Shown piece by piece: positions 1-50,013 of a DNA stretch of 50,013 bases (positions are counted from its first letter, which is position 1; each line of letters begins with the position of its first letter). The DNA comes from Planctomycetota bacterium (GTDB taxonomy: Bacteria; Planctomycetota; Phycisphaerae; Phycisphaerales; SM1A02), in NCBI GenBank assembly GCA_016872915.1, contig VGYQ01000009.1, forward strand, positions 1 to 50,013. The letters run 5' to 3'. The notes beneath the pieces were generated by a model that saw only the letters and a program-made list of their open reading frames with translations, was not told the origin of the DNA and did no database searches. The position numbers were made by a program, and so were the translations under genes.

Positions 1-14
1 CTGGATGGACGCGT

Positions 15-20
15 TAGTCT
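15..20 (+). promoter_or_regulatory. -10-like element for truB
   Basis: TAGTCT lies 9 nt before the GTG start of truB, with no Shine-Dalgarno sequence between. This fits the TANNNT-plus-start pattern seen before many genes here and suggests a very short or absent leader. The tag at 17-19 could also be the stop codon of an upstream gene cut by the window edge. Confidence 0.4.
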
Positions 21-29
21 AGCGAACGA

Positions 30-767
30 GTGAAGCGTTCTGCAGAGGGCCATGAAAGAGGACTCGATGGCATCCTGCTCGTGGACAAGCCCATCGGCCC
101 CACAAGCATGCGCGCGGTCGAGCGCGTGCGCCGCGCGGCGGGCGGGGTGCGCTGTGGACATGCGGGGACGCTCGATCCGCTGGCGAGCGGGCTGCTCGTG
201 ATTGGGCTTGGGTCATGCACGAAGCAGTTGAGTCAGTGGATGGCGGGTGACAAGCGGTATGAGAGTGTGATGGATTTGTCGGCGTTCACGGCCACGGACG
301 ACAGTGAGGGAGCGATGGAAGTTGTGGAGGTGGCGCTGCCGCCCTCGCGTGCGGTGGTCGAGAGTGCCGTGCGTTCGTTCGTGGGAGAGATCATGCAGGC
401 GCCGCCTGCGTTCAGCGCGGTCAAGATTGCCGGCCGGCGTGCGTATGACTTGGCCAGGCGCGAGGTGCGTGCGGGTGGCGATGCGGGGTCGGTGCAGCCG
501 CAGGCGCGCGCCGTGCGTGTGCATGGGATTGATGTGGTCGCGTGGGAGTGGCCGCTGCTGACGGTGCGGATTCACTGCGACAAGGGTTTCTATGTGCGCA
601 GCCTCGCGCGTGATCTTGGGAGGGCGCTTGGCACGGGCGGGTTCTGCCGATCGATCCGCCGAACCTGGAGCGCACCATTTCGAGTGGAGGATGCGCTGGC
701 GCTCGATGCGCTGCCGCAGCGGTTGCTGCAGGAACACCTGCGTGCGGCGCCAGAGGTTCAGGGCTGA
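30..767 (+). CDS. truB: tRNA pseudouridine(55) synthase TruB
   Basis: Makes pseudouridine at position 55 in the T-loop of tRNAs, in the cytoplasm. The 245-aa protein carries the TruB signature near its N-terminus (LLVDKPIGPTS at about 16-26) and the catalytic motif GHAGTLDPLASG at 43-54, with the nucleophilic aspartate at residue 49. The K-GFYVRSLARDLG segment typical of the family is near residue 190. It is on the short side for TruB and has no clear extra C-terminal PUA domain. The start is GTG at 30, chosen because it is the only in-frame start ahead of the conserved core. Its 3' end overlaps the convergent lspA by 10 nt. Confidence 0.93.
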   Translation: MKRSAEGHERGLDGILLVDKPIGPTSMRAVERVRRAAGGVRCGHAGTLDPLASGLLVIGLGSCTKQLSQWMAGDKRYESVMDLSAFTATDDSEGAMEVVEVALPPSRAVVESAVRSFVGEIMQAPPAFSAVKIAGRRAYDLARREVRAGGDAGSVQPQARAVRVHGIDVVAWEWPLLTVRIHCDKGFYVRSLARDLGRALGTGGFCRSIRRTWSAPFRVEDALALDALPQRLLQEHLRAAPEVQG

Positions 768-1402
768 GCGGCGGTGCTGCGCGCGGCTTTGCTGGCGGCG
801 CGTGCGGCTGCATCGGCGCGGATCGACTGCAGAATCAGGATCGCCATGCCGATCAGGAGAACGACATCGGCGATGTTGAAGACCCACGGGAAGATCTCGC
901 GCGATCCGCCAGGCCACGAGAGATTGAACGGCAGATCGCGGCGCGGCAGCATGTGGAGGAAGTCACGCACGGCGCCGAATGTGATGCGGTCGTAGAGGTT
1001 GCCGATGCCACCTGCGAGGACGAGACCGAGTGCGACGTGTGCCAGAGTGGAACGCGCACGCGTCCAGAACGCGAAGAGGAAGAGACCAACTGAGACCGCC
1101 ACCACGGTGAGCACAATGAACATGCCGCGTGCGTTCTGCCCGATGCCAAAGACGGCGCCGTGGTTGACCACGAGATGGAAGTCGAGCAGGTCGGGCGAGA
1201 GGACACGAATGCCGCTGTGCCATGGCAAGCGGTAAGAGGGGTCTGCCACGACTTCACGCGGCGCAAGGATGATGGGGTCGCCCGCGACCGTGGCGAAGGC
1301 TGCGTGCTTGCTCCAGAGATCCGCGCCGAGCGCGAGCGCCCACACGCAGAGCAGCACGGCCCACGCACGCGGCGAGCGCCACGCAGGGCCGTCGGCGTTC
1401 AC
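758..1402 (-). CDS. lspA: Lipoprotein signal peptidase LspA (signal peptidase II)
   Basis: Cleaves signal peptides of diacylglyceryl-modified prolipoproteins in the inner membrane. The family blocks are present in order: N-terminal membrane segment (AWAVLLCVWALALGADLWSK), VNHGAVFGIG, GGIGNLYDR with the first catalytic aspartate, VRDFL, and FNIADVVLL with the second. About 214 aa from the GTG at 1402. This GTG shares a GTGA overlap with the stop codon of the upstream DksA-like gene, which implies translational coupling; a longer reading from 1459 would run deep into that gene. The window encodes several lipobox proteins (for example 26349 and mltA) that would be substrates. Confidence 0.92.
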   Translation of the reverse strand: MNADGPAWRSPRAWAVLLCVWALALGADLWSKHAAFATVAGDPIILAPREVVADPSYRLPWHSGIRVLSPDLLDFHLVVNHGAVFGIGQNARGMFIVLTVVAVSVGLFLFAFWTRARSTLAHVALGLVLAGGIGNLYDRITFGAVRDFLHMLPRRDLPFNLSWPGGSREIFPWVFNIADVVLLIGMAILILQSIRADAAARAASKAARSTAAQP

Positions 1403-2379
1403 ACAAGACCCCTGCTCTTCTCCATGATCCGCTCGGACTCGACCGTGTACTTCGCCCATGGCTTTGCATCGAGTCGCCCTTTGGGAATGGGCTTGCCTGT
1501 CATGAGGCAGAGACCGTAGGTGAGGTCCTTGATGCGTGCGAGCGCGTCGTCCACTTCCCGGACGATCTCGCGGTCGTGCTGCGCGAACTCCAACGCGAAA
1601 CCCTGCTCGAATGTGTCGGTACCGATGTCCGCCATGTGCAGCGGCATCGTGGAAAGGCCGCCGTCGCTGCTCTTGAGCGCTTCACGTTCCGTGTCATCCA
1701 CGCGATCCACAAGCTCCGTGCGCAGTCGAAGCAAAACATCGTGGTAGCGGTCGAGATCTCGCGCAGACAGCTTCGTCTTTCCAAGCTTGAGTGGGGCCGG
1801 CTCCTGCTCCACCGCGGGCGCGGCCTTCGGTGCCGCCTTGCGCTTGGCGACCTTGATTCCCTTCATGGAGAGAACGCGCACACGGCGACCATTGATCACC
1901 ACGAAGCCGGCAGGCGCCTTCTGCGTGCTTGCCGCCTGAACGGCGGCTTCTGCAACGGATCGCGCATTGGCAAAGTCGATCTTCTTGCGTGTCTCTTTTG
2001 GCTTCTCGCCCGCGCGCGGTGGCTTTGCCTTCGGGCGCTGCTTCGCAATGACTGGCGGCGGCGCGCCCTTGGAGCGCTTGGGCGGCGGCGGTGGCGGGCC
2101 CACGATGCTCTCGGGCATCTCGTACACCTTTTTCGGCGGCGGCAGTTTGGTCAGCTGCGGTGCGGTGGGCGGTGCCTGCTTTTTGGCGATGAGCGTGGGC
2201 ATCGGCTTCGATCCCCCGACGGTCTTGCCGCCCGACTTCCCTGATGCCTTGCCAGCCGCCTTGGCGGCCTTTTTGTCCTTCTCACGATCCTTGCCACCAC
2301 GGGCCATCGAACGAGATGCGGCTTTTTTCTTTGCTGCCACGCGTGGGTCCTCCTGGTTCGACTCCAACAGCGCTGCCAT
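1399..2379 (-). CDS. DksA/TraR-like protein with degenerate zinc finger and long basic N-terminus
   Basis: The C-terminal 120 residues look like DksA/TraR: a coiled-coil region (DRYHDVLLRLRTELVDRV ... ALARIKDLTYG) followed by YGLCLMTGKPIPKGRLDAKP. In the family this finger is normally C-x-x-C...C-x-x-C; here only the first cysteine remains, so zinc binding is doubtful. The first 200 residues are Lys/Ala/Pro-rich and low in complexity, with proline runs. The frame stays open to a TTG at 2433, but that TTG is the first triplet of a good -35 box, so I place the start at the ATG at 2379 (326 aa). The gene is coupled to lspA. DksA proteins bind RNA polymerase with ppGpp; whether this one does is inference. 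Confidence 0.75.
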   Translation of the reverse strand: MAALLESNQEDPRVAAKKKAASRSMARGGKDREKDKKAAKAAGKASGKSGGKTVGGSKPMPTLIAKKQAPPTAPQLTKLPPPKKVYEMPESIVGPPPPPPKRSKGAPPPVIAKQRPKAKPPRAGEKPKETRKKIDFANARSVAEAAVQAASTQKAPAGFVVINGRRVRVLSMKGIKVAKRKAAPKAAPAVEQEPAPLKLGKTKLSARDLDRYHDVLLRLRTELVDRVDDTEREALKSSDGGLSTMPLHMADIGTDTFEQGFALEFAQHDREIVREVDDALARIKDLTYGLCLMTGKPIPKGRLDAKPWAKYTVESERIMEKSRGLV

Positions 2380-2404
2380 TCTGCGCTCGGTCGACAGACC
2401 TTCG

Positions 2405-2433
2405 ATCTTATCGAAATCACGCCAAAAAGTCAA
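2405..2433 (-). promoter_or_regulatory. Sigma-70-type promoter of the DksA-like gene and lspA
   Basis: On the minus strand TTGACT (2433-2428) is followed after exactly 17 nt by TAAGAT (2410-2405). Transcription should start near 2398, about 19 nt before the ATG at 2379. This is the best classical promoter in the first 10 kb, and it decides the start of the gene. Confidence 0.75.
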
Positions 2434-2485
2434 TGCGTTGTCACGTCACGACGCATCCGCGCGTGGTGCACTTCGCAGTCTTCCT

Positions 2486-3451
2486 TCAGCGCGGAGCACC
2501 GATTCGGCGGAACTTCTCGTAGCGCTGCGAGAGCAGTGTTTCGGTGTCGATCTTTGTGAGGTGCGTCAACTGCTCGACGATCCATGCCTGAAGCGCCTGC
2601 GATGCGGCGCGCGGATTTCGGTGCGCGCCGCCCACGGGCTCACGGATCACCGCATCCACGAGGCCGTTTGCAAGATTGTCCTTTGCCGTGAGTGCCAGCG
2701 CCTTCGCGGCCTGTGGATTGGTGCGCTCGTTCGCCTCCTTCCAGAGGATTGCCGCGCATCCCTCGGGCGAGATCACGGAGTACCACGCGTTCTCCATCAT
2801 CGCCACGCGATCGGAGACCGCGATGCCGAGCGCGCCGCCCGATCCGCCCTCGCCGATGATGATCGACACGATTGGCGTGCGCATGCGACTCATCTCACGG
2901 AGGTTGACTGCGATCGCCTCTGCCTGTCCGCGCTGCTCGCTATCGATGCCTGGGTACGCGCCCGGCGTGTCCACGAGCGTCACGATCGGCAGTCGGAACT
3001 TCTCCGCGAGACGCATCTTCAGCAGCGCCTTGCGGTAGCCCTCTGGGTTGGCGCAGCCGAATCTGCAGGCAATGCGTTCAGGCGTGGTGCGCCCCTTCTG
3101 GTGACCAACAAGCAGCACCTTGAACGCCCCCAGCCGAGCGAAACCCGTGACGATCGCGGGGTCATCCGCAAAGCGGCGGTCGCCGTGCAACGGGCAAAAG
3201 TCGCGGCAGATGAGGTCGACATAGTCGAGCGTCTGCGGCCGCGCAGGGTGCCGAGCCACGCGGACCGTTTGCCAGGGGGTGAGTTCGCGGTAGGTCTTCT
3301 CCAGGACGGTGGTGTGCGTGGCGCGCAGCGTCGCCATTTCGTCAGGTGCCGCCGTAGCGGATGCCTCGAGCGCTGCGATCTGCCGTTCCACCTCGGCCAC
3401 GGGCTGCTCAAAATCAAGCAGCGCGACCGACCCAATCGAGTTCTGGGTCAT
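2486..3451 (-). CDS. accA: Acetyl-CoA carboxylase carboxyltransferase subunit alpha
   Basis: Alpha subunit of the carboxyltransferase that moves the carboxyl group from biotin carrier protein to acetyl-CoA, the first step of fatty acid synthesis. The 321-aa length is typical. Family markers are an N-terminal helical pair (DFEQPVAEVERQIAALEAS), the segment PWQTVRVARHPARPQTLDYV, DTPGAYPGIDSEQRGQAEAI, GEGGSGGALG and YSVISPEGCAAILWK. The ATG at 3451 opens 6 nt after a -10-like TACCAT. The gene is divergent from proC across 34 nt and lies 106 nt upstream of the DksA-like gene, which has its own promoter. Confidence 0.95.
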   Translation of the reverse strand: MTQNSIGSVALLDFEQPVAEVERQIAALEASATAAPDEMATLRATHTTVLEKTYRELTPWQTVRVARHPARPQTLDYVDLICRDFCPLHGDRRFADDPAIVTGFARLGAFKVLLVGHQKGRTTPERIACRFGCANPEGYRKALLKMRLAEKFRLPIVTLVDTPGAYPGIDSEQRGQAEAIAVNLREMSRMRTPIVSIIIGEGGSGGALGIAVSDRVAMMENAWYSVISPEGCAAILWKEANERTNPQAAKALALTAKDNLANGLVDAVIREPVGGAHRNPRAASQALQAWIVEQLTHLTKIDTETLLSQRYEKFRRIGAPR

Positions 3452-3457
3452 AGGCGA

Positions 3458-3463
3458 ATGGTA
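3458..3463 (-). promoter_or_regulatory. -10-like element for accA
   Basis: TACCAT on the minus strand ends 6 nt before the accA ATG; there is no room for a Shine-Dalgarno sequence. It suggests a leaderless accA transcript. No -35 is visible at the usual distance. Confidence 0.5.
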
Positions 3464-3473
3464 CCACCCATGC

Positions 3474-3479
3474 TATTGT
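3474..3479 (+). promoter_or_regulatory. -10-like element for proC
   Basis: TGCTATTGT (an extended -10 with TATTGT at 3474-3479) sits 6 nt before the proC ATG. Initiation would fall on or next to the start codon. It faces the accA element, only 10 nt away, in the same 34-nt gap. Confidence 0.55.
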
Positions 3480-3485
3480 TGGCGT

Positions 3486-4331
3486 ATGGCTGAAACAGTT
3501 GCGGTGGTTGGTTTCGGCAGCATGGGAACCGCGCTCGTGAAGGGCTGCATGCGTGCGTCGGTCTACACCGCGAAACAGTTCACAATCGTCGATCCTGATC
3601 CGGAGGCCCGCGAACGCGCCATGCAGATTGGCTGCAACGCGACGGCCGACCTCGGGTGTGCGACGGATGCCGACATCGTTGTGTTGGCCGTGAAGCCGCA
3701 GTCGTTCCCCGACGTCGCAGCAAGCATCGGACTTCTCAAGCCAGGCACGCTAGTCATCTCCGTGATGGCTGGCGTTTCCACCACCCGTCTGACTGAAGCC
3801 TTCGGCGCAGGCATTCACACGGTGCGCTGCATGCCGAATGTGGCAGCACAAGTGGGGCTTGCAGTCACGACCTATGCGACCGTCACCGAGTGCTCCGATG
3901 CCAACCGCGCGCGGGCACTTCGCGTGCTCGGGTCCATCGGTTCGACCGTGGAGATTTCAGAGCATCTCTTTGACGCAGCAACCGCGACGAGCGGATCGGG
4001 CCCCGCATACCTCTTCCTCTTGGCGGAGTCGATGATCGAGAGCGCGATGCGTCTGGGCTTCGACCGCCCGACGGCCGACCGACTCGTGCGCCAATCACTG
4101 CTTGGCGCATCCACGCTGCTTGCGCGTGGTGACCGCAATCCCGCGGAACTCCGGGGCATGGTGACCAGCCAAGGCGGCACGACGAGCGCAGCGATGGCAG
4201 TGTTTGAGTCGCATGGGTTCCAGTCCATGATGCACAACGCGCTGCGTGCTGCGCGGGATCGTGGACGTGATCTTGCGGCGACTGCCGCGCGGCAGTCCGC
4301 TCCCCCGCCTGCTGTCACGGGCGGCACATGA
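3486..4331 (+). CDS. proC: Pyrroline-5-carboxylate reductase
   Basis: Reduces 1-pyrroline-5-carboxylate to proline with NAD(P)H, the last step of proline synthesis. The Rossmann motif VVGFGSMG is at residues 8-15, followed by VLAVKPQSF, the middle block MPNVAAQVG, and the conserved C-terminal block SGSGPAYLFLLAESM ... GGTTSAAM. Length 281 aa against about 270 in the family. The ATG at 3486 gives the usual short N-terminus (MAETVAVVGFG); upstream in-frame codons would run into accA. The stop overlaps the next gene's ATG (ATGA), so a biosynthetic gene is coupled to an ABC transporter. Confidence 0.94.
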   Translation: MAETVAVVGFGSMGTALVKGCMRASVYTAKQFTIVDPDPEARERAMQIGCNATADLGCATDADIVVLAVKPQSFPDVAASIGLLKPGTLVISVMAGVSTTRLTEAFGAGIHTVRCMPNVAAQVGLAVTTYATVTECSDANRARALRVLGSIGSTVEISEHLFDAATATSGSGPAYLFLLAESMIESAMRLGFDRPTADRLVRQSLLGASTLLARGDRNPAELRGMVTSQGGTTSAAMAVFESHGFQSMMHNALRAARDRGRDLAATAARQSAPPPAVTGGT

Positions 4332-5320
4332 AAGCCCACTCGACTGACGGCGGCCTCGCCGTGGATGTCGATGGCGTTCGCAAGAACTACGGCCGCCGCA
4401 TCCGAGCACTCCAGGGTGTTTCGCTGCATGTCGCGCCCGGCGAAATCTTCGGCCTGCTTGGACCAAACGGTGCGGGCAAAAGCACGCTCGTGAAAGTGCT
4501 CATGACACTCGTGCGCGCCGACGAAGCGCGGGGATCCGTGCTCGGGCATCCCGTGGGGTCATCTGCGGCGCTTGAAGGGATTGGCTATCTGCCCGAACAC
4601 CATCGTTTCCCTGCGTTCCTGACCGGACGGCAGGCGGTCGAGTTCAGCGGCGCCATGTCGAAGGTGGACCGTCCCACGCGCAAACGACGCGCCGCTGAAC
4701 TCCTCGACCGAGTCGGCCTGGGATCGTGGATGGACCGCAAACTCGGCTCGTACTCAAAGGGCATGAAGCAGCGCGCTGGACTCGCTGCGGCGCTCGTGAA
4801 CGATCCAAAGCTGGTGGTGCTCGACGAGCCGACCGACGGCGTCGATCCAGTCGGTCGTCGCGAAATCCGCGATCTGCTCGTGGAGATGCGGGCCGAAGGA
4901 CGAACAGTGCTGCTGAACTCGCACTTGCTGTCGGAGGTCGAAGGCGTCTGCGACCGCGTCGGCATTCTGGTGCAGGGTCGGCTGGCTGCGCAAGGCACGA
5001 TCGACGAACTGACGGCATCGAGCCGCCGCTACGAGATCGTCATCGCTGGGGAAGCACCTGTTTGGTGCGATGCGGAAACGCGCATCGAGCGCGTCCCCGC
5101 TGGCACGCTGCAGGGCGTTGGCATTGCAGGCGCCGCCACACGACTGATGTTCCTCGGGCTCGATGCACATGGCGCGCAGCCACTGCTCGATCGACTCCGC
5201 GCCGAAGGGCGAACGGTGGTCTCCGTGCAGACCGTGCGCGAGTCGCTCGAGGATCTCTTCCTGCGCGCCGTCACCGATCCGTCCACGGGTCTCATCCTCA
5301 AGCCAGGTGCGGCGCGATGA
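4328..5320 (+). CDS. ABC transporter ATP-binding protein (ABC-2 exporter type)
   Basis: ATPase subunit of an export-type ABC transporter, 330 aa. Walker A GPNGAGKST is at 45-53, the signature YSKGMKQR is in place of the usual LSGGQ, and Walker B is LVVLDEPTDGVDP with the switch histidine in LLNSHLL. The last 100 residues form the extra C-terminal domain common in CcmA/NatA-type ATPases. It overlaps proC upstream and the permease gene downstream, each by ATGA, so the three are probably translated together. The substrate cannot be told from sequence; NatAB-like or gliding/secretion exporters are possible relatives. Confidence 0.9.
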   Translation: MKAHSTDGGLAVDVDGVRKNYGRRIRALQGVSLHVAPGEIFGLLGPNGAGKSTLVKVLMTLVRADEARGSVLGHPVGSSAALEGIGYLPEHHRFPAFLTGRQAVEFSGAMSKVDRPTRKRRAAELLDRVGLGSWMDRKLGSYSKGMKQRAGLAAALVNDPKLVVLDEPTDGVDPVGRREIRDLLVEMRAEGRTVLLNSHLLSEVEGVCDRVGILVQGRLAAQGTIDELTASSRRYEIVIAGEAPVWCDAETRIERVPAGTLQGVGIAGAATRLMFLGLDAHGAQPLLDRLRAEGRTVVSVQTVRESLEDLFLRAVTDPSTGLILKPGAAR

Positions 5321-6399
5321 CCCAGACAGCCGCGATCTTTCTCAGCGCCTACCGCGAACTCAGTGCGCGGCGCCTCTTCTGGCTCGCGCTTGTCATCAAT
5401 GTGCTCGTGGTGGCCCTCTTCGCGTCTCTTGGCATCAACGAGCAAGGCATCAGTTTCCTTGGGTGGACCTTCGATAGCCCCTTCTACAACAGCACCACAA
5501 CCTCGCCCGAAACTTTCTACAAGTCGCTCTTTGTTGCGCTCGGCGTGGACTGGTGGCTCGGGCTGATCGCCACGCTGCTCGCGCTCGTGACGACATGCGG
5601 CATCATCCCCGATCTGGTCGCGCCAGGCTCGATCGATCTGCTGCTGGCCAAGCCCATTGGCCGCGCGCGCCTCTTCCTCACGAAGTATGCGACTGGGCTG
5701 CTGTTCGCAGCCCTGCAAGTCACCGTCTTTTCACTCGCCAGTTTTGCTGCGATTGGTCTGCGCGGCAATGTGTGGGAATGGGGCCTCTTCCTCGCGGTGC
5801 CCATCGTTACCTTCTTTTACAGCTTGCTCTACTGCATCTGCGCCCTCGTGGGAATGCTGACCAAATCATCGGTCGCATCACTGATCCTGACGCTGCTGGC
5901 ATGGACAGTCATCTTCTCGGTGAACCTTTCCGAGTCGATTGTGGTGGCGGGTCGAATCGCCAACTCACTCGAGACCGTCGCGATCGAGAAGGAACTTACG
6001 GCGGGCGTGACAGAGGATGGATCCGAGCCGCTTGAGGAGAGCGATTTGGAAACGCTGCGGTCGGATCTGCAGAGGGCGAAGGACAATCGCGTCGACTGGG
6101 ACCGCGCGTACTTCTGGTTCCACGGCATCAAGTCGTTCGTGCCCAAAACAGGTGACACGCTCGAGCTGCTCGATCGTTGGCTGCTCGCATCTGCTTCCAT
6201 GCCCACGCGCGACCCTGATTCGGAGCGCGGACCGCAGCGCGCATTCGGTCCGCGCCGCGTGAAGCGAGGCGAGTACGAGCGCGCACTCAAAGAGGAGGAG
6301 CGTTCACGCTCGATCGCGTGGGTCCTTGGGACAAGCGCCGCATTCGAGGCGGGAATCCTGCTGCTTGCGACCGTTGTCTTTGTACGGCGCGATTACTGA
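5317..6399 (+). CDS. ABC-2 type transporter permease
   Basis: Membrane partner of the preceding ATPase, 360 aa. It has an N-terminal cytoplasmic helix leading into a first membrane segment (LFWLALVINVLVVALFASLG), then further segments near 85-105 (GLIATLLALVTTCGIIPDLV), 130-155, 160-190 and 195-215. A hydrophilic loop of about 120 residues carrying acidic stretches follows, and a last segment (AFEAGILLLATVVFV) closes the protein. The phrase PGSIDLLLAKPIGRARLFLTKY is typical of ABC-2 permeases of the NosY/CcmB-like kind. The large loop before the last helix is probably extracytoplasmic. It ends 7 nt inside the convergent mltA gene. Confidence 0.85.
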   Translation: MTQTAAIFLSAYRELSARRLFWLALVINVLVVALFASLGINEQGISFLGWTFDSPFYNSTTTSPETFYKSLFVALGVDWWLGLIATLLALVTTCGIIPDLVAPGSIDLLLAKPIGRARLFLTKYATGLLFAALQVTVFSLASFAAIGLRGNVWEWGLFLAVPIVTFFYSLLYCICALVGMLTKSSVASLILTLLAWTVIFSVNLSESIVVAGRIANSLETVAIEKELTAGVTEDGSEPLEESDLETLRSDLQRAKDNRVDWDRAYFWFHGIKSFVPKTGDTLELLDRWLLASASMPTRDPDSERGPQRAFGPRRVKRGEYERALKEEERSRSIAWVLGTSAAFEAGILLLATVVFVRRDY

Positions 6400-7688
6400 G
6401 CGCGGCGCGCGGGCTTCTTGCCCGTTGCTGGCGCTTTCGGGGCATCCCTCGCCGGCAGCGGGAACTGCGAAACATAGTCAGGCTTCAGGAAGAAGTAATA
6501 GAGCGTTCCCTCGGCATACTGACCGCCCGCGAGAATCTCTGCGCTCGGACCGATGCCCATGAAGATGTCCGCGCGCCCAGGTGCGCGGATCGCACCGCCC
6601 GTGTCCTGATCGAGCATGAAGCGCTTGAACACCGTCTTGGATGAGCCGTAGGTGGCGCCCATGGTGTCGACGAATGTGACGCCGCCGGGCGGATACACGC
6701 TCTTGTCCGTGGCAAGCGACGCCTGATCGGTCACCTTGACGCCGAGGCTGCCTGCGGGCCACGTCTTGCCGTCGTATTCCTGGAAGAACACGAAACGGTT
6801 GTTCATATTGATGTAACGCTCGACTGTCGTCGGATCTTTCTCGTAGAGCCGGCGCACCGCCGTGAGACTGAGTTGATCCTCAGGGATCAGTCCCGCTTTC
6901 ATGAGGCTCGTGCCCAGACCGACGTACTCGCCGTCGGTCGCGCCCGCGTAGCCGATGAACAGGATGCGTCCGTCGGTCAGCGTCAACTTGGCGCTGCCGT
7001 TGATCTGCACGATGTACGCATCGAGTGCGGTCGGGAACCACGCGAGTTCAAGCCCCTTCAGCATCCCGCTCGATTCGATCTCGGCGCGGTTTGGCCAAGG
7101 TTCGACTGAACTCTCGGACACTCGGCGACCGAGCGCCTTGCCCGTGACGGGATCGGTCTCGAGTTCCTTCGGTCGTCGGTACACGGGGAAGTCGAAGCCG
7201 GGCTGTCGAGTCAGGCTCGCGCGGAACTCCGGCGCGAAGTAACCGGTGAACAGCACGCCACCTTTGCCATTCCATCCCTTGGTCTGGTAGCAGTCGAACA
7301 TCTGCTTCAGTGCTGCTGTGAACGCGTCCGCGTTCCCGCTGTCGGTCAGCACCTGTTGGAACGCCATGATGCTTGCGGATGCCTGATCCCATGTGGCGAC
7401 ATCGGGGAAGGGAAACATTTGCGGAAATCGGGTGCGGCTCGATGGCGCCTCGAACCACTTCTGGCTCTGCATGAGCGCCTCGGTGAGATACGCGTCGCGC
7501 CCATCCCACGCCTTCGTGAGGTCGGGCCACGGCTCCTCTGGCCCGAGTTTGCGAAGCGCGCACTCGCCGGGCCCGAGCGGGCGGGCGAAGTCAGCGGTGG
7601 GTGCGGGCGGTGGCGGCGTCTCGCAGCCTGAAAGCAGGGCGAGCGTCAGGGTGGCAAGAATGGATGTGTGGTGGATGCGTCCGTGCAT
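6393..7688 (-). CDS. mltA: Membrane-bound lytic murein transglycosylase A (lipoprotein)
   Basis: Cleaves the MurNAc-GlcNAc bond of peptidoglycan to a 1,6-anhydro end. The 431-aa protein starts with a lipoprotein signal (LALLSGC lipobox, cysteine about residue 22). It has the MltA barrel domain (GVLFTGYFAPEFRAS, FPVYRRP, LELAWFPTALDAYIVQINGS) and ends with a 3D domain (DQDTGGAIRAPGRADIFMG) that carries the catalytic aspartate. The C-terminus has a short basic tail. The ATG at 7688 lies 8 nt after TATCAT. It is divergent from tatA. In a planctomycete this is evidence for active murein turnover alongside murD, ftsW and murG. Confidence 0.9.
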   Translation of the reverse strand: MHGRIHHTSILATLTLALLSGCETPPPPAPTADFARPLGPGECALRKLGPEEPWPDLTKAWDGRDAYLTEALMQSQKWFEAPSSRTRFPQMFPFPDVATWDQASASIMAFQQVLTDSGNADAFTAALKQMFDCYQTKGWNGKGGVLFTGYFAPEFRASLTRQPGFDFPVYRRPKELETDPVTGKALGRRVSESSVEPWPNRAEIESSGMLKGLELAWFPTALDAYIVQINGSAKLTLTDGRILFIGYAGATDGEYVGLGTSLMKAGLIPEDQLSLTAVRRLYEKDPTTVERYINMNNRFVFFQEYDGKTWPAGSLGVKVTDQASLATDKSVYPPGGVTFVDTMGATYGSSKTVFKRFMLDQDTGGAIRAPGRADIFMGIGPSAEILAGGQYAEGTLYYFFLKPDYVSQFPLPARDAPKAPATGKKPARRAQ

Positions 7689-7696
7689 GGGGAAAG

Positions 7697-7702
7697 ATGA
7701 TA
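7697..7702 (-). promoter_or_regulatory. -10-like element for mltA
   Basis: TATCAT on the minus strand, 8 nt before the mltA ATG, with the pyrimidine-rich CTTTCCCC between, so no ribosome binding site is possible. Confidence 0.45.
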
Positions 7703-7737
7703 TGGGCTTGTGGTGCGTGATTTCGTCCCGACTGCGC

Positions 7738-7743
7738 TATCAT
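7738..7743 (+). promoter_or_regulatory. -10-like element for tatA
   Basis: TATCAT is followed after 6 nt by an ATG at 7750 that is in frame with tatA. A second ATG at 7765 is preceded by GGAGG (7752-7756). Either the mRNA is leaderless from 7750, or it begins there and uses the GGAGG for 7765. Confidence 0.45.
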
Positions 7744-7764
7744 CGGCAGATGGAGGTAAATGCC

Positions 7765-8046
7765 ATGACCACTGCTCAGACGTTCTTACTCGCTTGGGGA
7801 TTCTCGGGATGGGAACTCGCCATCATCCTGGTCATCGGGCTGCTGATCTTCGGCCGCCGCCTTCCAGAGCTTGGACGTTCCGTTGGAAAGACGATCGTCG
7901 AGTTCAAGAAGGGGCTCGCCGGCATTGAGTCGGAGGTCAACAACTCTGCGAATTCGTCCTCGGCCTCACCGCCCTCGGCGCTGCCTGCGGGCGACCGATC
8001 CGGCAACGTTGCGGCGAAGGATCCGCTTCAGACACCGAAGAACTGA
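7765..8046 (+). CDS. tatA: Twin-arginine translocase subunit TatA
   Basis: Pore-forming subunit of the Tat system, which exports folded proteins. The 93-aa protein has the TatA layout: a short N-terminus, one membrane helix (WELAIILVIGLLIFG), the hinge FGRRLPELGRSVGK, an amphipathic helix (TIVEFKKGLAGIE) and a polar tail. The start at 7765 is chosen for a good GGAGG 8 nt upstream; 7750 is the alternative and would add five residues (MEVNA). TatB and TatC are not in the window. Monocistronic, followed by 194 nt before the next gene. Confidence 0.9.
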   Translation: MTTAQTFLLAWGFSGWELAIILVIGLLIFGRRLPELGRSVGKTIVEFKKGLAGIESEVNNSANSSSASPPSALPAGDRSGNVAAKDPLQTPKN

Positions 8047-8240
8047 CTTTCTCGGGCTTCCTTTCCAGGGGCACCTTTCGGGGGCAGGGCGGAGCGGGAG
8101 AATTTTCGGCCGATTTCGGCGAGGGGAGCTGCGTCTATCTATGTTGCCCTCGGCATGACGGCAGTCATCAAACGGGGACGAGCCGCCGCGAGCCACGTTC
8201 GGTCTTTGGCGATTCTTTCGCCTTTCTCAAGGGGGATCTC
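8047..8240. other. Intergenic region between tatA and a secreted-protein gene
   Basis: No ORF or RNA gene is evident. It ends in AAGGGGGATCTC, a strong Shine-Dalgarno sequence before the ATG at 8241. I see no confident terminator for tatA and no convincing -35/-10 pair. Confidence 0.5.
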
Positions 8241-9278
8241 ATGATGTCAGCCGATTTGTCCGCGGGTGGTTCTGTCGGATTGTGGGAGGTTCGTCGTGTC
8301 CGTTCGACTGCTGCAAGCAGTCCCCAAAGCACACGCACGGGCCTGCCGCCGAGTGGGCGGTGGATGTGCCCGCGCCGCGTGGTAGCAAGTGCTGTACTGG
8401 CACTTTGCGCCTTCTGTTTGCCAAGTGAGGCAAAACCGCTGCAAGGCGTGCCGATCGCTCCGCCCTGCCCAAGTCTTGAGTGGCTCTGCGACAAGCCTGT
8501 GCCCGAAACCGAGGATCCTATTGCGCAACTCTGCCAGTGCGGTCCGGGCGAATGGGTTCGCCATCGACGTTCGCCGATCGTGAACCCCATCTCAGTGCAG
8601 GAGAACTTTGGCCGCATCAACGAACAGTTCGTCACTTGGCGCTGGTCGCGCTGCCGTTCCGCTGACCCCTCGGAAGCATCGGCAACCATAGCGCTGCATG
8701 GGCAAAGCACCTTCTGGCATGCAGGCACGCGAACAGACACGGCGTTCTCAAACTTCTCTGGCGGCTTCCATGAACGCTGGCTCGGCACCCTGCCGGCCTG
8801 TCCGCGACTCTGTCTGCTCAGTGCATCGGGCGGCGGCAGCGTCACGATCGGGGTTTCCTGCGCGGCGCGGCAAGGTTGCTCATCGACCGCTGGTGGCACA
8901 TGCACGGGCAGTGCATCGAGCCGGGGCGATGCCAAGGCAACGATCGAATCAACCGCCATCCAAGCGTCCGCGCAGTTCAACTCCAGCGAAAGCACCACCG
9001 TGATTCAAGGCAATGTTGGCGTCCAACTGCCCATCTCGACAGCCTCGGTGGAGGGCAGCCTCTCGGCAGAGGGCAGTTGGCAAGTGCATGGCGAGGGGAG
9101 CGCTGTGGGTGTGCTCGCGTTCTCGGTGAAGCCCGACCGTACCTACTGCGCGATGACGAATCTGCCTGTCAACGCACAGTGGTCGGGGGCGGCTGCCGTC
9201 GCAATCGCTGTTGGTGTGGATAGCAACGGAGCTGCGAGCGCGTCGGCGTCCGCATCGATCTCACTGTCGATCCAGTGA
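8241..9278 (+). CDS. Secreted protein of unknown function, Cys-rich N-terminal half
   Basis: I do not recognise a family. The 345-aa reading has a strong Shine-Dalgarno sequence (GGGGG, 7 nt before the ATG). The likely signal peptide (RRVVASAVLALCAFCLP, then SEA before a possible cleavage site) begins only near residue 45, so either the leader is unusually long or the true start is the ATG at 8364. The mature N-terminal part has cysteine clusters (LCDKP, LCQCGPGEW, CPRLCLLS). The second half is Ser/Ala/Thr-rich, looks like beta-strands and ends in alternating Ala/Ser. The stop overlaps the GTG of the next gene (GTGA), suggesting that the two are made together and perhaps act together. Confidence 0.65.
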   Translation: MMSADLSAGGSVGLWEVRRVRSTAASSPQSTRTGLPPSGRWMCPRRVVASAVLALCAFCLPSEAKPLQGVPIAPPCPSLEWLCDKPVPETEDPIAQLCQCGPGEWVRHRRSPIVNPISVQENFGRINEQFVTWRWSRCRSADPSEASATIALHGQSTFWHAGTRTDTAFSNFSGGFHERWLGTLPACPRLCLLSASGGGSVTIGVSCAARQGCSSTAGGTCTGSASSRGDAKATIESTAIQASAQFNSSESTTVIQGNVGVQLPISTASVEGSLSAEGSWQVHGEGSAVGVLAFSVKPDRTYCAMTNLPVNAQWSGAAAVAIAVGVDSNGAASASASASISLSIQ

Positions 9279-12058
9279 GTGTGCATGCTGCAGGAACTGC
9301 ACGCGCTTCCACATCAAGAGGCGACGAGATGCTCGGGAAGATCCACACGGACACATGCAGTCACCGCCCGCCAGGATCGGTGGTTCGGCTGACTGGCTTG
9401 GCTCGGGCGGGCTGGCCCCTGTCACGGTTGACGAGGGGGCTGGCCCTGCCCGCAGCGTGCGCATCTGCAATGACTTTCGCGGCTCTGGCGGGGCGGACGC
9501 ATGCTCGCTCGCCGGAGTGTCGGCTTTCGTGCGCGCGCAGCGGTGATGCGATCGAGGTGGTCGACCCTCGCCTCATCGACTCGTTCCGCGCGACGGCGGC
9601 GAGTCTTCAGGATGCCTTCGCTGCGTCGGACCACATGCTGCTTGTTCGGCGCAAGCAGGCAGTGGATCTTTCCCTTGCTGCACCACTCCTGCTGCAGCAG
9701 ATCATGCGCGGCGATCCGCCGCGGCAATGGCTTGCCCTGTTCGACGATTGTTACGGCACCGCCACTGCTTCGGCGCAGGCGGAGCCTCCCCCGGCAGAGA
9801 TCGTTCGCTCACTCGAAGCAGTTGCACGAGTTGGCGGCCCAATCGGAATCCGTTGGCGTTCGCGTGCGCTGAGTGGCGGAGGCAGCGAGTGCGGAATGAC
9901 GATCGAGTGGGCTGGACAAGTGGCAGCGGATGGCTTTGAAGTCCGAAGCGATTGGTGCAGCCCATGCGTGGGACAGCGCGGCGGCAACTACCCGCTGCCT
10001 GCGGATCGGACGGTCGTTGCGTGTGGGGCGCAGTCCATGAGCGTCCGGGTGGAGGGCAGCACGGCGCAGTTGACCGAGCCTTGGCCGAACGAAACCCCGC
10101 AGTTCATTCATCTTGGTGATGTCTACGACCCGCTCGACACGCTTCGCGCTGCCTGGTGGACGCGGGCGATCGAACAGCGGCCTGACTCGTCCCGCGCTCG
10201 CAAGGTGTCCTGGGTGCCTCGGGCATCCGCAGCAGCGGACGAAGCTGCCACCCCAATCGCGGATGCGGTCACTGAAGGAGTAACCCGCTGGCAGATGCGC
10301 ATCGCGCTCCGCTCGTGTGCGGCGAGCCGAAGTGCAGGATTCGCGCTCACGCCGCGCGATACCGCACTGCATCAACTCGCGCTCCGTCCATCCACGGATG
10401 TGCCGCTCGTCGAGGATGGCAGCGTCTTGGAAGTTGACTTCGCATCAGCGTCCACATCGTTCACGAACGGGAGCCCGCAGCCCCTGCTGCTACCCCGGAC
10501 AATTCGCTGTCTGTCGGATGGGCACGAGACCTGGCGGTGTGACATCCTCCACATCGGCGCTGGATCCGTTGCATCAAGCGAGCGAAGCGCGGCGTGGTTT
10601 GCAGCGGTGGATGCACTGCAGCAAGTGCAGACCGCGTGGGATTTGTCGTTGCTGCCGCTCCCGACGCTCGACGAAACGCCCATGGAAATCGACCGAGCCA
10701 CGCGTCTTGCACAGTGCAGTGCGCGCGCGTGGTACGCGGGCATGCGATCCGACTGCCCACTGCTGTCGCAGGCGCTGCAGCATCTGCGGTTCACGCTCGA
10801 ACGCGATCTCGCATCCGGTGAGAGCGCAGCTTTGATGCTGGACGAACTCTGCTGCTTTGCCGAGTCGATGGCTGCGAGTGGGGCTTCGGATGCGGTTCTC
10901 ATGCTCTTGGAAACGCTCCACCTGAACGAAGCCGCTTCACTGCCTTCGTGGGAACAGCGCGCGGCGTGTCTGCGGGCGACAGCATCAGGGAGGTTCTGGC
11001 AGGCAGACCACATCGCGCGCGCTGCGCTTTCTGGCGACTCGACTGCAACGCAGCGCGAACTCTGGCAGCACATCCGTGAACAACTCTTGCCTTGGCGTCT
11101 TGCTCCGCTGCAATCGACTGCCGCAGGAGGCGATCAGGCGGTGATCGCACTTGGGTCGTGGATCGCCGCACGCGAGCACCAAGTAGGACTGTCTGATTCG
11201 ATTCACTTTCCACCGCAGGGCACGATCGATGGATTTCAGGCTGGCGCCTGCGCGCGTGAACTTTCGGCGATCTTCGCCGAGTGGGACCGCGCTCAAGGCA
11301 CGGGGGCAGGTGTTGGCGCGGGCGCGGGCGCGGGTGCTGGCGCAGGCGCGGGCACGGGTGCAGGTGTTGGCTCGGGCGCGGGGACTGGCGCAGGTGCGGG
11401 TGCAGGCGCTGGCGCTGGCGCAGGTGCGGGCGCGGGCACTGGCGCAGGTGCGGGTGCAGGTGCGGGTGCGGGCGCGGGCGCAGGCGCGGGTGCGGGCGCA
11501 GGCGCGGGTGCGGGTGCAGGTGCGGGTGCTGCGATGCCGAGCGCCTCGCGGGCCTCCGCTGCGGCGCGCTCACGCTTTGCTTGCTCAGTTGCTTCGAGCG
11601 CACGTATGAATGCCTCTTGCACTGCACCATCCCCATGCACCATCTCGCCACCGAGGTGCCCTGCCCCGCCCATCGCAAGCGCCACCGCAATCAATCCCAA
11701 TCGCCACCCCGCCACGAATGTGGGCGACGAAGTTCTTGCCTTTGAGCGCAACATTCCTGCTGTTGTCCACAGCACAAACAGCGCTGCCGTACAGCCAATC
11801 GCAGTCCAGCGATGCAGGAACAAATTCGATTCACCCTCCCCGTATGACTCTGCGTTCATCCATCCCGTAAAGCACGCGATCACGCCGCTGAGCGCAGCAA
11901 TCCAGATGCACGTGAACGCGAACGGCGATGGCGCTGCACGCCCCCGAAGTGCAGCCCAAATCTCGGCAACGGCCGCGAGCACAGCCATCGCCAACGGAAA
12001 GTGCAGCACAGCCGGATGCAGCGTGCCTGCAAAGAAAGCCCAAGCATCGGTGACTTGA
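9275..12058 (+). CDS. Predicted exported protein of unknown function; 3' third antisense to DUF2231 gene
   Basis: Open frame of 927 codons starting with GTG coupled to the previous gene (an ATG at 9329 behind AAGAGGCGACGAG is an alternative). A signal-like hydrophobic stretch (about 50-78) precedes a hydrophilic, Cys-containing region to about residue 675 that looks like real coding sequence but matches no family I know. From about 11302 the frame becomes a Gly-Ala repeat. After 11532 it runs antisense to a convincing membrane-protein gene, with low-complexity, unlikely residue order. I believe the gene is real up to about 11300. Whether the cell translates the remaining 250 codons is unknown; the natural stop may have been lost to repeat growth. 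Confidence 0.55.
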   Translation: MSVHAAGTARASTSRGDEMLGKIHTDTCSHRPPGSVVRLTGLARAGWPLSRLTRGLALPAACASAMTFAALAGRTHARSPECRLSCARSGDAIEVVDPRLIDSFRATAASLQDAFAASDHMLLVRRKQAVDLSLAAPLLLQQIMRGDPPRQWLALFDDCYGTATASAQAEPPPAEIVRSLEAVARVGGPIGIRWRSRALSGGGSECGMTIEWAGQVAADGFEVRSDWCSPCVGQRGGNYPLPADRTVVACGAQSMSVRVEGSTAQLTEPWPNETPQFIHLGDVYDPLDTLRAAWWTRAIEQRPDSSRARKVSWVPRASAAADEAATPIADAVTEGVTRWQMRIALRSCAASRSAGFALTPRDTALHQLALRPSTDVPLVEDGSVLEVDFASASTSFTNGSPQPLLLPRTIRCLSDGHETWRCDILHIGAGSVASSERSAAWFAAVDALQQVQTAWDLSLLPLPTLDETPMEIDRATRLAQCSARAWYAGMRSDCPLLSQALQHLRFTLERDLASGESAALMLDELCCFAESMAASGASDAVLMLLETLHLNEAASLPSWEQRAACLRATASGRFWQADHIARAALSGDSTATQRELWQHIREQLLPWRLAPLQSTAAGGDQAVIALGSWIAAREHQVGLSDSIHFPPQGTIDGFQAGACARELSAIFAEWDRAQGTGAGVGAGAGAGAGAGAGTGAGVGSGAGTGAGAGAGAGAGAGAGAGTGAGAGAGAGAGAGAGAGAGAGAGAGAGAGAAMPSASRASAAARSRFACSVASSARMNASCTAPSPCTISPPRCPAPPIASATAINPNRHPATNVGDEVLAFERNIPAVVHSTNSAAVQPIAVQRCRNKFDSPSPYDSAFIHPVKHAITPLSAAIQMHVNANGDGAARPRSAAQISATAASTAIANGKCSTAGCSVPAKKAQASVT

Positions 12059-12075
12059 TCTGCAAGAAGGATCAC
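11293..12075 (-). CDS. DUF2231-type membrane protein with long Ala-Pro tail
   Basis: A 260-aa protein with four membrane segments. Motifs recall the DUF2231 family: LHPAVLHFPLAMAVLAAVAE near the start, CFTGWMNAES, HRWTAIGCTAALFVLW, and a last segment ending in GGHLGGEMVHG-type wording (AGHLGGEMVHGDG). The His residues in the HPxxxHFP and HRW motifs could bind haem or metal, as often proposed for such quinone- or haem-linked membrane modules; that is inference. After a charged helix (AKRERAAAEAREALG) the last 80 residues are nearly pure Ala-Pro, likely a stiff extracytoplasmic spacer. GTG start at 12075, 7 nt after TATCCT. Confidence 0.78.
   Translation of the reverse strand: MILLADQVTDAWAFFAGTLHPAVLHFPLAMAVLAAVAEIWAALRGRAAPSPFAFTCIWIAALSGVIACFTGWMNAESYGEGESNLFLHRWTAIGCTAALFVLWTTAGMLRSKARTSSPTFVAGWRLGLIAVALAMGGAGHLGGEMVHGDGAVQEAFIRALEATEQAKRERAAAEAREALGIAAPAPAPAPAPAPAPAPAPAPAPAPAPAPAPVPAPAPAPAPAPAPAPAPVPAPEPTPAPVPAPAPAPAPAPAPTPAPVP
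11302..11532. repeat. Degenerate 6-bp GGNGCN tandem repeat (about 38 units)
   Basis: Roughly 230 bp of GGN-GCN units. On the plus strand it reads Gly-Ala; on the minus strand Ala-Pro. The variable bases are the wobble positions in both frames at once, so most differences between units are silent on both strands. Rare exceptions give Val, Thr or Ser (plus) and Val, Thr or Glu (minus). Not a CRISPR: no spacers. Confidence 0.9.
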
Positions 12076-12082
12076 GGCAGCA

Positions 12083-12088
12083 AGGATA
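12083..12088 (-). promoter_or_regulatory. -10-like element for the DUF2231 gene
   Basis: TATCCT on the minus strand, 7 nt before the GTG at 12075, in the 30-nt gap after dinB. It supports separate, possibly leaderless, transcription. Confidence 0.45.
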
Positions 12089-12105
12089 ACCCTCCGACCT
12101 CTGCG

Positions 12106-13266
12106 CTACGCGCCACCAGCACGGCGAATGACCGACTCACCGAATCGGCGCCGCAGCGCATCGGTTGCCGCATCAAGCCGCCGCTCGCGCGCAGCGTCAG
12201 GATCTGGAAAGAGCCCCTCCACTTCCTCCACGCCCCCGAACCCAGAGAGCGACACGCCGAGCAACCGCACGGGCGACCACTCTGCGGCGCGCCACGCATC
12301 GAGCAGCGCACTCGCTGTCCGCCACAACTGTGCGGTCGAGTCCGTTGCCGCGGTCGCGGATGCCTGCCGAGTCATCGTTGTGAAGTCCGGGCGACGAATC
12401 TTCAGTGTCACCGTGCGCGCAGACAGACCGCGCGAACGCAACTGACCGCTCACGCTCTCCACCTGCCGAAGCAGAATCTCGCGCAACTGCCTCGGATCCG
12501 TGATGTCCTCGCCAAAGGTCTCCTCATGACCGATGCTCTTGCGTTCGTGATCACTCTCCACGGGGCGTTCATCGATGCCCTGCGCAAGCAGCCACGCGCG
12601 CTCGCCCGCCGACCCAAGATCCGCCAGCACCCTCTCGCGAGTCGCCGACTGCAGGTCCCCGAACCTCATGTAACCAAGCCGCCGAAAACGCTCGGCAGCC
12701 ACGGGGCCAACACCCCACAAACGACTGATCTCAAGCGGTGCCAAAAACTCCATGAGTCCTGCGGCCGGCACCATCACCAGCCCGCGCGGCTTGCGAAGAT
12801 CCGACGCGATCTTCGCCACAAACTTGCTCTGCGCCAGCCCCGCCGAACAGTGCAGCCCCGTCGAAACATGCACGCAATCCACGAGCCGACGAACGGTGTG
12901 TGCAGGATCGCCGTGCAACCGCTCCGTACCAGTCAAGTCCACGAAGGCCTCATCGAGCGACAGTGCTTCCACGGCAGGCGAAAATGATCGCAGCGTCTGC
13001 ATGAACTGCCGCGAAAGTTCGACATATCGGCGCATGCGCACCGGGCGCACAATCGCACCTGGACAGCGGCGCCGCGCCTCGGCCATCGGCATCGCCGATC
13101 GGCAGCCGTACGCACGCGCTTCATAGCTCGCCGCCGCCACCACGCTGCGCGCACCGAGACCACCCACCAGCACTGGGCGATCGCGGCAGGACGCGTCGTC
13201 GAGTTGCTCGGCGCTCGCGAAGAACGCATCGAGATCGACATGGACAATGGATCGCTCGCTAAGCAC
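12106..13266 (-). CDS. dinB: DNA polymerase IV (Y-family)
   Basis: Error-prone translesion polymerase. The 386-aa protein has all Y-family landmarks: VHVDLDAFFASAEQ (first catalytic aspartates, about 9-15), the YEARAYGCRSAMPMAEA finger, SLDEAFVDLTG with the Asp-Glu pair, helix-hairpin-helix segment LWGVGPVAAERFRRLGY, and the little-finger domain (KSIGHEETF ... RTVTLKIRRPDF). The end (GVSLSGF) fits the family, but no clear beta-clamp motif could be read with confidence. GTG start, 24 nt after murG, with its own TAGTCT 8 nt upstream, so it may be induced independently of the cell-wall genes. Confidence 0.93.
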   Translation of the reverse strand: MLSERSIVHVDLDAFFASAEQLDDASCRDRPVLVGGLGARSVVAAASYEARAYGCRSAMPMAEARRRCPGAIVRPVRMRRYVELSRQFMQTLRSFSPAVEALSLDEAFVDLTGTERLHGDPAHTVRRLVDCVHVSTGLHCSAGLAQSKFVAKIASDLRKPRGLVMVPAAGLMEFLAPLEISRLWGVGPVAAERFRRLGYMRFGDLQSATRERVLADLGSAGERAWLLAQGIDERPVESDHERKSIGHEETFGEDITDPRQLREILLRQVESVSGQLRSRGLSARTVTLKIRRPDFTTMTRQASATAATDSTAQLWRTASALLDAWRAAEWSPVRLLGVSLSGFGGVEEVEGLFPDPDAARERRLDAATDALRRRFGESVIRRAGGA

Positions 13267-13274
13267 GCCCCGTC

Positions 13275-13280
13275 AGACTA
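13275..13280 (-). promoter_or_regulatory. -10-like element for dinB
   Basis: TAGTCT on the minus strand, 8 nt before the dinB GTG; the intervening bases (GACGGGGC) are not a good ribosome site at that spacing. No LexA-like palindrome is evident nearby. Confidence 0.45.
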
Positions 13281-13290
13281 TGCAGAACGA

Positions 13291-14529
13291 TCAGCTGGCC
13301 ACGATGGCGCCGAGAGATTCGCCGCCGCCGGTGGCGCTGCTTCGAAACTCGCTGCCACGCAGCACAAAGTCAGCGATCTGCTCGGCGCTCGATGGCGGAG
13401 GCATCTCCGCCAGCGCACGCCGCATCTGCGCGCGCCGCTCAGGCGCATGCATCAGCTCCAGAATGCGTGCGCCAAGCCCACCAAGATTCTGCCGGGGATC
13501 GACTCGGTCGGTCTCGAGCAGCGCACCACCCGCCTCCACCAGCGGCAGTGCGTTCTCCCGCTGGTGTTGATCCTTGTGATACGGATACGGCGCAAAGATG
13601 GTCGGCACTTGATTGCACTGCGCCTCGGCCACGCTGCTCGCACCTGCACGGCTCACCGCGAGTTCCGCAGCGCCCCATGCAACACCCATGCGGTGCTGGA
13701 AGGGGATGACCGCAGCACGGATGCCCGCCTCACGCCACGCGCGCTCGTATCGGCTGACGCCGCCCGCAGGTGACGGACCGCACAGATGCAGAACTTGCCA
13801 ATCTGCGAACGCAGCGGGTTTCGCGCGCGCCAGTTCGCATGCCAACTCGTTCAGTGACTGCGCGCCCTGTGACGCGCCCGTGATGAGCAGCACGGGCGCC
13901 TGCAGGTCAAGTCCAAGTTCAGCGCGGCACAGTTCCGTCGACGCCGGCGCCACCGCGATTCGACGCAGCGGCATGCCGATCACGGCGCTTGCGAACCCCG
14001 GCAGCGCTGGTACCGGAACCGCCGACACCACCTTCGTCGCCCGCCGCGCCACCAGACGATTCGCCTTGCCGGGGGTCGCATCCAGATTGACGAGCAGCAC
14101 GGGAACACCGGCTCGGCGTGCGGCAGCGACCACGGGCGGTGTCACGAAGCCACCAAGCGACACCACCCAGTCGGGGCGGCACTCTCGCAGCAGACGATCT
14201 GCGTCGCGGCGCGCACGCACCAAACCCAGCAGAAAGCGAAGCATGCGACGCGGGTTGAGGGTGAACGGCTCCGCACGAATCGGAACGAAGCGCGCACCTG
14301 CATCGCGGAGCATGTTTGCATCGACCGCACGCGTGGAGCACGCGAAAACGACGCGTGCGGATGGGTCCGCGGCACCAATGCGTTCGGCGATTGCCAGCCC
14401 CGGAGAGATGTGCCCGCCCGTCCCGCCGCCTGCGAGAACGATCGAGCGCGGACGTGGCGTACCGCCGCGACCGCTCGCCTCTCTTGCAGCACGCATCGAG
14501 GAGGCAAATTGGAACGCGACACCACTCAT
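13291..14529 (-). CDS. murG: MurG, UDP-GlcNAc:lipid I GlcNAc transferase
   Basis: Adds GlcNAc to lipid I to give lipid II, on the cytoplasmic face of the inner membrane. The donor-fold loop GGGTGGH is at 34-40, followed by GLAIAERIGA. The middle holds VVSLGGFVTPPVVAAARR and VLLVNLDATPGKANRLVA; the C-terminal domain has TGASQGAQSLNELA, the acceptor-side FQHRMGVAWGAAELAVSRAGAS and the EAQCNQVPTIFAPYP block. The 412-aa length includes an N-terminal extension of about 28 residues relative to typical MurG; an internal ATG at residue 12 is an alternative start. It begins 5 nt after the ftsW stop, as in the classical division/cell-wall cluster. Confidence 0.93.
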   Translation of the reverse strand: MSGVAFQFASSMRAAREASGRGGTPRPRSIVLAGGGTGGHISPGLAIAERIGAADPSARVVFACSTRAVDANMLRDAGARFVPIRAEPFTLNPRRMLRFLLGLVRARRDADRLLRECRPDWVVSLGGFVTPPVVAAARRAGVPVLLVNLDATPGKANRLVARRATKVVSAVPVPALPGFASAVIGMPLRRIAVAPASTELCRAELGLDLQAPVLLITGASQGAQSLNELACELARAKPAAFADWQVLHLCGPSPAGGVSRYERAWREAGIRAAVIPFQHRMGVAWGAAELAVSRAGASSVAEAQCNQVPTIFAPYPYHKDQHQRENALPLVEAGGALLETDRVDPRQNLGGLGARILELMHAPERRAQMRRALAEMPPPSSAEQIADFVLRGSEFRSSATGGGESLGAIVAS

Positions 14530-14534
14530 GGGCC

Positions 14535-15746
14535 TCACGTAGTCGCCACGGGCGCGTTCAGCGCCCCTGCCGTGCGCGCATCCTCTCGCTGCATGGCACG
14601 GTCCATCGCCATCAACAGTCCAAGCGAGAGACATGTCAGCATCCACCCTGTTCCTCCGCGCGATACCAGCGGCAGCGCAATCCCCTTCGTGGGAGCCAGC
14701 CCCGTCACGACCAACATGTTGATCAGCGCCTGGAAACCAATGGTTGCGAGGATGCCCAGCCCGACGATCTGGCAGTAAGGACTCAACCGTGCCCGGCCCT
14801 CCCGTGCGGCAGCCTCGGTCGATCCATCCCCCGCACTCCAGACCGCACCCACGATGCTCCAGCCAGACCACAGCAGTCCTGCGAACAACAGCACCACCAA
14901 GAGTGCACCGATCAAACCCATCTCCTCACAGATGATCGCGTAGATGAAGTCGGTGGTCCCCTCCGGCAAGTAGCCGAACTTTTGAATGCTGTTGCCGAGT
15001 CCGCGACCCGTGAGCCCGCCACCGGAGATCGCACCCATCGACTGGATGATGTGATAGCCAATACCTCGCGCATCCGCATATGGATCGAGATACGCCAGAA
15101 TGCGGTTCACGCGGTACGGGCTCGTGACGATGAGTGCCACGAACCCAAGCGCAGCGGCCGGCATCAGCAGCGCCGCGTGCCACCAGCGACACCCCGCCGC
15201 CACGAGCACGATCAGCGCAACGAGCAAGACCAAGGTTGCTGTCCCGAGATCCTCGACTGCAATCCCAAGCGCGATAGCACCAGCGCACAACACTGGCGGC
15301 ACGAAGCCACTCCAAAAGCGCGAAAGCCCCTGTGACCCGCGGAAACAGCACCACCAAGCGAGCATCAGGGGCATCCCCCACTTCGCGATCTCACTTGGCT
15401 GAAAAATGATCGGACCGATCGCAATCCATCGGCTCGCTCCGTTGACCTCGCGCCCGATCCCCGGCACATGGACCAGAACGATGGCCGCCACGCTTGCAAG
15501 CAGAATCCACCAAACAGGATTCCAAACGCCTCGCAGGTGCTGAAGCCGTTCGACAGGCACGAGGGACCCTACCCAGAGGCAGCCCATGGAAATCGCCGCA
15601 AACAGTGTGGCGCGACCAAACAGAAGCTCTTCGAGCGTTGTCTGACCGCCGCGCGCCACATCGAGGCTGGCCGATGTGACAAACACCACCCCGAGTACAA
15701 CGAGGCAAAGACAAGACAGCGCGATGCCGTGACGGGCCCTCAGCAC
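14535..15746 (-). CDS. ftsW: FtsW, septal peptidoglycan polymerase (SEDS family)
   Basis: SEDS-family glycosyltransferase polymerising lipid II at the septum. Ten or so membrane segments in 403 aa, with the conserved blocks ASRWIAIGPIIFQPSEIAKW, YHIIQSMGAISGGGLTGRGL, GNSIQKFGYLPEGTTDFIYA, ICEEMGLIGA and IALPLVSRGGTGWML. The direct link to murG favours FtsW over RodA. The GTG at 15746 sits 4 nt after a GAGG and directly before the first membrane helix (HGIALSCLCLVVLGVVFV). The frame is open further upstream, but that part is antisense to miaB and not protein-like. Confidence 0.9.
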   Translation of the reverse strand: MLRARHGIALSCLCLVVLGVVFVTSASLDVARGGQTTLEELLFGRATLFAAISMGCLWVGSLVPVERLQHLRGVWNPVWWILLASVAAIVLVHVPGIGREVNGASRWIAIGPIIFQPSEIAKWGMPLMLAWWCCFRGSQGLSRFWSGFVPPVLCAGAIALGIAVEDLGTATLVLLVALIVLVAAGCRWWHAALLMPAAALGFVALIVTSPYRVNRILAYLDPYADARGIGYHIIQSMGAISGGGLTGRGLGNSIQKFGYLPEGTTDFIYAIICEEMGLIGALLVVLLFAGLLWSGWSIVGAVWSAGDGSTEAAAREGRARLSPYCQIVGLGILATIGFQALINMLVVTGLAPTKGIALPLVSRGGTGWMLTCLSLGLLMAMDRAMQREDARTAGALNAPVATT

Positions 15747-15802
15747 GCAACCTCTATCGTCTAAACCCCCACACGCACGCGAAAAAGTGCTGCGCGGCAA
15801 CC

Positions 15803-15808
15803 TATCCT
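15803..15808 (+). promoter_or_regulatory. -10-like element for miaB
   Basis: TATCCT, 10 nt before the ATG at 15819; the gap is pyrimidine-rich (GCCCCACCCC) and holds no Shine-Dalgarno sequence. Confidence 0.4.
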
Positions 15809-15818
15809 GCCCCACCCC

Positions 15819-17483
15819 ATGCACTCCGTCTTTCTCGAGACCTTCGGCTGTCAGATGAACGAGCTCGACAGCGAGCTTGTGCGGGGGCAACTCTCCACGC
15901 TCGGCTACCGCTTCGTGAACGACCCTGCGGAGGCCCGGGTCGTCCTGTTCAACACCTGTTCGGTGCGCGAGCAGGCGGAACAGAAGGCCTACAGCCGGAT
16001 CGGGATTGTGGGCAAACGCAAGGCAGCCGGTGAAACGATCGTGCTTGGAGTCATCGGCTGCATGGCGGAGCGCGACGGAGTCGACCTGCTGCGCCGCCAT
16101 CCCCAAGTCGACCTGATGTGCGGTCCCGCCGAACTCGACCGTTTGCCGCAACTGATCGACAATGCTCTGCGCACGCAGTCGGCGGAAGACGCGATGGTGC
16201 TTTCGCGAGAGGAACGCACCGCACTCGCGGGCAACCGCAGCAGGCGTTCAAGCACCCTTGCCGCTGCCGAGGACAATCTCGAGACGCTCGATCTCTCGCG
16301 GGCGTTCGATGAAGAGTCGATCGGTGGCCTGCGCCGTAGCGCGCAGGTGCGTATCACCCGCGGGTGCAACAAGTTCTGCACCTACTGCGTGGTGCCCGCG
16401 ACGCGCGGCGCGGAGATCCATCGTCCACCCGATCACATCGTGGAGGAGTGCCGCAGGCTTGCCGAAGCGGGCGCACTCGAAGTCACGCTGCTCGGGCAGA
16501 CGGTCAACCATTACCGCTATGAACATGGGCTTGCGGTCACCGTCGATGGGCGACAGGCAGCGCAAGTCGGACCGGGGCTCACTGCGTTTCGCAGCGCACC
16601 GCCCGCCAGCTCACGCGTCACGACCTTTGCGCAGCTGCTGCGGCGAATCCACGACGAAGTACCGCAGATCCTGCGCCTGCGCTTTGTGACCAGTTACCCG
16701 CGGGATTTCGGCGACGATGTGCTCGCCGTCATGCGCGACTGTCCACGCGTGTGCAAGTATCTGCATATTCCTGCCCAAAGCGGTTCCGATCGGATCCTGA
16801 AGCTCATGAACCGCGGCTACTCACGCGGCGAGTATGTCGACTTCGTGCAGCGCGCGCTCGCGCTGGTGCCCGATGTGTGCATTGCTGGCGACATCATCGT
16901 CGGGTTCCCGACGGAGACGGACGATGACTTCGAGCAGACCTGCTCCCTCGTGCGCGAACTTCCCTTCAAGAACAACTTCATCTTCAAGTATTCGCCGCGA
17001 CCAGGCACGGTGGCCATCGATCGATTTGCCGATGATGTTCCGGACGCGGTGAAGCGCCTGCGCAACAACACGCTGCTGGCGATTCAGAGCGAGACATCTC
17101 GCCGAGTGCACGCCGCGTGGATCGGGCGCACGGTGGATGTGTTCTTCAGCGATGTGCGCGCGCCGCGCATCAGCCACAATCAAAGCAAAGACGAAACGAC
17201 ACACACAAGCGCAGGCACACATGCGAGCCTCATGGAACTGCCACAGTTCTCCGCTGCGGGGAGCGTGCGCGTTGATCCAGTGCGCACGGAACCAAACCAA
17301 CCAGATGATTCTGGCTCCACGTGCTGGCAAGCAGTGGGTCGAACCAGTGGCGATCTCATTTGCTCTGCATTTGCATCAGACGAGTCTGCAGCAAAAAAAC
17401 TTGTTGGAACACTTAAAAAAATGCAAATTATTTCATCAGGGCCGCTTTTGTTGCGTTTGAGTGCCGTTTCGGAGGAGTCTTGA
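15819..17483 (+). CDS. miaB: tRNA-2-methylthio-N6-dimethylallyladenosine synthase MiaB
   Basis: Radical-SAM methylthiotransferase acting on A37 of tRNAs. The N-terminal UPF0004 domain has the three cluster cysteines (C11 in TFGCQMN, C47 in NTCSVRE, C81 in IGCMAE). The radical-SAM cluster is RGCNKFCTYC (C183, C187, C190). A C-terminal TRAM-like region follows. At 554 aa it is about 100 residues longer than usual. Extra sequence lies after LLGQTVNHY (about 225-265) and within the C-terminal region (an insertion rich in Thr/Ser/Asn around 455-500). The active-site residues are intact, so I expect a working enzyme. Confidence 0.93.
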   Translation: MHSVFLETFGCQMNELDSELVRGQLSTLGYRFVNDPAEARVVLFNTCSVREQAEQKAYSRIGIVGKRKAAGETIVLGVIGCMAERDGVDLLRRHPQVDLMCGPAELDRLPQLIDNALRTQSAEDAMVLSREERTALAGNRSRRSSTLAAAEDNLETLDLSRAFDEESIGGLRRSAQVRITRGCNKFCTYCVVPATRGAEIHRPPDHIVEECRRLAEAGALEVTLLGQTVNHYRYEHGLAVTVDGRQAAQVGPGLTAFRSAPPASSRVTTFAQLLRRIHDEVPQILRLRFVTSYPRDFGDDVLAVMRDCPRVCKYLHIPAQSGSDRILKLMNRGYSRGEYVDFVQRALALVPDVCIAGDIIVGFPTETDDDFEQTCSLVRELPFKNNFIFKYSPRPGTVAIDRFADDVPDAVKRLRNNTLLAIQSETSRRVHAAWIGRTVDVFFSDVRAPRISHNQSKDETTHTSAGTHASLMELPQFSAAGSVRVDPVRTEPNQPDDSGSTCWQAVGRTSGDLICSAFASDESAAKKLVGTLKKMQIISSGPLLLRLSAVSEES

Positions 17484-17630
17484 TTGCTGCATTGGCGATT
17501 TATTAACTGAATTTTTCTCAAACAAAATTTGATCATGGCGAATTCTGAGGCATGTTGACGCTGCCTCGGAGAGATCGGAAAAGGGTGTGTCGGTGTTCTA
17601 TTCCTTCCCTTTTTTCGAAAGGCCTCTCTT
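17484..17630. other. Intergenic region with local AT-rich tract
   Basis: 147 nt, clearly richer in A/T than the surrounding genes (TTTATTAACTGAATTTTTC near 17500). It must hold the promoter of the PEP-CTERM-like gene. A TTGACG occurs at about 17553, but I see no good -10 at 16-18 nt from it. Confidence 0.4.
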
Positions 17631-18311
17631 ATGAAATCTCTGGCAATGCTTGGCGTGGCTGCTCTGGTGGCATCATCGGCATCAGCTGCGTTCACCGGTT
17701 TCTCTGTCGAACGCGCAATTACCGCGGAAGGCAACACCCAGTACAAGATCTATGCGAACTGGGACCAAAACAATGCGGTCATGCTCAACGCATTCAATTT
17801 CACCCAAATGTCGGGAGCGCTCAACGCCCGTCATCAGGACGCTGGCGAAGATGCCGACGGGAATCCGCTCGGCTCTTGGAGCGCGGGTGTGAACCTGTTG
17901 GGTACTGCCGCGCGCAACAACGACTCGTGGGTTACGGTCAGTGGTAGCGGCACGTCGGGTGGTAACGACACGGCGCTCGACCCGAGCTTCAACTTTCCCG
18001 CCGGCAGCACGGACCGCTCCTTCATTCCCGTAAACGGTGGTTGGTACGACGCTACGCCGGGCGCTCCAAACCTGGTGCTGGCTGGTGGAAGCCAAGGCGG
18101 ATACCGGATGCTGCTGATGCAAATCGTTCGCAGCGGCTCTGGCAATGATCCCATTGCAACCTTCGGATTCACCGTTGGTTGGAAGCTTGCTGGCACCACG
18201 ACCGCGCTGTTCGCGGGTGCTGGTCAGTCCATCTCCATCGGCGTCCCAGCCCCTGGCGCGATTGCGCTGCTCGGACTCGCTGGTATGGCCGCTCGCCGTC
18301 GTCGCGGTTGA
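17631..18311 (+). CDS. Exported protein with PEP-CTERM-like sorting signal
   Basis: A 226-aa protein with a clean Sec signal peptide (MKSLAMLGVAALVASSASA, cleavage near residue 19), a Gly/Asn/Ser-rich body without cysteines, and a C-terminal signal: PAPGA, then a hydrophobic stretch (IALLGLAGMAA) and an RRRR tail ending in Gly. This is the planctomycete form of PEP-CTERM, processed by an exosortase/archaeosortase that is not in the window. AAAGG about 10 nt before the ATG is a weak ribosome site. The function of the body is unknown. A strong terminator follows. Confidence 0.8.
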   Translation: MKSLAMLGVAALVASSASAAFTGFSVERAITAEGNTQYKIYANWDQNNAVMLNAFNFTQMSGALNARHQDAGEDADGNPLGSWSAGVNLLGTAARNNDSWVTVSGSGTSGGNDTALDPSFNFPAGSTDRSFIPVNGGWYDATPGAPNLVLAGGSQGGYRMLLMQIVRSGSGNDPIATFGFTVGWKLAGTTTALFAGAGQSISIGVPAPGAIALLGLAGMAARRRRG

Positions 18312-18419
18312 TCCCGCGGCTCGGCAAGAGAGGTATCGCCGACAGAGGTCGGTCAGATCCTCAAACGGGTCGTGGGCTCGCAAGAGCACGCGAACCCCAA
18401 AAAATTGGGAAGCGACACA

Positions 18420-18458
18420 AGCCCACCACCTTCGGGTGGTGGGCTTCTTCCTTTTTTG
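18420..18458 (+). terminator. Intrinsic terminator after the PEP-CTERM-like gene
   Basis: Perfect 10-bp GC-rich stem GCCCACCACC / GGTGGTGGGC (18421-18430 and 18435-18444, plus an A-T pair) with a TTCG tetraloop, followed by TCTTCCTTTTTT. One of the clearest terminators in the window. Confidence 0.92.
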
Positions 18459-18756
18459 GAGGCCGCATTCTCCCCAATCCCATCAGCCGCTCTGCCCGGA
18501 CTCCACCCCTCAGCCAACGCTAGTGCGCTTGCGCTAGCCGTGCGTCTTGTGAATCGAACCTTGGTGTGGTTCACGCGAGATCATTCGCAAAAAAGATAGA
18601 ATTTTGATCACGCTCAGTTGTCCATGGGGACGACTGGGGCTACTGTTATCCTGCCGCGACCTGGCGTGTTTTTGGTACGCGACTGTGTCCCATGGCTTGT
18701 AGCCGCAGATTGCACTCCGCAGGTTTCACAGAACAATTGTTTGGAGGCCTTGAAAA
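18459..18756. other. Intergenic/leader region before the 18757 gene
   Basis: Together with the preceding 147 nt this is the longest non-coding stretch in the window (18312-18756). It holds a small imperfect hairpin (GCTA...GCGC-TT-GCGC-TAGC, 18519-18537), an inverted GAACC/GGTTC pair (18556-18572), a promoter at 18618-18646 and a roughly 100-nt leader ending in GGAGG. I find no known riboswitch or RNA gene. Confidence 0.5.
18618..18646 (+). promoter_or_regulatory. Sigma-70-type promoter of the 18757 gene
   Basis: TTGTCC (18618-18623), a 17-nt spacer, then TACTGT (18641-18646). The start of transcription would be near 18653, giving a 5' leader of about 104 nt, unusually long for this window. 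Confidence 0.55.
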
Positions 18757-20214
18757 ATGAAGATTGGAACGCTCTTTGGATCTCTCGCGCTCGGTGGTCT
18801 CGCTGTTCTCATCGGTCAGATGAATGCGACTGCGGTCCCGCAGGGCGAGAGCGACGGAGGGTTAGCCAGTGGGGGTGGACCTGACGTAGTGACGGGCTCC
18901 ATCCCCGATGTCGCGCGCTATGCGCCTGGCACCTTCAACGGCGTGGAGTATGCCTCCTATGCCATCGGAACAACAAGCTGCAACATCGGAACGACCCAGC
19001 TGCTGTGGCAACCGATGCCGAGCACGCTCCACCCAGTCATTTCGCAGAACATGTACAGGTATTCGAACGGTCGCTTCGAGCAAGTCGGCATGAGTTGGAT
19101 CAAGCACGGATTCTGTGCCTTACAGCAGACCCTTTGTGGCACCTGCACTCCAGCCGGTTCCGGCTGCCCGACGGTTCTGGGCGTCGGCTGCTCAGACCCG
19201 TACACCGCCAGCCTGAACGGTGATCAGGGCGACCTGAAGAGTCGACGCGGTGTGAATGCAACGACGGGAGTGTTTGGGTCAAATTACTCGGATCCCACCG
19301 CCGAATCCGCAGAGCCAACTTCTCTGCGAGAACGCCTGCGCGTGAGGAGGAGCGACTTGAATCCCACCACGAATCCGGGCGCCCAGTATTTTGTGGAAGG
19401 TCATTACATTCATGTGGACGATGCGGGGGGCAACAACGATGACAACAACTGCTCATACCGAAAGTTCACCGTCGGTTCAACGTGGAGCACGACGCAGGGC
19501 TATCCGCTGACATACAGCGGCGGCACACTCGTGCAGCAACCAGCCATCAATGCATGGCAGACGATTCAGTCGGACGTTGTCACTCGGGAATATGACGTAG
19601 CTGGTGACGGGCGTTTTATTCTTGCATACCGAACGAGCGATAACGGCAACGGGACTTGGCACTACGAGTACGCGGTGTTCAATTTGAACAGCCATCGCTC
19701 AGGTGGCTCTTTCAGCATCCCTGTCCCCAACGGTGTTGTTGTAAGCAACATCGGATTCCGAAGCCCGGAGTATCACTCGGGCGATCAGAAGGCTGGAACC
19801 GCCGGCTACAACCAGAACACTGCGTGGACGGCAACGGTTGCCGACGGAGCGATCACTTGGTCGGGCGTGCCGTTTGCAACCGACCAGTCTGCAAACGCCA
19901 TCCGCTGGTCAACCATGTTCAACTTCCGCTTCGATGCGAACCAGCCGCCGCAGGCTGCCAACGCGACGCTTGGGCTGTTTCGCCCTCCAACGACGGCGAG
20001 CACTCCCATTGTGGTTCCCATGGGCTCGCGGGGACCAAGTGCGCCGCCGCCGCCGTCGAATCCCGCCGACCTCAACAACGACGGCACGGTGAATGGTGCC
20101 GACTTGGCACTACTGCTCGGCAACTGGGGCAACCCAGGTACGGGCGACATTGACTCGAGCGGCGTCGTGGACGGTGCAGACTTGGCGGCGCTCCTGAGCG
20201 CTTGGATCGGCTAA
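18757..20214 (+). CDS. Secreted protein with C-terminal dockerin-like module
   Basis: A 485-aa exported protein of unknown function. Signal peptide MKIGTLFGSLALGGLAVLIG, cleavage probably after NATA (about 26). The body has several cysteine pairs (near 120-145: FCALQQTLCGTCTPAG) and a Thr/Ser/Asn-rich beta-type composition. A Pro-rich linker (SAPPPPSNPA) leads to two calcium-loop-like repeats at the very end: DLNNDGTVNGADLALLLGNW and DIDSSGVVDGADLAALLSAW. The module is the dockerin-like ending common in Phycisphaerae and probably retains or anchors the protein at the cell surface. GGAGG lies 11 nt before the ATG. A terminator follows directly. Confidence 0.8.
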   Translation: MKIGTLFGSLALGGLAVLIGQMNATAVPQGESDGGLASGGGPDVVTGSIPDVARYAPGTFNGVEYASYAIGTTSCNIGTTQLLWQPMPSTLHPVISQNMYRYSNGRFEQVGMSWIKHGFCALQQTLCGTCTPAGSGCPTVLGVGCSDPYTASLNGDQGDLKSRRGVNATTGVFGSNYSDPTAESAEPTSLRERLRVRRSDLNPTTNPGAQYFVEGHYIHVDDAGGNNDDNNCSYRKFTVGSTWSTTQGYPLTYSGGTLVQQPAINAWQTIQSDVVTREYDVAGDGRFILAYRTSDNGNGTWHYEYAVFNLNSHRSGGSFSIPVPNGVVVSNIGFRSPEYHSGDQKAGTAGYNQNTAWTATVADGAITWSGVPFATDQSANAIRWSTMFNFRFDANQPPQAANATLGLFRPPTTASTPIVVPMGSRGPSAPPPPSNPADLNNDGTVNGADLALLLGNWGNPGTGDIDSSGVVDGADLAALLSAWIG

Positions 20215-20263
20215 GGTTGGGCAGAATCGCGCTTTCGAGGCGCCTTTCGGAACTGATTCCTCA

Positions 20264-20297
20264 CCGCCCTCGGATTTTCCCGAGGGCGGTTTTATTT
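20264..20297 (+). terminator. Intrinsic terminator after the 18757 gene
   Basis: Perfect 10-bp stem CCGCCCTCGG / CCGAGGGCGG (20264-20273 and 20280-20289), loop ATTTTC, then TTTTATTT. Confidence 0.92.
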
Positions 20298-20341
20298 GGT
20301 GTAATTGTTCGCTGGAAAGTGGCGCAATCGTAGATCGCTCG

Positions 20342-20347
20342 TATCTT
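20342..20347 (+). promoter_or_regulatory. -10-like element for the metalloprotease gene
   Basis: TATCTT, 8 nt before the ATG at 20356, with TCATTACC between: no ribosome site, so leaderless or nearly so. Confidence 0.45.
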
Positions 20348-20355
20348 TCATTACC

Positions 20356-22668
20356 ATGAGACTTCTCCTTCAAAAGCACCGTGGCCTGGGCGTCCTTTGC
20401 CTGCTGGGGATCGTTGGTGTCTCTGTTCTTCAGGCGGGCCTTGCGAGCGCCGAAGTCACCCGCAAAGGAAGTCCGCGTGCCGTAGCCGGCGATGTGCTCC
20501 AGATCGCGGAGCTGTCGGCGTTCACAGCCTTCGCCCCAAATCTGCCAGATGCGCTCCCCGCCCAGTTTCGCTTTATGGCGCCGATTGCCGGCACGGATGT
20601 AACGATCACCGTCGACAAGCACTCCTGCCGATCCGACACGTTCAAGGTGCTGGTGGACGGCGGCGATGGCAAGTTGACGCGCGTCGCAGATCCCGTGGTC
20701 CGCACATACAAGGGCGCGATCGCAAACCGACCTGGAACGATTGTCACAGGATCGCTTCTGGAGAGCGGATTCAGCGGGATCGTCCACCTGGAGGATGGAA
20801 CAGACTGGGCGATTCAGCCTCTGTCGGATTTCCGCCGCGATGTCACAGTCGGAGATCCGCGACATATCGCCTACGCAGCATCGGATGCGATTCCAGATGG
20901 TCGCGGCTGCGCGTTCGGGCGACGCGGCTTCGAGCGCTTTGGAGTGCCACCCGTGGATGGTGGTGGCGCCGGCGGTGATGAGGGCGGTCTGGCGGGCGGA
21001 ACGCCAGGACAGGTGACCATTTCCTGCGAGACGGACCACGAGTTCTTCCAGAAGAACAGTTCAAGCGTTGTGAACACGGTCAACGATGTGGAGTTGATCA
21101 TCTCCAATGTGAACACCATCTATGACCGAGATGCGAATGTCACTCACGAACTCGGAACGATCGTGATCCGTTCCAATGCGGCCGACCCCTACAACGGCAC
21201 CACAATCGATGCACGCTTGGATGAGTTTGGGAACAAGTGGGCCTCGGCACCAGAGTCGGGCATCTTCCGAAACATCTCGCACTTCTTTTCTGGCTACAAC
21301 TACTCGGGTGGCACGATTGGCTTGGCATATCTCGGCGGAGTCTGCGCGGGCATCAATGCGACTCAGTACGGAGTGGTGGAGAGCCGATACACAACGGCCC
21401 TCGCCTTCCGAATTTCGCTGAGCACCCATGAACTCGGGCACAACTGGGACTGCACGCACTGCGACAGCCAAGGTTCGGCCAATTGCAACATCATGTGCTC
21501 GAGCAATGGTGGGTGCGGTGGCATCAGCGGATCCAACCTGAGACTCAACACCTTCAGCGTGAGCGAGCTGAACACGTGGAGAAATCAGGTTTCCTGTGAC
21601 TTTGTGCGTCCCGTGGCTGTCACGCCGCCATTCACCGAGACCTTCACGACCACGTCCCTCTCCACGGATCGCTTTACCTACAGCGACGGTGCCAGCGTGA
21701 ACACAGCCGCGCAGAATGAGCCGACCGCCCCCTATTCACTCAATCTGAACTCCACGGGCAGCAACACATACGACGACGATGAAGTTCGCACGAACACCAT
21801 CAATCTGGCTGGCACGAACTCGGCGACTGCCGCTTACAAAGTGCAACGAATCGGTGTCGAGTCGGGCAAGACATTCGCCGTGGAATACTTGAACAACAGT
21901 CTTGATTGGACCCCCTTGAACACCATCACTTCGGATGGTTCCAACCAAACCACGTTTACAAACTTCGAACATGCACTGCCGGCCAATGCTCGGCACGCCG
22001 CATTCCGCCTGCGTTTCCGCCCGGATGGCACTGATTCGACCGACAACTGGTACGTCGATGACATCAGCGTCTTCACCGTTGCCACGCCACCCGCACCTGC
22101 CAACGACGAGTGCGTGGCAGCCATCACGATCAACACCGGAAACACCACCTTCAATACCTCGAATGCCACGGATACAGCCCTCCCAGTGCCGACGACCTGC
22201 ACCGCGAATGGTGATGGCGTGATTGTGAAGGACATCTGGTACAAGTACGTGGCCCCTGTGAGCGGCAGCACAACCGTTTCGACATGCGGGCTCGCGTCCT
22301 TCAATACGCGGATTGCGGTGTACGGACCAGTCGCCGATTGCCCAGGCATTTCGACCACGGTCCGCGCGTGCAATGATGACGGTACAGGCTGTGCGTCGGG
22401 TACGTCGTCGGTGGCGTTCACCTCCCTCATCGGCGCTACCTATTACCTGCGTGTCGGGGGCGCAACAGCAGGTGGAACTGGCACGTTGGCAGTCACCGCC
22501 ATTGACTGCGCCGCCGATCTGAACAACGATCTATTCACCGACGCTGCAGACCTCGCCGCAATGCTCGCCAACTGGAACAATTCGGGACAGGGCGATCTCG
22601 ACAGCAGCGGAACCGTGGACGGATCCGATTTGGCGGCGCTGCTTGGTGCTTGGGGCCCCTGCAACTGA
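20356..22668 (+). CDS. Secreted M12-like zinc metalloprotease with dockerin-like C-terminus
   Basis: A 770-aa exported protease. Signal peptide (LGVLCLLGIVGVSVLQAGLASA), then a propeptide-like region of about 200 residues. The catalytic domain holds the zinc motif HELGHNWDCTHC (HExxHxxxxxH) near residue 360, with a Cys-rich segment downstream (CNIMCSSNGGCGG) as in reprolysin/adamalysin-type enzymes. A beta-rich region (TFTTTSLSTDRFTYSDG) and a domain opening NDECVAAITINTG, of the kind found as a repeated extracellular module in this phylum, follow. The end is a dockerin-like pair whose last words are LLGAWGPC. The first loop lacks the usual Gly (DLNNDLFTD). Likely a surface-held or secreted protein-degrading enzyme. 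Confidence 0.85.
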   Translation: MRLLLQKHRGLGVLCLLGIVGVSVLQAGLASAEVTRKGSPRAVAGDVLQIAELSAFTAFAPNLPDALPAQFRFMAPIAGTDVTITVDKHSCRSDTFKVLVDGGDGKLTRVADPVVRTYKGAIANRPGTIVTGSLLESGFSGIVHLEDGTDWAIQPLSDFRRDVTVGDPRHIAYAASDAIPDGRGCAFGRRGFERFGVPPVDGGGAGGDEGGLAGGTPGQVTISCETDHEFFQKNSSSVVNTVNDVELIISNVNTIYDRDANVTHELGTIVIRSNAADPYNGTTIDARLDEFGNKWASAPESGIFRNISHFFSGYNYSGGTIGLAYLGGVCAGINATQYGVVESRYTTALAFRISLSTHELGHNWDCTHCDSQGSANCNIMCSSNGGCGGISGSNLRLNTFSVSELNTWRNQVSCDFVRPVAVTPPFTETFTTTSLSTDRFTYSDGASVNTAAQNEPTAPYSLNLNSTGSNTYDDDEVRTNTINLAGTNSATAAYKVQRIGVESGKTFAVEYLNNSLDWTPLNTITSDGSNQTTFTNFEHALPANARHAAFRLRFRPDGTDSTDNWYVDDISVFTVATPPAPANDECVAAITINTGNTTFNTSNATDTALPVPTTCTANGDGVIVKDIWYKYVAPVSGSTTVSTCGLASFNTRIAVYGPVADCPGISTTVRACNDDGTGCASGTSSVAFTSLIGATYYLRVGGATAGGTGTLAVTAIDCAADLNNDLFTDAADLAAMLANWNNSGQGDLDSSGTVDGSDLAALLGAWGPCN

Positions 22669-23360
22669 CGCAAAGGCTTTCGCATAACACACCTCGGGCT
22701 CGCACGGACCCGCTCGCTTGGACCGCAGTTGGGCTTGGTGCTGTGGCATGCTGCCCTCTTGCAGCGCTCGGAGGCTTTCTCACTGGCATACTCTCGCTGA
22801 TACGCATTCGACGGTCAGCCGGGCTGCTGGGGGGTACACGCGTTGCATGGCTGGGTGTCGCTCTCTCACTCGTCATCGGCGCGACATCTCTGCTCGTTGC
22901 AGAGCGCATTCAGGCGGCGCAGCTCACGGGCAATGTCTCAGATGTTCGAAGTGCGGTGGAGCAAACCCTCGGCGGCGGCCTCGATGCTTCCGCTTGGTGG
23001 ATCCCCGATACACATGCTGGATTGCCCGACTTCCAACGCGAGATGTCCGCGCTTCTCGCGCCCATCAAGGTGGGCGCGACAACACAAACGGAGACACTGG
23101 TCGGGAATCCGCCCATGGGCCGCTTCCGTCTGGTCGTACAGACCAGATCTGGGGATGCGATCGCGTCGGTCGAGGCACTGCTGATCACGGACTGGAACAC
23201 CTGGCTTCCCGGGCCACGCCTGCAAAGTATCGAGATCGCCATGCCGCGCGGCACAGCCGAAACATCGTCGGATTCAGCGCAGTCGTCCGATCTTGCAACC
23301 GTGCGTTTCCCGCGCGTTGACCATCATGAGGCGGGTGCTACCCTGCCACGTGATGGCTGA
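22650..23360 (+). CDS. DUF4190-like membrane protein, paralogue of the next gene
   Basis: Up to 236 aa; the start is unclear (TTG at 22650 is the best in-frame option and overlaps the protease gene by 19 nt). Two closely spaced membrane segments near the N-terminus (AVGLGAVACCPLAALGGFLT and VAWLGVALSLVIGATSLL), separated by an Arg-rich loop, match DUF4190. The rest is a soluble, presumably extracytoplasmic domain. It overlaps the following paralogue by 8 nt. Function unknown; its place in front of an Mla-type ATPase suggests an envelope role, which is inference. Confidence 0.6.
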   Translation: MGPLQLTQRLSHNTPRARTDPLAWTAVGLGAVACCPLAALGGFLTGILSLIRIRRSAGLLGGTRVAWLGVALSLVIGATSLLVAERIQAAQLTGNVSDVRSAVEQTLGGGLDASAWWIPDTHAGLPDFQREMSALLAPIKVGATTQTETLVGNPPMGRFRLVVQTRSGDAIASVEALLITDWNTWLPGPRLQSIEIAMPRGTAETSSDSAQSSDLATVRFPRVDHHEAGATLPRDG

Positions 23361-24009
23361 ATCCGACACCTTCATCCCAGCCGACTTCGATGCGCCGCGC
23401 CCCATCAGCAAGGCTTCCGTGGCGTCGCTTGTGCTCTCGCTGGTCTTCTGCTGTCCGCTCACCTCCCTCGCTGGGATCGTGACCGGCCTCATTGCGCTTT
23501 TTGGCAGTGGACAACGAATGACAGGGAAGTGGCTCGCGGTCCTCGGCATCCTGCTTGGTGTTGCAGGGCTGTCGCTGCAAGGCGCGGCCAGCGTGTTCGG
23601 CTTCAACGCGGTCGTCAAACCCATTCTTGTTGGTCCGCAAACTGCGATCATCGCAGGCCAAGCGGGAGACATCACCGCATTCCGCGACTCGTTCATTCCC
23701 ATCAGCGATGCGAAGGGTGGCTCAGAGGCGGCGGCGAGTGCCTTCATTCAGGAACTGACCAACCGCTACGGAACGCTCAAGAGCGCTGCGCTTGATCAGA
23801 ACTCTGCGCCGACGACACCGAAGTCGGGTACTCGAGTCTTTGAGAGCGAGTATCTGCTTGACTTCAACAAGGGACGCATCCGCGCACGCTGCAGCATGGA
23901 GATCGCCGATTCGAAGGATCAACTGACCATGAAGCTGATCGCGGTCGAAATCACCGATTCGCAGTACGGCAATCTCGCCTATCCGGCGACCGTGGAGAGC
24001 GTGCCATGA
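23353..24009 (+). CDS. DUF4190-like membrane protein
   Basis: 218 aa from the ATG at 23353. The N-terminus (MAESDTFIPADFDAPRP) is cytoplasmic, then two membrane segments (VASLVLSLVFCCPLTSLAGI and WLAVLGILLGVAGLSLQG) with a short polar loop as in DUF4190, then a soluble domain of about 120 residues that reads like a small alpha/beta fold and ends in ESVP. Similar in plan to the gene before it, so probably an old tandem duplication. It ends in an ATGA overlap with the ATPase gene, implying joint expression. Confidence 0.7.
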   Translation: MAESDTFIPADFDAPRPISKASVASLVLSLVFCCPLTSLAGIVTGLIALFGSGQRMTGKWLAVLGILLGVAGLSLQGAASVFGFNAVVKPILVGPQTAIIAGQAGDITAFRDSFIPISDAKGGSEAAASAFIQELTNRYGTLKSAALDQNSAPTTPKSGTRVFESEYLLDFNKGRIRARCSMEIADSKDQLTMKLIAVEITDSQYGNLAYPATVESVP

Positions 24010-24920
24010 GTGCGGCGATCACGACGGAATCATCGCGGGAAGTCCGAGTCACTGTTCGTGATCTTGTGAAGACATTCGGCTCGCAGACCGTGCTGCAGGG
24101 AGTGAACTTGGATGTGCGTGCGGGTGAGACGCTGGTGATCATGGGTGGATCCGGATGCGGCAAGAGCACCCTCCTTCGATTGCTGATCGGATCGCACAAG
24201 CCCACTAGCGGGTCTATCCACTTGCTCGGGCAAGACATTGCCAGCATCAGTGATGAAGCATTCGACGACATCAAGCGGCAGTTTGGCATCCTCTTTCAGT
24301 CCGCGGCGCTGTTTCAGTCGATGTCGATTGCCGACAATGTGGCGCTTCCGCTTCGCGAGCACACGGATCTCGATCCGGAAGTGATCGAGATGATTGTGAA
24401 GATCAAGCTCGAACTTGTTGGTCTTCGGCAACATGCGGACAAGCTCCCCTCACAGATCTCCGGAGGCATGGCGAAGCGCGCAGGGCTTGCGCGCGCCATG
24501 GCCATGGACCCGAAAATCCTTTTCTATGACGAGCCGAGCGCCGGACTCGACCCCGTCACGAGCGCGGAGATCGACCAGCTCATCAAGGAACTCACCCTCA
24601 ATTTCGCCGTCACCAGCGTGGTCGTCACGCATGAGATGGATTCAGCGTTCATGATCGCCGATCGCATGCTGATGCTCGATGGCGGGCGTGTCCTGAAGGT
24701 CGGTCAGCGCGAGGAGTTTGAGCGTATTCGTCAGATCAGTGATGCCGAAGCGACCACACTGAGCGATGATGACCAAATCATCCGACAGTTCCTCCGTGGT
24801 GCGGCCGACGGACCGATTACGCGTCGGCGAAGTGAAGATGATTATCGCGAGGATCTCCTCGGCGAGGATTTCCACGAAGAGAACGCGATTCGGGCAAAAG
24901 TTCCGACGAAGCGGATATGA
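24006..24920 (+). CDS. ABC transporter ATP-binding protein, MlaF-like
   Basis: 304 aa. Walker A GGSGCGKST, signature ISGGMAKRAGLARAMAMDP, Walker B ILFYDEPSAGLDPVTS and the switch histidine VTHEMDS are the wording of MlaF/Ttg2A, the ATPase for phospholipid transport between inner and outer membrane. The usual partners (MlaE permease, MlaD) are not next to it; two DUF4190-like proteins precede it and murD follows. The C-terminus has an acidic/basic extension of about 45 residues beyond the usual end. Either the partners are elsewhere or this ATPase works with the preceding membrane proteins. I therefore give no gene symbol. Confidence 0.85.
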   Translation: MSAAITTESSREVRVTVRDLVKTFGSQTVLQGVNLDVRAGETLVIMGGSGCGKSTLLRLLIGSHKPTSGSIHLLGQDIASISDEAFDDIKRQFGILFQSAALFQSMSIADNVALPLREHTDLDPEVIEMIVKIKLELVGLRQHADKLPSQISGGMAKRAGLARAMAMDPKILFYDEPSAGLDPVTSAEIDQLIKELTLNFAVTSVVVTHEMDSAFMIADRMLMLDGGRVLKVGQREEFERIRQISDAEATTLSDDDQIIRQFLRGAADGPITRRRSEDDYREDLLGEDFHEENAIRAKVPTKRI

Positions 24921-24930
24921 ACGGAAATCT

Positions 24931-26313
24931 ATGAGCGAGATGCGCGGCAGCGAGGAGCGCTCCTTCGACGGTCGATTCGTCACGGTGATGGGGCTGGGAC
25001 AGTTTGGCGGCGGCCTTGGCGTCGTTCGTTGGCTGCTGCAGTGTGGTGCGCGTGTGTGCATCACCGATGTGGCAAACGAGAAGACACTCGCCGAGCCGCT
25101 CGCAGCACTGACGGATGCGATCCAATCGGGGCAAGTCACGCTGAGGCTTGGCGGGCATACAGCGGAGGACTTCACGCGAAGCGATCTCGTCGTTGCCAAC
25201 GCAGCTGTGCCCAAGCCCTGGGAGCACCCCCTGCTTCTTGCCGCGCGGAAAGCTGGGGTTCCAGTCACGAGCGAAATCCGTCTTGCAGCGGAGCGACTCG
25301 ATCGGTCGAGGACAGTCGCTATCACGGGCAGCGCGGGGAAGAGCACGACGAGTTCCATGCTCGCGTGTGCGCTTCGTGCTTCTGGGCGGCGGGTGGTGCT
25401 TGGAGGAAACATCGGCGGGTCTTTGCTTGGGTTCACGGAGCCACGCGACTGGACCGTGCTGGAACTGTCGAGCGCACAACTCTGGTGGCTGTCGACGGAC
25501 TCTGGCTCGCCTGGTTGGTCGCCGCGCGTAGCTGTACTCACCAATCTGGCTCCAAACCATGTCGACTGGCATGGATCGATTGGTCATTATCTCGCTGCAA
25601 AGGCTGGCATTCGCACCTTTCAGTCGAAGGACGATGTGTTCATCAGCGGCTTTGAACTGGAGCATCCGGTACAAGCAAAGGAGATGGCGCAGGCATGTCC
25701 CATCGGTGCGTGGTGGCGCGGTGGAGCGACTCTCGGCGATGTCCCCGCCATGAGGCTTGCGACACCCGGCGAGCATCAGACGCGCAACGCACGACTCGCA
25801 TGGTCCGCTGCTGCAGCGTGCGCCGCAATCGATGGGCAAGCATGGGACGGGGCACGCGCAGCAAAGGGGCTCGAAGCATTCACGGGGCTTGAGCACCGAC
25901 TGCAGTTGGTGGGAACCTTTCACGGCATGCAGTGCTTCAACGACTCGAAGGCGACGACGCCCGAGGCGACCGCCATCGCGCTGCGTGCATTTCCAGATTG
26001 GTCGCGGATCCACCTCATCGTGGGCGGGTATGACAAGAAGGTGGATTTGTCATCGGTTCGCGATCTCGCACCGCGGCTTGCGGGGCTGTATGCCATCGGC
26101 GCGACGGCACCCCTGCTTGCGCCAGCACCACCTGCCATCCGCTGCGATACGCTGACCACTGCAGTCGATGAGGCATTTTCGCGCGGCAAATCGGGCGACA
26201 TCCTTTTGCTCTCGCCCGCCTGTGCGAGTTACGACCAGTTCACAAACTTCGAGGAGCGGGGACGGAAGTTTGTCGAACTCGTTCACAGTCCGAGACCGGC
26301 CGCACGCTGTTAG
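24931..26313 (+). CDS. murD: UDP-N-acetylmuramoyl-L-alanine:D-glutamate ligase MurD
   Basis: Adds D-glutamate to UDP-MurNAc-L-Ala in peptidoglycan synthesis. 460 aa with Mur-ligase blocks in order: MGLGQFGGGLGVVRWL, the P-loop ITGSAGKSTT, GGNIGGSLLG, LELSSAQLWWL, TNLAPNHVDWHGS followed by YLAAKAGI with the carbamylated lysine, LEHRLQLVGTFHGMQCFNDS, KATTPEATAIAL, IVGGYDKKVDLS and LLSPACASYDQFTNFEERG. The wording around the P-loop and FNDSKATTPEA is that of MurD rather than MurC/E/F. The ATG at 24931 is preceded by a weak CGGAA. The stop TAG is the first half of a TAGACT element in front of the next gene. Confidence 0.93.
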   Translation: MSEMRGSEERSFDGRFVTVMGLGQFGGGLGVVRWLLQCGARVCITDVANEKTLAEPLAALTDAIQSGQVTLRLGGHTAEDFTRSDLVVANAAVPKPWEHPLLLAARKAGVPVTSEIRLAAERLDRSRTVAITGSAGKSTTSSMLACALRASGRRVVLGGNIGGSLLGFTEPRDWTVLELSSAQLWWLSTDSGSPGWSPRVAVLTNLAPNHVDWHGSIGHYLAAKAGIRTFQSKDDVFISGFELEHPVQAKEMAQACPIGAWWRGGATLGDVPAMRLATPGEHQTRNARLAWSAAAACAAIDGQAWDGARAAKGLEAFTGLEHRLQLVGTFHGMQCFNDSKATTPEATAIALRAFPDWSRIHLIVGGYDKKVDLSSVRDLAPRLAGLYAIGATAPLLAPAPPAIRCDTLTTAVDEAFSRGKSGDILLLSPACASYDQFTNFEERGRKFVELVHSPRPAARC

Positions 26314-26316
26314 ACT
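26311..26316 (+). promoter_or_regulatory. Possible -10 element of the lipoprotein gene, overlapping the murD stop
   Basis: TAGACT, whose TAG is the murD stop codon. It lies 32 nt before the ATG at 26349, which would give a leader of about 26 nt. No -35 seen. Confidence 0.3.
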
Positions 26317-26348
26317 CGCACCACGCAGAGCTCTCCGCACTCACTCCC

Positions 26349-26846
26349 ATGATCCGAAAGACTCCAATTCTCGCAGCGGCACTCGCCGTCTCCTGCCTCT
26401 CTGGCTGCTATTCGACGGATGGTGCGTTCATGCCGTCCACGGGTCGCGGATTCACTTACATCTCGACGCCGACGCAGCCTGTCACGGTGACGCTTGTTGA
26501 CACGCGTACAAACGAGTCCTTTTACAAGATGGATATACCCGCAGGACAGCAGCTGACTTTCCGCTTCTCCGATGGCACGAGCACCAGCGATAGCGCGAAG
26601 GCACAGCCCGTGACAATGTCATGGGGCATGTGGACTGCGGGCGATCAAGTCGGATCACTCAGCAATCAGATGACCGCGCCGCCAGCCTCCTGCAGGCGCA
26701 TCGATATCACCTATCGAACGCCGCCCGAAGATCCGCCGCCAGATCCGACCCTGTTGCTGCCGCCCGACCTTGACGGCACCACGACCGCATCGGGCACGAG
26801 CGGCGCAACAGGTGGCACCGCCACCCTGACGCGCCCGAAGGACTGA
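26349..26846 (+). CDS. Putative lipoprotein of unknown function
   Basis: A 165-aa protein with a lipoprotein signal: basic start (MIRKT), hydrophobic stretch (ILAAALAVS) and lipobox LSGC with the cysteine at about 20. The mature part of about 100 residues contains Thr-rich beta-type sequence (QPVTVTLVDTRTNESFYKMD). It ends in a Pro-rich segment (PPEDPPPDPTLLLPPD) and a Gly/Thr-rich tail. No family recognised. It lies between murD and ispF, 7 nt upstream of the latter. Confidence 0.7.
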   Translation: MIRKTPILAAALAVSCLSGCYSTDGAFMPSTGRGFTYISTPTQPVTVTLVDTRTNESFYKMDIPAGQQLTFRFSDGTSTSDSAKAQPVTMSWGMWTAGDQVGSLSNQMTAPPASCRRIDITYRTPPEDPPPDPTLLLPPDLDGTTTASGTSGATGGTATLTRPKD

Positions 26847-26853
26847 CTGTCGG

Positions 26854-27357
26854 ATGCGGATCGGCCACGGGTACGACCTGCACCGCCTCGACGAGTTCTC
26901 GCCTCAGGGCTCGGGCAGACCCTTTGTACTCGGTGGCATTCACATCGAAGCGCCGCGCGGTCCTGTCGCCCACTCGGATGGTGATGCGCTCTTGCATGCG
27001 GTCACCGACGCGCTGCTCGGTGCGCTCGGACTGCCGGACATCGGCCAACTCTTCCCCGATCATGATCCGCGCCATGATGGCGCTGACTCCGCGGTGTTTC
27101 TGGTCGAAGCTGTGCAGCGAATGCACGCGGCCGGCTTGGAAGTTGGCAACATCGACTGCACCGTGATCTGTGAACGTCCTAAGATCGGTCCGCATAAGGA
27201 TTCGATCTCGGCAAACATCGCTCGGCTGCTCTGCTGCTCTCGCGCTCAGGTCAATGTGAAGGGCAAGACGCATGAACGGGTCGATGCCGTTGGCGAGGGT
27301 CGCGCCATTGAAGTGCATGTCGTGGCGCTCCTTGTTGCACGGTCTGCCGTGTCGTGA
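26854..27357 (+). CDS. ispF: 2-C-methyl-D-erythritol 2,4-cyclodiphosphate synthase
   Basis: Forms the cyclic diphosphate in the MEP isoprenoid pathway. 167 aa. The family start (MRIGHGYDLHRL) holds the zinc ligands Asp and His (GYDLH); HSDGDALLHAVTDALLGALG supplies the second His and the family block; DADSAVFL-type wording (GADSAVFLVEA) and ERPKIGPH follow. The C-terminal block reads KTHERVDAVGEGRAIEVH, somewhat different from the usual KATTxExLGFxGxxEGI, a mild divergence outside the metal site. AAGGA lies upstream of the ATG. The stop overlaps an in-frame GTG of the next gene, but that gene probably starts later. Confidence 0.92.
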   Translation: MRIGHGYDLHRLDEFSPQGSGRPFVLGGIHIEAPRGPVAHSDGDALLHAVTDALLGALGLPDIGQLFPDHDPRHDGADSAVFLVEAVQRMHAAGLEVGNIDCTVICERPKIGPHKDSISANIARLLCCSRAQVNVKGKTHERVDAVGEGRAIEVHVVALLVARSAVS

Positions 27358-27361
27358 GCCG

Positions 27362-27367
27362 TATACT
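27362..27367 (+). promoter_or_regulatory. -10 element for the 27375 gene
   Basis: Near-consensus TATACT, 7 nt before the ATG at 27375, with CGGGTTC between. This is the strongest of the leaderless-type elements. TTGCAC lies 21 nt upstream, too far for a normal spacer. Confidence 0.6.
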
Positions 27368-27374
27368 CGGGTTC

Positions 27375-28508
27375 ATGCGAGCCATCGTGACAGGTCAAAT
27401 TGGCGTCGATAAGCGTCCGTATCTCCAACAGGTCATGGACCTTGCCGGCGAGCGCGGCGAACGCATCGAACTCTTCAACATTGGCGATCTGATGTATTCG
27501 GAAGCATCCGACATCACGCCAGGGCGGATCCTTGACCTTCCCATCTCGCGACTCGCCAGCCTTCGACGGGCGGCGTTCAAGGATGTCATCGCCACGACGC
27601 AACCGAAGTCCGAACACCCGAACATCATCGTGAATACCCATGCCACCTTCCGTTGGCGGCATGGACTTTTCAGTGCGTTCGACTTCGATCAGCTCCAGAA
27701 GCTGGAGCCCAACTGCTTCATCTGCATCGTGGACAACGTGGAAACGGTGCACCATCGGCTCCACCGAGAGCATGTCATCGACGCCACGCTCAAGGACTGC
27801 ATGGTGTGGCGAGAGGAAGAGATCCTGGCGACCGAACTGATGGCGCAAGCGATGGGATGCGGAAACAATTTTTACATTCTCAGCCGCGGCCGGCAACAGG
27901 ACACGATCGAGACATGTCTGCGGCTCGTCACCCGCCCGGACATGCGCAAGGTCTATCCATCCTTCCCCATGAGCCACGTGGTGGACATGCCGGATGTCCT
28001 TGAAGAGATCGCACACTTCCGTGCGGAACTTGCCAAGCACTTCATCACGTTCGATCCTGCCGATGTAGATGAAAAGATGCTGCTCGATCGAGCCATTGAA
28101 GCTGCTCGAAAAGGCGAGGACTTTGTCGAAGTACAGCCGCATGCATTTGGCGGACGCGAAGGGAATCCAATGATGCGGCTTCCCGTGCGTGAAGTCCTCG
28201 ATATCGCGGGTGATATCGATGGACAGATTTACATGCGCGACTTCAAACTGATCGATCAGAGTGACATGATCGTGTCGCTTGTGCCTGAACTGCCGGGAGG
28301 CGTTCCCGCGCTCTCCAGCGGTGTCGAGCGCGAACTCCATCACGCCTTTGAGCACACCAAAGAGGTGTACGTTGTTTGGAAGCCGAAGAAGAACCCAAGC
28401 CCGTTCATCAGTGAGACGGCGACCAAGGTTTTTCGAAGCGTGCAGGAAGCGCTGAACTTTTTCGAGCAGAGGGGCATGCTTGCTCCCGCGTCGCTGTTCG
28501 GTCACTGA
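27375..28508 (+). CDS. Adenylate-kinase-like P-loop protein fused to a nucleoside deoxyribosyltransferase-like domain
   Basis: Not a family I can name. The 377-aa protein begins MRAIVTGQIGVDKR, which aligns with a nucleotide-kinase P-loop (GxxGxGKS/T): the lysine is kept, but Gly and Ser/Thr are replaced by Asp and Arg. NIIVNTHATFRWRHG and PNCFICIVDNVETVHHRL match, in order, the DTHA and NMP-bind/switch parts of archaeal-type adenylate kinases. The last 100 residues (SDMIVSLVPELPGG, then SSGVERELHHAFEHTKEVYV) resemble the nucleoside 2-deoxyribosyltransferase fold, including a candidate catalytic Glu. The ATG at 27375 is preferred over the GTG at 27354 because a TATACT sits 8-13 nt before it. 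Confidence 0.65.
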   Translation: MRAIVTGQIGVDKRPYLQQVMDLAGERGERIELFNIGDLMYSEASDITPGRILDLPISRLASLRRAAFKDVIATTQPKSEHPNIIVNTHATFRWRHGLFSAFDFDQLQKLEPNCFICIVDNVETVHHRLHREHVIDATLKDCMVWREEEILATELMAQAMGCGNNFYILSRGRQQDTIETCLRLVTRPDMRKVYPSFPMSHVVDMPDVLEEIAHFRAELAKHFITFDPADVDEKMLLDRAIEAARKGEDFVEVQPHAFGGREGNPMMRLPVREVLDIAGDIDGQIYMRDFKLIDQSDMIVSLVPELPGGVPALSSGVERELHHAFEHTKEVYVVWKPKKNPSPFISETATKVFRSVQEALNFFEQRGMLAPASLFGH

Positions 28509-28522
28509 GCCCTGCGTGACCC

Positions 28523-29332
28523 GTGCCGAGACTGCGCCTCCAGGTCGCGTACGACGGCACCGACTTCCACGGCTGGCAGCGGCAGGTTCCGCCGAACCTT
28601 CCTGAACTCCGCACCGCACAAGGGGTTCTCACGGAGGCGGTCCACGATCTGGTGGGTGTTCCAGTGCCCGTGCTCGGCGCAAGCCGAACAGATGCAGGCG
28701 TGCACGCACGGGGTCAGGTGGCTTCGTTCAGCATCGATCACCTGCGCATTCCAGTCGACCGTGTGGCGATGGCGCTGAATACACGGCTGCCGCGTGACCT
28801 CGAAGTGGTCGCTGTTGATGAAGTCGATGAATCCTTCGATCCAGTGCGAAGTTGTGTGAGCAAGTCGTACAGCTATCGACTGCGAGTGGCCGACGGCACT
28901 CGCCCTCGCGGACTCGAGGGTCGCGCCACACCATTCGAGCGGCGTTTTACCACCGTTTGTCGACACGCGATCGATCTGGCGCGTGTGCGTGCCGCTGCCG
29001 GACGCGTGATCGGAACGCATGACTTTCGCGCGTTTGCGCATGAACCCGATCAGCGCGAGACAACCGTGCGCACAGTGCTTGGCTGTGCGGTCACGGCCCC
29101 CGAATCAGGCATCCTCCGATTCGATGTTTCAGGCAGCGGATTCCTGCACCACATGGTCCGCATCCTCGTGGGAACACTCGTGGAAGTCGGGCGAGGCCGA
29201 ATGGATCCATCCGATATCGATCGCATCATCGCGCAGCGCGATCGGTCCGAGGCAGGACCGACGATGCCGCCCGAGGGTCTCTGCCTTGAGTGGATTCACT
29301 ACGGGCGGCAGTGTCACTTCCCGAGGCCGTGA
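28523..29332 (+). CDS. truA: tRNA pseudouridine(38-40) synthase TruA
   Basis: Modifies U38-40 in the anticodon arm. 269 aa, typical length. Start of the family pattern at LRLQVAYDGTDFHGWQ, catalytic block GASRTDAGVHARGQVASF with the aspartate near residue 60, SKSYSYRLR, the RAFAHEPDQRETTVRTV block (in place of the common FxxxG...RxI) and SGSGFLHHMVRILVGTLVEVG near the end. GTG start 14 nt after the preceding gene. The stop codon and the next ATG share a base (TGATG), so TruA is coupled to the glycosyltransferase. Confidence 0.93.
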   Translation: MPRLRLQVAYDGTDFHGWQRQVPPNLPELRTAQGVLTEAVHDLVGVPVPVLGASRTDAGVHARGQVASFSIDHLRIPVDRVAMALNTRLPRDLEVVAVDEVDESFDPVRSCVSKSYSYRLRVADGTRPRGLEGRATPFERRFTTVCRHAIDLARVRAAAGRVIGTHDFRAFAHEPDQRETTVRTVLGCAVTAPESGILRFDVSGSGFLHHMVRILVGTLVEVGRGRMDPSDIDRIIAQRDRSEAGPTMPPEGLCLEWIHYGRQCHFPRP

Positions 29333-30525
29333 TGAGGATCCTGCATCTCTCCACAAGACTCATCGTGGGCGGATCACAGGAGAACACTGTGCTGTCCTGC
29401 GTCGGCAGCGCAGACCACGGACATCAGGTGGCGCTTGCGTACGGTCCCATCTACGGTCCCGAGGGATCACTCTTGCCGCGCGCACACGCAGATGGTCGGC
29501 TCGCATGCTTTGAAGTGCCGAACTTGGTTCGGCATGTCTCTCCCCTGCGCGATCTCCGCTGCTTCCGTCAACTCACGCAGTTGATCCGCGACTGGAAGCC
29601 CGATGTCGTTCACACGCACTCGTCGAAGGCCGGCATCCTTGGTCGGGCCGCTGCGTGGAGACTCAGGGTGCCTGCCGTGGTTCACACGGTGCACGGCCTG
29701 CCCTTTCATCGCTTCCAACCGAGCGTCGTTCGCCGTGCATACGTGCTTGCGGAACGCTTCGCGGCGCGGCGATGCCATGCGATCGTGAGTGTCGCCGATT
29801 CCATGACGCGGCAAGCGCTCGCCGAGGGGATTGGAACACCCGCGCAGTATTCCACGATTCGGAGTGGAATTGAGACGGCACCTTTCCTCCACGCCCATCA
29901 ACTTCGCGCAGGCGCGCGCGATCGGCTGGGCATTGCCGAGCGCACCACGGTGCTCGCCACCCTTGGACGGCTTGCGGAACTCAAGGGGCATGATGATCTC
30001 ATCACTGCCGTATCACCACTGCTTCGCGCGCGCCCACGGGAACAACTGATGCTTCTGTGGATCGGCGACGGCTGGTGGAGGAAACGGCTCGAGCAGCGGC
30101 TCGAGCGCGAAGGAATCCGCGACCGTGTCATGCTCACTGGACTGGTCCCGCCCGATCAGGTTCCGGCGCTGCTTGCGGCGAGTGATGTGGTCGTTCATCC
30201 GTCATGGCGCGAGGGCTTGCCGCGTGCGGTCGTGCAGGCGCTGCTGTGTGCGCGCCCTGTGATCGCGGCGGACATCGACGGCGCTTCGGAAGTCTGCAAA
30301 GCGGGCGAGACTGGATGGCTCGTGCCAGTCGGTGATCCGCTGCGACTGCGCGCTGCGATCGAGCAGGTGATCGCAGATCCAACGCACGCTGCACAGCTTG
30401 CGGCACGTGGGCAGGCGCAGGTCGCCGGCGATTACGACGGCGCAGTCATGGTGAACCGCCTGCTCTCCCTCTACCGAGAGATTCTGGAACGCTCGCCCAT
30501 GCACGGCTTGCCGGTGGTGCGCTGA
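29332..30525 (+). CDS. Glycosyltransferase family 4 protein
   Basis: A retaining GT-B glycosyltransferase of 397 aa. The N-terminal domain starts MRILHLSTRLIVGGSQENTV, with the DVVHTHSSKAGILGRAAAW block typical of family 4. The C-terminal donor domain has TVLATLGRLAELKGHDDLI, WIGDGWWRKRLEQRL, VMLTGLVPPDQVPALLAASD and the EGLPRAVVQALLCARPVIA segment, which is the E-x7-E equivalent with the first Glu kept. The acceptor cannot be told; likely envelope polysaccharide. Its N-terminus does not match BshA, so I do not link it to the BshB1-like gene downstream. Confidence 0.85.
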   Translation: MRILHLSTRLIVGGSQENTVLSCVGSADHGHQVALAYGPIYGPEGSLLPRAHADGRLACFEVPNLVRHVSPLRDLRCFRQLTQLIRDWKPDVVHTHSSKAGILGRAAAWRLRVPAVVHTVHGLPFHRFQPSVVRRAYVLAERFAARRCHAIVSVADSMTRQALAEGIGTPAQYSTIRSGIETAPFLHAHQLRAGARDRLGIAERTTVLATLGRLAELKGHDDLITAVSPLLRARPREQLMLLWIGDGWWRKRLEQRLEREGIRDRVMLTGLVPPDQVPALLAASDVVVHPSWREGLPRAVVQALLCARPVIAADIDGASEVCKAGETGWLVPVGDPLRLRAAIEQVIADPTHAAQLAARGQAQVAGDYDGAVMVNRLLSLYREILERSPMHGLPVVR

Positions 30526-30526
30526 G

Positions 30527-30556
30527 TTCGACCCCGTGCTGCGCTGGACCTAGAGT
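30527..30556 (+). promoter_or_regulatory. Promoter of the BshB1-like gene
   Basis: TTCGAC (30527-30532), 18-nt spacer, TAGAGT (30551-30556), then 7 nt to the ATG at 30564. Both boxes are imperfect but well spaced; the transcript would begin at or next to the start codon. Confidence 0.5.
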
Positions 30557-30563
30557 GTCGACC

Positions 30564-31241
30564 ATGAACATCGCCGTCTTCGGTCCACATCCAGACGATC
30601 AGGAACTCGGCATGGGCGGAACGATTGCCCGCCTTGCTGCAGAGGGACATGCGGTGACACTTGTCGATCTCAGCGATGGAGAGCCGACACCGATGGGTAG
30701 TCCAACGATCCGTGCCAAGGAAGCGGCGGAGGCGGCATCCATTTTGGGTGTGCCGCGTCTTGCCCTTGGGCTACGCAACCGCGCGATCGTGAACGATCTC
30801 GCCTCGCGAGCTGTCGTTGCTGGCGCCATCCGTTCGCTGCGGGCCGACATCGTATTCGCACCACATCCGACCGATGCGCACCCAGACCACATCGCAGGCA
30901 CCAGTCTCATCGAGGCAGCCTGCTTTGCCGCGAAGTTCACGAAGAGTGATCTCCCTGGCGAACCTCACACCGTGCGGCACGTCTTCCACTACTTCGCCAC
31001 GCACCTTCGCACGGTACCGCAGCCGACATTTATTGTGGATACGACAGGCTTCGCAGAACGCAAGCAGCGAGCCATTCTGGCCTACGCAAGCCAATTCGTG
31101 CACAATGAGGCGAACCGAAAAGTTCCAGAGTGGGTGCATGCCGCCGGGACATACTTCGGAAGCCGAATCGGTTGCGAGAGCGGCGAACCATTCGGGAGCC
31201 GTCAGTGCATTGAGCTCGACATTGGTGCACTGCGCCTGTGA
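30564..31241 (+). CDS. bshB1: PIG-L family deacetylase, BshB1-type
   Basis: A 225-aa zinc-dependent N-deacetylase of the LmbE/PIG-L family. The zinc motif HPDDQELGMGGT is at about 10-21 (AVFGPHPDDQELG) and the second ligand is in DAHPDH. The C-terminal wording (YFGSRIGCESGEPF) is close to that of bacillithiol-synthesis deacetylases, which remove the acetyl group from GlcNAc-malate. Bacillithiol use here is inference, since BshA and BshC are not visible. Other PIG-L activities are possible. The gene has its own promoter and is not coupled to the glycosyltransferase. Confidence 0.78.
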   Translation: MNIAVFGPHPDDQELGMGGTIARLAAEGHAVTLVDLSDGEPTPMGSPTIRAKEAAEAASILGVPRLALGLRNRAIVNDLASRAVVAGAIRSLRADIVFAPHPTDAHPDHIAGTSLIEAACFAAKFTKSDLPGEPHTVRHVFHYFATHLRTVPQPTFIVDTTGFAERKQRAILAYASQFVHNEANRKVPEWVHAAGTYFGSRIGCESGEPFGSRQCIELDIGALRL

Positions 31242-31266
31242 TGAAACAGTCGCGTGGGCGACTCGA

Positions 31267-31710
31267 TTACCGCCCCGTCGAACCGAACCCTCCGCCGCCC
31301 CGCGCAGTCTCGCTCAGTTCGTGTGTCTCATTCCAGGACACGCGCGACACAGGCGCAACGACCAACTGCGCAATGCGCATGGCCGGCGTCACCGTGAACG
31401 CTGCTGGTCCAAGATTGATGAGTGCCACCTTCATCTCCCCGCGGTAGTCGGCATCGACCGTGCCCGGACTGTTTGGAACGGTGACTCCGTGCCGCGTGGC
31501 CAGCCCACTGCGAGGACGAACTTGCCCCTCGTAGCCGGGCGGGATTTCCACGGCAAATCCCAAGGGAATGAGCGCAATCGCCCCCCGCTCAATCACCACG
31601 TCCGCTGCGATCGCCGCGTGGAGATCCATGCCCGCAGCGAGCGCGGACTGATACGCAGGAAGCACCGCATGCGGGGAGAGCCGCTGAAAACCGACATGCA
31701 CATCCGCCAT
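31267..31710 (-). CDS. dut: dUTP diphosphatase (trimeric dUTPase)
   Basis: Hydrolyses dUTP to dUMP and PPi. 147 aa with the five dUTPase motifs: AGMDLHAA (motif 1), [12 protein letters not shown] (2), [20 protein letters not shown] (3), MRIAQLVV (4) and the flexible C-terminal [11 protein letters not shown] (5). The ATG at 31710 is preferred to one eight codons upstream because TACACT lies 6 nt before it. Convergent with the BshB1-like gene (25 nt apart) and divergent from the zinc-ribbon gene. Confidence 0.94.
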
Positions 31711-31716
31711 GGTGCG

Positions 31717-31722
31717 AGTGTA
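31717..31722 (-). promoter_or_regulatory. -10-like element for dut
   Basis: TACACT on the minus strand, 6 nt (CGCACC) before the ATG at 31710. Confidence 0.45.
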
Positions 31723-31741
31723 GAGACTTTGCATCCACTGT

Positions 31742-31747
31742 TATCGT
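31742..31747 (+). promoter_or_regulatory. -10-like element for the zinc-ribbon gene
   Basis: TATCGT, 8 nt before the ATG at 31756, with GCGCGGCA between and no ribosome site. Shares the 45-nt dut intergenic gap. Confidence 0.45.
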
Positions 31748-31755
31748 GCGCGGCA

Positions 31756-32064
31756 ATGTCGATCTGCCCAGTCGTTGGCCTGCTCCTGCTGGCTGTCATC
31801 GGATGGCTGTTGGTATCGGGGCTTCGGCTAAAACAACTGCAGCGCGGTCCGTGGATTGTGTGTGCCAAGTGTGGTCATGCCTTGACGCAGGGACAGTCGC
31901 GCTGCCCCGAGTGCGGTCACGTTTGGGACGCGGCGGCGATTGAACGCCTCCATGCAGCGCGAAGCCGCGGCGCCAATGTGCGCCTCTGGGTGAGCGGGAT
32001 TTTGATCGGACTTGTGCTTTGTGCCGTGGGCCTCGCGCTGTGGCACGCGATTGCCGAACCCTAA
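31756..32064 (+). CDS. Small two-helix membrane protein with zinc ribbon
   Basis: A 102-aa protein: membrane helix (VVGLLLLAVIGWLLVSGL), a zinc ribbon with CAKCGHALTQGQSRCPECGH (two CxxC pairs), and a second helix (WVSGILIGLVLCAVGLAL). The ribbon is presumably in the cytoplasm between the two helices. No function can be assigned; such proteins may sense or scaffold. Its last 4 bases overlap the convergent bcp gene. Confidence 0.7.
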   Translation: MSICPVVGLLLLAVIGWLLVSGLRLKQLQRGPWIVCAKCGHALTQGQSRCPECGHVWDAAAIERLHAARSRGANVRLWVSGILIGLVLCAVGLALWHAIAEP

Positions 32065-32618
32065 TCGAGCGCACGAAGCGCCGCGATCACCTCAGCGGCG
32101 TGACCGCGGACAGACACGCGGTCCCATCGGCGTACAACACGACCGCCGCGGTCGATGAGATAGGTCGTTCGCACGATGCCCATGAATGACTTGCCGTACA
32201 TCGACTTCTTCTGCCAGACTCCATAGCGCACGCACACCGGAGGACTCCCCGAGGCAGACGGCTCATCCGACAGCAGCACGAATGGCAAACCAAGGGATTC
32301 GGCGAAATCGCCGTGACTTTCAGGAGAATCGGGGGAGATGCCAAGGACGACACCTCCGCTGCGGGCGATTGCACGGTGCGCGTCTCGAAAGTCGCATGCT
32401 TCCTGCGTACAGCCTGGCGTGTGATCGCGCGGATAGAAGTAGAGAACGACGACCTTGCCCTTGTACGACGCAAGCGAATGCTTCTTGCCATCACCGCCAA
32501 GCAGGTTGAACGCAGGCGCTCGCATGCCAACTTCAACGGTCGGCCCTCCGACACCGGGTGCACTGCGGGTGCTCCGCTTCTTCGGAGTGCTCACTCGGGT
32601 ACTCGCCTTTCGCCTCAC
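32061..32618 (-). CDS. bcp: Peroxiredoxin Bcp (thiol peroxidase)
   Basis: Thioredoxin-dependent peroxide reductase. The 185-aa protein has the Bcp layout: [30 protein letters not shown] with the peroxidatic cysteine, and the resolving cysteine five residues on ([13 protein letters not shown]). [12 protein letters not shown] and FVLLSDE follow. A Lys/Arg-rich N-terminal extension of about 28 residues precedes the domain. The start overlaps the stop of the OppD-like gene (ATGA), so it is the last gene of the long sigma-factor/transporter operon. This ties peroxide defence to that operon. Confidence 0.92.
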
Positions 32619-33850
32619 AGGCTGGCTCCTGCCGAGCCCACCGCAGACTTTGACCGAAGCGTTGTCAAGTCAGCGCGCCGAGAGGGATGGGACTCAATGT
32701 AGGGCGTGCGCCAAACTCCAACCCACCGGTTCGGTTCAATCTCGTGCAGCGCGTACGGCTCGCGACCAGGTGCAAGTTGGGGACGGTGCTCCTGCGGCAG
32801 GAACGGCCACCACGGAATGATGCCGTTCTGGCATCCAGGGAGCAATCGAAACTCTGCTGGATTGTCGACGACATCCTCGACCGTCGTCAGTCGCGAACGC
32901 GTATCACGAACGCCGGGAATCGAGCGGAAGAGCCCGCGCGTATACGGATGGAGCGGTCGCTCAAAGAGTTCCTCGACCGTCGCGTACTCCACCACTCGGC
33001 CCGCGTACATCACGCAGGCGACATCGGCGTTCTCCGCCACCACGCCAAGGTTGTGCGTGATCAGCATGATGCCCATCCCACGACGCCGCTGCAGGTCTGA
33101 GAGCAGTTCAAGAATCTGCGCCTGAATGGTGACATCGAGCGCGGTGGTGGGCTCATCCGCGAGCAAGAGCGTGGGCTGGCAGGCGAGCGCCATGGCGATC
33201 ATGACCCGCTGCCGCATGCCTCCCGAATAGCGGTGCGGATAGTCGGAAAGCAGCTGCATCTTTGCACCACGCACGCGCTCAGGCAGGGTGCGTTCGAGTT
33301 CGCGCATGGCATCGACGGATGCCTTGCCTGCATCCACATCCGCTCGCAGCGCCACAAGTTCCCGCTTCAGCCGCGACTCGATGGGCTGGTAAATGCCCAC
33401 CTCATCGAGCGCCTTCAGCGCGATTTCCACGGCTTCGTCCGCAGCGACTTTCTGGTGCAGGAAGATCGCCTCAAGGATCTGGTCGCCGATGGAGTACACG
33501 GGGTTCAGGCTCGTCATCGGCTCCTGAAAGATCATGGCGATCTCCCCGCCTCGAATCTTCAGCATCTCGCGCTCCGACAGCGACAGCAGATCCCGTCCAC
33601 CGAACAGGATGGTTCCGCGTTCCACGCGCCCCGGCGGACACGGGATCAACTGCATCGTCGTCATCGCGGTGACGCTCTTGCCACAGCCAGATTCGCCCAC
33701 CACTGCGAGCGTCTGCTGTGGATGGATGGTCAGACTCACGCCCGCGACAGCCTGAATGCGCGGTCCGGCACCGTTGTCGAAACTGACCGCGAGATCCGCC
33801 ACGCTCAAAAGCGGCTGCGATGGAGTCGGCGTGTGAATGTGCGCAGTCAT
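32615..33850 (-). CDS. Peptide ABC transporter ATP-binding protein, OppD/DppD-like
   Basis: ATPase for the peptide-type importer, 411 aa. Walker [15 protein letters not shown]-loop [20 protein letters not shown], signature [20 protein letters not shown], Walker [20 protein letters not shown], and [13 protein letters not shown]. Between the Q-loop and the signature is a helical insertion of about 40 residues (around 150-195; [20 protein letters not shown]) not usual in OppD. The C-terminal peptide-transporter extension is present ([16 protein letters not shown]), but its iron-sulfur-type cysteine cluster is reduced to one Cys (LLPGC). No OppF partner is encoded nearby, so it may act as a homodimer. 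It shares one base with the permease stop. Confidence 0.88.
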
Positions 33851-35349
33851 CAGTGAGCCGCCTTCCTCAGTTTGGGATCGATCGCGTCTCGCATCGCTTC
33901 ACCGAGCAGGTTGTACGACAAAACGGAAAGGAAGATGGCGAGCCCGGGGAACACGGCAAGCCACCAGACGAAGGTGCCCGTTGCGGCCGTTGCGCTCGAG
34001 AGCATCTTGCCCCAACTCGCTTGGCCATCGGGGCCGAGTCCGAGGAACGAGAGGGTCGCCTCGATGGTGATCGCGGCGGCGATGGCGAAACTCGTGTCCA
34101 CCAGAACCGGCGTCACGCCGTTGGGGAGCATGTGCCGCATGAGAACCGAGCGCACCGGCAATCCCGTCGCCTGCGCAGCCTGCACGAAATCCATCTGACG
34201 GATGCGCAGGAACTCGGCGCGTGTGAAACGCGCCGCACCCGTCCACGAAAAGATGCCGATGATCGCCATCATGACATAGGTATTCCGAGGCAGCACACCT
34301 GCGGCCACGATCAGAACGAACAGCGTCGGTACCGCCATGAAGATCTCGACGATTCGGTACAGCAGTAGATCGACCCAACCGCCAAAGTAGCCCATCAGCG
34401 CCCCAATGGTCACGCCGATCAGGACACTGATTCCAGTGGAGACCAGACCGATCGAGATCGACAATCGGCACGCCCAGAGCAGTTGTGCGAGTACATCGCC
34501 GCCGAGCGCGTCGGTGCCAAGCCATGTGCGCCGTGCACCGAAGGGCGTTCCACGGAAGTCGCCGAGATGGAGAACATCCGCAACCTGCGTGCCGGGTGCC
34601 TGTGCGACCATATCGCTTCGCGTGTATTCGGGCGACCAGGGAATGAGCGTCCAGACTGCACGAGCGCGCCCCGCGGACTCCTCGAGCACAAGCTGCTCAT
34701 GATTCACGATCGCTGGCGCGCCCGCCGCCCACACCAGCGCACCCGAGACAACGGCGACCACGCCCACCGCGAGGATGCGGCGCACGGGCGAAAGGATGAT
34801 GGGGACGGCAAAGGCCACGAGCGCGGAGAGCAGTGCGGCAGAAACGATCAGCGGCCACGGTCCCGCCTCCAACCGCGCCCAAGCGCGCAGCCAGGGAACC
34901 GACGAGTTTTCAGATGCCCACACGAAGACCTGCGACAGAACGATCGTCGCGCCGCCTTGGGCGAGCAGTGCAGCGAGCACGGTGATGCGAACGCTGCGAC
35001 CGAGCGATGCCGTCCCGAAGAAGACCCAAGGCAGCCCCAGCGATGCCCCCACCATCAGCAGCCAATCGGTCGGCGTGAGATGACTGATCAGCGGAAAGGT
35101 GCGCGACTCCACGCTGCCATCGGCGGCGAGCCGATCGAGCATGATCGGGTGTGCGTTCGCAATCAGCGGCGCGAAGACCGCGAAGAAACCCATGATGCTG
35201 ATCCACACGATGCCAAAGACCGCACCCGGTCGCGCACGCACGCGGTCCCACGCATCCGCCCAGAAGCTCTTCGCTTCTCGCGCGCCGATACCGCGCATGA
35301 CCTCAACGCCGGAGACCGACTGCGGCATGTCCGCGAGGGCTTCACTCAT
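33850..35349 (-). CDS. Peptide ABC transporter permease, OppC-like, enlarged
   Basis: Inner-membrane permease of 499 aa, against about 300 for OppC. The first helix ([20 protein letters not shown]) is followed by roughly 200 extra residues holding three or four more hydrophobic segments ([37 protein letters not shown] and others) and an extracytoplasmic stretch. The conserved permease core then begins at [17 protein letters not shown]. The EAA-type loop is [20 protein letters not shown], and [20 protein letters not shown] follows. The ATG at 35349 overlaps the OppB stop by 8 nt. It is the second OppC-like gene of the operon. Confidence 0.85.
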
Positions 35350-36889
35350 ACGCCACCCGCGGATCGCACAGCGCGTAGAGGATGTCCGCCAGCAACAGCG
35401 CAAGCAGGCTGACGGAGGAGATCATGAATGTGTTGGCAAGGATCAGTTCACGGTCACGGAGGTTGATCGCCTCGATCACGAGGCTGCCCATCCCTGGAAT
35501 GGTGAAGATGCGCTCCACGACCACGCTGCCACCGAGCATCGCAGGAAAGATTCCCACGAACATGGTGATCAGAGGCAGCAGGCTGTTGCGCAGCACATGA
35601 CTGATCACGATGTCCTTTCGCGGAACGCCCTTGGCGCGTGCCGTGCGCACATAGTCCGCATTGAAGTTGTCGAGCATGCTTGCGCGCGTCTGCTTGCTCA
35701 ACACGGCAAAGCCGCCGTACACCAGACACAGCACCGGAAGCGCAAGATGCCAGACCGTGTCGAGCAGCCAGCCGCGGTGCCAAACGCTCGATGGGTCCGT
35801 GTACGGCAAGAAGGTCATCGTCGCCTGCGCACTGTCGTGCAAGCCGCTCACTGGGAACCAGCCGAGATACTGGTTGTTGGCAAGGAAGCCGATGGCGAAC
35901 ACGCCCGCGAGCACGACAGGCACCGAATAGAGAAGCAGGAAGAGGAATCCGCTCGCAATGTCCGCCACGCCACCACGACGGATGCTCGCGAGCACACCCG
36001 TTGGCACCGCCACGAGATAGATGATCGGGAACGCGATCAGGTTGATCAGCATCGTGACAGGAAGCGCAGTCTTGATGAGATCCCACACGGGGCGATTGCG
36101 GGAGAATGCCACGCCGAAATCCGGCGAATCGATCGACACCACGTCTCGGATCACCTCGACCCCCGCGGGTGGGAAGGGACGTGCAGCAAACGCAATCGTC
36201 GCACGCTGCCGCGCTTCTTCAGCGAGCGACCATGCCTGATGCATCTGCGCGGCGGCTGCGTTCACCTTTGCCCAGGTCGCCGCTGCATCGGCTGGCACAG
36301 GCGTGGGCTGTCCGCCACCGAGCGGCAGATCACGGAAGTTGGTTGGATCGGCACCACCTTTGGGATCAAGCCGCGCAGTCCATGGATCACCGAGGACGCG
36401 CACATGATCGGCAAGGGCATCCTTGAACGCCCGCACCGATCCCACATACGTCCGGCGCCGCCCCTCCGCATCGCGCTGCAGCGTGCGGAACTCCTCGATG
36501 AGCGCATCCCCCGACTGCGGCGTGAAGGTCACCTCGAACGTCGCGGGGGCTGGGAACGCCCACTGCATCGGCAACTCAGGCAGTTCGCGCGGTACGGCGA
36601 TGCGGTCACCCGACGGTGACTCCAGCGATGTGGTTCCAAAGCGCACTGGGCAAACGCGGGCAATCCAGCGCCCATACTGGACCACCACGGGATCATTTAG
36701 CCCGTAGCGATCCTCCATGTACGCCTGCATCTGCGCCACCTTGCTCGTGTCGCTCACCTGCCCACCCTGCACGGCGAGTCCAGCACCGATACCACCAGGC
36801 GCGAGTGCCACAATCAAAAAAACCATCAACGTGATCCCAAGCACTGTGGGAATCATCAGCAACAGGCGTCGGATCAGATAAGTGGCCAT
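35342..36889 (-). CDS. Peptide ABC transporter permease, OppB-like, enlarged
   Basis: 515 aa against about 310-340 for OppB/DppB. It begins with the family start MATYLIRRLLLMIPTVLGIT and the YGLNDPVVVQYGRWIA block. A hydrophilic insertion of about 190 residues (from about 90 to 275) follows before the core helices (VWDLIKTALPVTMLINLIAF). The C-terminal half has the EAA loop (YVRTARAKGVPRKDIVISHV), LLPLITMFVGIFPAMLGGSV and VVERIFTIPGMGSLVIEAI, all standard. The insertion should lie outside the cytoplasm, beside the binding protein. Confidence 0.87.
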   Translation of the reverse strand: MATYLIRRLLLMIPTVLGITLMVFLIVALAPGGIGAGLAVQGGQVSDTSKVAQMQAYMEDRYGLNDPVVVQYGRWIARVCPVRFGTTSLESPSGDRIAVPRELPELPMQWAFPAPATFEVTFTPQSGDALIEEFRTLQRDAEGRRRTYVGSVRAFKDALADHVRVLGDPWTARLDPKGGADPTNFRDLPLGGGQPTPVPADAAATWAKVNAAAAQMHQAWSLAEEARQRATIAFAARPFPPAGVEVIRDVVSIDSPDFGVAFSRNRPVWDLIKTALPVTMLINLIAFPIIYLVAVPTGVLASIRRGGVADIASGFLFLLLYSVPVVLAGVFAIGFLANNQYLGWFPVSGLHDSAQATMTFLPYTDPSSVWHRGWLLDTVWHLALPVLCLVYGGFAVLSKQTRASMLDNFNADYVRTARAKGVPRKDIVISHVLRNSLLPLITMFVGIFPAMLGGSVVVERIFTIPGMGSLVIEAINLRDRELILANTFMISSVSLLALLLADILYALCDPRVAYE

Positions 36890-36917
36890 CGGACAGACTC
36901 GTGCTCAAACGGTCCGG

Positions 36918-38834
36918 TCAGTAGGCGGGCGCTGGCACGGATGTGCGGAAGAACTCCTCGGGCTGCAGACCACTGCGGTACATATTCACATTGCCAAAAC
37001 GCCGATCGACGAATCGAAGCCAGGGTGCCACACGCACGAAGGTGTAGGGCTGCTCCTCCGCGATCACCGCTTCCAGTTGGCGCCAGACAAGCATGCGGTC
37101 GGACTCCACCATGCTGCGCCGCCCCTGCTCGATCAGCGCATCGGCATCGGCGTTCCGCCACTGGATGAAGTTGTCGCCGCCCTCGCGTGTGCTCTCGGAA
37201 TGCCAAATCTGCCGCGGGTCGCTCTCGGGCGCGTTGTTTCCCCAGCCCATCGTGATCGCGTCGAAATCACGCAGTTTCAGCAGATCCTGATAGCGGCTCC
37301 AGTCCACTGGACGCGTGGTCACCAGAATGCCCGCATTGGTGAAACTGTCCTTCACGAAACGTGCGAGCCGCTCGGAAATCTCGCCGCCCGTGGCATAGGT
37401 GTACTCAAAGGTGAACTTGTCGCCCGCCTCGTTCTCCAGGATGCCATCGCCGTTGCGGTCCTTCCATCCTGCCTCGGCGAGCAGCGCCTTCGCCCGATCC
37501 GGGTTGAAAGTCAGTGGTTTGAGCGCAGGATCGCTCGCAGGGCTTTCGGGATTCATCGGCCCCTTCGAAACGATCCCGATGCCATCCCAAATGTCGCGGA
37601 TCATGCGCTCGCGGTCGAGCAGCATGGTCATCGCACGGCGCACGCGCGCGTCATGGAACGGCGTCAGTCCCTTGCCGGCTCGAGGTCCGCACTGCCACGC
37701 GATGAACGAGTAACCGCAGCGCATGTTCACCCACTTGAGCGCATAGAACGCCTTCTCGAAGTCAGCATCCTCTCGCAGCACCTTGTTGAACTGCGGCGAA
37801 GATGGCAAGATCATCGATCCCTCGCCGTTGCGCAGCGAGACCAGCCGCCCAAGTTCATCCGAGACCACCTTGAAACGCAGACGCTCGAGTGGCGGCTTCT
37901 CCGCCCAGTATTGTTCGTTGCGCACAAGCACCACGTCGGTGCCAGGAGTCCACTGCACATCGATGTTGTCTGGGCCCGACGGCAGTTGCTGGAGTTTGAA
38001 CTGCCCAGAACCCATCATGAGCCCGGTCCCCTGATTGATCTGGGACGGCTCGAACTTGCTGTACCAGTGCTTCGGCAACACGGGGTTCCCGAATGCGATG
38101 AGGGTGTTCGTGAAGAACGGCTCCTTGAACTCAAACTCCACAGTTTGCTCATCGATCACCTTCACGGTCTTGAGGTTGTCCTGCGTGCTGCGCGACCGCT
38201 CCGCTTCGATGAGCGGGTTGCCGATGAAGTCGAGGTACGTCCAGCGCACATCCTCCGCCGTCACCCGCGCGCCATCGCTGAAGCGGGCGCGCGGATTGAT
38301 GTGAGCTCGGATCCAAAGTCCATCTGGATCGATCTGCCACGCATCTGCCAGCGCACCCTCCATCTTCAGCGTCTTTGGATTGAACGACCCAAGACTCTCG
38401 CAGACGCGGTCGAGCACGCGCGTTCCATAGACATCCGACTGGATGTAGGGGACGAGCTTCGCGGGCTGAGCTTCGAAGATTTCGGTGAACTCGCCACCGA
38501 TGGCAAAGCCAGGAACACCGGTGGGATCGGTCGCGGGTGCAGGGGTCGCCCATCGCGTAACGGCAACGCCTGGTCGTGCCCACGCATCATCGGTCTGCGC
38601 CGCAGCGGCGGCCGGCGCAGCACCTGCGGCGACGGGCACTCCACTGGCGAACCCCTTTTCAATCTGCCGCTGCAGCAGCGCGTCCTGCCGTTCCATTTCG
38701 CCGAGCTTCACGCGGATCGACTCGATGGCAAGCTCCATGCGCGTGCGCTGCGTCATCGAAAGCCAGACCGAAATCAGCACGGCCAACAGCAGCAGAATGG
38801 TAAAGAAATCCTTGACGCCAAATCGACTTTGCAT
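36918..38834 (-). CDS. Membrane-anchored peptide-type substrate-binding protein (SBP family 5)
   Basis: A 638-aa extracytoplasmic binding protein of the OppA/DppA kind. It has no cleavable or lipoprotein signal. A single N-terminal anchor (FFTILLLLAVLISVWLSM) is followed by a coiled-coil-like helix (ELAIESIRVKLGEMERQDAL) and an Ala-rich linker before the binding domain. Family blocks include LVPYIQSDVYGTRVLDRVCE near the start, WQIDPDGLWIRAHINPRARF, SDGARVTAEDVRW and HDARVRRAMTMLLDRERMI. The anchor plus coil could hold it as an oligomer close to the permeases. The ATG at 38834 is chosen because an upstream reading would overlap the preceding gene. Confidence 0.87.
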   Translation of the reverse strand: MQSRFGVKDFFTILLLLAVLISVWLSMTQRTRMELAIESIRVKLGEMERQDALLQRQIEKGFASGVPVAAGAAPAAAAAQTDDAWARPGVAVTRWATPAPATDPTGVPGFAIGGEFTEIFEAQPAKLVPYIQSDVYGTRVLDRVCESLGSFNPKTLKMEGALADAWQIDPDGLWIRAHINPRARFSDGARVTAEDVRWTYLDFIGNPLIEAERSRSTQDNLKTVKVIDEQTVEFEFKEPFFTNTLIAFGNPVLPKHWYSKFEPSQINQGTGLMMGSGQFKLQQLPSGPDNIDVQWTPGTDVVLVRNEQYWAEKPPLERLRFKVVSDELGRLVSLRNGEGSMILPSSPQFNKVLREDADFEKAFYALKWVNMRCGYSFIAWQCGPRAGKGLTPFHDARVRRAMTMLLDRERMIRDIWDGIGIVSKGPMNPESPASDPALKPLTFNPDRAKALLAEAGWKDRNGDGILENEAGDKFTFEYTYATGGEISERLARFVKDSFTNAGILVTTRPVDWSRYQDLLKLRDFDAITMGWGNNAPESDPRQIWHSESTREGGDNFIQWRNADADALIEQGRRSMVESDRMLVWRQLEAVIAEEQPYTFVRVAPWLRFVDRRFGNVNMYRSGLQPEEFFRTSVPAPAY

Positions 38835-38850
38835 AGGACCTGAAAGGCTA

Positions 38851-39891
38851 TCAGGAGCCGCGCCGCCGCCCCGCAGCAGCGGGGTCGACCGCCTGACGCA
38901 GCGCATCACCAAGAAAATTGAGCGCAAGCAGCGTGGCGGCGATACTCAGACAGGGCCAGAGAAGCAGCCACCAGCGACTCTGCACCGTGTTCACCTCAGA
39001 GAGACCTTCGGAGGCAAGATTCCCCCACGAGGGCATGGGATCGCGCACGCCGATGCCGAGGAAGCTCAGGAAGCTCTCGGCAAGAATCGCTGCGGGCACG
39101 GCGAGTGCCGCGTACACAGCCACTGTTCCCGCAACGTTCGGCAGTGCGTGTCGAAAAAACTGCCGCGCTGACCCAATGCCAAGTGCGCGACACGCTTCCA
39201 TGAAGGGCTGCGCGCGCAGGCTCAAGACCTGACCGCGGATCACGCGCGCGATCGTCAACCAGCTTGTGGCACCGATCGCCACGAGCAGGACAACGAGATC
39301 GATCCCCTGCCCGAGTCCACCCGCACGGCGGATGCCTATGCGCTCGATGATCCCGTCCACGGCAACTGCCAGCAGCACCACGAGCAGCATCGATGGGAGT
39401 CCGTAGAGCACATCCACGGTTCGCATGAGCGCGTCATCCACCCGACCTCCGCGCGCACCACTGAGCGCCCCATACAGCGTGCCGACCGTCACGGCGATGA
39501 GCGCGGCGCTTGCTCCAACAAGCAGACTGACCGCACCACCAAGGAGGCAGCGCGCAAAAAGATCTCGCCCGAGCCTGTCCGTACCGAGTACTCGCGAGGG
39601 GATGTAGTTGCCCGCAGCGCGCTCCTGTTCGATGACCTCCGCGGCAGCGGCGGGCGTGGCCCACCAAGACGGCGGCAGGAGCGCCATCTGCAGGTTTCCA
39701 GCTTCGTAGCGGCGAACGGGCGCGCCGCCCTCCCGCTCCACGCGAGCAAGCGTCCACGGCAGGCTCACGATGCAGAGCCCAACGATGCATGTCAAGATCG
39801 CAGCACCCACGCGTGCAGACGACGGCCACGCCGCCCAACCTCGTGGTTGGCGAGCCGCAGCGACCGTTTCGTTCAATCGAGCGCTCGTCAC
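38851..39891 (-). CDS. Peptide ABC transporter permease, OppC-like
   Basis: A 346-aa permease of near-standard size. First helix GAAILTCIVGLCIVSLPWTL, then a short extracytoplasmic stretch (about 45-95) and the core: VLGTDRLGRDLFARCLLGGA, VDVLYGLPSMLLVVLLAVAV, the EAA loop ACRALGIGSARQFFRHALPN and AILAESFLSFLGIGVRDPMP. A clear OppC relative and distinct from the larger one at 33850-35349. GTG start, coupled (GTGA) to the gene before it. Two OppC-like and one OppB-like gene in one operon is unusual. Confidence 0.87.
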   Translation of the reverse strand: MTSARLNETVAAARQPRGWAAWPSSARVGAAILTCIVGLCIVSLPWTLARVEREGGAPVRRYEAGNLQMALLPPSWWATPAAAAEVIEQERAAGNYIPSRVLGTDRLGRDLFARCLLGGAVSLLVGASAALIAVTVGTLYGALSGARGGRVDDALMRTVDVLYGLPSMLLVVLLAVAVDGIIERIGIRRAGGLGQGIDLVVLLVAIGATSWLTIARVIRGQVLSLRAQPFMEACRALGIGSARQFFRHALPNVAGTVAVYAALAVPAAILAESFLSFLGIGVRDPMPSWGNLASEGLSEVNTVQSRWWLLLWPCLSIAATLLALNFLGDALRQAVDPAAAGRRRGS

Positions 39892-40619
39892 GGTGCTGGG
39901 GTGTTTGGAGCGCGATCTGCGTCCGGCACCACTGCAGGCGATACGGCACTCCGGCCGCCGAGCAGCGCTTCCTGCTTTCCCTCTCGAACATCAGCAACGA
40001 CCCGATCGACAGTCGCATCGCGCTGACGAGCATCCCGCTCGAGATCGGTGCGCATGGCACGAACCACCGCGTCAATCTCTGCCAGTTCCATCCCGCGCGA
40101 GCGCAAGTTCAGATCCACGAGCCTGCCCGCGAGCTCCCGTACGCGCCCCTCCGACTGCAGCGCCGCTGCTTCACCGCCCGCGCCGCGCTGCGCCAACCAT
40201 GCGCTACCCGCCTCCTCGAGTTCACCCTGCACGCGAATCTCCTCGATACGAAGCGCATAGAGCGCTGGCTTGCGAACGCGCAAGACTGCGAGCGCCGTGA
40301 GCCGCTTCCCAGCGCGCGCGACCGCCTCTTGAAACGCAGCAGGATCACTTGCGCGCGCCTGCTCCAGCATCGTCAGCAGTTCTGGGGAGACATCGCGCGC
40401 GACCTCGATGATCGTTTGAGGATCAGGCTGCGCTGCGGCCCCTTGCGAAGACTGTTCGAGCAGCGCAGGCAGCGGCAGAACGCGGTGCACAAGCCGTTCT
40501 GATCCGATGGCGAGCGAGCCCCATGCTGCAGTACACGCGACCGCCGCCGCGACAAGGACAGGATGCACGCGCACGGAAGGTCCGCCGCACGCTCCGTCGT
40601 TTGCAGAGTGATTTTTCAT
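39888..40619 (-). CDS. Membrane-anchored periplasmic helical protein, possible sensor
   Basis: 243 aa: a short N-terminus, a membrane segment or uncleaved signal (HPVLVAAAVACTAAWGSLAI), then an almost wholly helical, charged region (ELLTMLEQARASDPAAFQEA; RLVDLNLRSRGMELAEIDAV; TDLERDARQRDATVDRVVAD) and a Pro/Ala-rich tail. The composition and hairpin-like pattern recall CnrX/Spy/CpxP-type periplasmic sensors, but no metal-ligand motif is clear. Its place directly after the anti-sigma-like gene supports a sensor role; this is inference. Overlaps both neighbours by 4 nt. Confidence 0.6.
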   Translation of the reverse strand: MKNHSANDGACGGPSVRVHPVLVAAAVACTAAWGSLAIGSERLVHRVLPLPALLEQSSQGAAAQPDPQTIIEVARDVSPELLTMLEQARASDPAAFQEAVARAGKRLTALAVLRVRKPALYALRIEEIRVQGELEEAGSAWLAQRGAGGEAAALQSEGRVRELAGRLVDLNLRSRGMELAEIDAVVRAMRTDLERDARQRDATVDRVVADVREGKQEALLGGRSAVSPAVVPDADRAPNTPAP

Positions 40620-41182
40620 CGCACCCCCTGCGCTGCGAGCGCGATCAGTTGCACTTCGCTCACAAGCTTGCGATAGGACGCATCCCGCGCCCGGAGCAGA
40701 TCGATCGGATCATCAACGCTTTCGAGTGCACTGGATCGCACCTCCACGACATCACTATCCAAAAGCAGCGAGACAAGCACTGGCTCGGACGGCGTTTCAA
40801 CAAGAACGCCTGCGCCGACATCAACCGCTTGCGCCAAAGCTGGTGGTGCGCCATCGATGGGTGGCTGCTGCTGCGACTGGGGCCACAGGAACAGGGCGAC
40901 TCCGATTGCAGCGGCAACCAGTGCGGCCGCCACACGTCCCCAAGACCGGGTCCGCTGGGAGGGGAACCTCAGATTGCCCGGTGACAGCGACCCACGCGAA
41001 GCTGCCTCGAGGCGATCCACCAATCCCGCACGGTCCGCGAGGAGCTGGGTGCGCCGACGAAGGATGTCGCGGAGTTCCGGGCCCTCCGCCAAATCCGCGA
41101 GCTGCACGGCATGCCGCTCAGCATCTCCATTCGGCCCCTCCACGGGACCACCACCCTCACTGTGCTGTGGGTTCATCTGCAT
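40616..41182 (-). CDS. Putative single-pass anti-sigma factor
   Basis: 188 aa. About 80 N-terminal cytoplasmic residues with a helical stretch (GPELRDILRRRTQLLADRAG) precede one membrane helix (VAAALVAAAIGVALFLWP). An extracytoplasmic domain of about 85 residues follows (VLVSLLLDSDVVEVRSSALE). It starts 18 nt after the ECF sigma gene. The order sigma, single-pass protein, periplasmic protein is what is expected of a membrane anti-sigma factor. No zinc anti-sigma HxxxCxxC motif is visible, so the type is unassigned. Confidence 0.6.
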   Translation of the reverse strand: MQMNPQHSEGGGPVEGPNGDAERHAVQLADLAEGPELRDILRRRTQLLADRAGLVDRLEAASRGSLSPGNLRFPSQRTRSWGRVAAALVAAAIGVALFLWPQSQQQPPIDGAPPALAQAVDVGAGVLVETPSEPVLVSLLLDSDVVEVRSSALESVDDPIDLLRARDASYRKLVSEVQLIALAAQGVR

Positions 41183-41200
41183 GTTGGAACGCTCCTGTTT

Positions 41201-41833
41201 CTACGGGATTGCATCGGAAGAAGCTCCTTTTTGCGTGCGCTCTATGGACGCACGAAGTCTGGCAACTGCCCTATGGTGGCGGGAAAGCAGGGTCCCGATC
41301 GGTTCCCCGAGTAAATCCGCCATCTGCTGGAAGCTCAAACCGCCAATATGGCGAAGATCAATGATTTCGCGGTCGGAAGGCGACAACTCTTGCATCGCCC
41401 GTTCCAGGTCGCGGATCCGAGGGTCGGGCTCCACAGGCGGCACGGGAGCCGCCGCAAAGGCAGGATCGCCGCTCGCACCACCGACCGCTTGCAGGTCGCC
41501 GGAAGGCCGCGCGTGGCGAGTCCGCCGCCGCATTTCATCTCGGAGGCGGTTTAGCGCGACCGTGAACACCCATGATTCAAAGCCGCTGACATCGGTCATG
41601 CTTGAGAGCTTCTCGGCGACCGTCACGAACACCGACTGCGCGATCTCCTCCGCGAGATCTGCATCACCGCACCGAGACCGCACGAGGGCAAAGACTCGCG
41701 GACCAAGTCGTTCGATGATCGTGCGCCATGCACGCTCAGTACCCAACCTTGCTGCCGGCCCCCTCTTGCCCTCGTCGCCTTGTGTGATCCGCTCGACGGC
41801 TCGGCGAAGATCGTCCGCGGGACCGTCAGTCAT
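41201..41833 (-). CDS. ECF-type RNA polymerase sigma factor
   Basis: 210 aa. Region 2 covers RLGPRVFALVRSRCGDADLA, EEIAQSVFVTVAEKL and FESWVFTVALNRLRDEMRRR. Region 4 is LSPSDREIIDLRHIGGLSFQ followed by MADLLGEPIGTLLSRHHRAV, a clear helix-turn-helix. No sigma-1.1 or region 3 is present. The ATG at 41833 has a good GGAGAAGG upstream, so unlike many genes here it has a proper ribosome site. It lies 24 nt after dnaB and starts the block leading to the peptide transporter, which it may control. Confidence 0.92.
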   Translation of the reverse strand: MTDGPADDLRRAVERITQGDEGKRGPAARLGTERAWRTIIERLGPRVFALVRSRCGDADLAEEIAQSVFVTVAEKLSSMTDVSGFESWVFTVALNRLRDEMRRRTRHARPSGDLQAVGGASGDPAFAAAPVPPVEPDPRIRDLERAMQELSPSDREIIDLRHIGGLSFQQMADLLGEPIGTLLSRHHRAVARLRASIERTQKGASSDAIP

Positions 41834-41857
41834 GCCCTTCTCCGATGGCGGTCGACA

Positions 41858-43354
41858 TCACAGTGGAAGATCATCCTCAATGCCGCGTTCGGCGATCGTG
41901 CGCGGCTCGTACGCGCGGAACTCCACGCCATCGGGGGGAACGCGCGACGAGAAGGATCGGAAGCAAGTGGCACCCTGATCCCACACCAGTTTGACCACGC
42001 CTGTCGGTCCATTGCGCTGCTTCGCAAAGATCAGCTCCGCAACACCCACCTTGTCCAGATTCGACTCCGACCACTCTGGATCGCCTTGGTGGTAGTACTC
42101 CTCGCGGTGCAGCATCAGGATCACGTCCGCGTCTTGTTCGATCGACCCTGACTCGCGAAGGTCGCTCATGCGGGGACGATGCCCTTCGCGCTGCTCTGCC
42201 GCTCGGTTCAGCTGCGAGAGGCACACCACCGGCACATCAAGCTCGCGCGCCATCGCCTTGATGCCGCGACTGATCTCACTCACCTCCACCTGTCGACTCT
42301 CGCTTCGCGATCCGGAACTCATCAACTGCAGATAGTCAATGAACACACAGCCGATCTTGAACTTTTCCTTCAGGCGGCGCGCCTTCGATCGCAGTTGGAG
42401 CAGCGTCAGGCCCGGTGTGTCATCGATGAAAATCTTCGAGTCTTGCAGCGCATCACATGCACCGACCAAGCGCCGCATGTCATCGGAGACAAGGGTGCCC
42501 CGGCGCAGGCGCTGGCCATCCACACCCGCCTTGGCGCAGAGCAAACGTTGCACGAGTTGCTGCCTGCCCATTTCAAGGCTGAACATCACAGCTGGTGTGC
42601 CGCCAAGGGAGACGCCTTCCATCATGTTCAGTGCAAGGGCAGTCTTCCCCATCGACGGGCGCGCAGCCAGAATGACCATCTCGCCCCGCTGCAGACCGCT
42701 CGTCATTTCATCGACATCATCGAACCCGCAGCCCACGCCCGTCAGCCCAGTGCCCTCACGAGCCTCCAGACGTTGCATCGCCTCGCGCAGCAGATCAGGC
42801 AGGCTCGACACCGTGCTGCTCTCGCGGCGCTGCGCAATCGCGAAGATGCGCTGCTCCGCCTGCTCAAGGACCGCATCCGTGGGCTGATCACCCGCGAACG
42901 CCTCGTGGACGGTCACACTGGAAGCATCGATAAGTTGCCGCAAGGTCGCCTTGTCGCGAACGGTGCGCGCATACTCCATCACATACTGTGCGCTTGGCAT
43001 GCTCTCGGAGAGACGCACGAGATACTCAAAGCCACCGACCGCATCGAGCACCTTGCGATCGGTGAGTTGCTGCACAAGACGCACTACATCGACCGACGCG
43101 CTGCTGTCATACAAACTGACGATGTTGGCGTAGATGACCTTGTGACGATCCTGAAAAAAGTCCTCCGGGCTGCGGATCACGGAAACGACATCGCCGATTG
43201 CCGAGGGATCGACCAGCAAACAGCCAAGCAAGGCGGACTCCGCTTCCTGCGCGTTGGGCGGCATCGCCTTGAGCAAACGCACGGTGTCCTGCGGATCCAC
43301 CCGCACGGGCAAGCCGCCGCCGTCCCCCTCTCGGTTTCGCTCTCGGCGCGCCAT
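41858..43354 (-). CDS. dnaB: Replicative DNA helicase DnaB
   Basis: Hexameric 5'-3' helicase of the replication fork. 498 aa. N-terminal domain starts at PPNAQEAESALLGCLLVDPS. The RecA-like domain has GFDDVDEMTSGLQRGEMVIL, Walker A ARPSMGKTALALNM, FSLEMGRQQLVQRLL, Walker B VFIDYLQLM, and the block RMSDLRESGSIEQDADVILM. No intein is present. The ATG at 43354 shares one base with the HU stop (TGATG), so the helicase is translationally coupled to HU; a GTG one codon earlier is an alternative. Confidence 0.95.
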   Translation of the reverse strand: MARRERNREGDGGGLPVRVDPQDTVRLLKAMPPNAQEAESALLGCLLVDPSAIGDVVSVIRSPEDFFQDRHKVIYANIVSLYDSSASVDVVRLVQQLTDRKVLDAVGGFEYLVRLSESMPSAQYVMEYARTVRDKATLRQLIDASSVTVHEAFAGDQPTDAVLEQAEQRIFAIAQRRESSTVSSLPDLLREAMQRLEAREGTGLTGVGCGFDDVDEMTSGLQRGEMVILAARPSMGKTALALNMMEGVSLGGTPAVMFSLEMGRQQLVQRLLCAKAGVDGQRLRRGTLVSDDMRRLVGACDALQDSKIFIDDTPGLTLLQLRSKARRLKEKFKIGCVFIDYLQLMSSGSRSESRQVEVSEISRGIKAMARELDVPVVCLSQLNRAAEQREGHRPRMSDLRESGSIEQDADVILMLHREEYYHQGDPEWSESNLDKVGVAELIFAKQRNGPTGVVKLVWDQGATCFRSFSSRVPPDGVEFRAYEPRTIAERGIEDDLPL

Positions 43355-43677
43355 CACCCTGCCGCGACGGGCTGTCGATTGACTTCGCTGACCTCTCCAA
43401 CGACTCGGTCGCGCATCAGACGACCGACCTTGAACCGCACGGACTTGCGGGCGGGCACCGTCACGCGCTCAAGTGTCTTGGGATTCTGTGCTGTCCGCGG
43501 GGCACGCGTCTTCACTTCAAACACTCCGAAGTCGCGAAACTCAAGGCGGTTGCCAGATGCGAGTTCACCAATCATCTCGTCCAGAAACATCTGCAGCGCC
43601 TCCTTCACTTCGGTGCGGCTCTGTCCGGTGCGCTCGGCGATGCGGTCCACAAGATCTTTCTTGGTGATTGTTGCCAT
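43354..43677 (-). CDS. HU/IHF-family DNA-binding protein
   Basis: A 107-aa nucleoid protein. Family start MATITKKDLVDRIAERTGQS, the dimer helices (EVKEALQMFLDEMIGELASG), RLEFRDFGVFEVKTRAPRTA, the DNA-arm region (NPKTLERVTVPARKSVRFKV) and the RNPKT-like QNPKT with the intercalating proline. Slightly longer than HU (90 aa) because of a C-terminal tail. HU versus IHF cannot be separated here. It has its own promoter whose -35 contains the hldE stop codon, and it is coupled to dnaB. Confidence 0.92.
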   Translation of the reverse strand: MATITKKDLVDRIAERTGQSRTEVKEALQMFLDEMIGELASGNRLEFRDFGVFEVKTRAPRTAQNPKTLERVTVPARKSVRFKVGRLMRDRVVGEVSEVNRQPVAAG

Positions 43678-43735
43678 GTCTCTTTCAACCCCACTTTGTT
43701 TGATGTGCGTGTCACTTCAACGACCGACCCTGTCC

Positions 43736-43764
43736 AGTATTGACGCTTCGCACTGTCCAGTCAA
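43736..43764 (-). promoter_or_regulatory. Sigma-70-type promoter of HU-dnaB
   Basis: On the minus strand TTGACT (43764-43759), a 17-nt spacer, and AATACT (43741-43736). Start of transcription about 43729, leader about 52 nt. The TGA inside TTGACT is the stop codon of hldE. Confidence 0.7.
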
Positions 43765-45305
43765 GAGGCGCGACCCGCTGCGGCAACATTTCCACCACTT
43801 GTCAACTCGCTCCGCACACGATCCACCACCGAAGTGGTTGAAAGCCCGGGCCGATGTGCCAATATGCACAATTTTATGCCAAGTTCCTTGACAACTGCAG
43901 ATTCGTTGATTGCCTTCCCGTCGTAGTCCCCCCCCTTGACATACACGTCCGGAACGGTAGCGCGGAGCAGCGCTTCCGCAGTCGGCTCCTCGAAGATGGT
44001 GACGTAGTCGACCGATGCAAGTTCGCCGATGAGTTCCGCGCGGTCGCTCTCGCAGTAGATCGGACGCGTGGCGCCCTTGAGTGCGCGCACTTGCGCATCG
44101 CAGTTGAGTCCAACGACCAGAATGTTCCCGTGCGACTTCGCCTCCCGCAGGTAGGCGACATGGCCCGCGTGAAGCACATCGAAACATCCATTGGTCAGCA
44201 CGATCGTGCGGCCTGCTGCGCGGTGCGCCGCGATCTCCACCAGCAGGTCGGCGCGCGTTCGGAGTTTTCCTCGGACGGACTGGCTGAGTCGGATCACCTG
44301 GGCCTGCACTTCCGGCAGGGTGAACGCCCGCACGCCAAAGATCTCCACCTCCATGCCAGCCGCCACATTGGCAAGCGCGACGGCCTCTGGCCACGGCACA
44401 CGGTTTGCCGAAGCGCCAGCGAGCACGGCAAGCACCATGTCTCCGGCACCTGCCACGTCATAAACGGGGCGCGCCACCGTGGGCAGATGCTGTGCTTCAC
44501 CCGTTCGCTCCTGCAAAACGGCGCCAAAGCGATCCAGTGTGACAATCGCCGCGTCCAGATCGAGGGCGGTTCGCAGTTGTGCCGCGAGCACCTTTGATCC
44601 GGCGACCACATCGGTCGGATCGATCAGGCGGCCGACAGCCTTCTCCGCCTCGGAACGATTCGGCGTGATCGCCGTTGCACCTCGATAGCGACCATAATCA
44701 CTGATTGCAGCTGGATCGATCAGGACGGGAATCTTCCGCTGCCGACACCGCGCGATCACCTTCGCACAGAGTTCAGCGGAGCAGACTCCTTTGTTGTAAT
44801 CCTCGATGCACACCACATCACACCGTTCGATCTCTTGATCGATCACGCGCGAGATTTCAGCACGCACCGCTTCACTGATTGGTGCACGCGACTCAATATC
44901 GATTCGGAACATCTTCTGTGGATGGCGGTGCTGCGCACGCCCGATCAGCGATCGCTTCACCGTCGTGGGACGCGAGGGATCCGCGATCAGCCCATGTGTC
45001 GCGCAGCCGCCCTGTTCGAGGCATCGCCGAAGGACACTCCCCTCCTCATCACAACCGATCAAACCGACGCACGCCACTGTTCCACCGAGCGCCGCGGCAA
45101 AAACGGACACATTCCCCGCACCACCTGGCGTGTCGATCGTCGCTTTCGGCTCTCGCACGGCGAGCACGGGAACAGGGGCATCCGGGCTCAGTCGTTCCGC
45201 ATCCCCTTCGAGGGCTTGATCGAGCATGAAGTCCCCGATCACGAGCAGGCGGAACGCCTTCCAATTGCGAAGCGAGGCCAGCATGCGATCCTCAGTCGTC
45301 TGCAT
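43761..45305 (-). CDS. hldE: Bifunctional heptose-7-P kinase / heptose-1-P adenylyltransferase
   Basis: Makes ADP-heptose precursors for the LPS core. The N-terminal ribokinase-type domain (1-320) has VIGDFMLDQALEGDAERLSP, GGAGNVSVFAAALGG, SLIGRAQHRHPQKMFRIDIE-like wording and the catalytic GAGD (YDVAGAGDMVLAVLAG). The C-terminal nucleotidyltransferase domain has TNGCFDVLHAGHVAYLREAK (HxGH) and VKGGDYDGKAINESAVV. 514 aa, longer than the usual 475 by a tail and linker. The ATG at 45305 lies 12 nt from lpxK and behind its own -10-like element. Confidence 0.93.
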   Translation of the reverse strand: MQTTEDRMLASLRNWKAFRLLVIGDFMLDQALEGDAERLSPDAPVPVLAVREPKATIDTPGGAGNVSVFAAALGGTVACVGLIGCDEEGSVLRRCLEQGGCATHGLIADPSRPTTVKRSLIGRAQHRHPQKMFRIDIESRAPISEAVRAEISRVIDQEIERCDVVCIEDYNKGVCSAELCAKVIARCRQRKIPVLIDPAAISDYGRYRGATAITPNRSEAEKAVGRLIDPTDVVAGSKVLAAQLRTALDLDAAIVTLDRFGAVLQERTGEAQHLPTVARPVYDVAGAGDMVLAVLAGASANRVPWPEAVALANVAAGMEVEIFGVRAFTLPEVQAQVIRLSQSVRGKLRTRADLLVEIAAHRAAGRTIVLTNGCFDVLHAGHVAYLREAKSHGNILVVGLNCDAQVRALKGATRPIYCESDRAELIGELASVDYVTIFEEPTAEALLRATVPDVYVKGGDYDGKAINESAVVKELGIKLCILAHRPGLSTTSVVDRVRSELTSGGNVAAAGRAS

Positions 45306-45313
45306 GGGGGAAC

Positions 45314-45319
45314 AGGCTA
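45314..45319 (-). promoter_or_regulatory. -10-like element for hldE, overlapping the lpxK stop
   Basis: TAGCCT on the minus strand, 8 nt before the hldE ATG. Its TAG is the lpxK stop codon. The gap GTTCCCCC has no ribosome site. Confidence 0.4.
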
Positions 45320-46375
45320 CCTGCGCAGAGGGGCTGCACCCAAGGTGCCGCCAAAGAGCATGTCGAGCAGATCCCCCAGTTCCGCCTCACCGTCTATGAA
45401 TCGGATCTCGAGTCGTGGCACGATCACCGGCAGTCCGATCACCGACTGATCGGGTGCAACCTTGACCCAATCCTTGAGTGTCATGATGATCGCCTCCGCG
45501 CGCTCGGCACGCGCAGCCACCGTCAGCTGGGCGACCTGCCTTCGACCATACCGCGCATGGTCCCGAAGACTCGCCACATGGACGACCTCCGCGCCGTGCG
45601 CGCGCGACTGTTCGGCAAAGTCCGCAGGGCGACCGACACCCGCCCACACGGAGACGCGCCTTCCACGCAACCAATCGACCGATTGCGACTCGCTCGTGCG
45701 CTGTCCGCACGGCTCAAGCGCGTGAACGGATAGCGTGGACCAGGCGTGCTCACACCACGCGAGCGGCGGTCGCCCATGCATCGACGCGATGAGTGCGCTG
45801 ACTGGCGCATCGACCGCGGATGCGCGCGTGACGATGACAGCGCTCGCACGAGCCATATTTTGCCCAGACTCACGAAGGCGGCCAAGCGGCAGAAGACCGC
45901 CGCGCAACCCGCGTGCACGCGCATCCACGAGCACAAGATCAAGGTCGCGCGCAATGCGACGGTGCTGAAATCCATCATCCAAAATGACGCACCCCACGCT
46001 CGGATCACCCGACATGACCTGTCGGATCTCATCGAGCCGCCGCGCACCCACGGCCAGCCGCGCAGCAGGCAGGAGCATCTGGTGCTCCAAGGCCTCATCC
46101 GAAAGTCCGTGGTGGCTTCGGTATCCACGAAGCGCGATCAGTGGAACGCGCCCGCGCGCGAGTGCACGCGCCGCAATCCAACGCACCACGGGACTCTTCC
46201 CCGTACCGCCCACTTCGATGTTTCCAACCGACACCACGGGAACACCCAGGGTGTGAACGCCGACACCACGGTCAAAGCGTGCATTGCGAGCACGAACGAC
46301 AGCTCCATAGGCGGCGGCCGCGATCCGCGCGGCTGGATCGCACCAGGTCGGCAGCAGGCGTTCATCGGCGTTCAT
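45317..46375 (-). CDS. lpxK: Tetraacyldisaccharide 4'-kinase LpxK
   Basis: Phosphorylates the lipid A precursor at the 4' position, at the inner membrane. 352 aa. The P-loop block VSVGNIEVGGTGKSPVVRWI is at about 50-70, followed by LRGYRSHHGLSDEA (in place of SRGYxxxx), the DDGFQHRRIARDLDLVLVDA block with the catalytic DDGFQH, and GLLPLGRLRE. The N-terminal membrane-association helix is short. The ATG at 46375 overlaps the maf stop (ATGA). With hldE and the heptosyltransferase it shows that this organism makes lipid A with a heptose-bearing core. Confidence 0.92.
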   Translation of the reverse strand: MNADERLLPTWCDPAARIAAAAYGAVVRARNARFDRGVGVHTLGVPVVSVGNIEVGGTGKSPVVRWIAARALARGRVPLIALRGYRSHHGLSDEALEHQMLLPAARLAVGARRLDEIRQVMSGDPSVGCVILDDGFQHRRIARDLDLVLVDARARGLRGGLLPLGRLRESGQNMARASAVIVTRASAVDAPVSALIASMHGRPPLAWCEHAWSTLSVHALEPCGQRTSESQSVDWLRGRRVSVWAGVGRPADFAEQSRAHGAEVVHVASLRDHARYGRRQVAQLTVAARAERAEAIIMTLKDWVKVAPDQSVIGLPVIVPRLEIRFIDGEAELGDLLDMLFGGTLGAAPLRR

Positions 46376-46995
46376 GTCTGCAGCGTGCCGCTCGCGCCAA
46401 GAAGCCTTCGCAAGATCGGCAAAACCATACGCAGCGGCAACCCCGCGATGGTCGACGGATCGCCTTCGCACTCGACGGGCCATCCTGCAAGCAGGATCTC
46501 ATCGATGTGGTAGCCGCCTGCGCGCCCCTGCCATCCACCCGCAGTTATGTGTGCCTCCAGGAGATCCGTCGAAACTGCCCCGAAACGCACGCGCGCCACA
46601 TCACTCGACAGAAAGCGCCGACCCGACGTCACGCAGTGAATCGCGACACCCGTCACCACGCGCTGCGTCCGCCCAAAGGCCCCCTCGAGCATCTGTCGAG
46701 CAGCGGCTGCATCCGAGGGCTTTCCAAGGACTTGGTCATCCACGACGCACACCGTATCTGCGGCAAGAATGATGCGCGCATTCGGCGCTTCGTGCGTCAA
46801 GCGCGCGCGCTGCTGCAAGAGCTGTGCAACCTTGAACCACGCAAGCGCGCAGCAATCCTCACCAACATGGTCCGCCCGAACACGAAGCCGACCATCATCG
46901 ATGTGCGGCACGAGTACCGTGGCTGGAAAGCCAGCGGCTTCGAGCAGCTCTCTGCGCCGCACGCTTGCGCTTGCCAGCACCAGCGGCGACGTCAC
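46372..46995 (-). CDS. Maf-family nucleotide pyrophosphatase
   Basis: A 207-aa Maf/YhdE-type enzyme that hydrolyses non-canonical or specific NTPs. Family markers are the start PLVLASASVRRRELLEAAGF, IILAADTVCVVDDQVLGKPS, DAAAARQMLEGAFGRTQRVV, TGVAIHC and the C-terminal IDGDPSTIAGLPL-like block (EGDPSTIAGLPLRMV). The GTG at 46995 is chosen because it overlaps the stop of the heptosyltransferase (GTGA) and directly precedes the first strand. Whether it acts on dTTP/UTP or m7GTP is not clear. Confidence 0.9.
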   Translation of the reverse strand: MTSPLVLASASVRRRELLEAAGFPATVLVPHIDDGRLRVRADHVGEDCCALAWFKVAQLLQQRARLTHEAPNARIILAADTVCVVDDQVLGKPSDAAAARQMLEGAFGRTQRVVTGVAIHCVTSGRRFLSSDVARVRFGAVSTDLLEAHITAGGWQGRAGGYHIDEILLAGWPVECEGDPSTIAGLPLRMVLPILRRLLGASGTLQT

Positions 46996-48071
46996 GCTGC
47001 CACCTCCGCTGATTGCAGTCGTCGACGCACAAGCGCAGCCACGGCTTCCACGCTGATGCGTTCCATCACGGAAGCACCGCGTCCAGCATCGCGGTGTGCA
47101 TGCAGATCGAGTTCCAATCCTTCCCCGCCGTGAACGCACCACTCCGCGCCTCCATACGGCCCGTCGATCAAGGGTCGCGTCGCGCCGTACAAACCGACGA
47201 AAGGAGTGCCAAGCCCCGCCGCCATGTGAATCGGCGCAGAGTCGAGCCCGATCAAGAGCGCGGCATCACGCACCGCAGCCACGGTTGCTGCGACCGACAA
47301 CCGCCCCGTCATGTCATGGATGCGAAGTCCCGAGATCTGCCGCAGCAACTCCGCGATGGGCGCGGTCTGCGGCTCTTCTCCGGGGGCACCTGTGAGAACA
47401 ACATCATGAACGCCACTCGCGAGAAGCTCGGCACGCGTTCCATGCAGCAGTGCACCCCAGCGCTCATCGATCCAACGCTTCCCCTCCCATCCATTTGTGG
47501 TGGCCAGAAGCAGCATCCGCGGGCGGATGGCTGCGCGCTCGCGCGCCGTTTGCCACTCCCGTTGCCCCGCCACTGAAACTTCGAGCCGCATATCGGCACG
47601 CGCGGGCGCACCAACTGCGGTCACCAATTCGAGCATCGCATCGACCACATGTGCATCCGGATGGCGCGGCACTCGCCGATTCGCACCGAGCCACGCGAAC
47701 TCACGGCTCCCTTGGTGCCCCACCCTCGTCGAGGCGCCCGTCGCGAGGGCCATCAGCCCACTTCGTGCGAGTCCCTGCGCATCAATCACCAAGTCGTACC
47801 TGCCTCGCCGCAACTTCGTGAACCATTGAAGCGCTCGCACGGCCACTGGCAGGCTGCGCCACCAACGACGGAACTCGCGCTTCGGGAACTCGATGATGCG
47901 GTCCACGGCGGGGTGACCCTGCACGGCGCCCATCCATCGATCTTCCACGACCCAGTCCACTGTTGCCTTCGGGAAAGCCTCCCGAAGCGACCACGCCAGT
48001 GGCACCGTACGGCACACATCCCCGAGCGCGCTCGGGCGCACAATGAGGATGCGCCGGGGTTTCGACCGCAT
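46992..48071 (-). CDS. Glycosyltransferase family 9 (LPS heptosyltransferase-like)
   Basis: 359 aa. The family start is RRILIVRPSALGDVCRTVPL, followed by TVDWVVEDRW and the long N-terminal Rossmann domain (LVIDAQGLARSGLMALATGA). The ADP-heptose-side block near the end has LLIGLDSAPIHMAAGLGTPF and VGLYGATRPLIDGPYG. These match WaaC/WaaF-type enzymes, which add heptose to the LPS core; WaaC is the nearer by wording (GNTKWEGKRW-like TNGWEGKRW), but I leave the symbol open. It is the first gene of the LPS block and has a TATACT 16 nt before the ATG. Confidence 0.88.
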   Translation of the reverse strand: MRSKPRRILIVRPSALGDVCRTVPLAWSLREAFPKATVDWVVEDRWMGAVQGHPAVDRIIEFPKREFRRWWRSLPVAVRALQWFTKLRRGRYDLVIDAQGLARSGLMALATGASTRVGHQGSREFAWLGANRRVPRHPDAHVVDAMLELVTAVGAPARADMRLEVSVAGQREWQTARERAAIRPRMLLLATTNGWEGKRWIDERWGALLHGTRAELLASGVHDVVLTGAPGEEPQTAPIAELLRQISGLRIHDMTGRLSVAATVAAVRDAALLIGLDSAPIHMAAGLGTPFVGLYGATRPLIDGPYGGAEWCVHGGEGLELDLHAHRDAGRGASVMERISVEAVAALVRRRLQSAEVAA

Positions 48072-48087
48072 GCGAAGAGTCTCTCCA

Positions 48088-48095
48088 AGTATAGT
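48088..48095. promoter_or_regulatory. Overlapping divergent -10 boxes
   Basis: AGTATAGT contains TATAGT (48090-48095) for the plus-strand kinase and, on the minus strand, TATACT (48093-48088) for the heptosyltransferase. The two -10 boxes share four base pairs, so polymerase should not be able to open both at once. The kinase leader would be about 22 nt. Confidence 0.5.
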
Positions 48096-48124
48096 GGTGG
48101 AAAGGGCGATTCCGAGCGGCATCT

Positions 48125-49477
48125 GTGAGCGATCCGAAAGAACATCCTCCGCGATCCGCGACTCCGCCCGCTGCGGCCACCTCGGCGAGCGCGCCCAAGT
48201 CGCAAAGTGCGCCGAGCACCCCTGCCCGCGATCCTGGCGAGTCTGGCAGCGGCGAGAGCGGAGGTTCTCGCAGCGGCAGTTCGAGCGACACCATGCTCGG
48301 CAAACTGATCGTGGACCGCGGGCTTGCAACACAAGCCGAGGTGGATGCCGTATTCGCCGCGATGCGAACACCAGCTGGCGCTGCGCGAGCGTTCACCGAC
48401 ATTCTGATCGAAGGACAGATCGTGACGCGGCGGCAACTTGCCCGACTTCGCAGCGAGGCAGAGAGCGATCGCTCTGTGCTCCGTATTCCGGGCTACCAGA
48501 TGGTGAGGAGACTTGGTGCGGGCGCGATGGCTGCCGTGTACTTGGCGCGTCAGACCAGTCTCGACCGACTGGTGGCCATCAAGATCCTGCCGCGTCGATA
48601 CTCGTCGGATCCGACATTCGTCGAGCGCTTCTATAAAGAAGGACGCGCCGCCGCCAAACTGTCCGATCCGAACATTGTGGGGGCGCTCGATGTCGGCAGC
48701 GTTGGCGAGCAGCATTACTTTGTGATGGAGTACGTGGATGGTGAGACCGTCCATGACCTCATCACCAAGTCAAAGCGCTTGTCCGAGCGGGACGCACTCA
48801 CCATCACACGGCAGATCGCCAGTGCACTGAAGCATGCGCATGCCAAAGGCTTCATTCACCGCGACATCAAGCCGAAGAACATCATCATGACGAAGTCGGG
48901 CAGCGCGAAGCTTGCCGATCTCGGCCTTGCGCGCGCCATCGACGACAAAAAGGCCGCCGAAGCAGAACGACACAAGGCTTTCGGCACGCCCTACTACATC
49001 AGTCCCGAACAGGTGCGTGGGGCCGTTGACCTCGGGCCACCGGCAGACATCTACGGGCTTGGCGCGACGCTTTACCACATGCTCACGGGGCGCGTTCCCT
49101 TCAAAGGGAACGGTCCGAGTGAGGTGATGCGTGCGCACCTTTCCGAGGAGCTCGTGCCGCCAGATCAACTGGTCGGCGGTCTCTCGCAGCACACGGCTGA
49201 GATCGTTGAACTCATGATGCGCAAGCGTCCCGCAGAGCGCTACCAGAGCGCGGTCGAACTGATGGAGGACCTCGATCTTGCACTCGCGGGTCAGCCGCTG
49301 CGCTATGCCACGCGTGCGGTCGACCTTGCCGACATTGCCAGCGATGTGGAGTCGCAGGCGCAGACCACCATACAGGCCGCAGCCACATCCGGCCGACTGC
49401 CGCAGTGGGCCGTGCTGCTGATCGTGGTGCTCTCGGTCGTGTGCCTCGCGCTCCTCGTCCTCATCATTCTCAAATGA
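48125..49477 (+). CDS. Membrane-anchored serine/threonine protein kinase
   Basis: 450 aa. A Ser/Pro/Ala-rich, disordered N-terminus (1-55) is followed by a helical region (LGKLIVDRGLATQAEVDAVF ... FTDILIEGQIVTRRQLARLR, about 58-110) that resembles the small helical domain at the N-terminus of GspE/MshE-type proteins. The kinase domain follows: glycine loop GAGAMAAVYLAR, VAIKIL lysine, HRDIKPKN catalytic loop, DLG in place of DFG, GTPYYISPEQVRG. One C-terminal membrane helix (WAVLLIVVLSVVCLALLVLI) leaves almost nothing outside, so there is no external sensor domain. GTG start. Target unknown. Confidence 0.88.
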   Translation: MSDPKEHPPRSATPPAAATSASAPKSQSAPSTPARDPGESGSGESGGSRSGSSSDTMLGKLIVDRGLATQAEVDAVFAAMRTPAGAARAFTDILIEGQIVTRRQLARLRSEAESDRSVLRIPGYQMVRRLGAGAMAAVYLARQTSLDRLVAIKILPRRYSSDPTFVERFYKEGRAAAKLSDPNIVGALDVGSVGEQHYFVMEYVDGETVHDLITKSKRLSERDALTITRQIASALKHAHAKGFIHRDIKPKNIIMTKSGSAKLADLGLARAIDDKKAAEAERHKAFGTPYYISPEQVRGAVDLGPPADIYGLGATLYHMLTGRVPFKGNGPSEVMRAHLSEELVPPDQLVGGLSQHTAEIVELMMRKRPAERYQSAVELMEDLDLALAGQPLRYATRAVDLADIASDVESQAQTTIQAAATSGRLPQWAVLLIVVLSVVCLALLVLIILK

Positions 49478-49493
49478 ACGCGCCCGACGCCGC

Positions 49494-50006
49494 CTACGGT
49501 GCGCCAACCCTGTCGCGCAATTCGACCATCATCTCGATCTCCACGCTTGCTCCGAGCGGCAGAGCATTGGTGCCAACTGCCGCTCGGGCATGGCGCCCAG
49601 ACTCACCAAAGATTTGCTGCAGCAGATCACTTGCCCCATTGGCCACTTTGGGCTGCTCAGTAAATCCATTGCAGCTCGCGACGAAGACGCCAAGCCGCAC
49701 GATGCGCGCGACGCAATCGAGCGAGCCGCCGCACTCGGCCGCTACCACGGCAAGCCCATTGAGAATGCACTGTCGCGCTGCCTCTTGGCCACGCTCGATC
49801 GTGACGGGGTCGGGAACCAACCCGGTTGCCAAGAGTTTGCCATCGCGGAAAGGCAGTTGACCACTGACTATCAAAAGGTTGCCCGTCCGAACGCACGGCA
49901 CATAGGAGGCGACCGGCTTCGGGGCAGAAGGGAGCACAAGCCCCAGATTTGCAAGTGCGGCAGTTGGCGAATGGGGTTGAGATTGCGGGGAGGTTGATTG
50001 GGGCAT
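49494..50006 (-). CDS. RidA/YjgF family protein
   Basis: A 170-aa member of the Rid family, which includes enamine/imine deaminases. The core reads VRTGNLLIVSGQLPFRDGK, QCILNGLAVVAAECGGSLDC, VARIVRLGVFVAS and ARAAVGTNALPLGASVEIEM. The arginine that is catalytic in RidA is at the usual place (HARAAVG), but the wording around it is that of the longer YjgF-like subgroup of less certain activity. An N-terminal Pro/Ser/Gln-rich stretch of about 20 residues precedes the core. Convergent with the kinase, 16 nt apart. Its upstream region is cut by the window end. Confidence 0.87.
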   Translation of the reverse strand: MPQSTSPQSQPHSPTAALANLGLVLPSAPKPVASYVPCVRTGNLLIVSGQLPFRDGKLLATGLVPDPVTIERGQEAARQCILNGLAVVAAECGGSLDCVARIVRLGVFVASCNGFTEQPKVANGASDLLQQIFGESGRHARAAVGTNALPLGASVEIEMMVELRDRVGAP

Positions 50007-50013
50007 TGGGAAT

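Follow-up and report, generated by a model that had tools for sequence, protein, structure and literature searches.

TANNNT hexamers just before start codons suggest -10-only promoters and leaderless or near-leaderless mRNAs in a planctomycete lineage

A recurrent hexamer before uncoupled genes

Does a TANNNT hexamer that recurs a few nucleotides before start codons in a 50,013-nt stretch of a planctomycete genome (the window; contig VGYQ01000009.1), probably from a freshwater organism, represent a promoter element placed so close to the genes that their mRNAs begin at or next to the start codon? A sequence-only reading of the window had listed 14 such hexamers before genes not coupled to an upstream gene, 6 to 10 nt from the start codon and with no Shine-Dalgarno (SD) sequence in between. 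We recovered all 14 at those spacings, from truB to hldE, and none has GGAG, GAGG, or AGGA between the hexamer and the start. The list had left out two sites (before the ATGs at 23353 and 38834), with which the count of these tetramers remains zero, now of 16 (Table 1; most gene identities were checked against Pfam). The putative accA and proC promoters lie face to face in a 34-nt gap. As a separate observation, the -10 of truB in relatives overlaps that of a divergent tRNA-Ser gene.

Table 1. TANNNT hexamers before start codons in the window
Hexamer	Position	Strand	Gene	Start codon	Spacing (nt)	Remarks
TAGTCT	15-20	+	truB (30-767)	GTG	9	TANNNT in 13/13 orthologues
TACCAT	3458-3463	-	accA (2486-3451)	ATG	6	15/15 orthologues; six different hexamers, all TANNNT
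TATTGT	3474-3479	+	proC (3486-4331)	ATG	6	15/15 orthologues
TATCAT	7697-7702	-	mltA (6393-7688)	ATG	8	12/12 orthologues; six different hexamers
TATCAT	7738-7743	+	tatA	"alternative" ATG at 7750	6	probably leadered (see text)
TATCCT	12083-12088	-	DUF2231 gene (11293-12075)	GTG	7	
TAGTCT	13275-13280	-	dinB (12106-13266)	GTG	8	TAGTCT also in L024, the sole relative with a match
TATCCT	15803-15808	+	miaB (15819-17483)	ATG	10	
TATCTT	20342-20347	+	metalloprotease gene (20356-22668)	ATG	8	
TACCCT	23339-23344	+		ATG at 23353	8	added here
TATACT	27362-27367	+	AAA-domain gene	ATG at 27375	7	
TAGAGT	30551-30556	+	PIG-L family (bshB1-like) gene (30564-31241)	ATG	7	
TACACT	31717-31722	-	dut	ATG at 31710	6	
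TATCGT	31742-31747	+	zinc-ribbon gene (31756-32064)	ATG	8	45 nt from divergent dut start
TAGCCT	38845-38850	-	SBP_bac_5 (solute-binding-protein) gene	ATG at 38834	10	added here
TAGCCT	45314-45319	-	hldE	ATG at 45305	8	

At tatA, the hexamer is where it had been described, but the "alternative" leaderless start proposed with it probably is not used. Because a GGAGG lies between the ATG at 7750 and a second ATG at 7765, because the first ATG is an AAG in one relative (L025), and because several other relatives have a leader with GGAG, this gene is probably leadered, with a short GGAGG-bearing leader and a start at 7765.

Enrichment and spacing at start codons

The genome-wide spacing count against shuffled controls that had been proposed along with the reading was run on 850 kb (41%) of the source genome, with 100 dinucleotide shuffles as the control. 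Among the 511 starts without tight coupling to an upstream gene, 117 have TANNNT 6 to 10 nt upstream, against 10.0 in the shuffles (standard deviation, 3.2; maximum, 18), i.e., a chance rate of about 2%, in line with the "few percent" anticipated; three windows of equal width farther upstream of the same starts hold 10, 13, and 11. The counts by spacing rise abruptly at 6 nt, where transcription would be predicted to begin on the start codon (5 nt, 4; 6 nt, 33; 7 nt, 32; 8 nt, 20; 9 nt, 17; 10 nt, 17; 11 nt, 10; 12 nt, 7; 13 nt, 3); the peak is thus sharp where the reading had placed it, but the real range is 6 to 12 nt rather than 6 to 10 nt. All 19 divergent gene pairs 0 to 49 nt apart have a site on at least one side, and 10 have sites on both.

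Such a peak could in principle be a coincidence or an artefact of start calling, with A+T-rich hexamers lying by chance ahead of whatever starts the gene finder picked, and the gene finder used did misplace several starts (e.g., that of dut and, in the 850-kb run, that of the metalloprotease gene). Yet starts were called only from coding potential and a start-codon prior, the shuffles give only about 10 in 511, in-frame internal start-type codons have TANNNT at 6 to 10 nt in only 44 of 16,039 cases, the same pipeline finds 2 of 177 in 13 Variovorax/Burkholderiales loci, and the hexamer is conserved across orthologues. Moreover, genes with a single possible start codon show the hexamer more strongly: at 5 to 12 nt, it precedes 28 of 58 such starts in uncoupled genes (48%, a figure for genes chosen for their single candidate) against 0 of 26 in coupled ones. 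An artefact is hence scarcely conceivable. The latter comparison also bears out the restriction of the pattern to uncoupled genes; among the 157 called coupled starts in the 850 kb, 9 have TANNNT at 6 to 10 nt. Start-calling errors explain in part the 374 of 511 called uncoupled starts that have no TANNNT at 5 to 12 nt.

The signal is visible only in start-anchored counts. An unanchored whole-genome count of TANNNT-N6-ATG, which in the source genome is not above its control (80 + 90 versus 88 + 104 for the reversed pattern) and which gave a clear excess over the reversed control in only one of seven genomes (G121), was dropped in favor of these.

The hexamer as a -10 element

A de novo ZOOPS EM motif search saturated on uninformative motifs and gave way to a ranking of all 1,344 spaced three-letter patterns, in which TAnnnT came first in the source genome. 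TANNNT also lies within 70 nt upstream of 14 of the 15 tRNA genes of that genome (5.0 in shuffles; maximum, 9 of 15 in 200), and orthologues of the window genes keep it while its middle letters vary. The tRNA association and this mode of conservation together suggest that TANNNT is the housekeeping -10 element of the lineage. The hexamer leans toward TAnnCT with a C in front (the extended form c-TAnnCT). Across the 137 uncoupled starts with TANNNT at 5 to 12 nt, which form the site set for the base statistics below, every position from -38 to -2 relative to the hexamer stays at or below 0.08 bits, i.e., there is no -35 element in this span. CarD was considered as the cause of -35-less promoters and rejected: no stand-alone CarD was found in the source genome (90.6% complete; PF02559), where the sole PF02559 match sits in a 1143-aa frame, presumably Mfd.

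An A+T-rich hexamer might instead act in translation, as part of an unstructured or S1-binding stretch before the starts of SD-less genes; a survey of non-SD genes, in its relevant passages, offers S1 as one explanation of the A+T bias before such starts (PMC5397173). At the 511 called starts, however, TANNNT (120) far outnumbers hexamers of equal A+T content, namely, ATNNNT (18), TTNNNA (16), and TNANNT (13); TNNNAT (52) and TNNANT (43) are higher but may be the same sites (e.g., TACCAT and TACACT). Likewise, the sequence on either side of the hexamer is not rich in A+T, the tRNA genes that carry the hexamer upstream are untranslated, and the unambiguous coupled starts are without it. A translational element is accordingly a very improbable account of these sites.

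Predicted transcription and translation starts

RNA polymerase starts about 7 nt past the last base of the hexamer and prefers a purine. Under the promoter reading, TANNNT (c-TAnnCT) would serve as the housekeeping -10 without the need of a recognizable -35 box and would end 6 to 12 nt before the start codon in as many as about half of the first genes of transcription units; given the above spacing rule, RNA polymerase would begin on, or a few nucleotides from, the start codon's A or G. Ribosomes would translate the resulting mRNA, which has no room for an SD sequence, as a leaderless or very-short-leader message, initiating on its 5'-terminal codon. Operon-internal genes and some leadered first genes would keep ordinary SD-dependent initiation. 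We consider it very probable, on the strength of the sequence comparisons, that TANNNT acts as such a housekeeping promoter, made up of a -10 alone, and that the mRNAs are leaderless or nearly so, as in Deinococcus.

How close to strictly leaderless the typical transcript might be depends on the spacing. The hexamer could be a true -10 and most transcripts could nevertheless have leaders of 1 to 6 nt, as 70 of the 137 sites lie at 8 to 12 nt, beyond the strict spacing of 6 to 7 nt. Against this, the mode is at 6 to 7 nt (64 of 137), the spacings in the Deinococcus control are similarly spread out, and at longer spacings the stretch from the expected initiation zone (position 7) to the start codon is depleted of purines (72 of 249, with 103.3 expected; P = 5 × 10−5), which favors initiation on the start codon itself. 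We regard predominantly near-leaderless transcripts as possible but rather doubtful. A preference for a pyrimidine at -1 is weak (99 of 137 starts with a site versus 233 of 374 without; P = 0.04).

Starts with a site tend to exclude SD sequences: an SD-like tetramer at -18 to -4 occurs in 11 of 137, versus 92 of 374 starts without a site (P = 2 × 10−5). The anti-SD of the 16S rRNA is intact. Start codons are 121 ATG, 16 GTG, and no TTG with a site, versus 282 ATG, 76 GTG, and 16 TTG without.

Conservation and taxonomic reach

Beyond the window, of 29 family orthologues for each gene, 15 of miaB and 14 of hldE have TANNNT ahead of a plausible start, where control hexamers reach 0 to 6 of 29. 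In the pattern ranking, TAnnnT came first in one of five genera of the family (G145), another pattern stood above it in the other four (an SD-like one in G132 and G140), and it was second in the pooled miaB/hldE loci and outside the top eight in the other named Phycisphaerales set. Five genomes of the order (apparently Phycisphaerales) from outside the family give a borderline excess (28 of 205 at 5 to 12 nt versus 15 at 25 to 32 nt; P = 0.05), and two genomes of the class from outside the order give none (11 of 63 versus 11).

Seven planctomycete genomes from outside the class have, when pooled, 39 of 303 at 5 to 12 nt versus 33 at 25 to 32 nt; their unambiguous starts have 11 of 61 versus 5, and two of the seven, which individually may share the trait, have 7 of 46 (G043) and 7 of 50 (G056) at 6 to 10 nt. 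The pooled counts do not support a phylum-wide trait. The arrangement that the sequence-only reading called widespread extends past the window and is conserved in relatives but is not detected in the pooled samples from outside the class: the trait stands out plainly in the family, is less marked in the remainder of the order, and looks lineage-limited.

Implications

We lean toward the view that Phycisphaerales use -10-only promoters, that about half of the genes first in their transcription units are by default expressed from leaderless or near-leaderless mRNA, and that this system lets divergent genes share gaps of 20 to 50 nt, sometimes with one symmetric TANNNTA box serving both strands (e.g., truB and the tRNA-Ser gene); they would then add to Actinobacteria and Deinococcota another bacterial lineage so organized, probably one of independent origin. 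This would extend leaderless gene expression, on sequence evidence, to a planctomycete lineage of lakes and sea. Because the trait is pronounced in the family, fainter in the order, and undetected in pooled samples from other parts of the phylum, these bacteria provide a natural setting in which to ask when and why leaderless translation evolves. A practical consequence is that SD-dependent gene callers may place starts wrongly in these genomes, where the TANNNT spacing can help to correct them.

Comparison with known systems

The reading had known of no systematic account for this group, and our literature search likewise found no detailed description of a leaderless -10 arrangement in these planctomycetes; this is a known mechanism in an apparently undescribed lineage. 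In Deinococcus radiodurans and other Deinococcus-Thermus, TANNNT stands just ahead of the open reading frame, mostly without a -35, about one-third of the genes are leaderless, a separate class has ribosome-binding sites, and reporter and mutation experiments exist (PMC12340547). The likeness that had been drawn to Deinococcus holds in the position of TANNNT, the missing -35, the separate ribosome-binding-site class, and the spacing, which is similar on D. radiodurans plasmid MP1 in the same pipeline (12 of 82). Our case differs in its phylum, in being known from sequence, and in its lean toward TAnnCT with a C in front.

The arrangement also matches the TA-led genes of Zheng et al. (2011), in which the first T of TANNNT lies about 12 bp upstream of the start and the high-G+C form has uninformative middle positions; the bacterial groups with leaderless genes given in the main text of that study exclude Planctomycetes, a word missing from it (PMC3160421). 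In Mycobacterium smegmatis, ANNNT/TANNNT is likewise the housekeeping -10 ahead of leaderless genes, 24% of transcripts have leaders of 0 to 5 nt, and an initial ATG or GTG is sufficient (PMC6448022); that share comes from 5'-end mapping in another phylum, whereas ours is estimated from sequence. Finally, the survey of non-SD genes includes one planctomycete genome, with few SD genes and a base bias put down to leaderless mRNA and/or S1 (PMC5397173). Its relevant passages name no TANNNT and leave the two causes unseparated, whereas the present analysis provides the motif, its spacing, its use at tRNA genes, and the limits of its lineage.

Enrichment of TANNNT upstream of uncoupled genes

The sequence-only reading had proposed leaderless transcription from 14 TANNNT hexamers, each lying just before a start codon in the window. 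Direct inspection recovered all 14 at the claimed spacings, with no Shine-Dalgarno (SD)-like tetramer between hexamer and start in any of them; most of the gene identities were confirmed by Pfam, and two further sites were found (table below). To place these in a genomic frame, we called genes in the window and in 40 stretches from the 26 largest contigs of its genome (850 kb, 41% of one incomplete assembly of 2.09 Mb and 90.6% completeness, in which the window is the beginning of contig C9), using a custom finder that sets starts by coding potential and a start-codon prior without any upstream signal. Of 699 genes called, 683 were classed as uncoupled (divergent neighbor or same-strand gap of ≥10 nt; 511), coupled (gap of <10 nt; 157), or stretch-edge (15, left out of the counts), the other 16 being too close to an end. 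Known errors include the missed zinc-ribbon gene, a call on the opposite strand over the DUF2231 gene, and a metalloprotease start that differed between the finder's two runs.

Features of the window
Position	Strand	Feature	Remarks
15-21		truB -10 element	TAGTCTA, symmetric
1399-2307	-	gene adjoining accA	DksA-type zinc finger; lysine-rich N terminus changing fast; consecutive AAGGCA repeats in this part of the copy in relative L032
7738-7765	+	tatA upstream region	-10-like hexamer, then GGAGG; leader would be ~15 nt
9635-12058		erroneous call	opposite strand, over DUF2231 gene
before 23353		additional TANNNT
31710-31756		dut/zinc-ribbon gap	divergent, 45 nt, one TANNNT per strand; dut probably starts at 31710, not at the longest-ORF start 31734
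before 38834		additional TANNNT
40616-41182	-	188-aa gene downstream of the sigma gene	membrane-like segment; could be the anti-sigma partner
41201-41833	-	sigma-70 family gene (ECF-like)	missed by the gene finder

The start-anchored count against shuffles suggested by that reading supports it: TANNNT lies 6 to 10 nt before 117 of the 511 uncoupled starts, against 10.0 ± 3.2 (maximum, 18) in 100 dinucleotide shuffles. Windows of the same width at 16 to 20, 26 to 30, and 36 to 40 nt hold 10, 13, and 11 hexamers, and the hexamer precedes only 9/157 coupled starts and 44/16,039 internal in-frame start-type codons. A first pass over 450 kb had given 62/268 for uncoupled genes (classes div, 34/128; far, 13/89; mid, 15/51), 4/73 for coupled genes, and 1/9 for edge genes. 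Where only one start codon is possible in the vicinity of the called start, the hexamer occurs at 5 to 12 nt in 28/58 uncoupled genes (div, 17/29; far, 4/16; mid, 7/13) versus 0/26 coupled ones. A ranking of 1,344 spaced three-letter patterns by enrichment around starts puts TAnnnT first (138, against 23.5 at control positions; z = 23.7); applied to Variovorax/Burkholderiales loci, the ranking yields GAG, the SD core. Other hexamers of equal A+T content are less frequent at starts; the favored form tends toward TAnnCT preceded by C.

Spacing and initiation mode

Spacings from 3 to 13 nt are represented by 1, 2, 4, 33, 32, 20, 17, 17, 10, 7, and 3 sites. Sigma-70-type promoters have some six bases between the -10 hexamer and +1; hence, a requirement that the start codon be part of the transcript, with nothing needed ahead of it, would produce a sudden rise at 6 nt. 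Where the spacing is longer, purines are depleted between the seventh base and the start codon (72/249 versus 103.3 expected from site-less genes; P = 5 × 10−5), which would make the A or G of that codon the favored point of initiation. Starts with a site comprise 121 ATG, 16 GTG, and no TTG, as against 282, 76, and 16 without one. SD-like tetramers accompany 11/137 starts with a site versus 92/374 without (P = 2 × 10−5), compared with 10% of internal codons and 44% of coupled starts. Given these differences and an intact 16S anti-SD, a leaderless-type and an SD mode of initiation appear to exist side by side. The sites may give strictly leaderless transcripts, leaders of a few nucleotides, or both.

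Among 119 divergent pairs, binned by the distance between starts, all 19 with 0 to 49 nt have at least one TANNNT, 10 of them on both sides; such gaps leave scant space for two SD-bearing leaders. At 50 to 99 nt (n = 29), both, one, or neither side has the hexamer in 9, 10, and 10 pairs; at ≥100 nt (n = 65), in 2, 22, and 41; of six pairs with overlapping calls, two have one and four neither. The set includes accA/proC (34 nt); dut/zinc-ribbon falls outside it because of the missed gene.

A probable promoter element

Of 15 tRNA genes detected in the genome's stretches other than the window, 14 also have TANNNT within 70 nt upstream, at 7 to 36 nt from the mature end (200 shuffles: 5.0 ± 1.6 of 15; maximum, 9), as do 8 of the 10 examined among 24 found in named relatives. 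Its presence before untranslated genes argues that it is a promoter element rather than a translation signal. No -35 element was seen: in 137 sites aligned on the hexamer, positions -38 to -2 each carry ≤0.08 bits.

In all six relatives inspected (L024, L025, L026, L030, L033, and L037), the truB box read on the opposite strand is a -10-like box (TAGACTA or TACACTA) of a divergent tRNA-Ser gene, which was found in 12 relatives. Bidirectional bacterial promoters are known, and here one box seems to act in both directions.

Conservation and distribution

The nearest named relative by AccA (98% identity) is VGXN01000073, a Phycisphaerae metagenome genome; further ones are mostly titled Phycisphaerales, several near ones otherwise (Planctomycetia, Singulisphaera). 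We infer a placement in Phycisphaerales and a freshwater habitat. Orthologues were scanned for TANNNT 5 to 12 nt before any in-frame start located between 60 nt upstream and 24 nt downstream of the aligned first residue. In relatives L023 to L037, it precedes a start in accA (15/15; six different hexamers), proC (15/15; four), mltA (12/12; six), and truB (13/13; two), at spacings of 6 to 12 nt, though three of these relatives, with AccA ≥91% identical to the window's, add little independent weight. With five control hexamers the score is 0 to 8 of 15 at accA and at proC, and 0 to 7 of 12 at mltA; the control ANNNTA reaches 13/13 at truB because that site is symmetric. In the family, miaB (15/29) and hldE (14/29) exceed the controls (0 to 6 of 29); thus, the hexamer is kept or lost gene by gene. 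L024 and L025 both retain the tatA hexamer, but it is followed by an SD sequence; tatA is probably an exception, usable as a leadered control beside mltA.

TANNNT before uncoupled starts, by group (kinship label or record title)
Group	5-12 nt	25-32 nt	Unambiguous starts, 5-12 nt	Remarks
Own genome	137/511	20	28/58
Same genus, one genome	10/57	1	1/7
Five family genera	45/255	10	6/28
Family miaB/hldE loci	30/132	4	6/14
13 named near relatives	63/119	6	15/18	repeated accA-region orthologues, not independent
13 other named Phycisphaerales/Phycisphaerae loci	24/123	8	4/15
Order, five genomes	28/205	15	9/27 (4 at 25-32 nt)	borderline
Class outside order, two genomes	11/63	11	3/19
Phylum outside class, seven genomes	39/303	33	11/61 (5 at 25-32 nt)
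Ten named planctomycete loci not titled Phycisphaerae	4/81	1	0/6	six titled Planctomycetota only, class membership not given
Variovorax/Burkholderiales loci	2/177	7	0/29

One locus titled Phycisphaerales (L064) has TANNNT at 6 to 10 nt in 1/15. As a positive control, Deinococcus radiodurans plasmid MP1 (150 of 177 kb) gave 12/82 uncoupled and 0/30 coupled starts at 6 to 10 nt; windows covering 16 to 20, 26 to 30, and 36 to 40 nt upstream of the uncoupled starts contain 3, 7, and 3, and its spacings of 6 to 11 nt number 6, 3, 1, 2, 0, and 2.

Comparison with known systems

A survey including one planctomycete genome ascribes a base bias to leaderless mRNA and/or S1 (PMC5397173). In the open PubMed Central literature, we found no motif-level or transcript-level account for planctomycetes; the present case would be a known architecture in a planctomycete lineage for which we found no detailed prior account. 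The -10 motif has been shown experimentally in D. radiodurans, mostly without a -35 region (PMC12340547), 5'-end mapping in Mycobacterium smegmatis places leaders of 0 to 5 nt on 24% of transcripts (PMC6448022), and the architecture in the window's genome is that of TA-led genes (PMC3160421).
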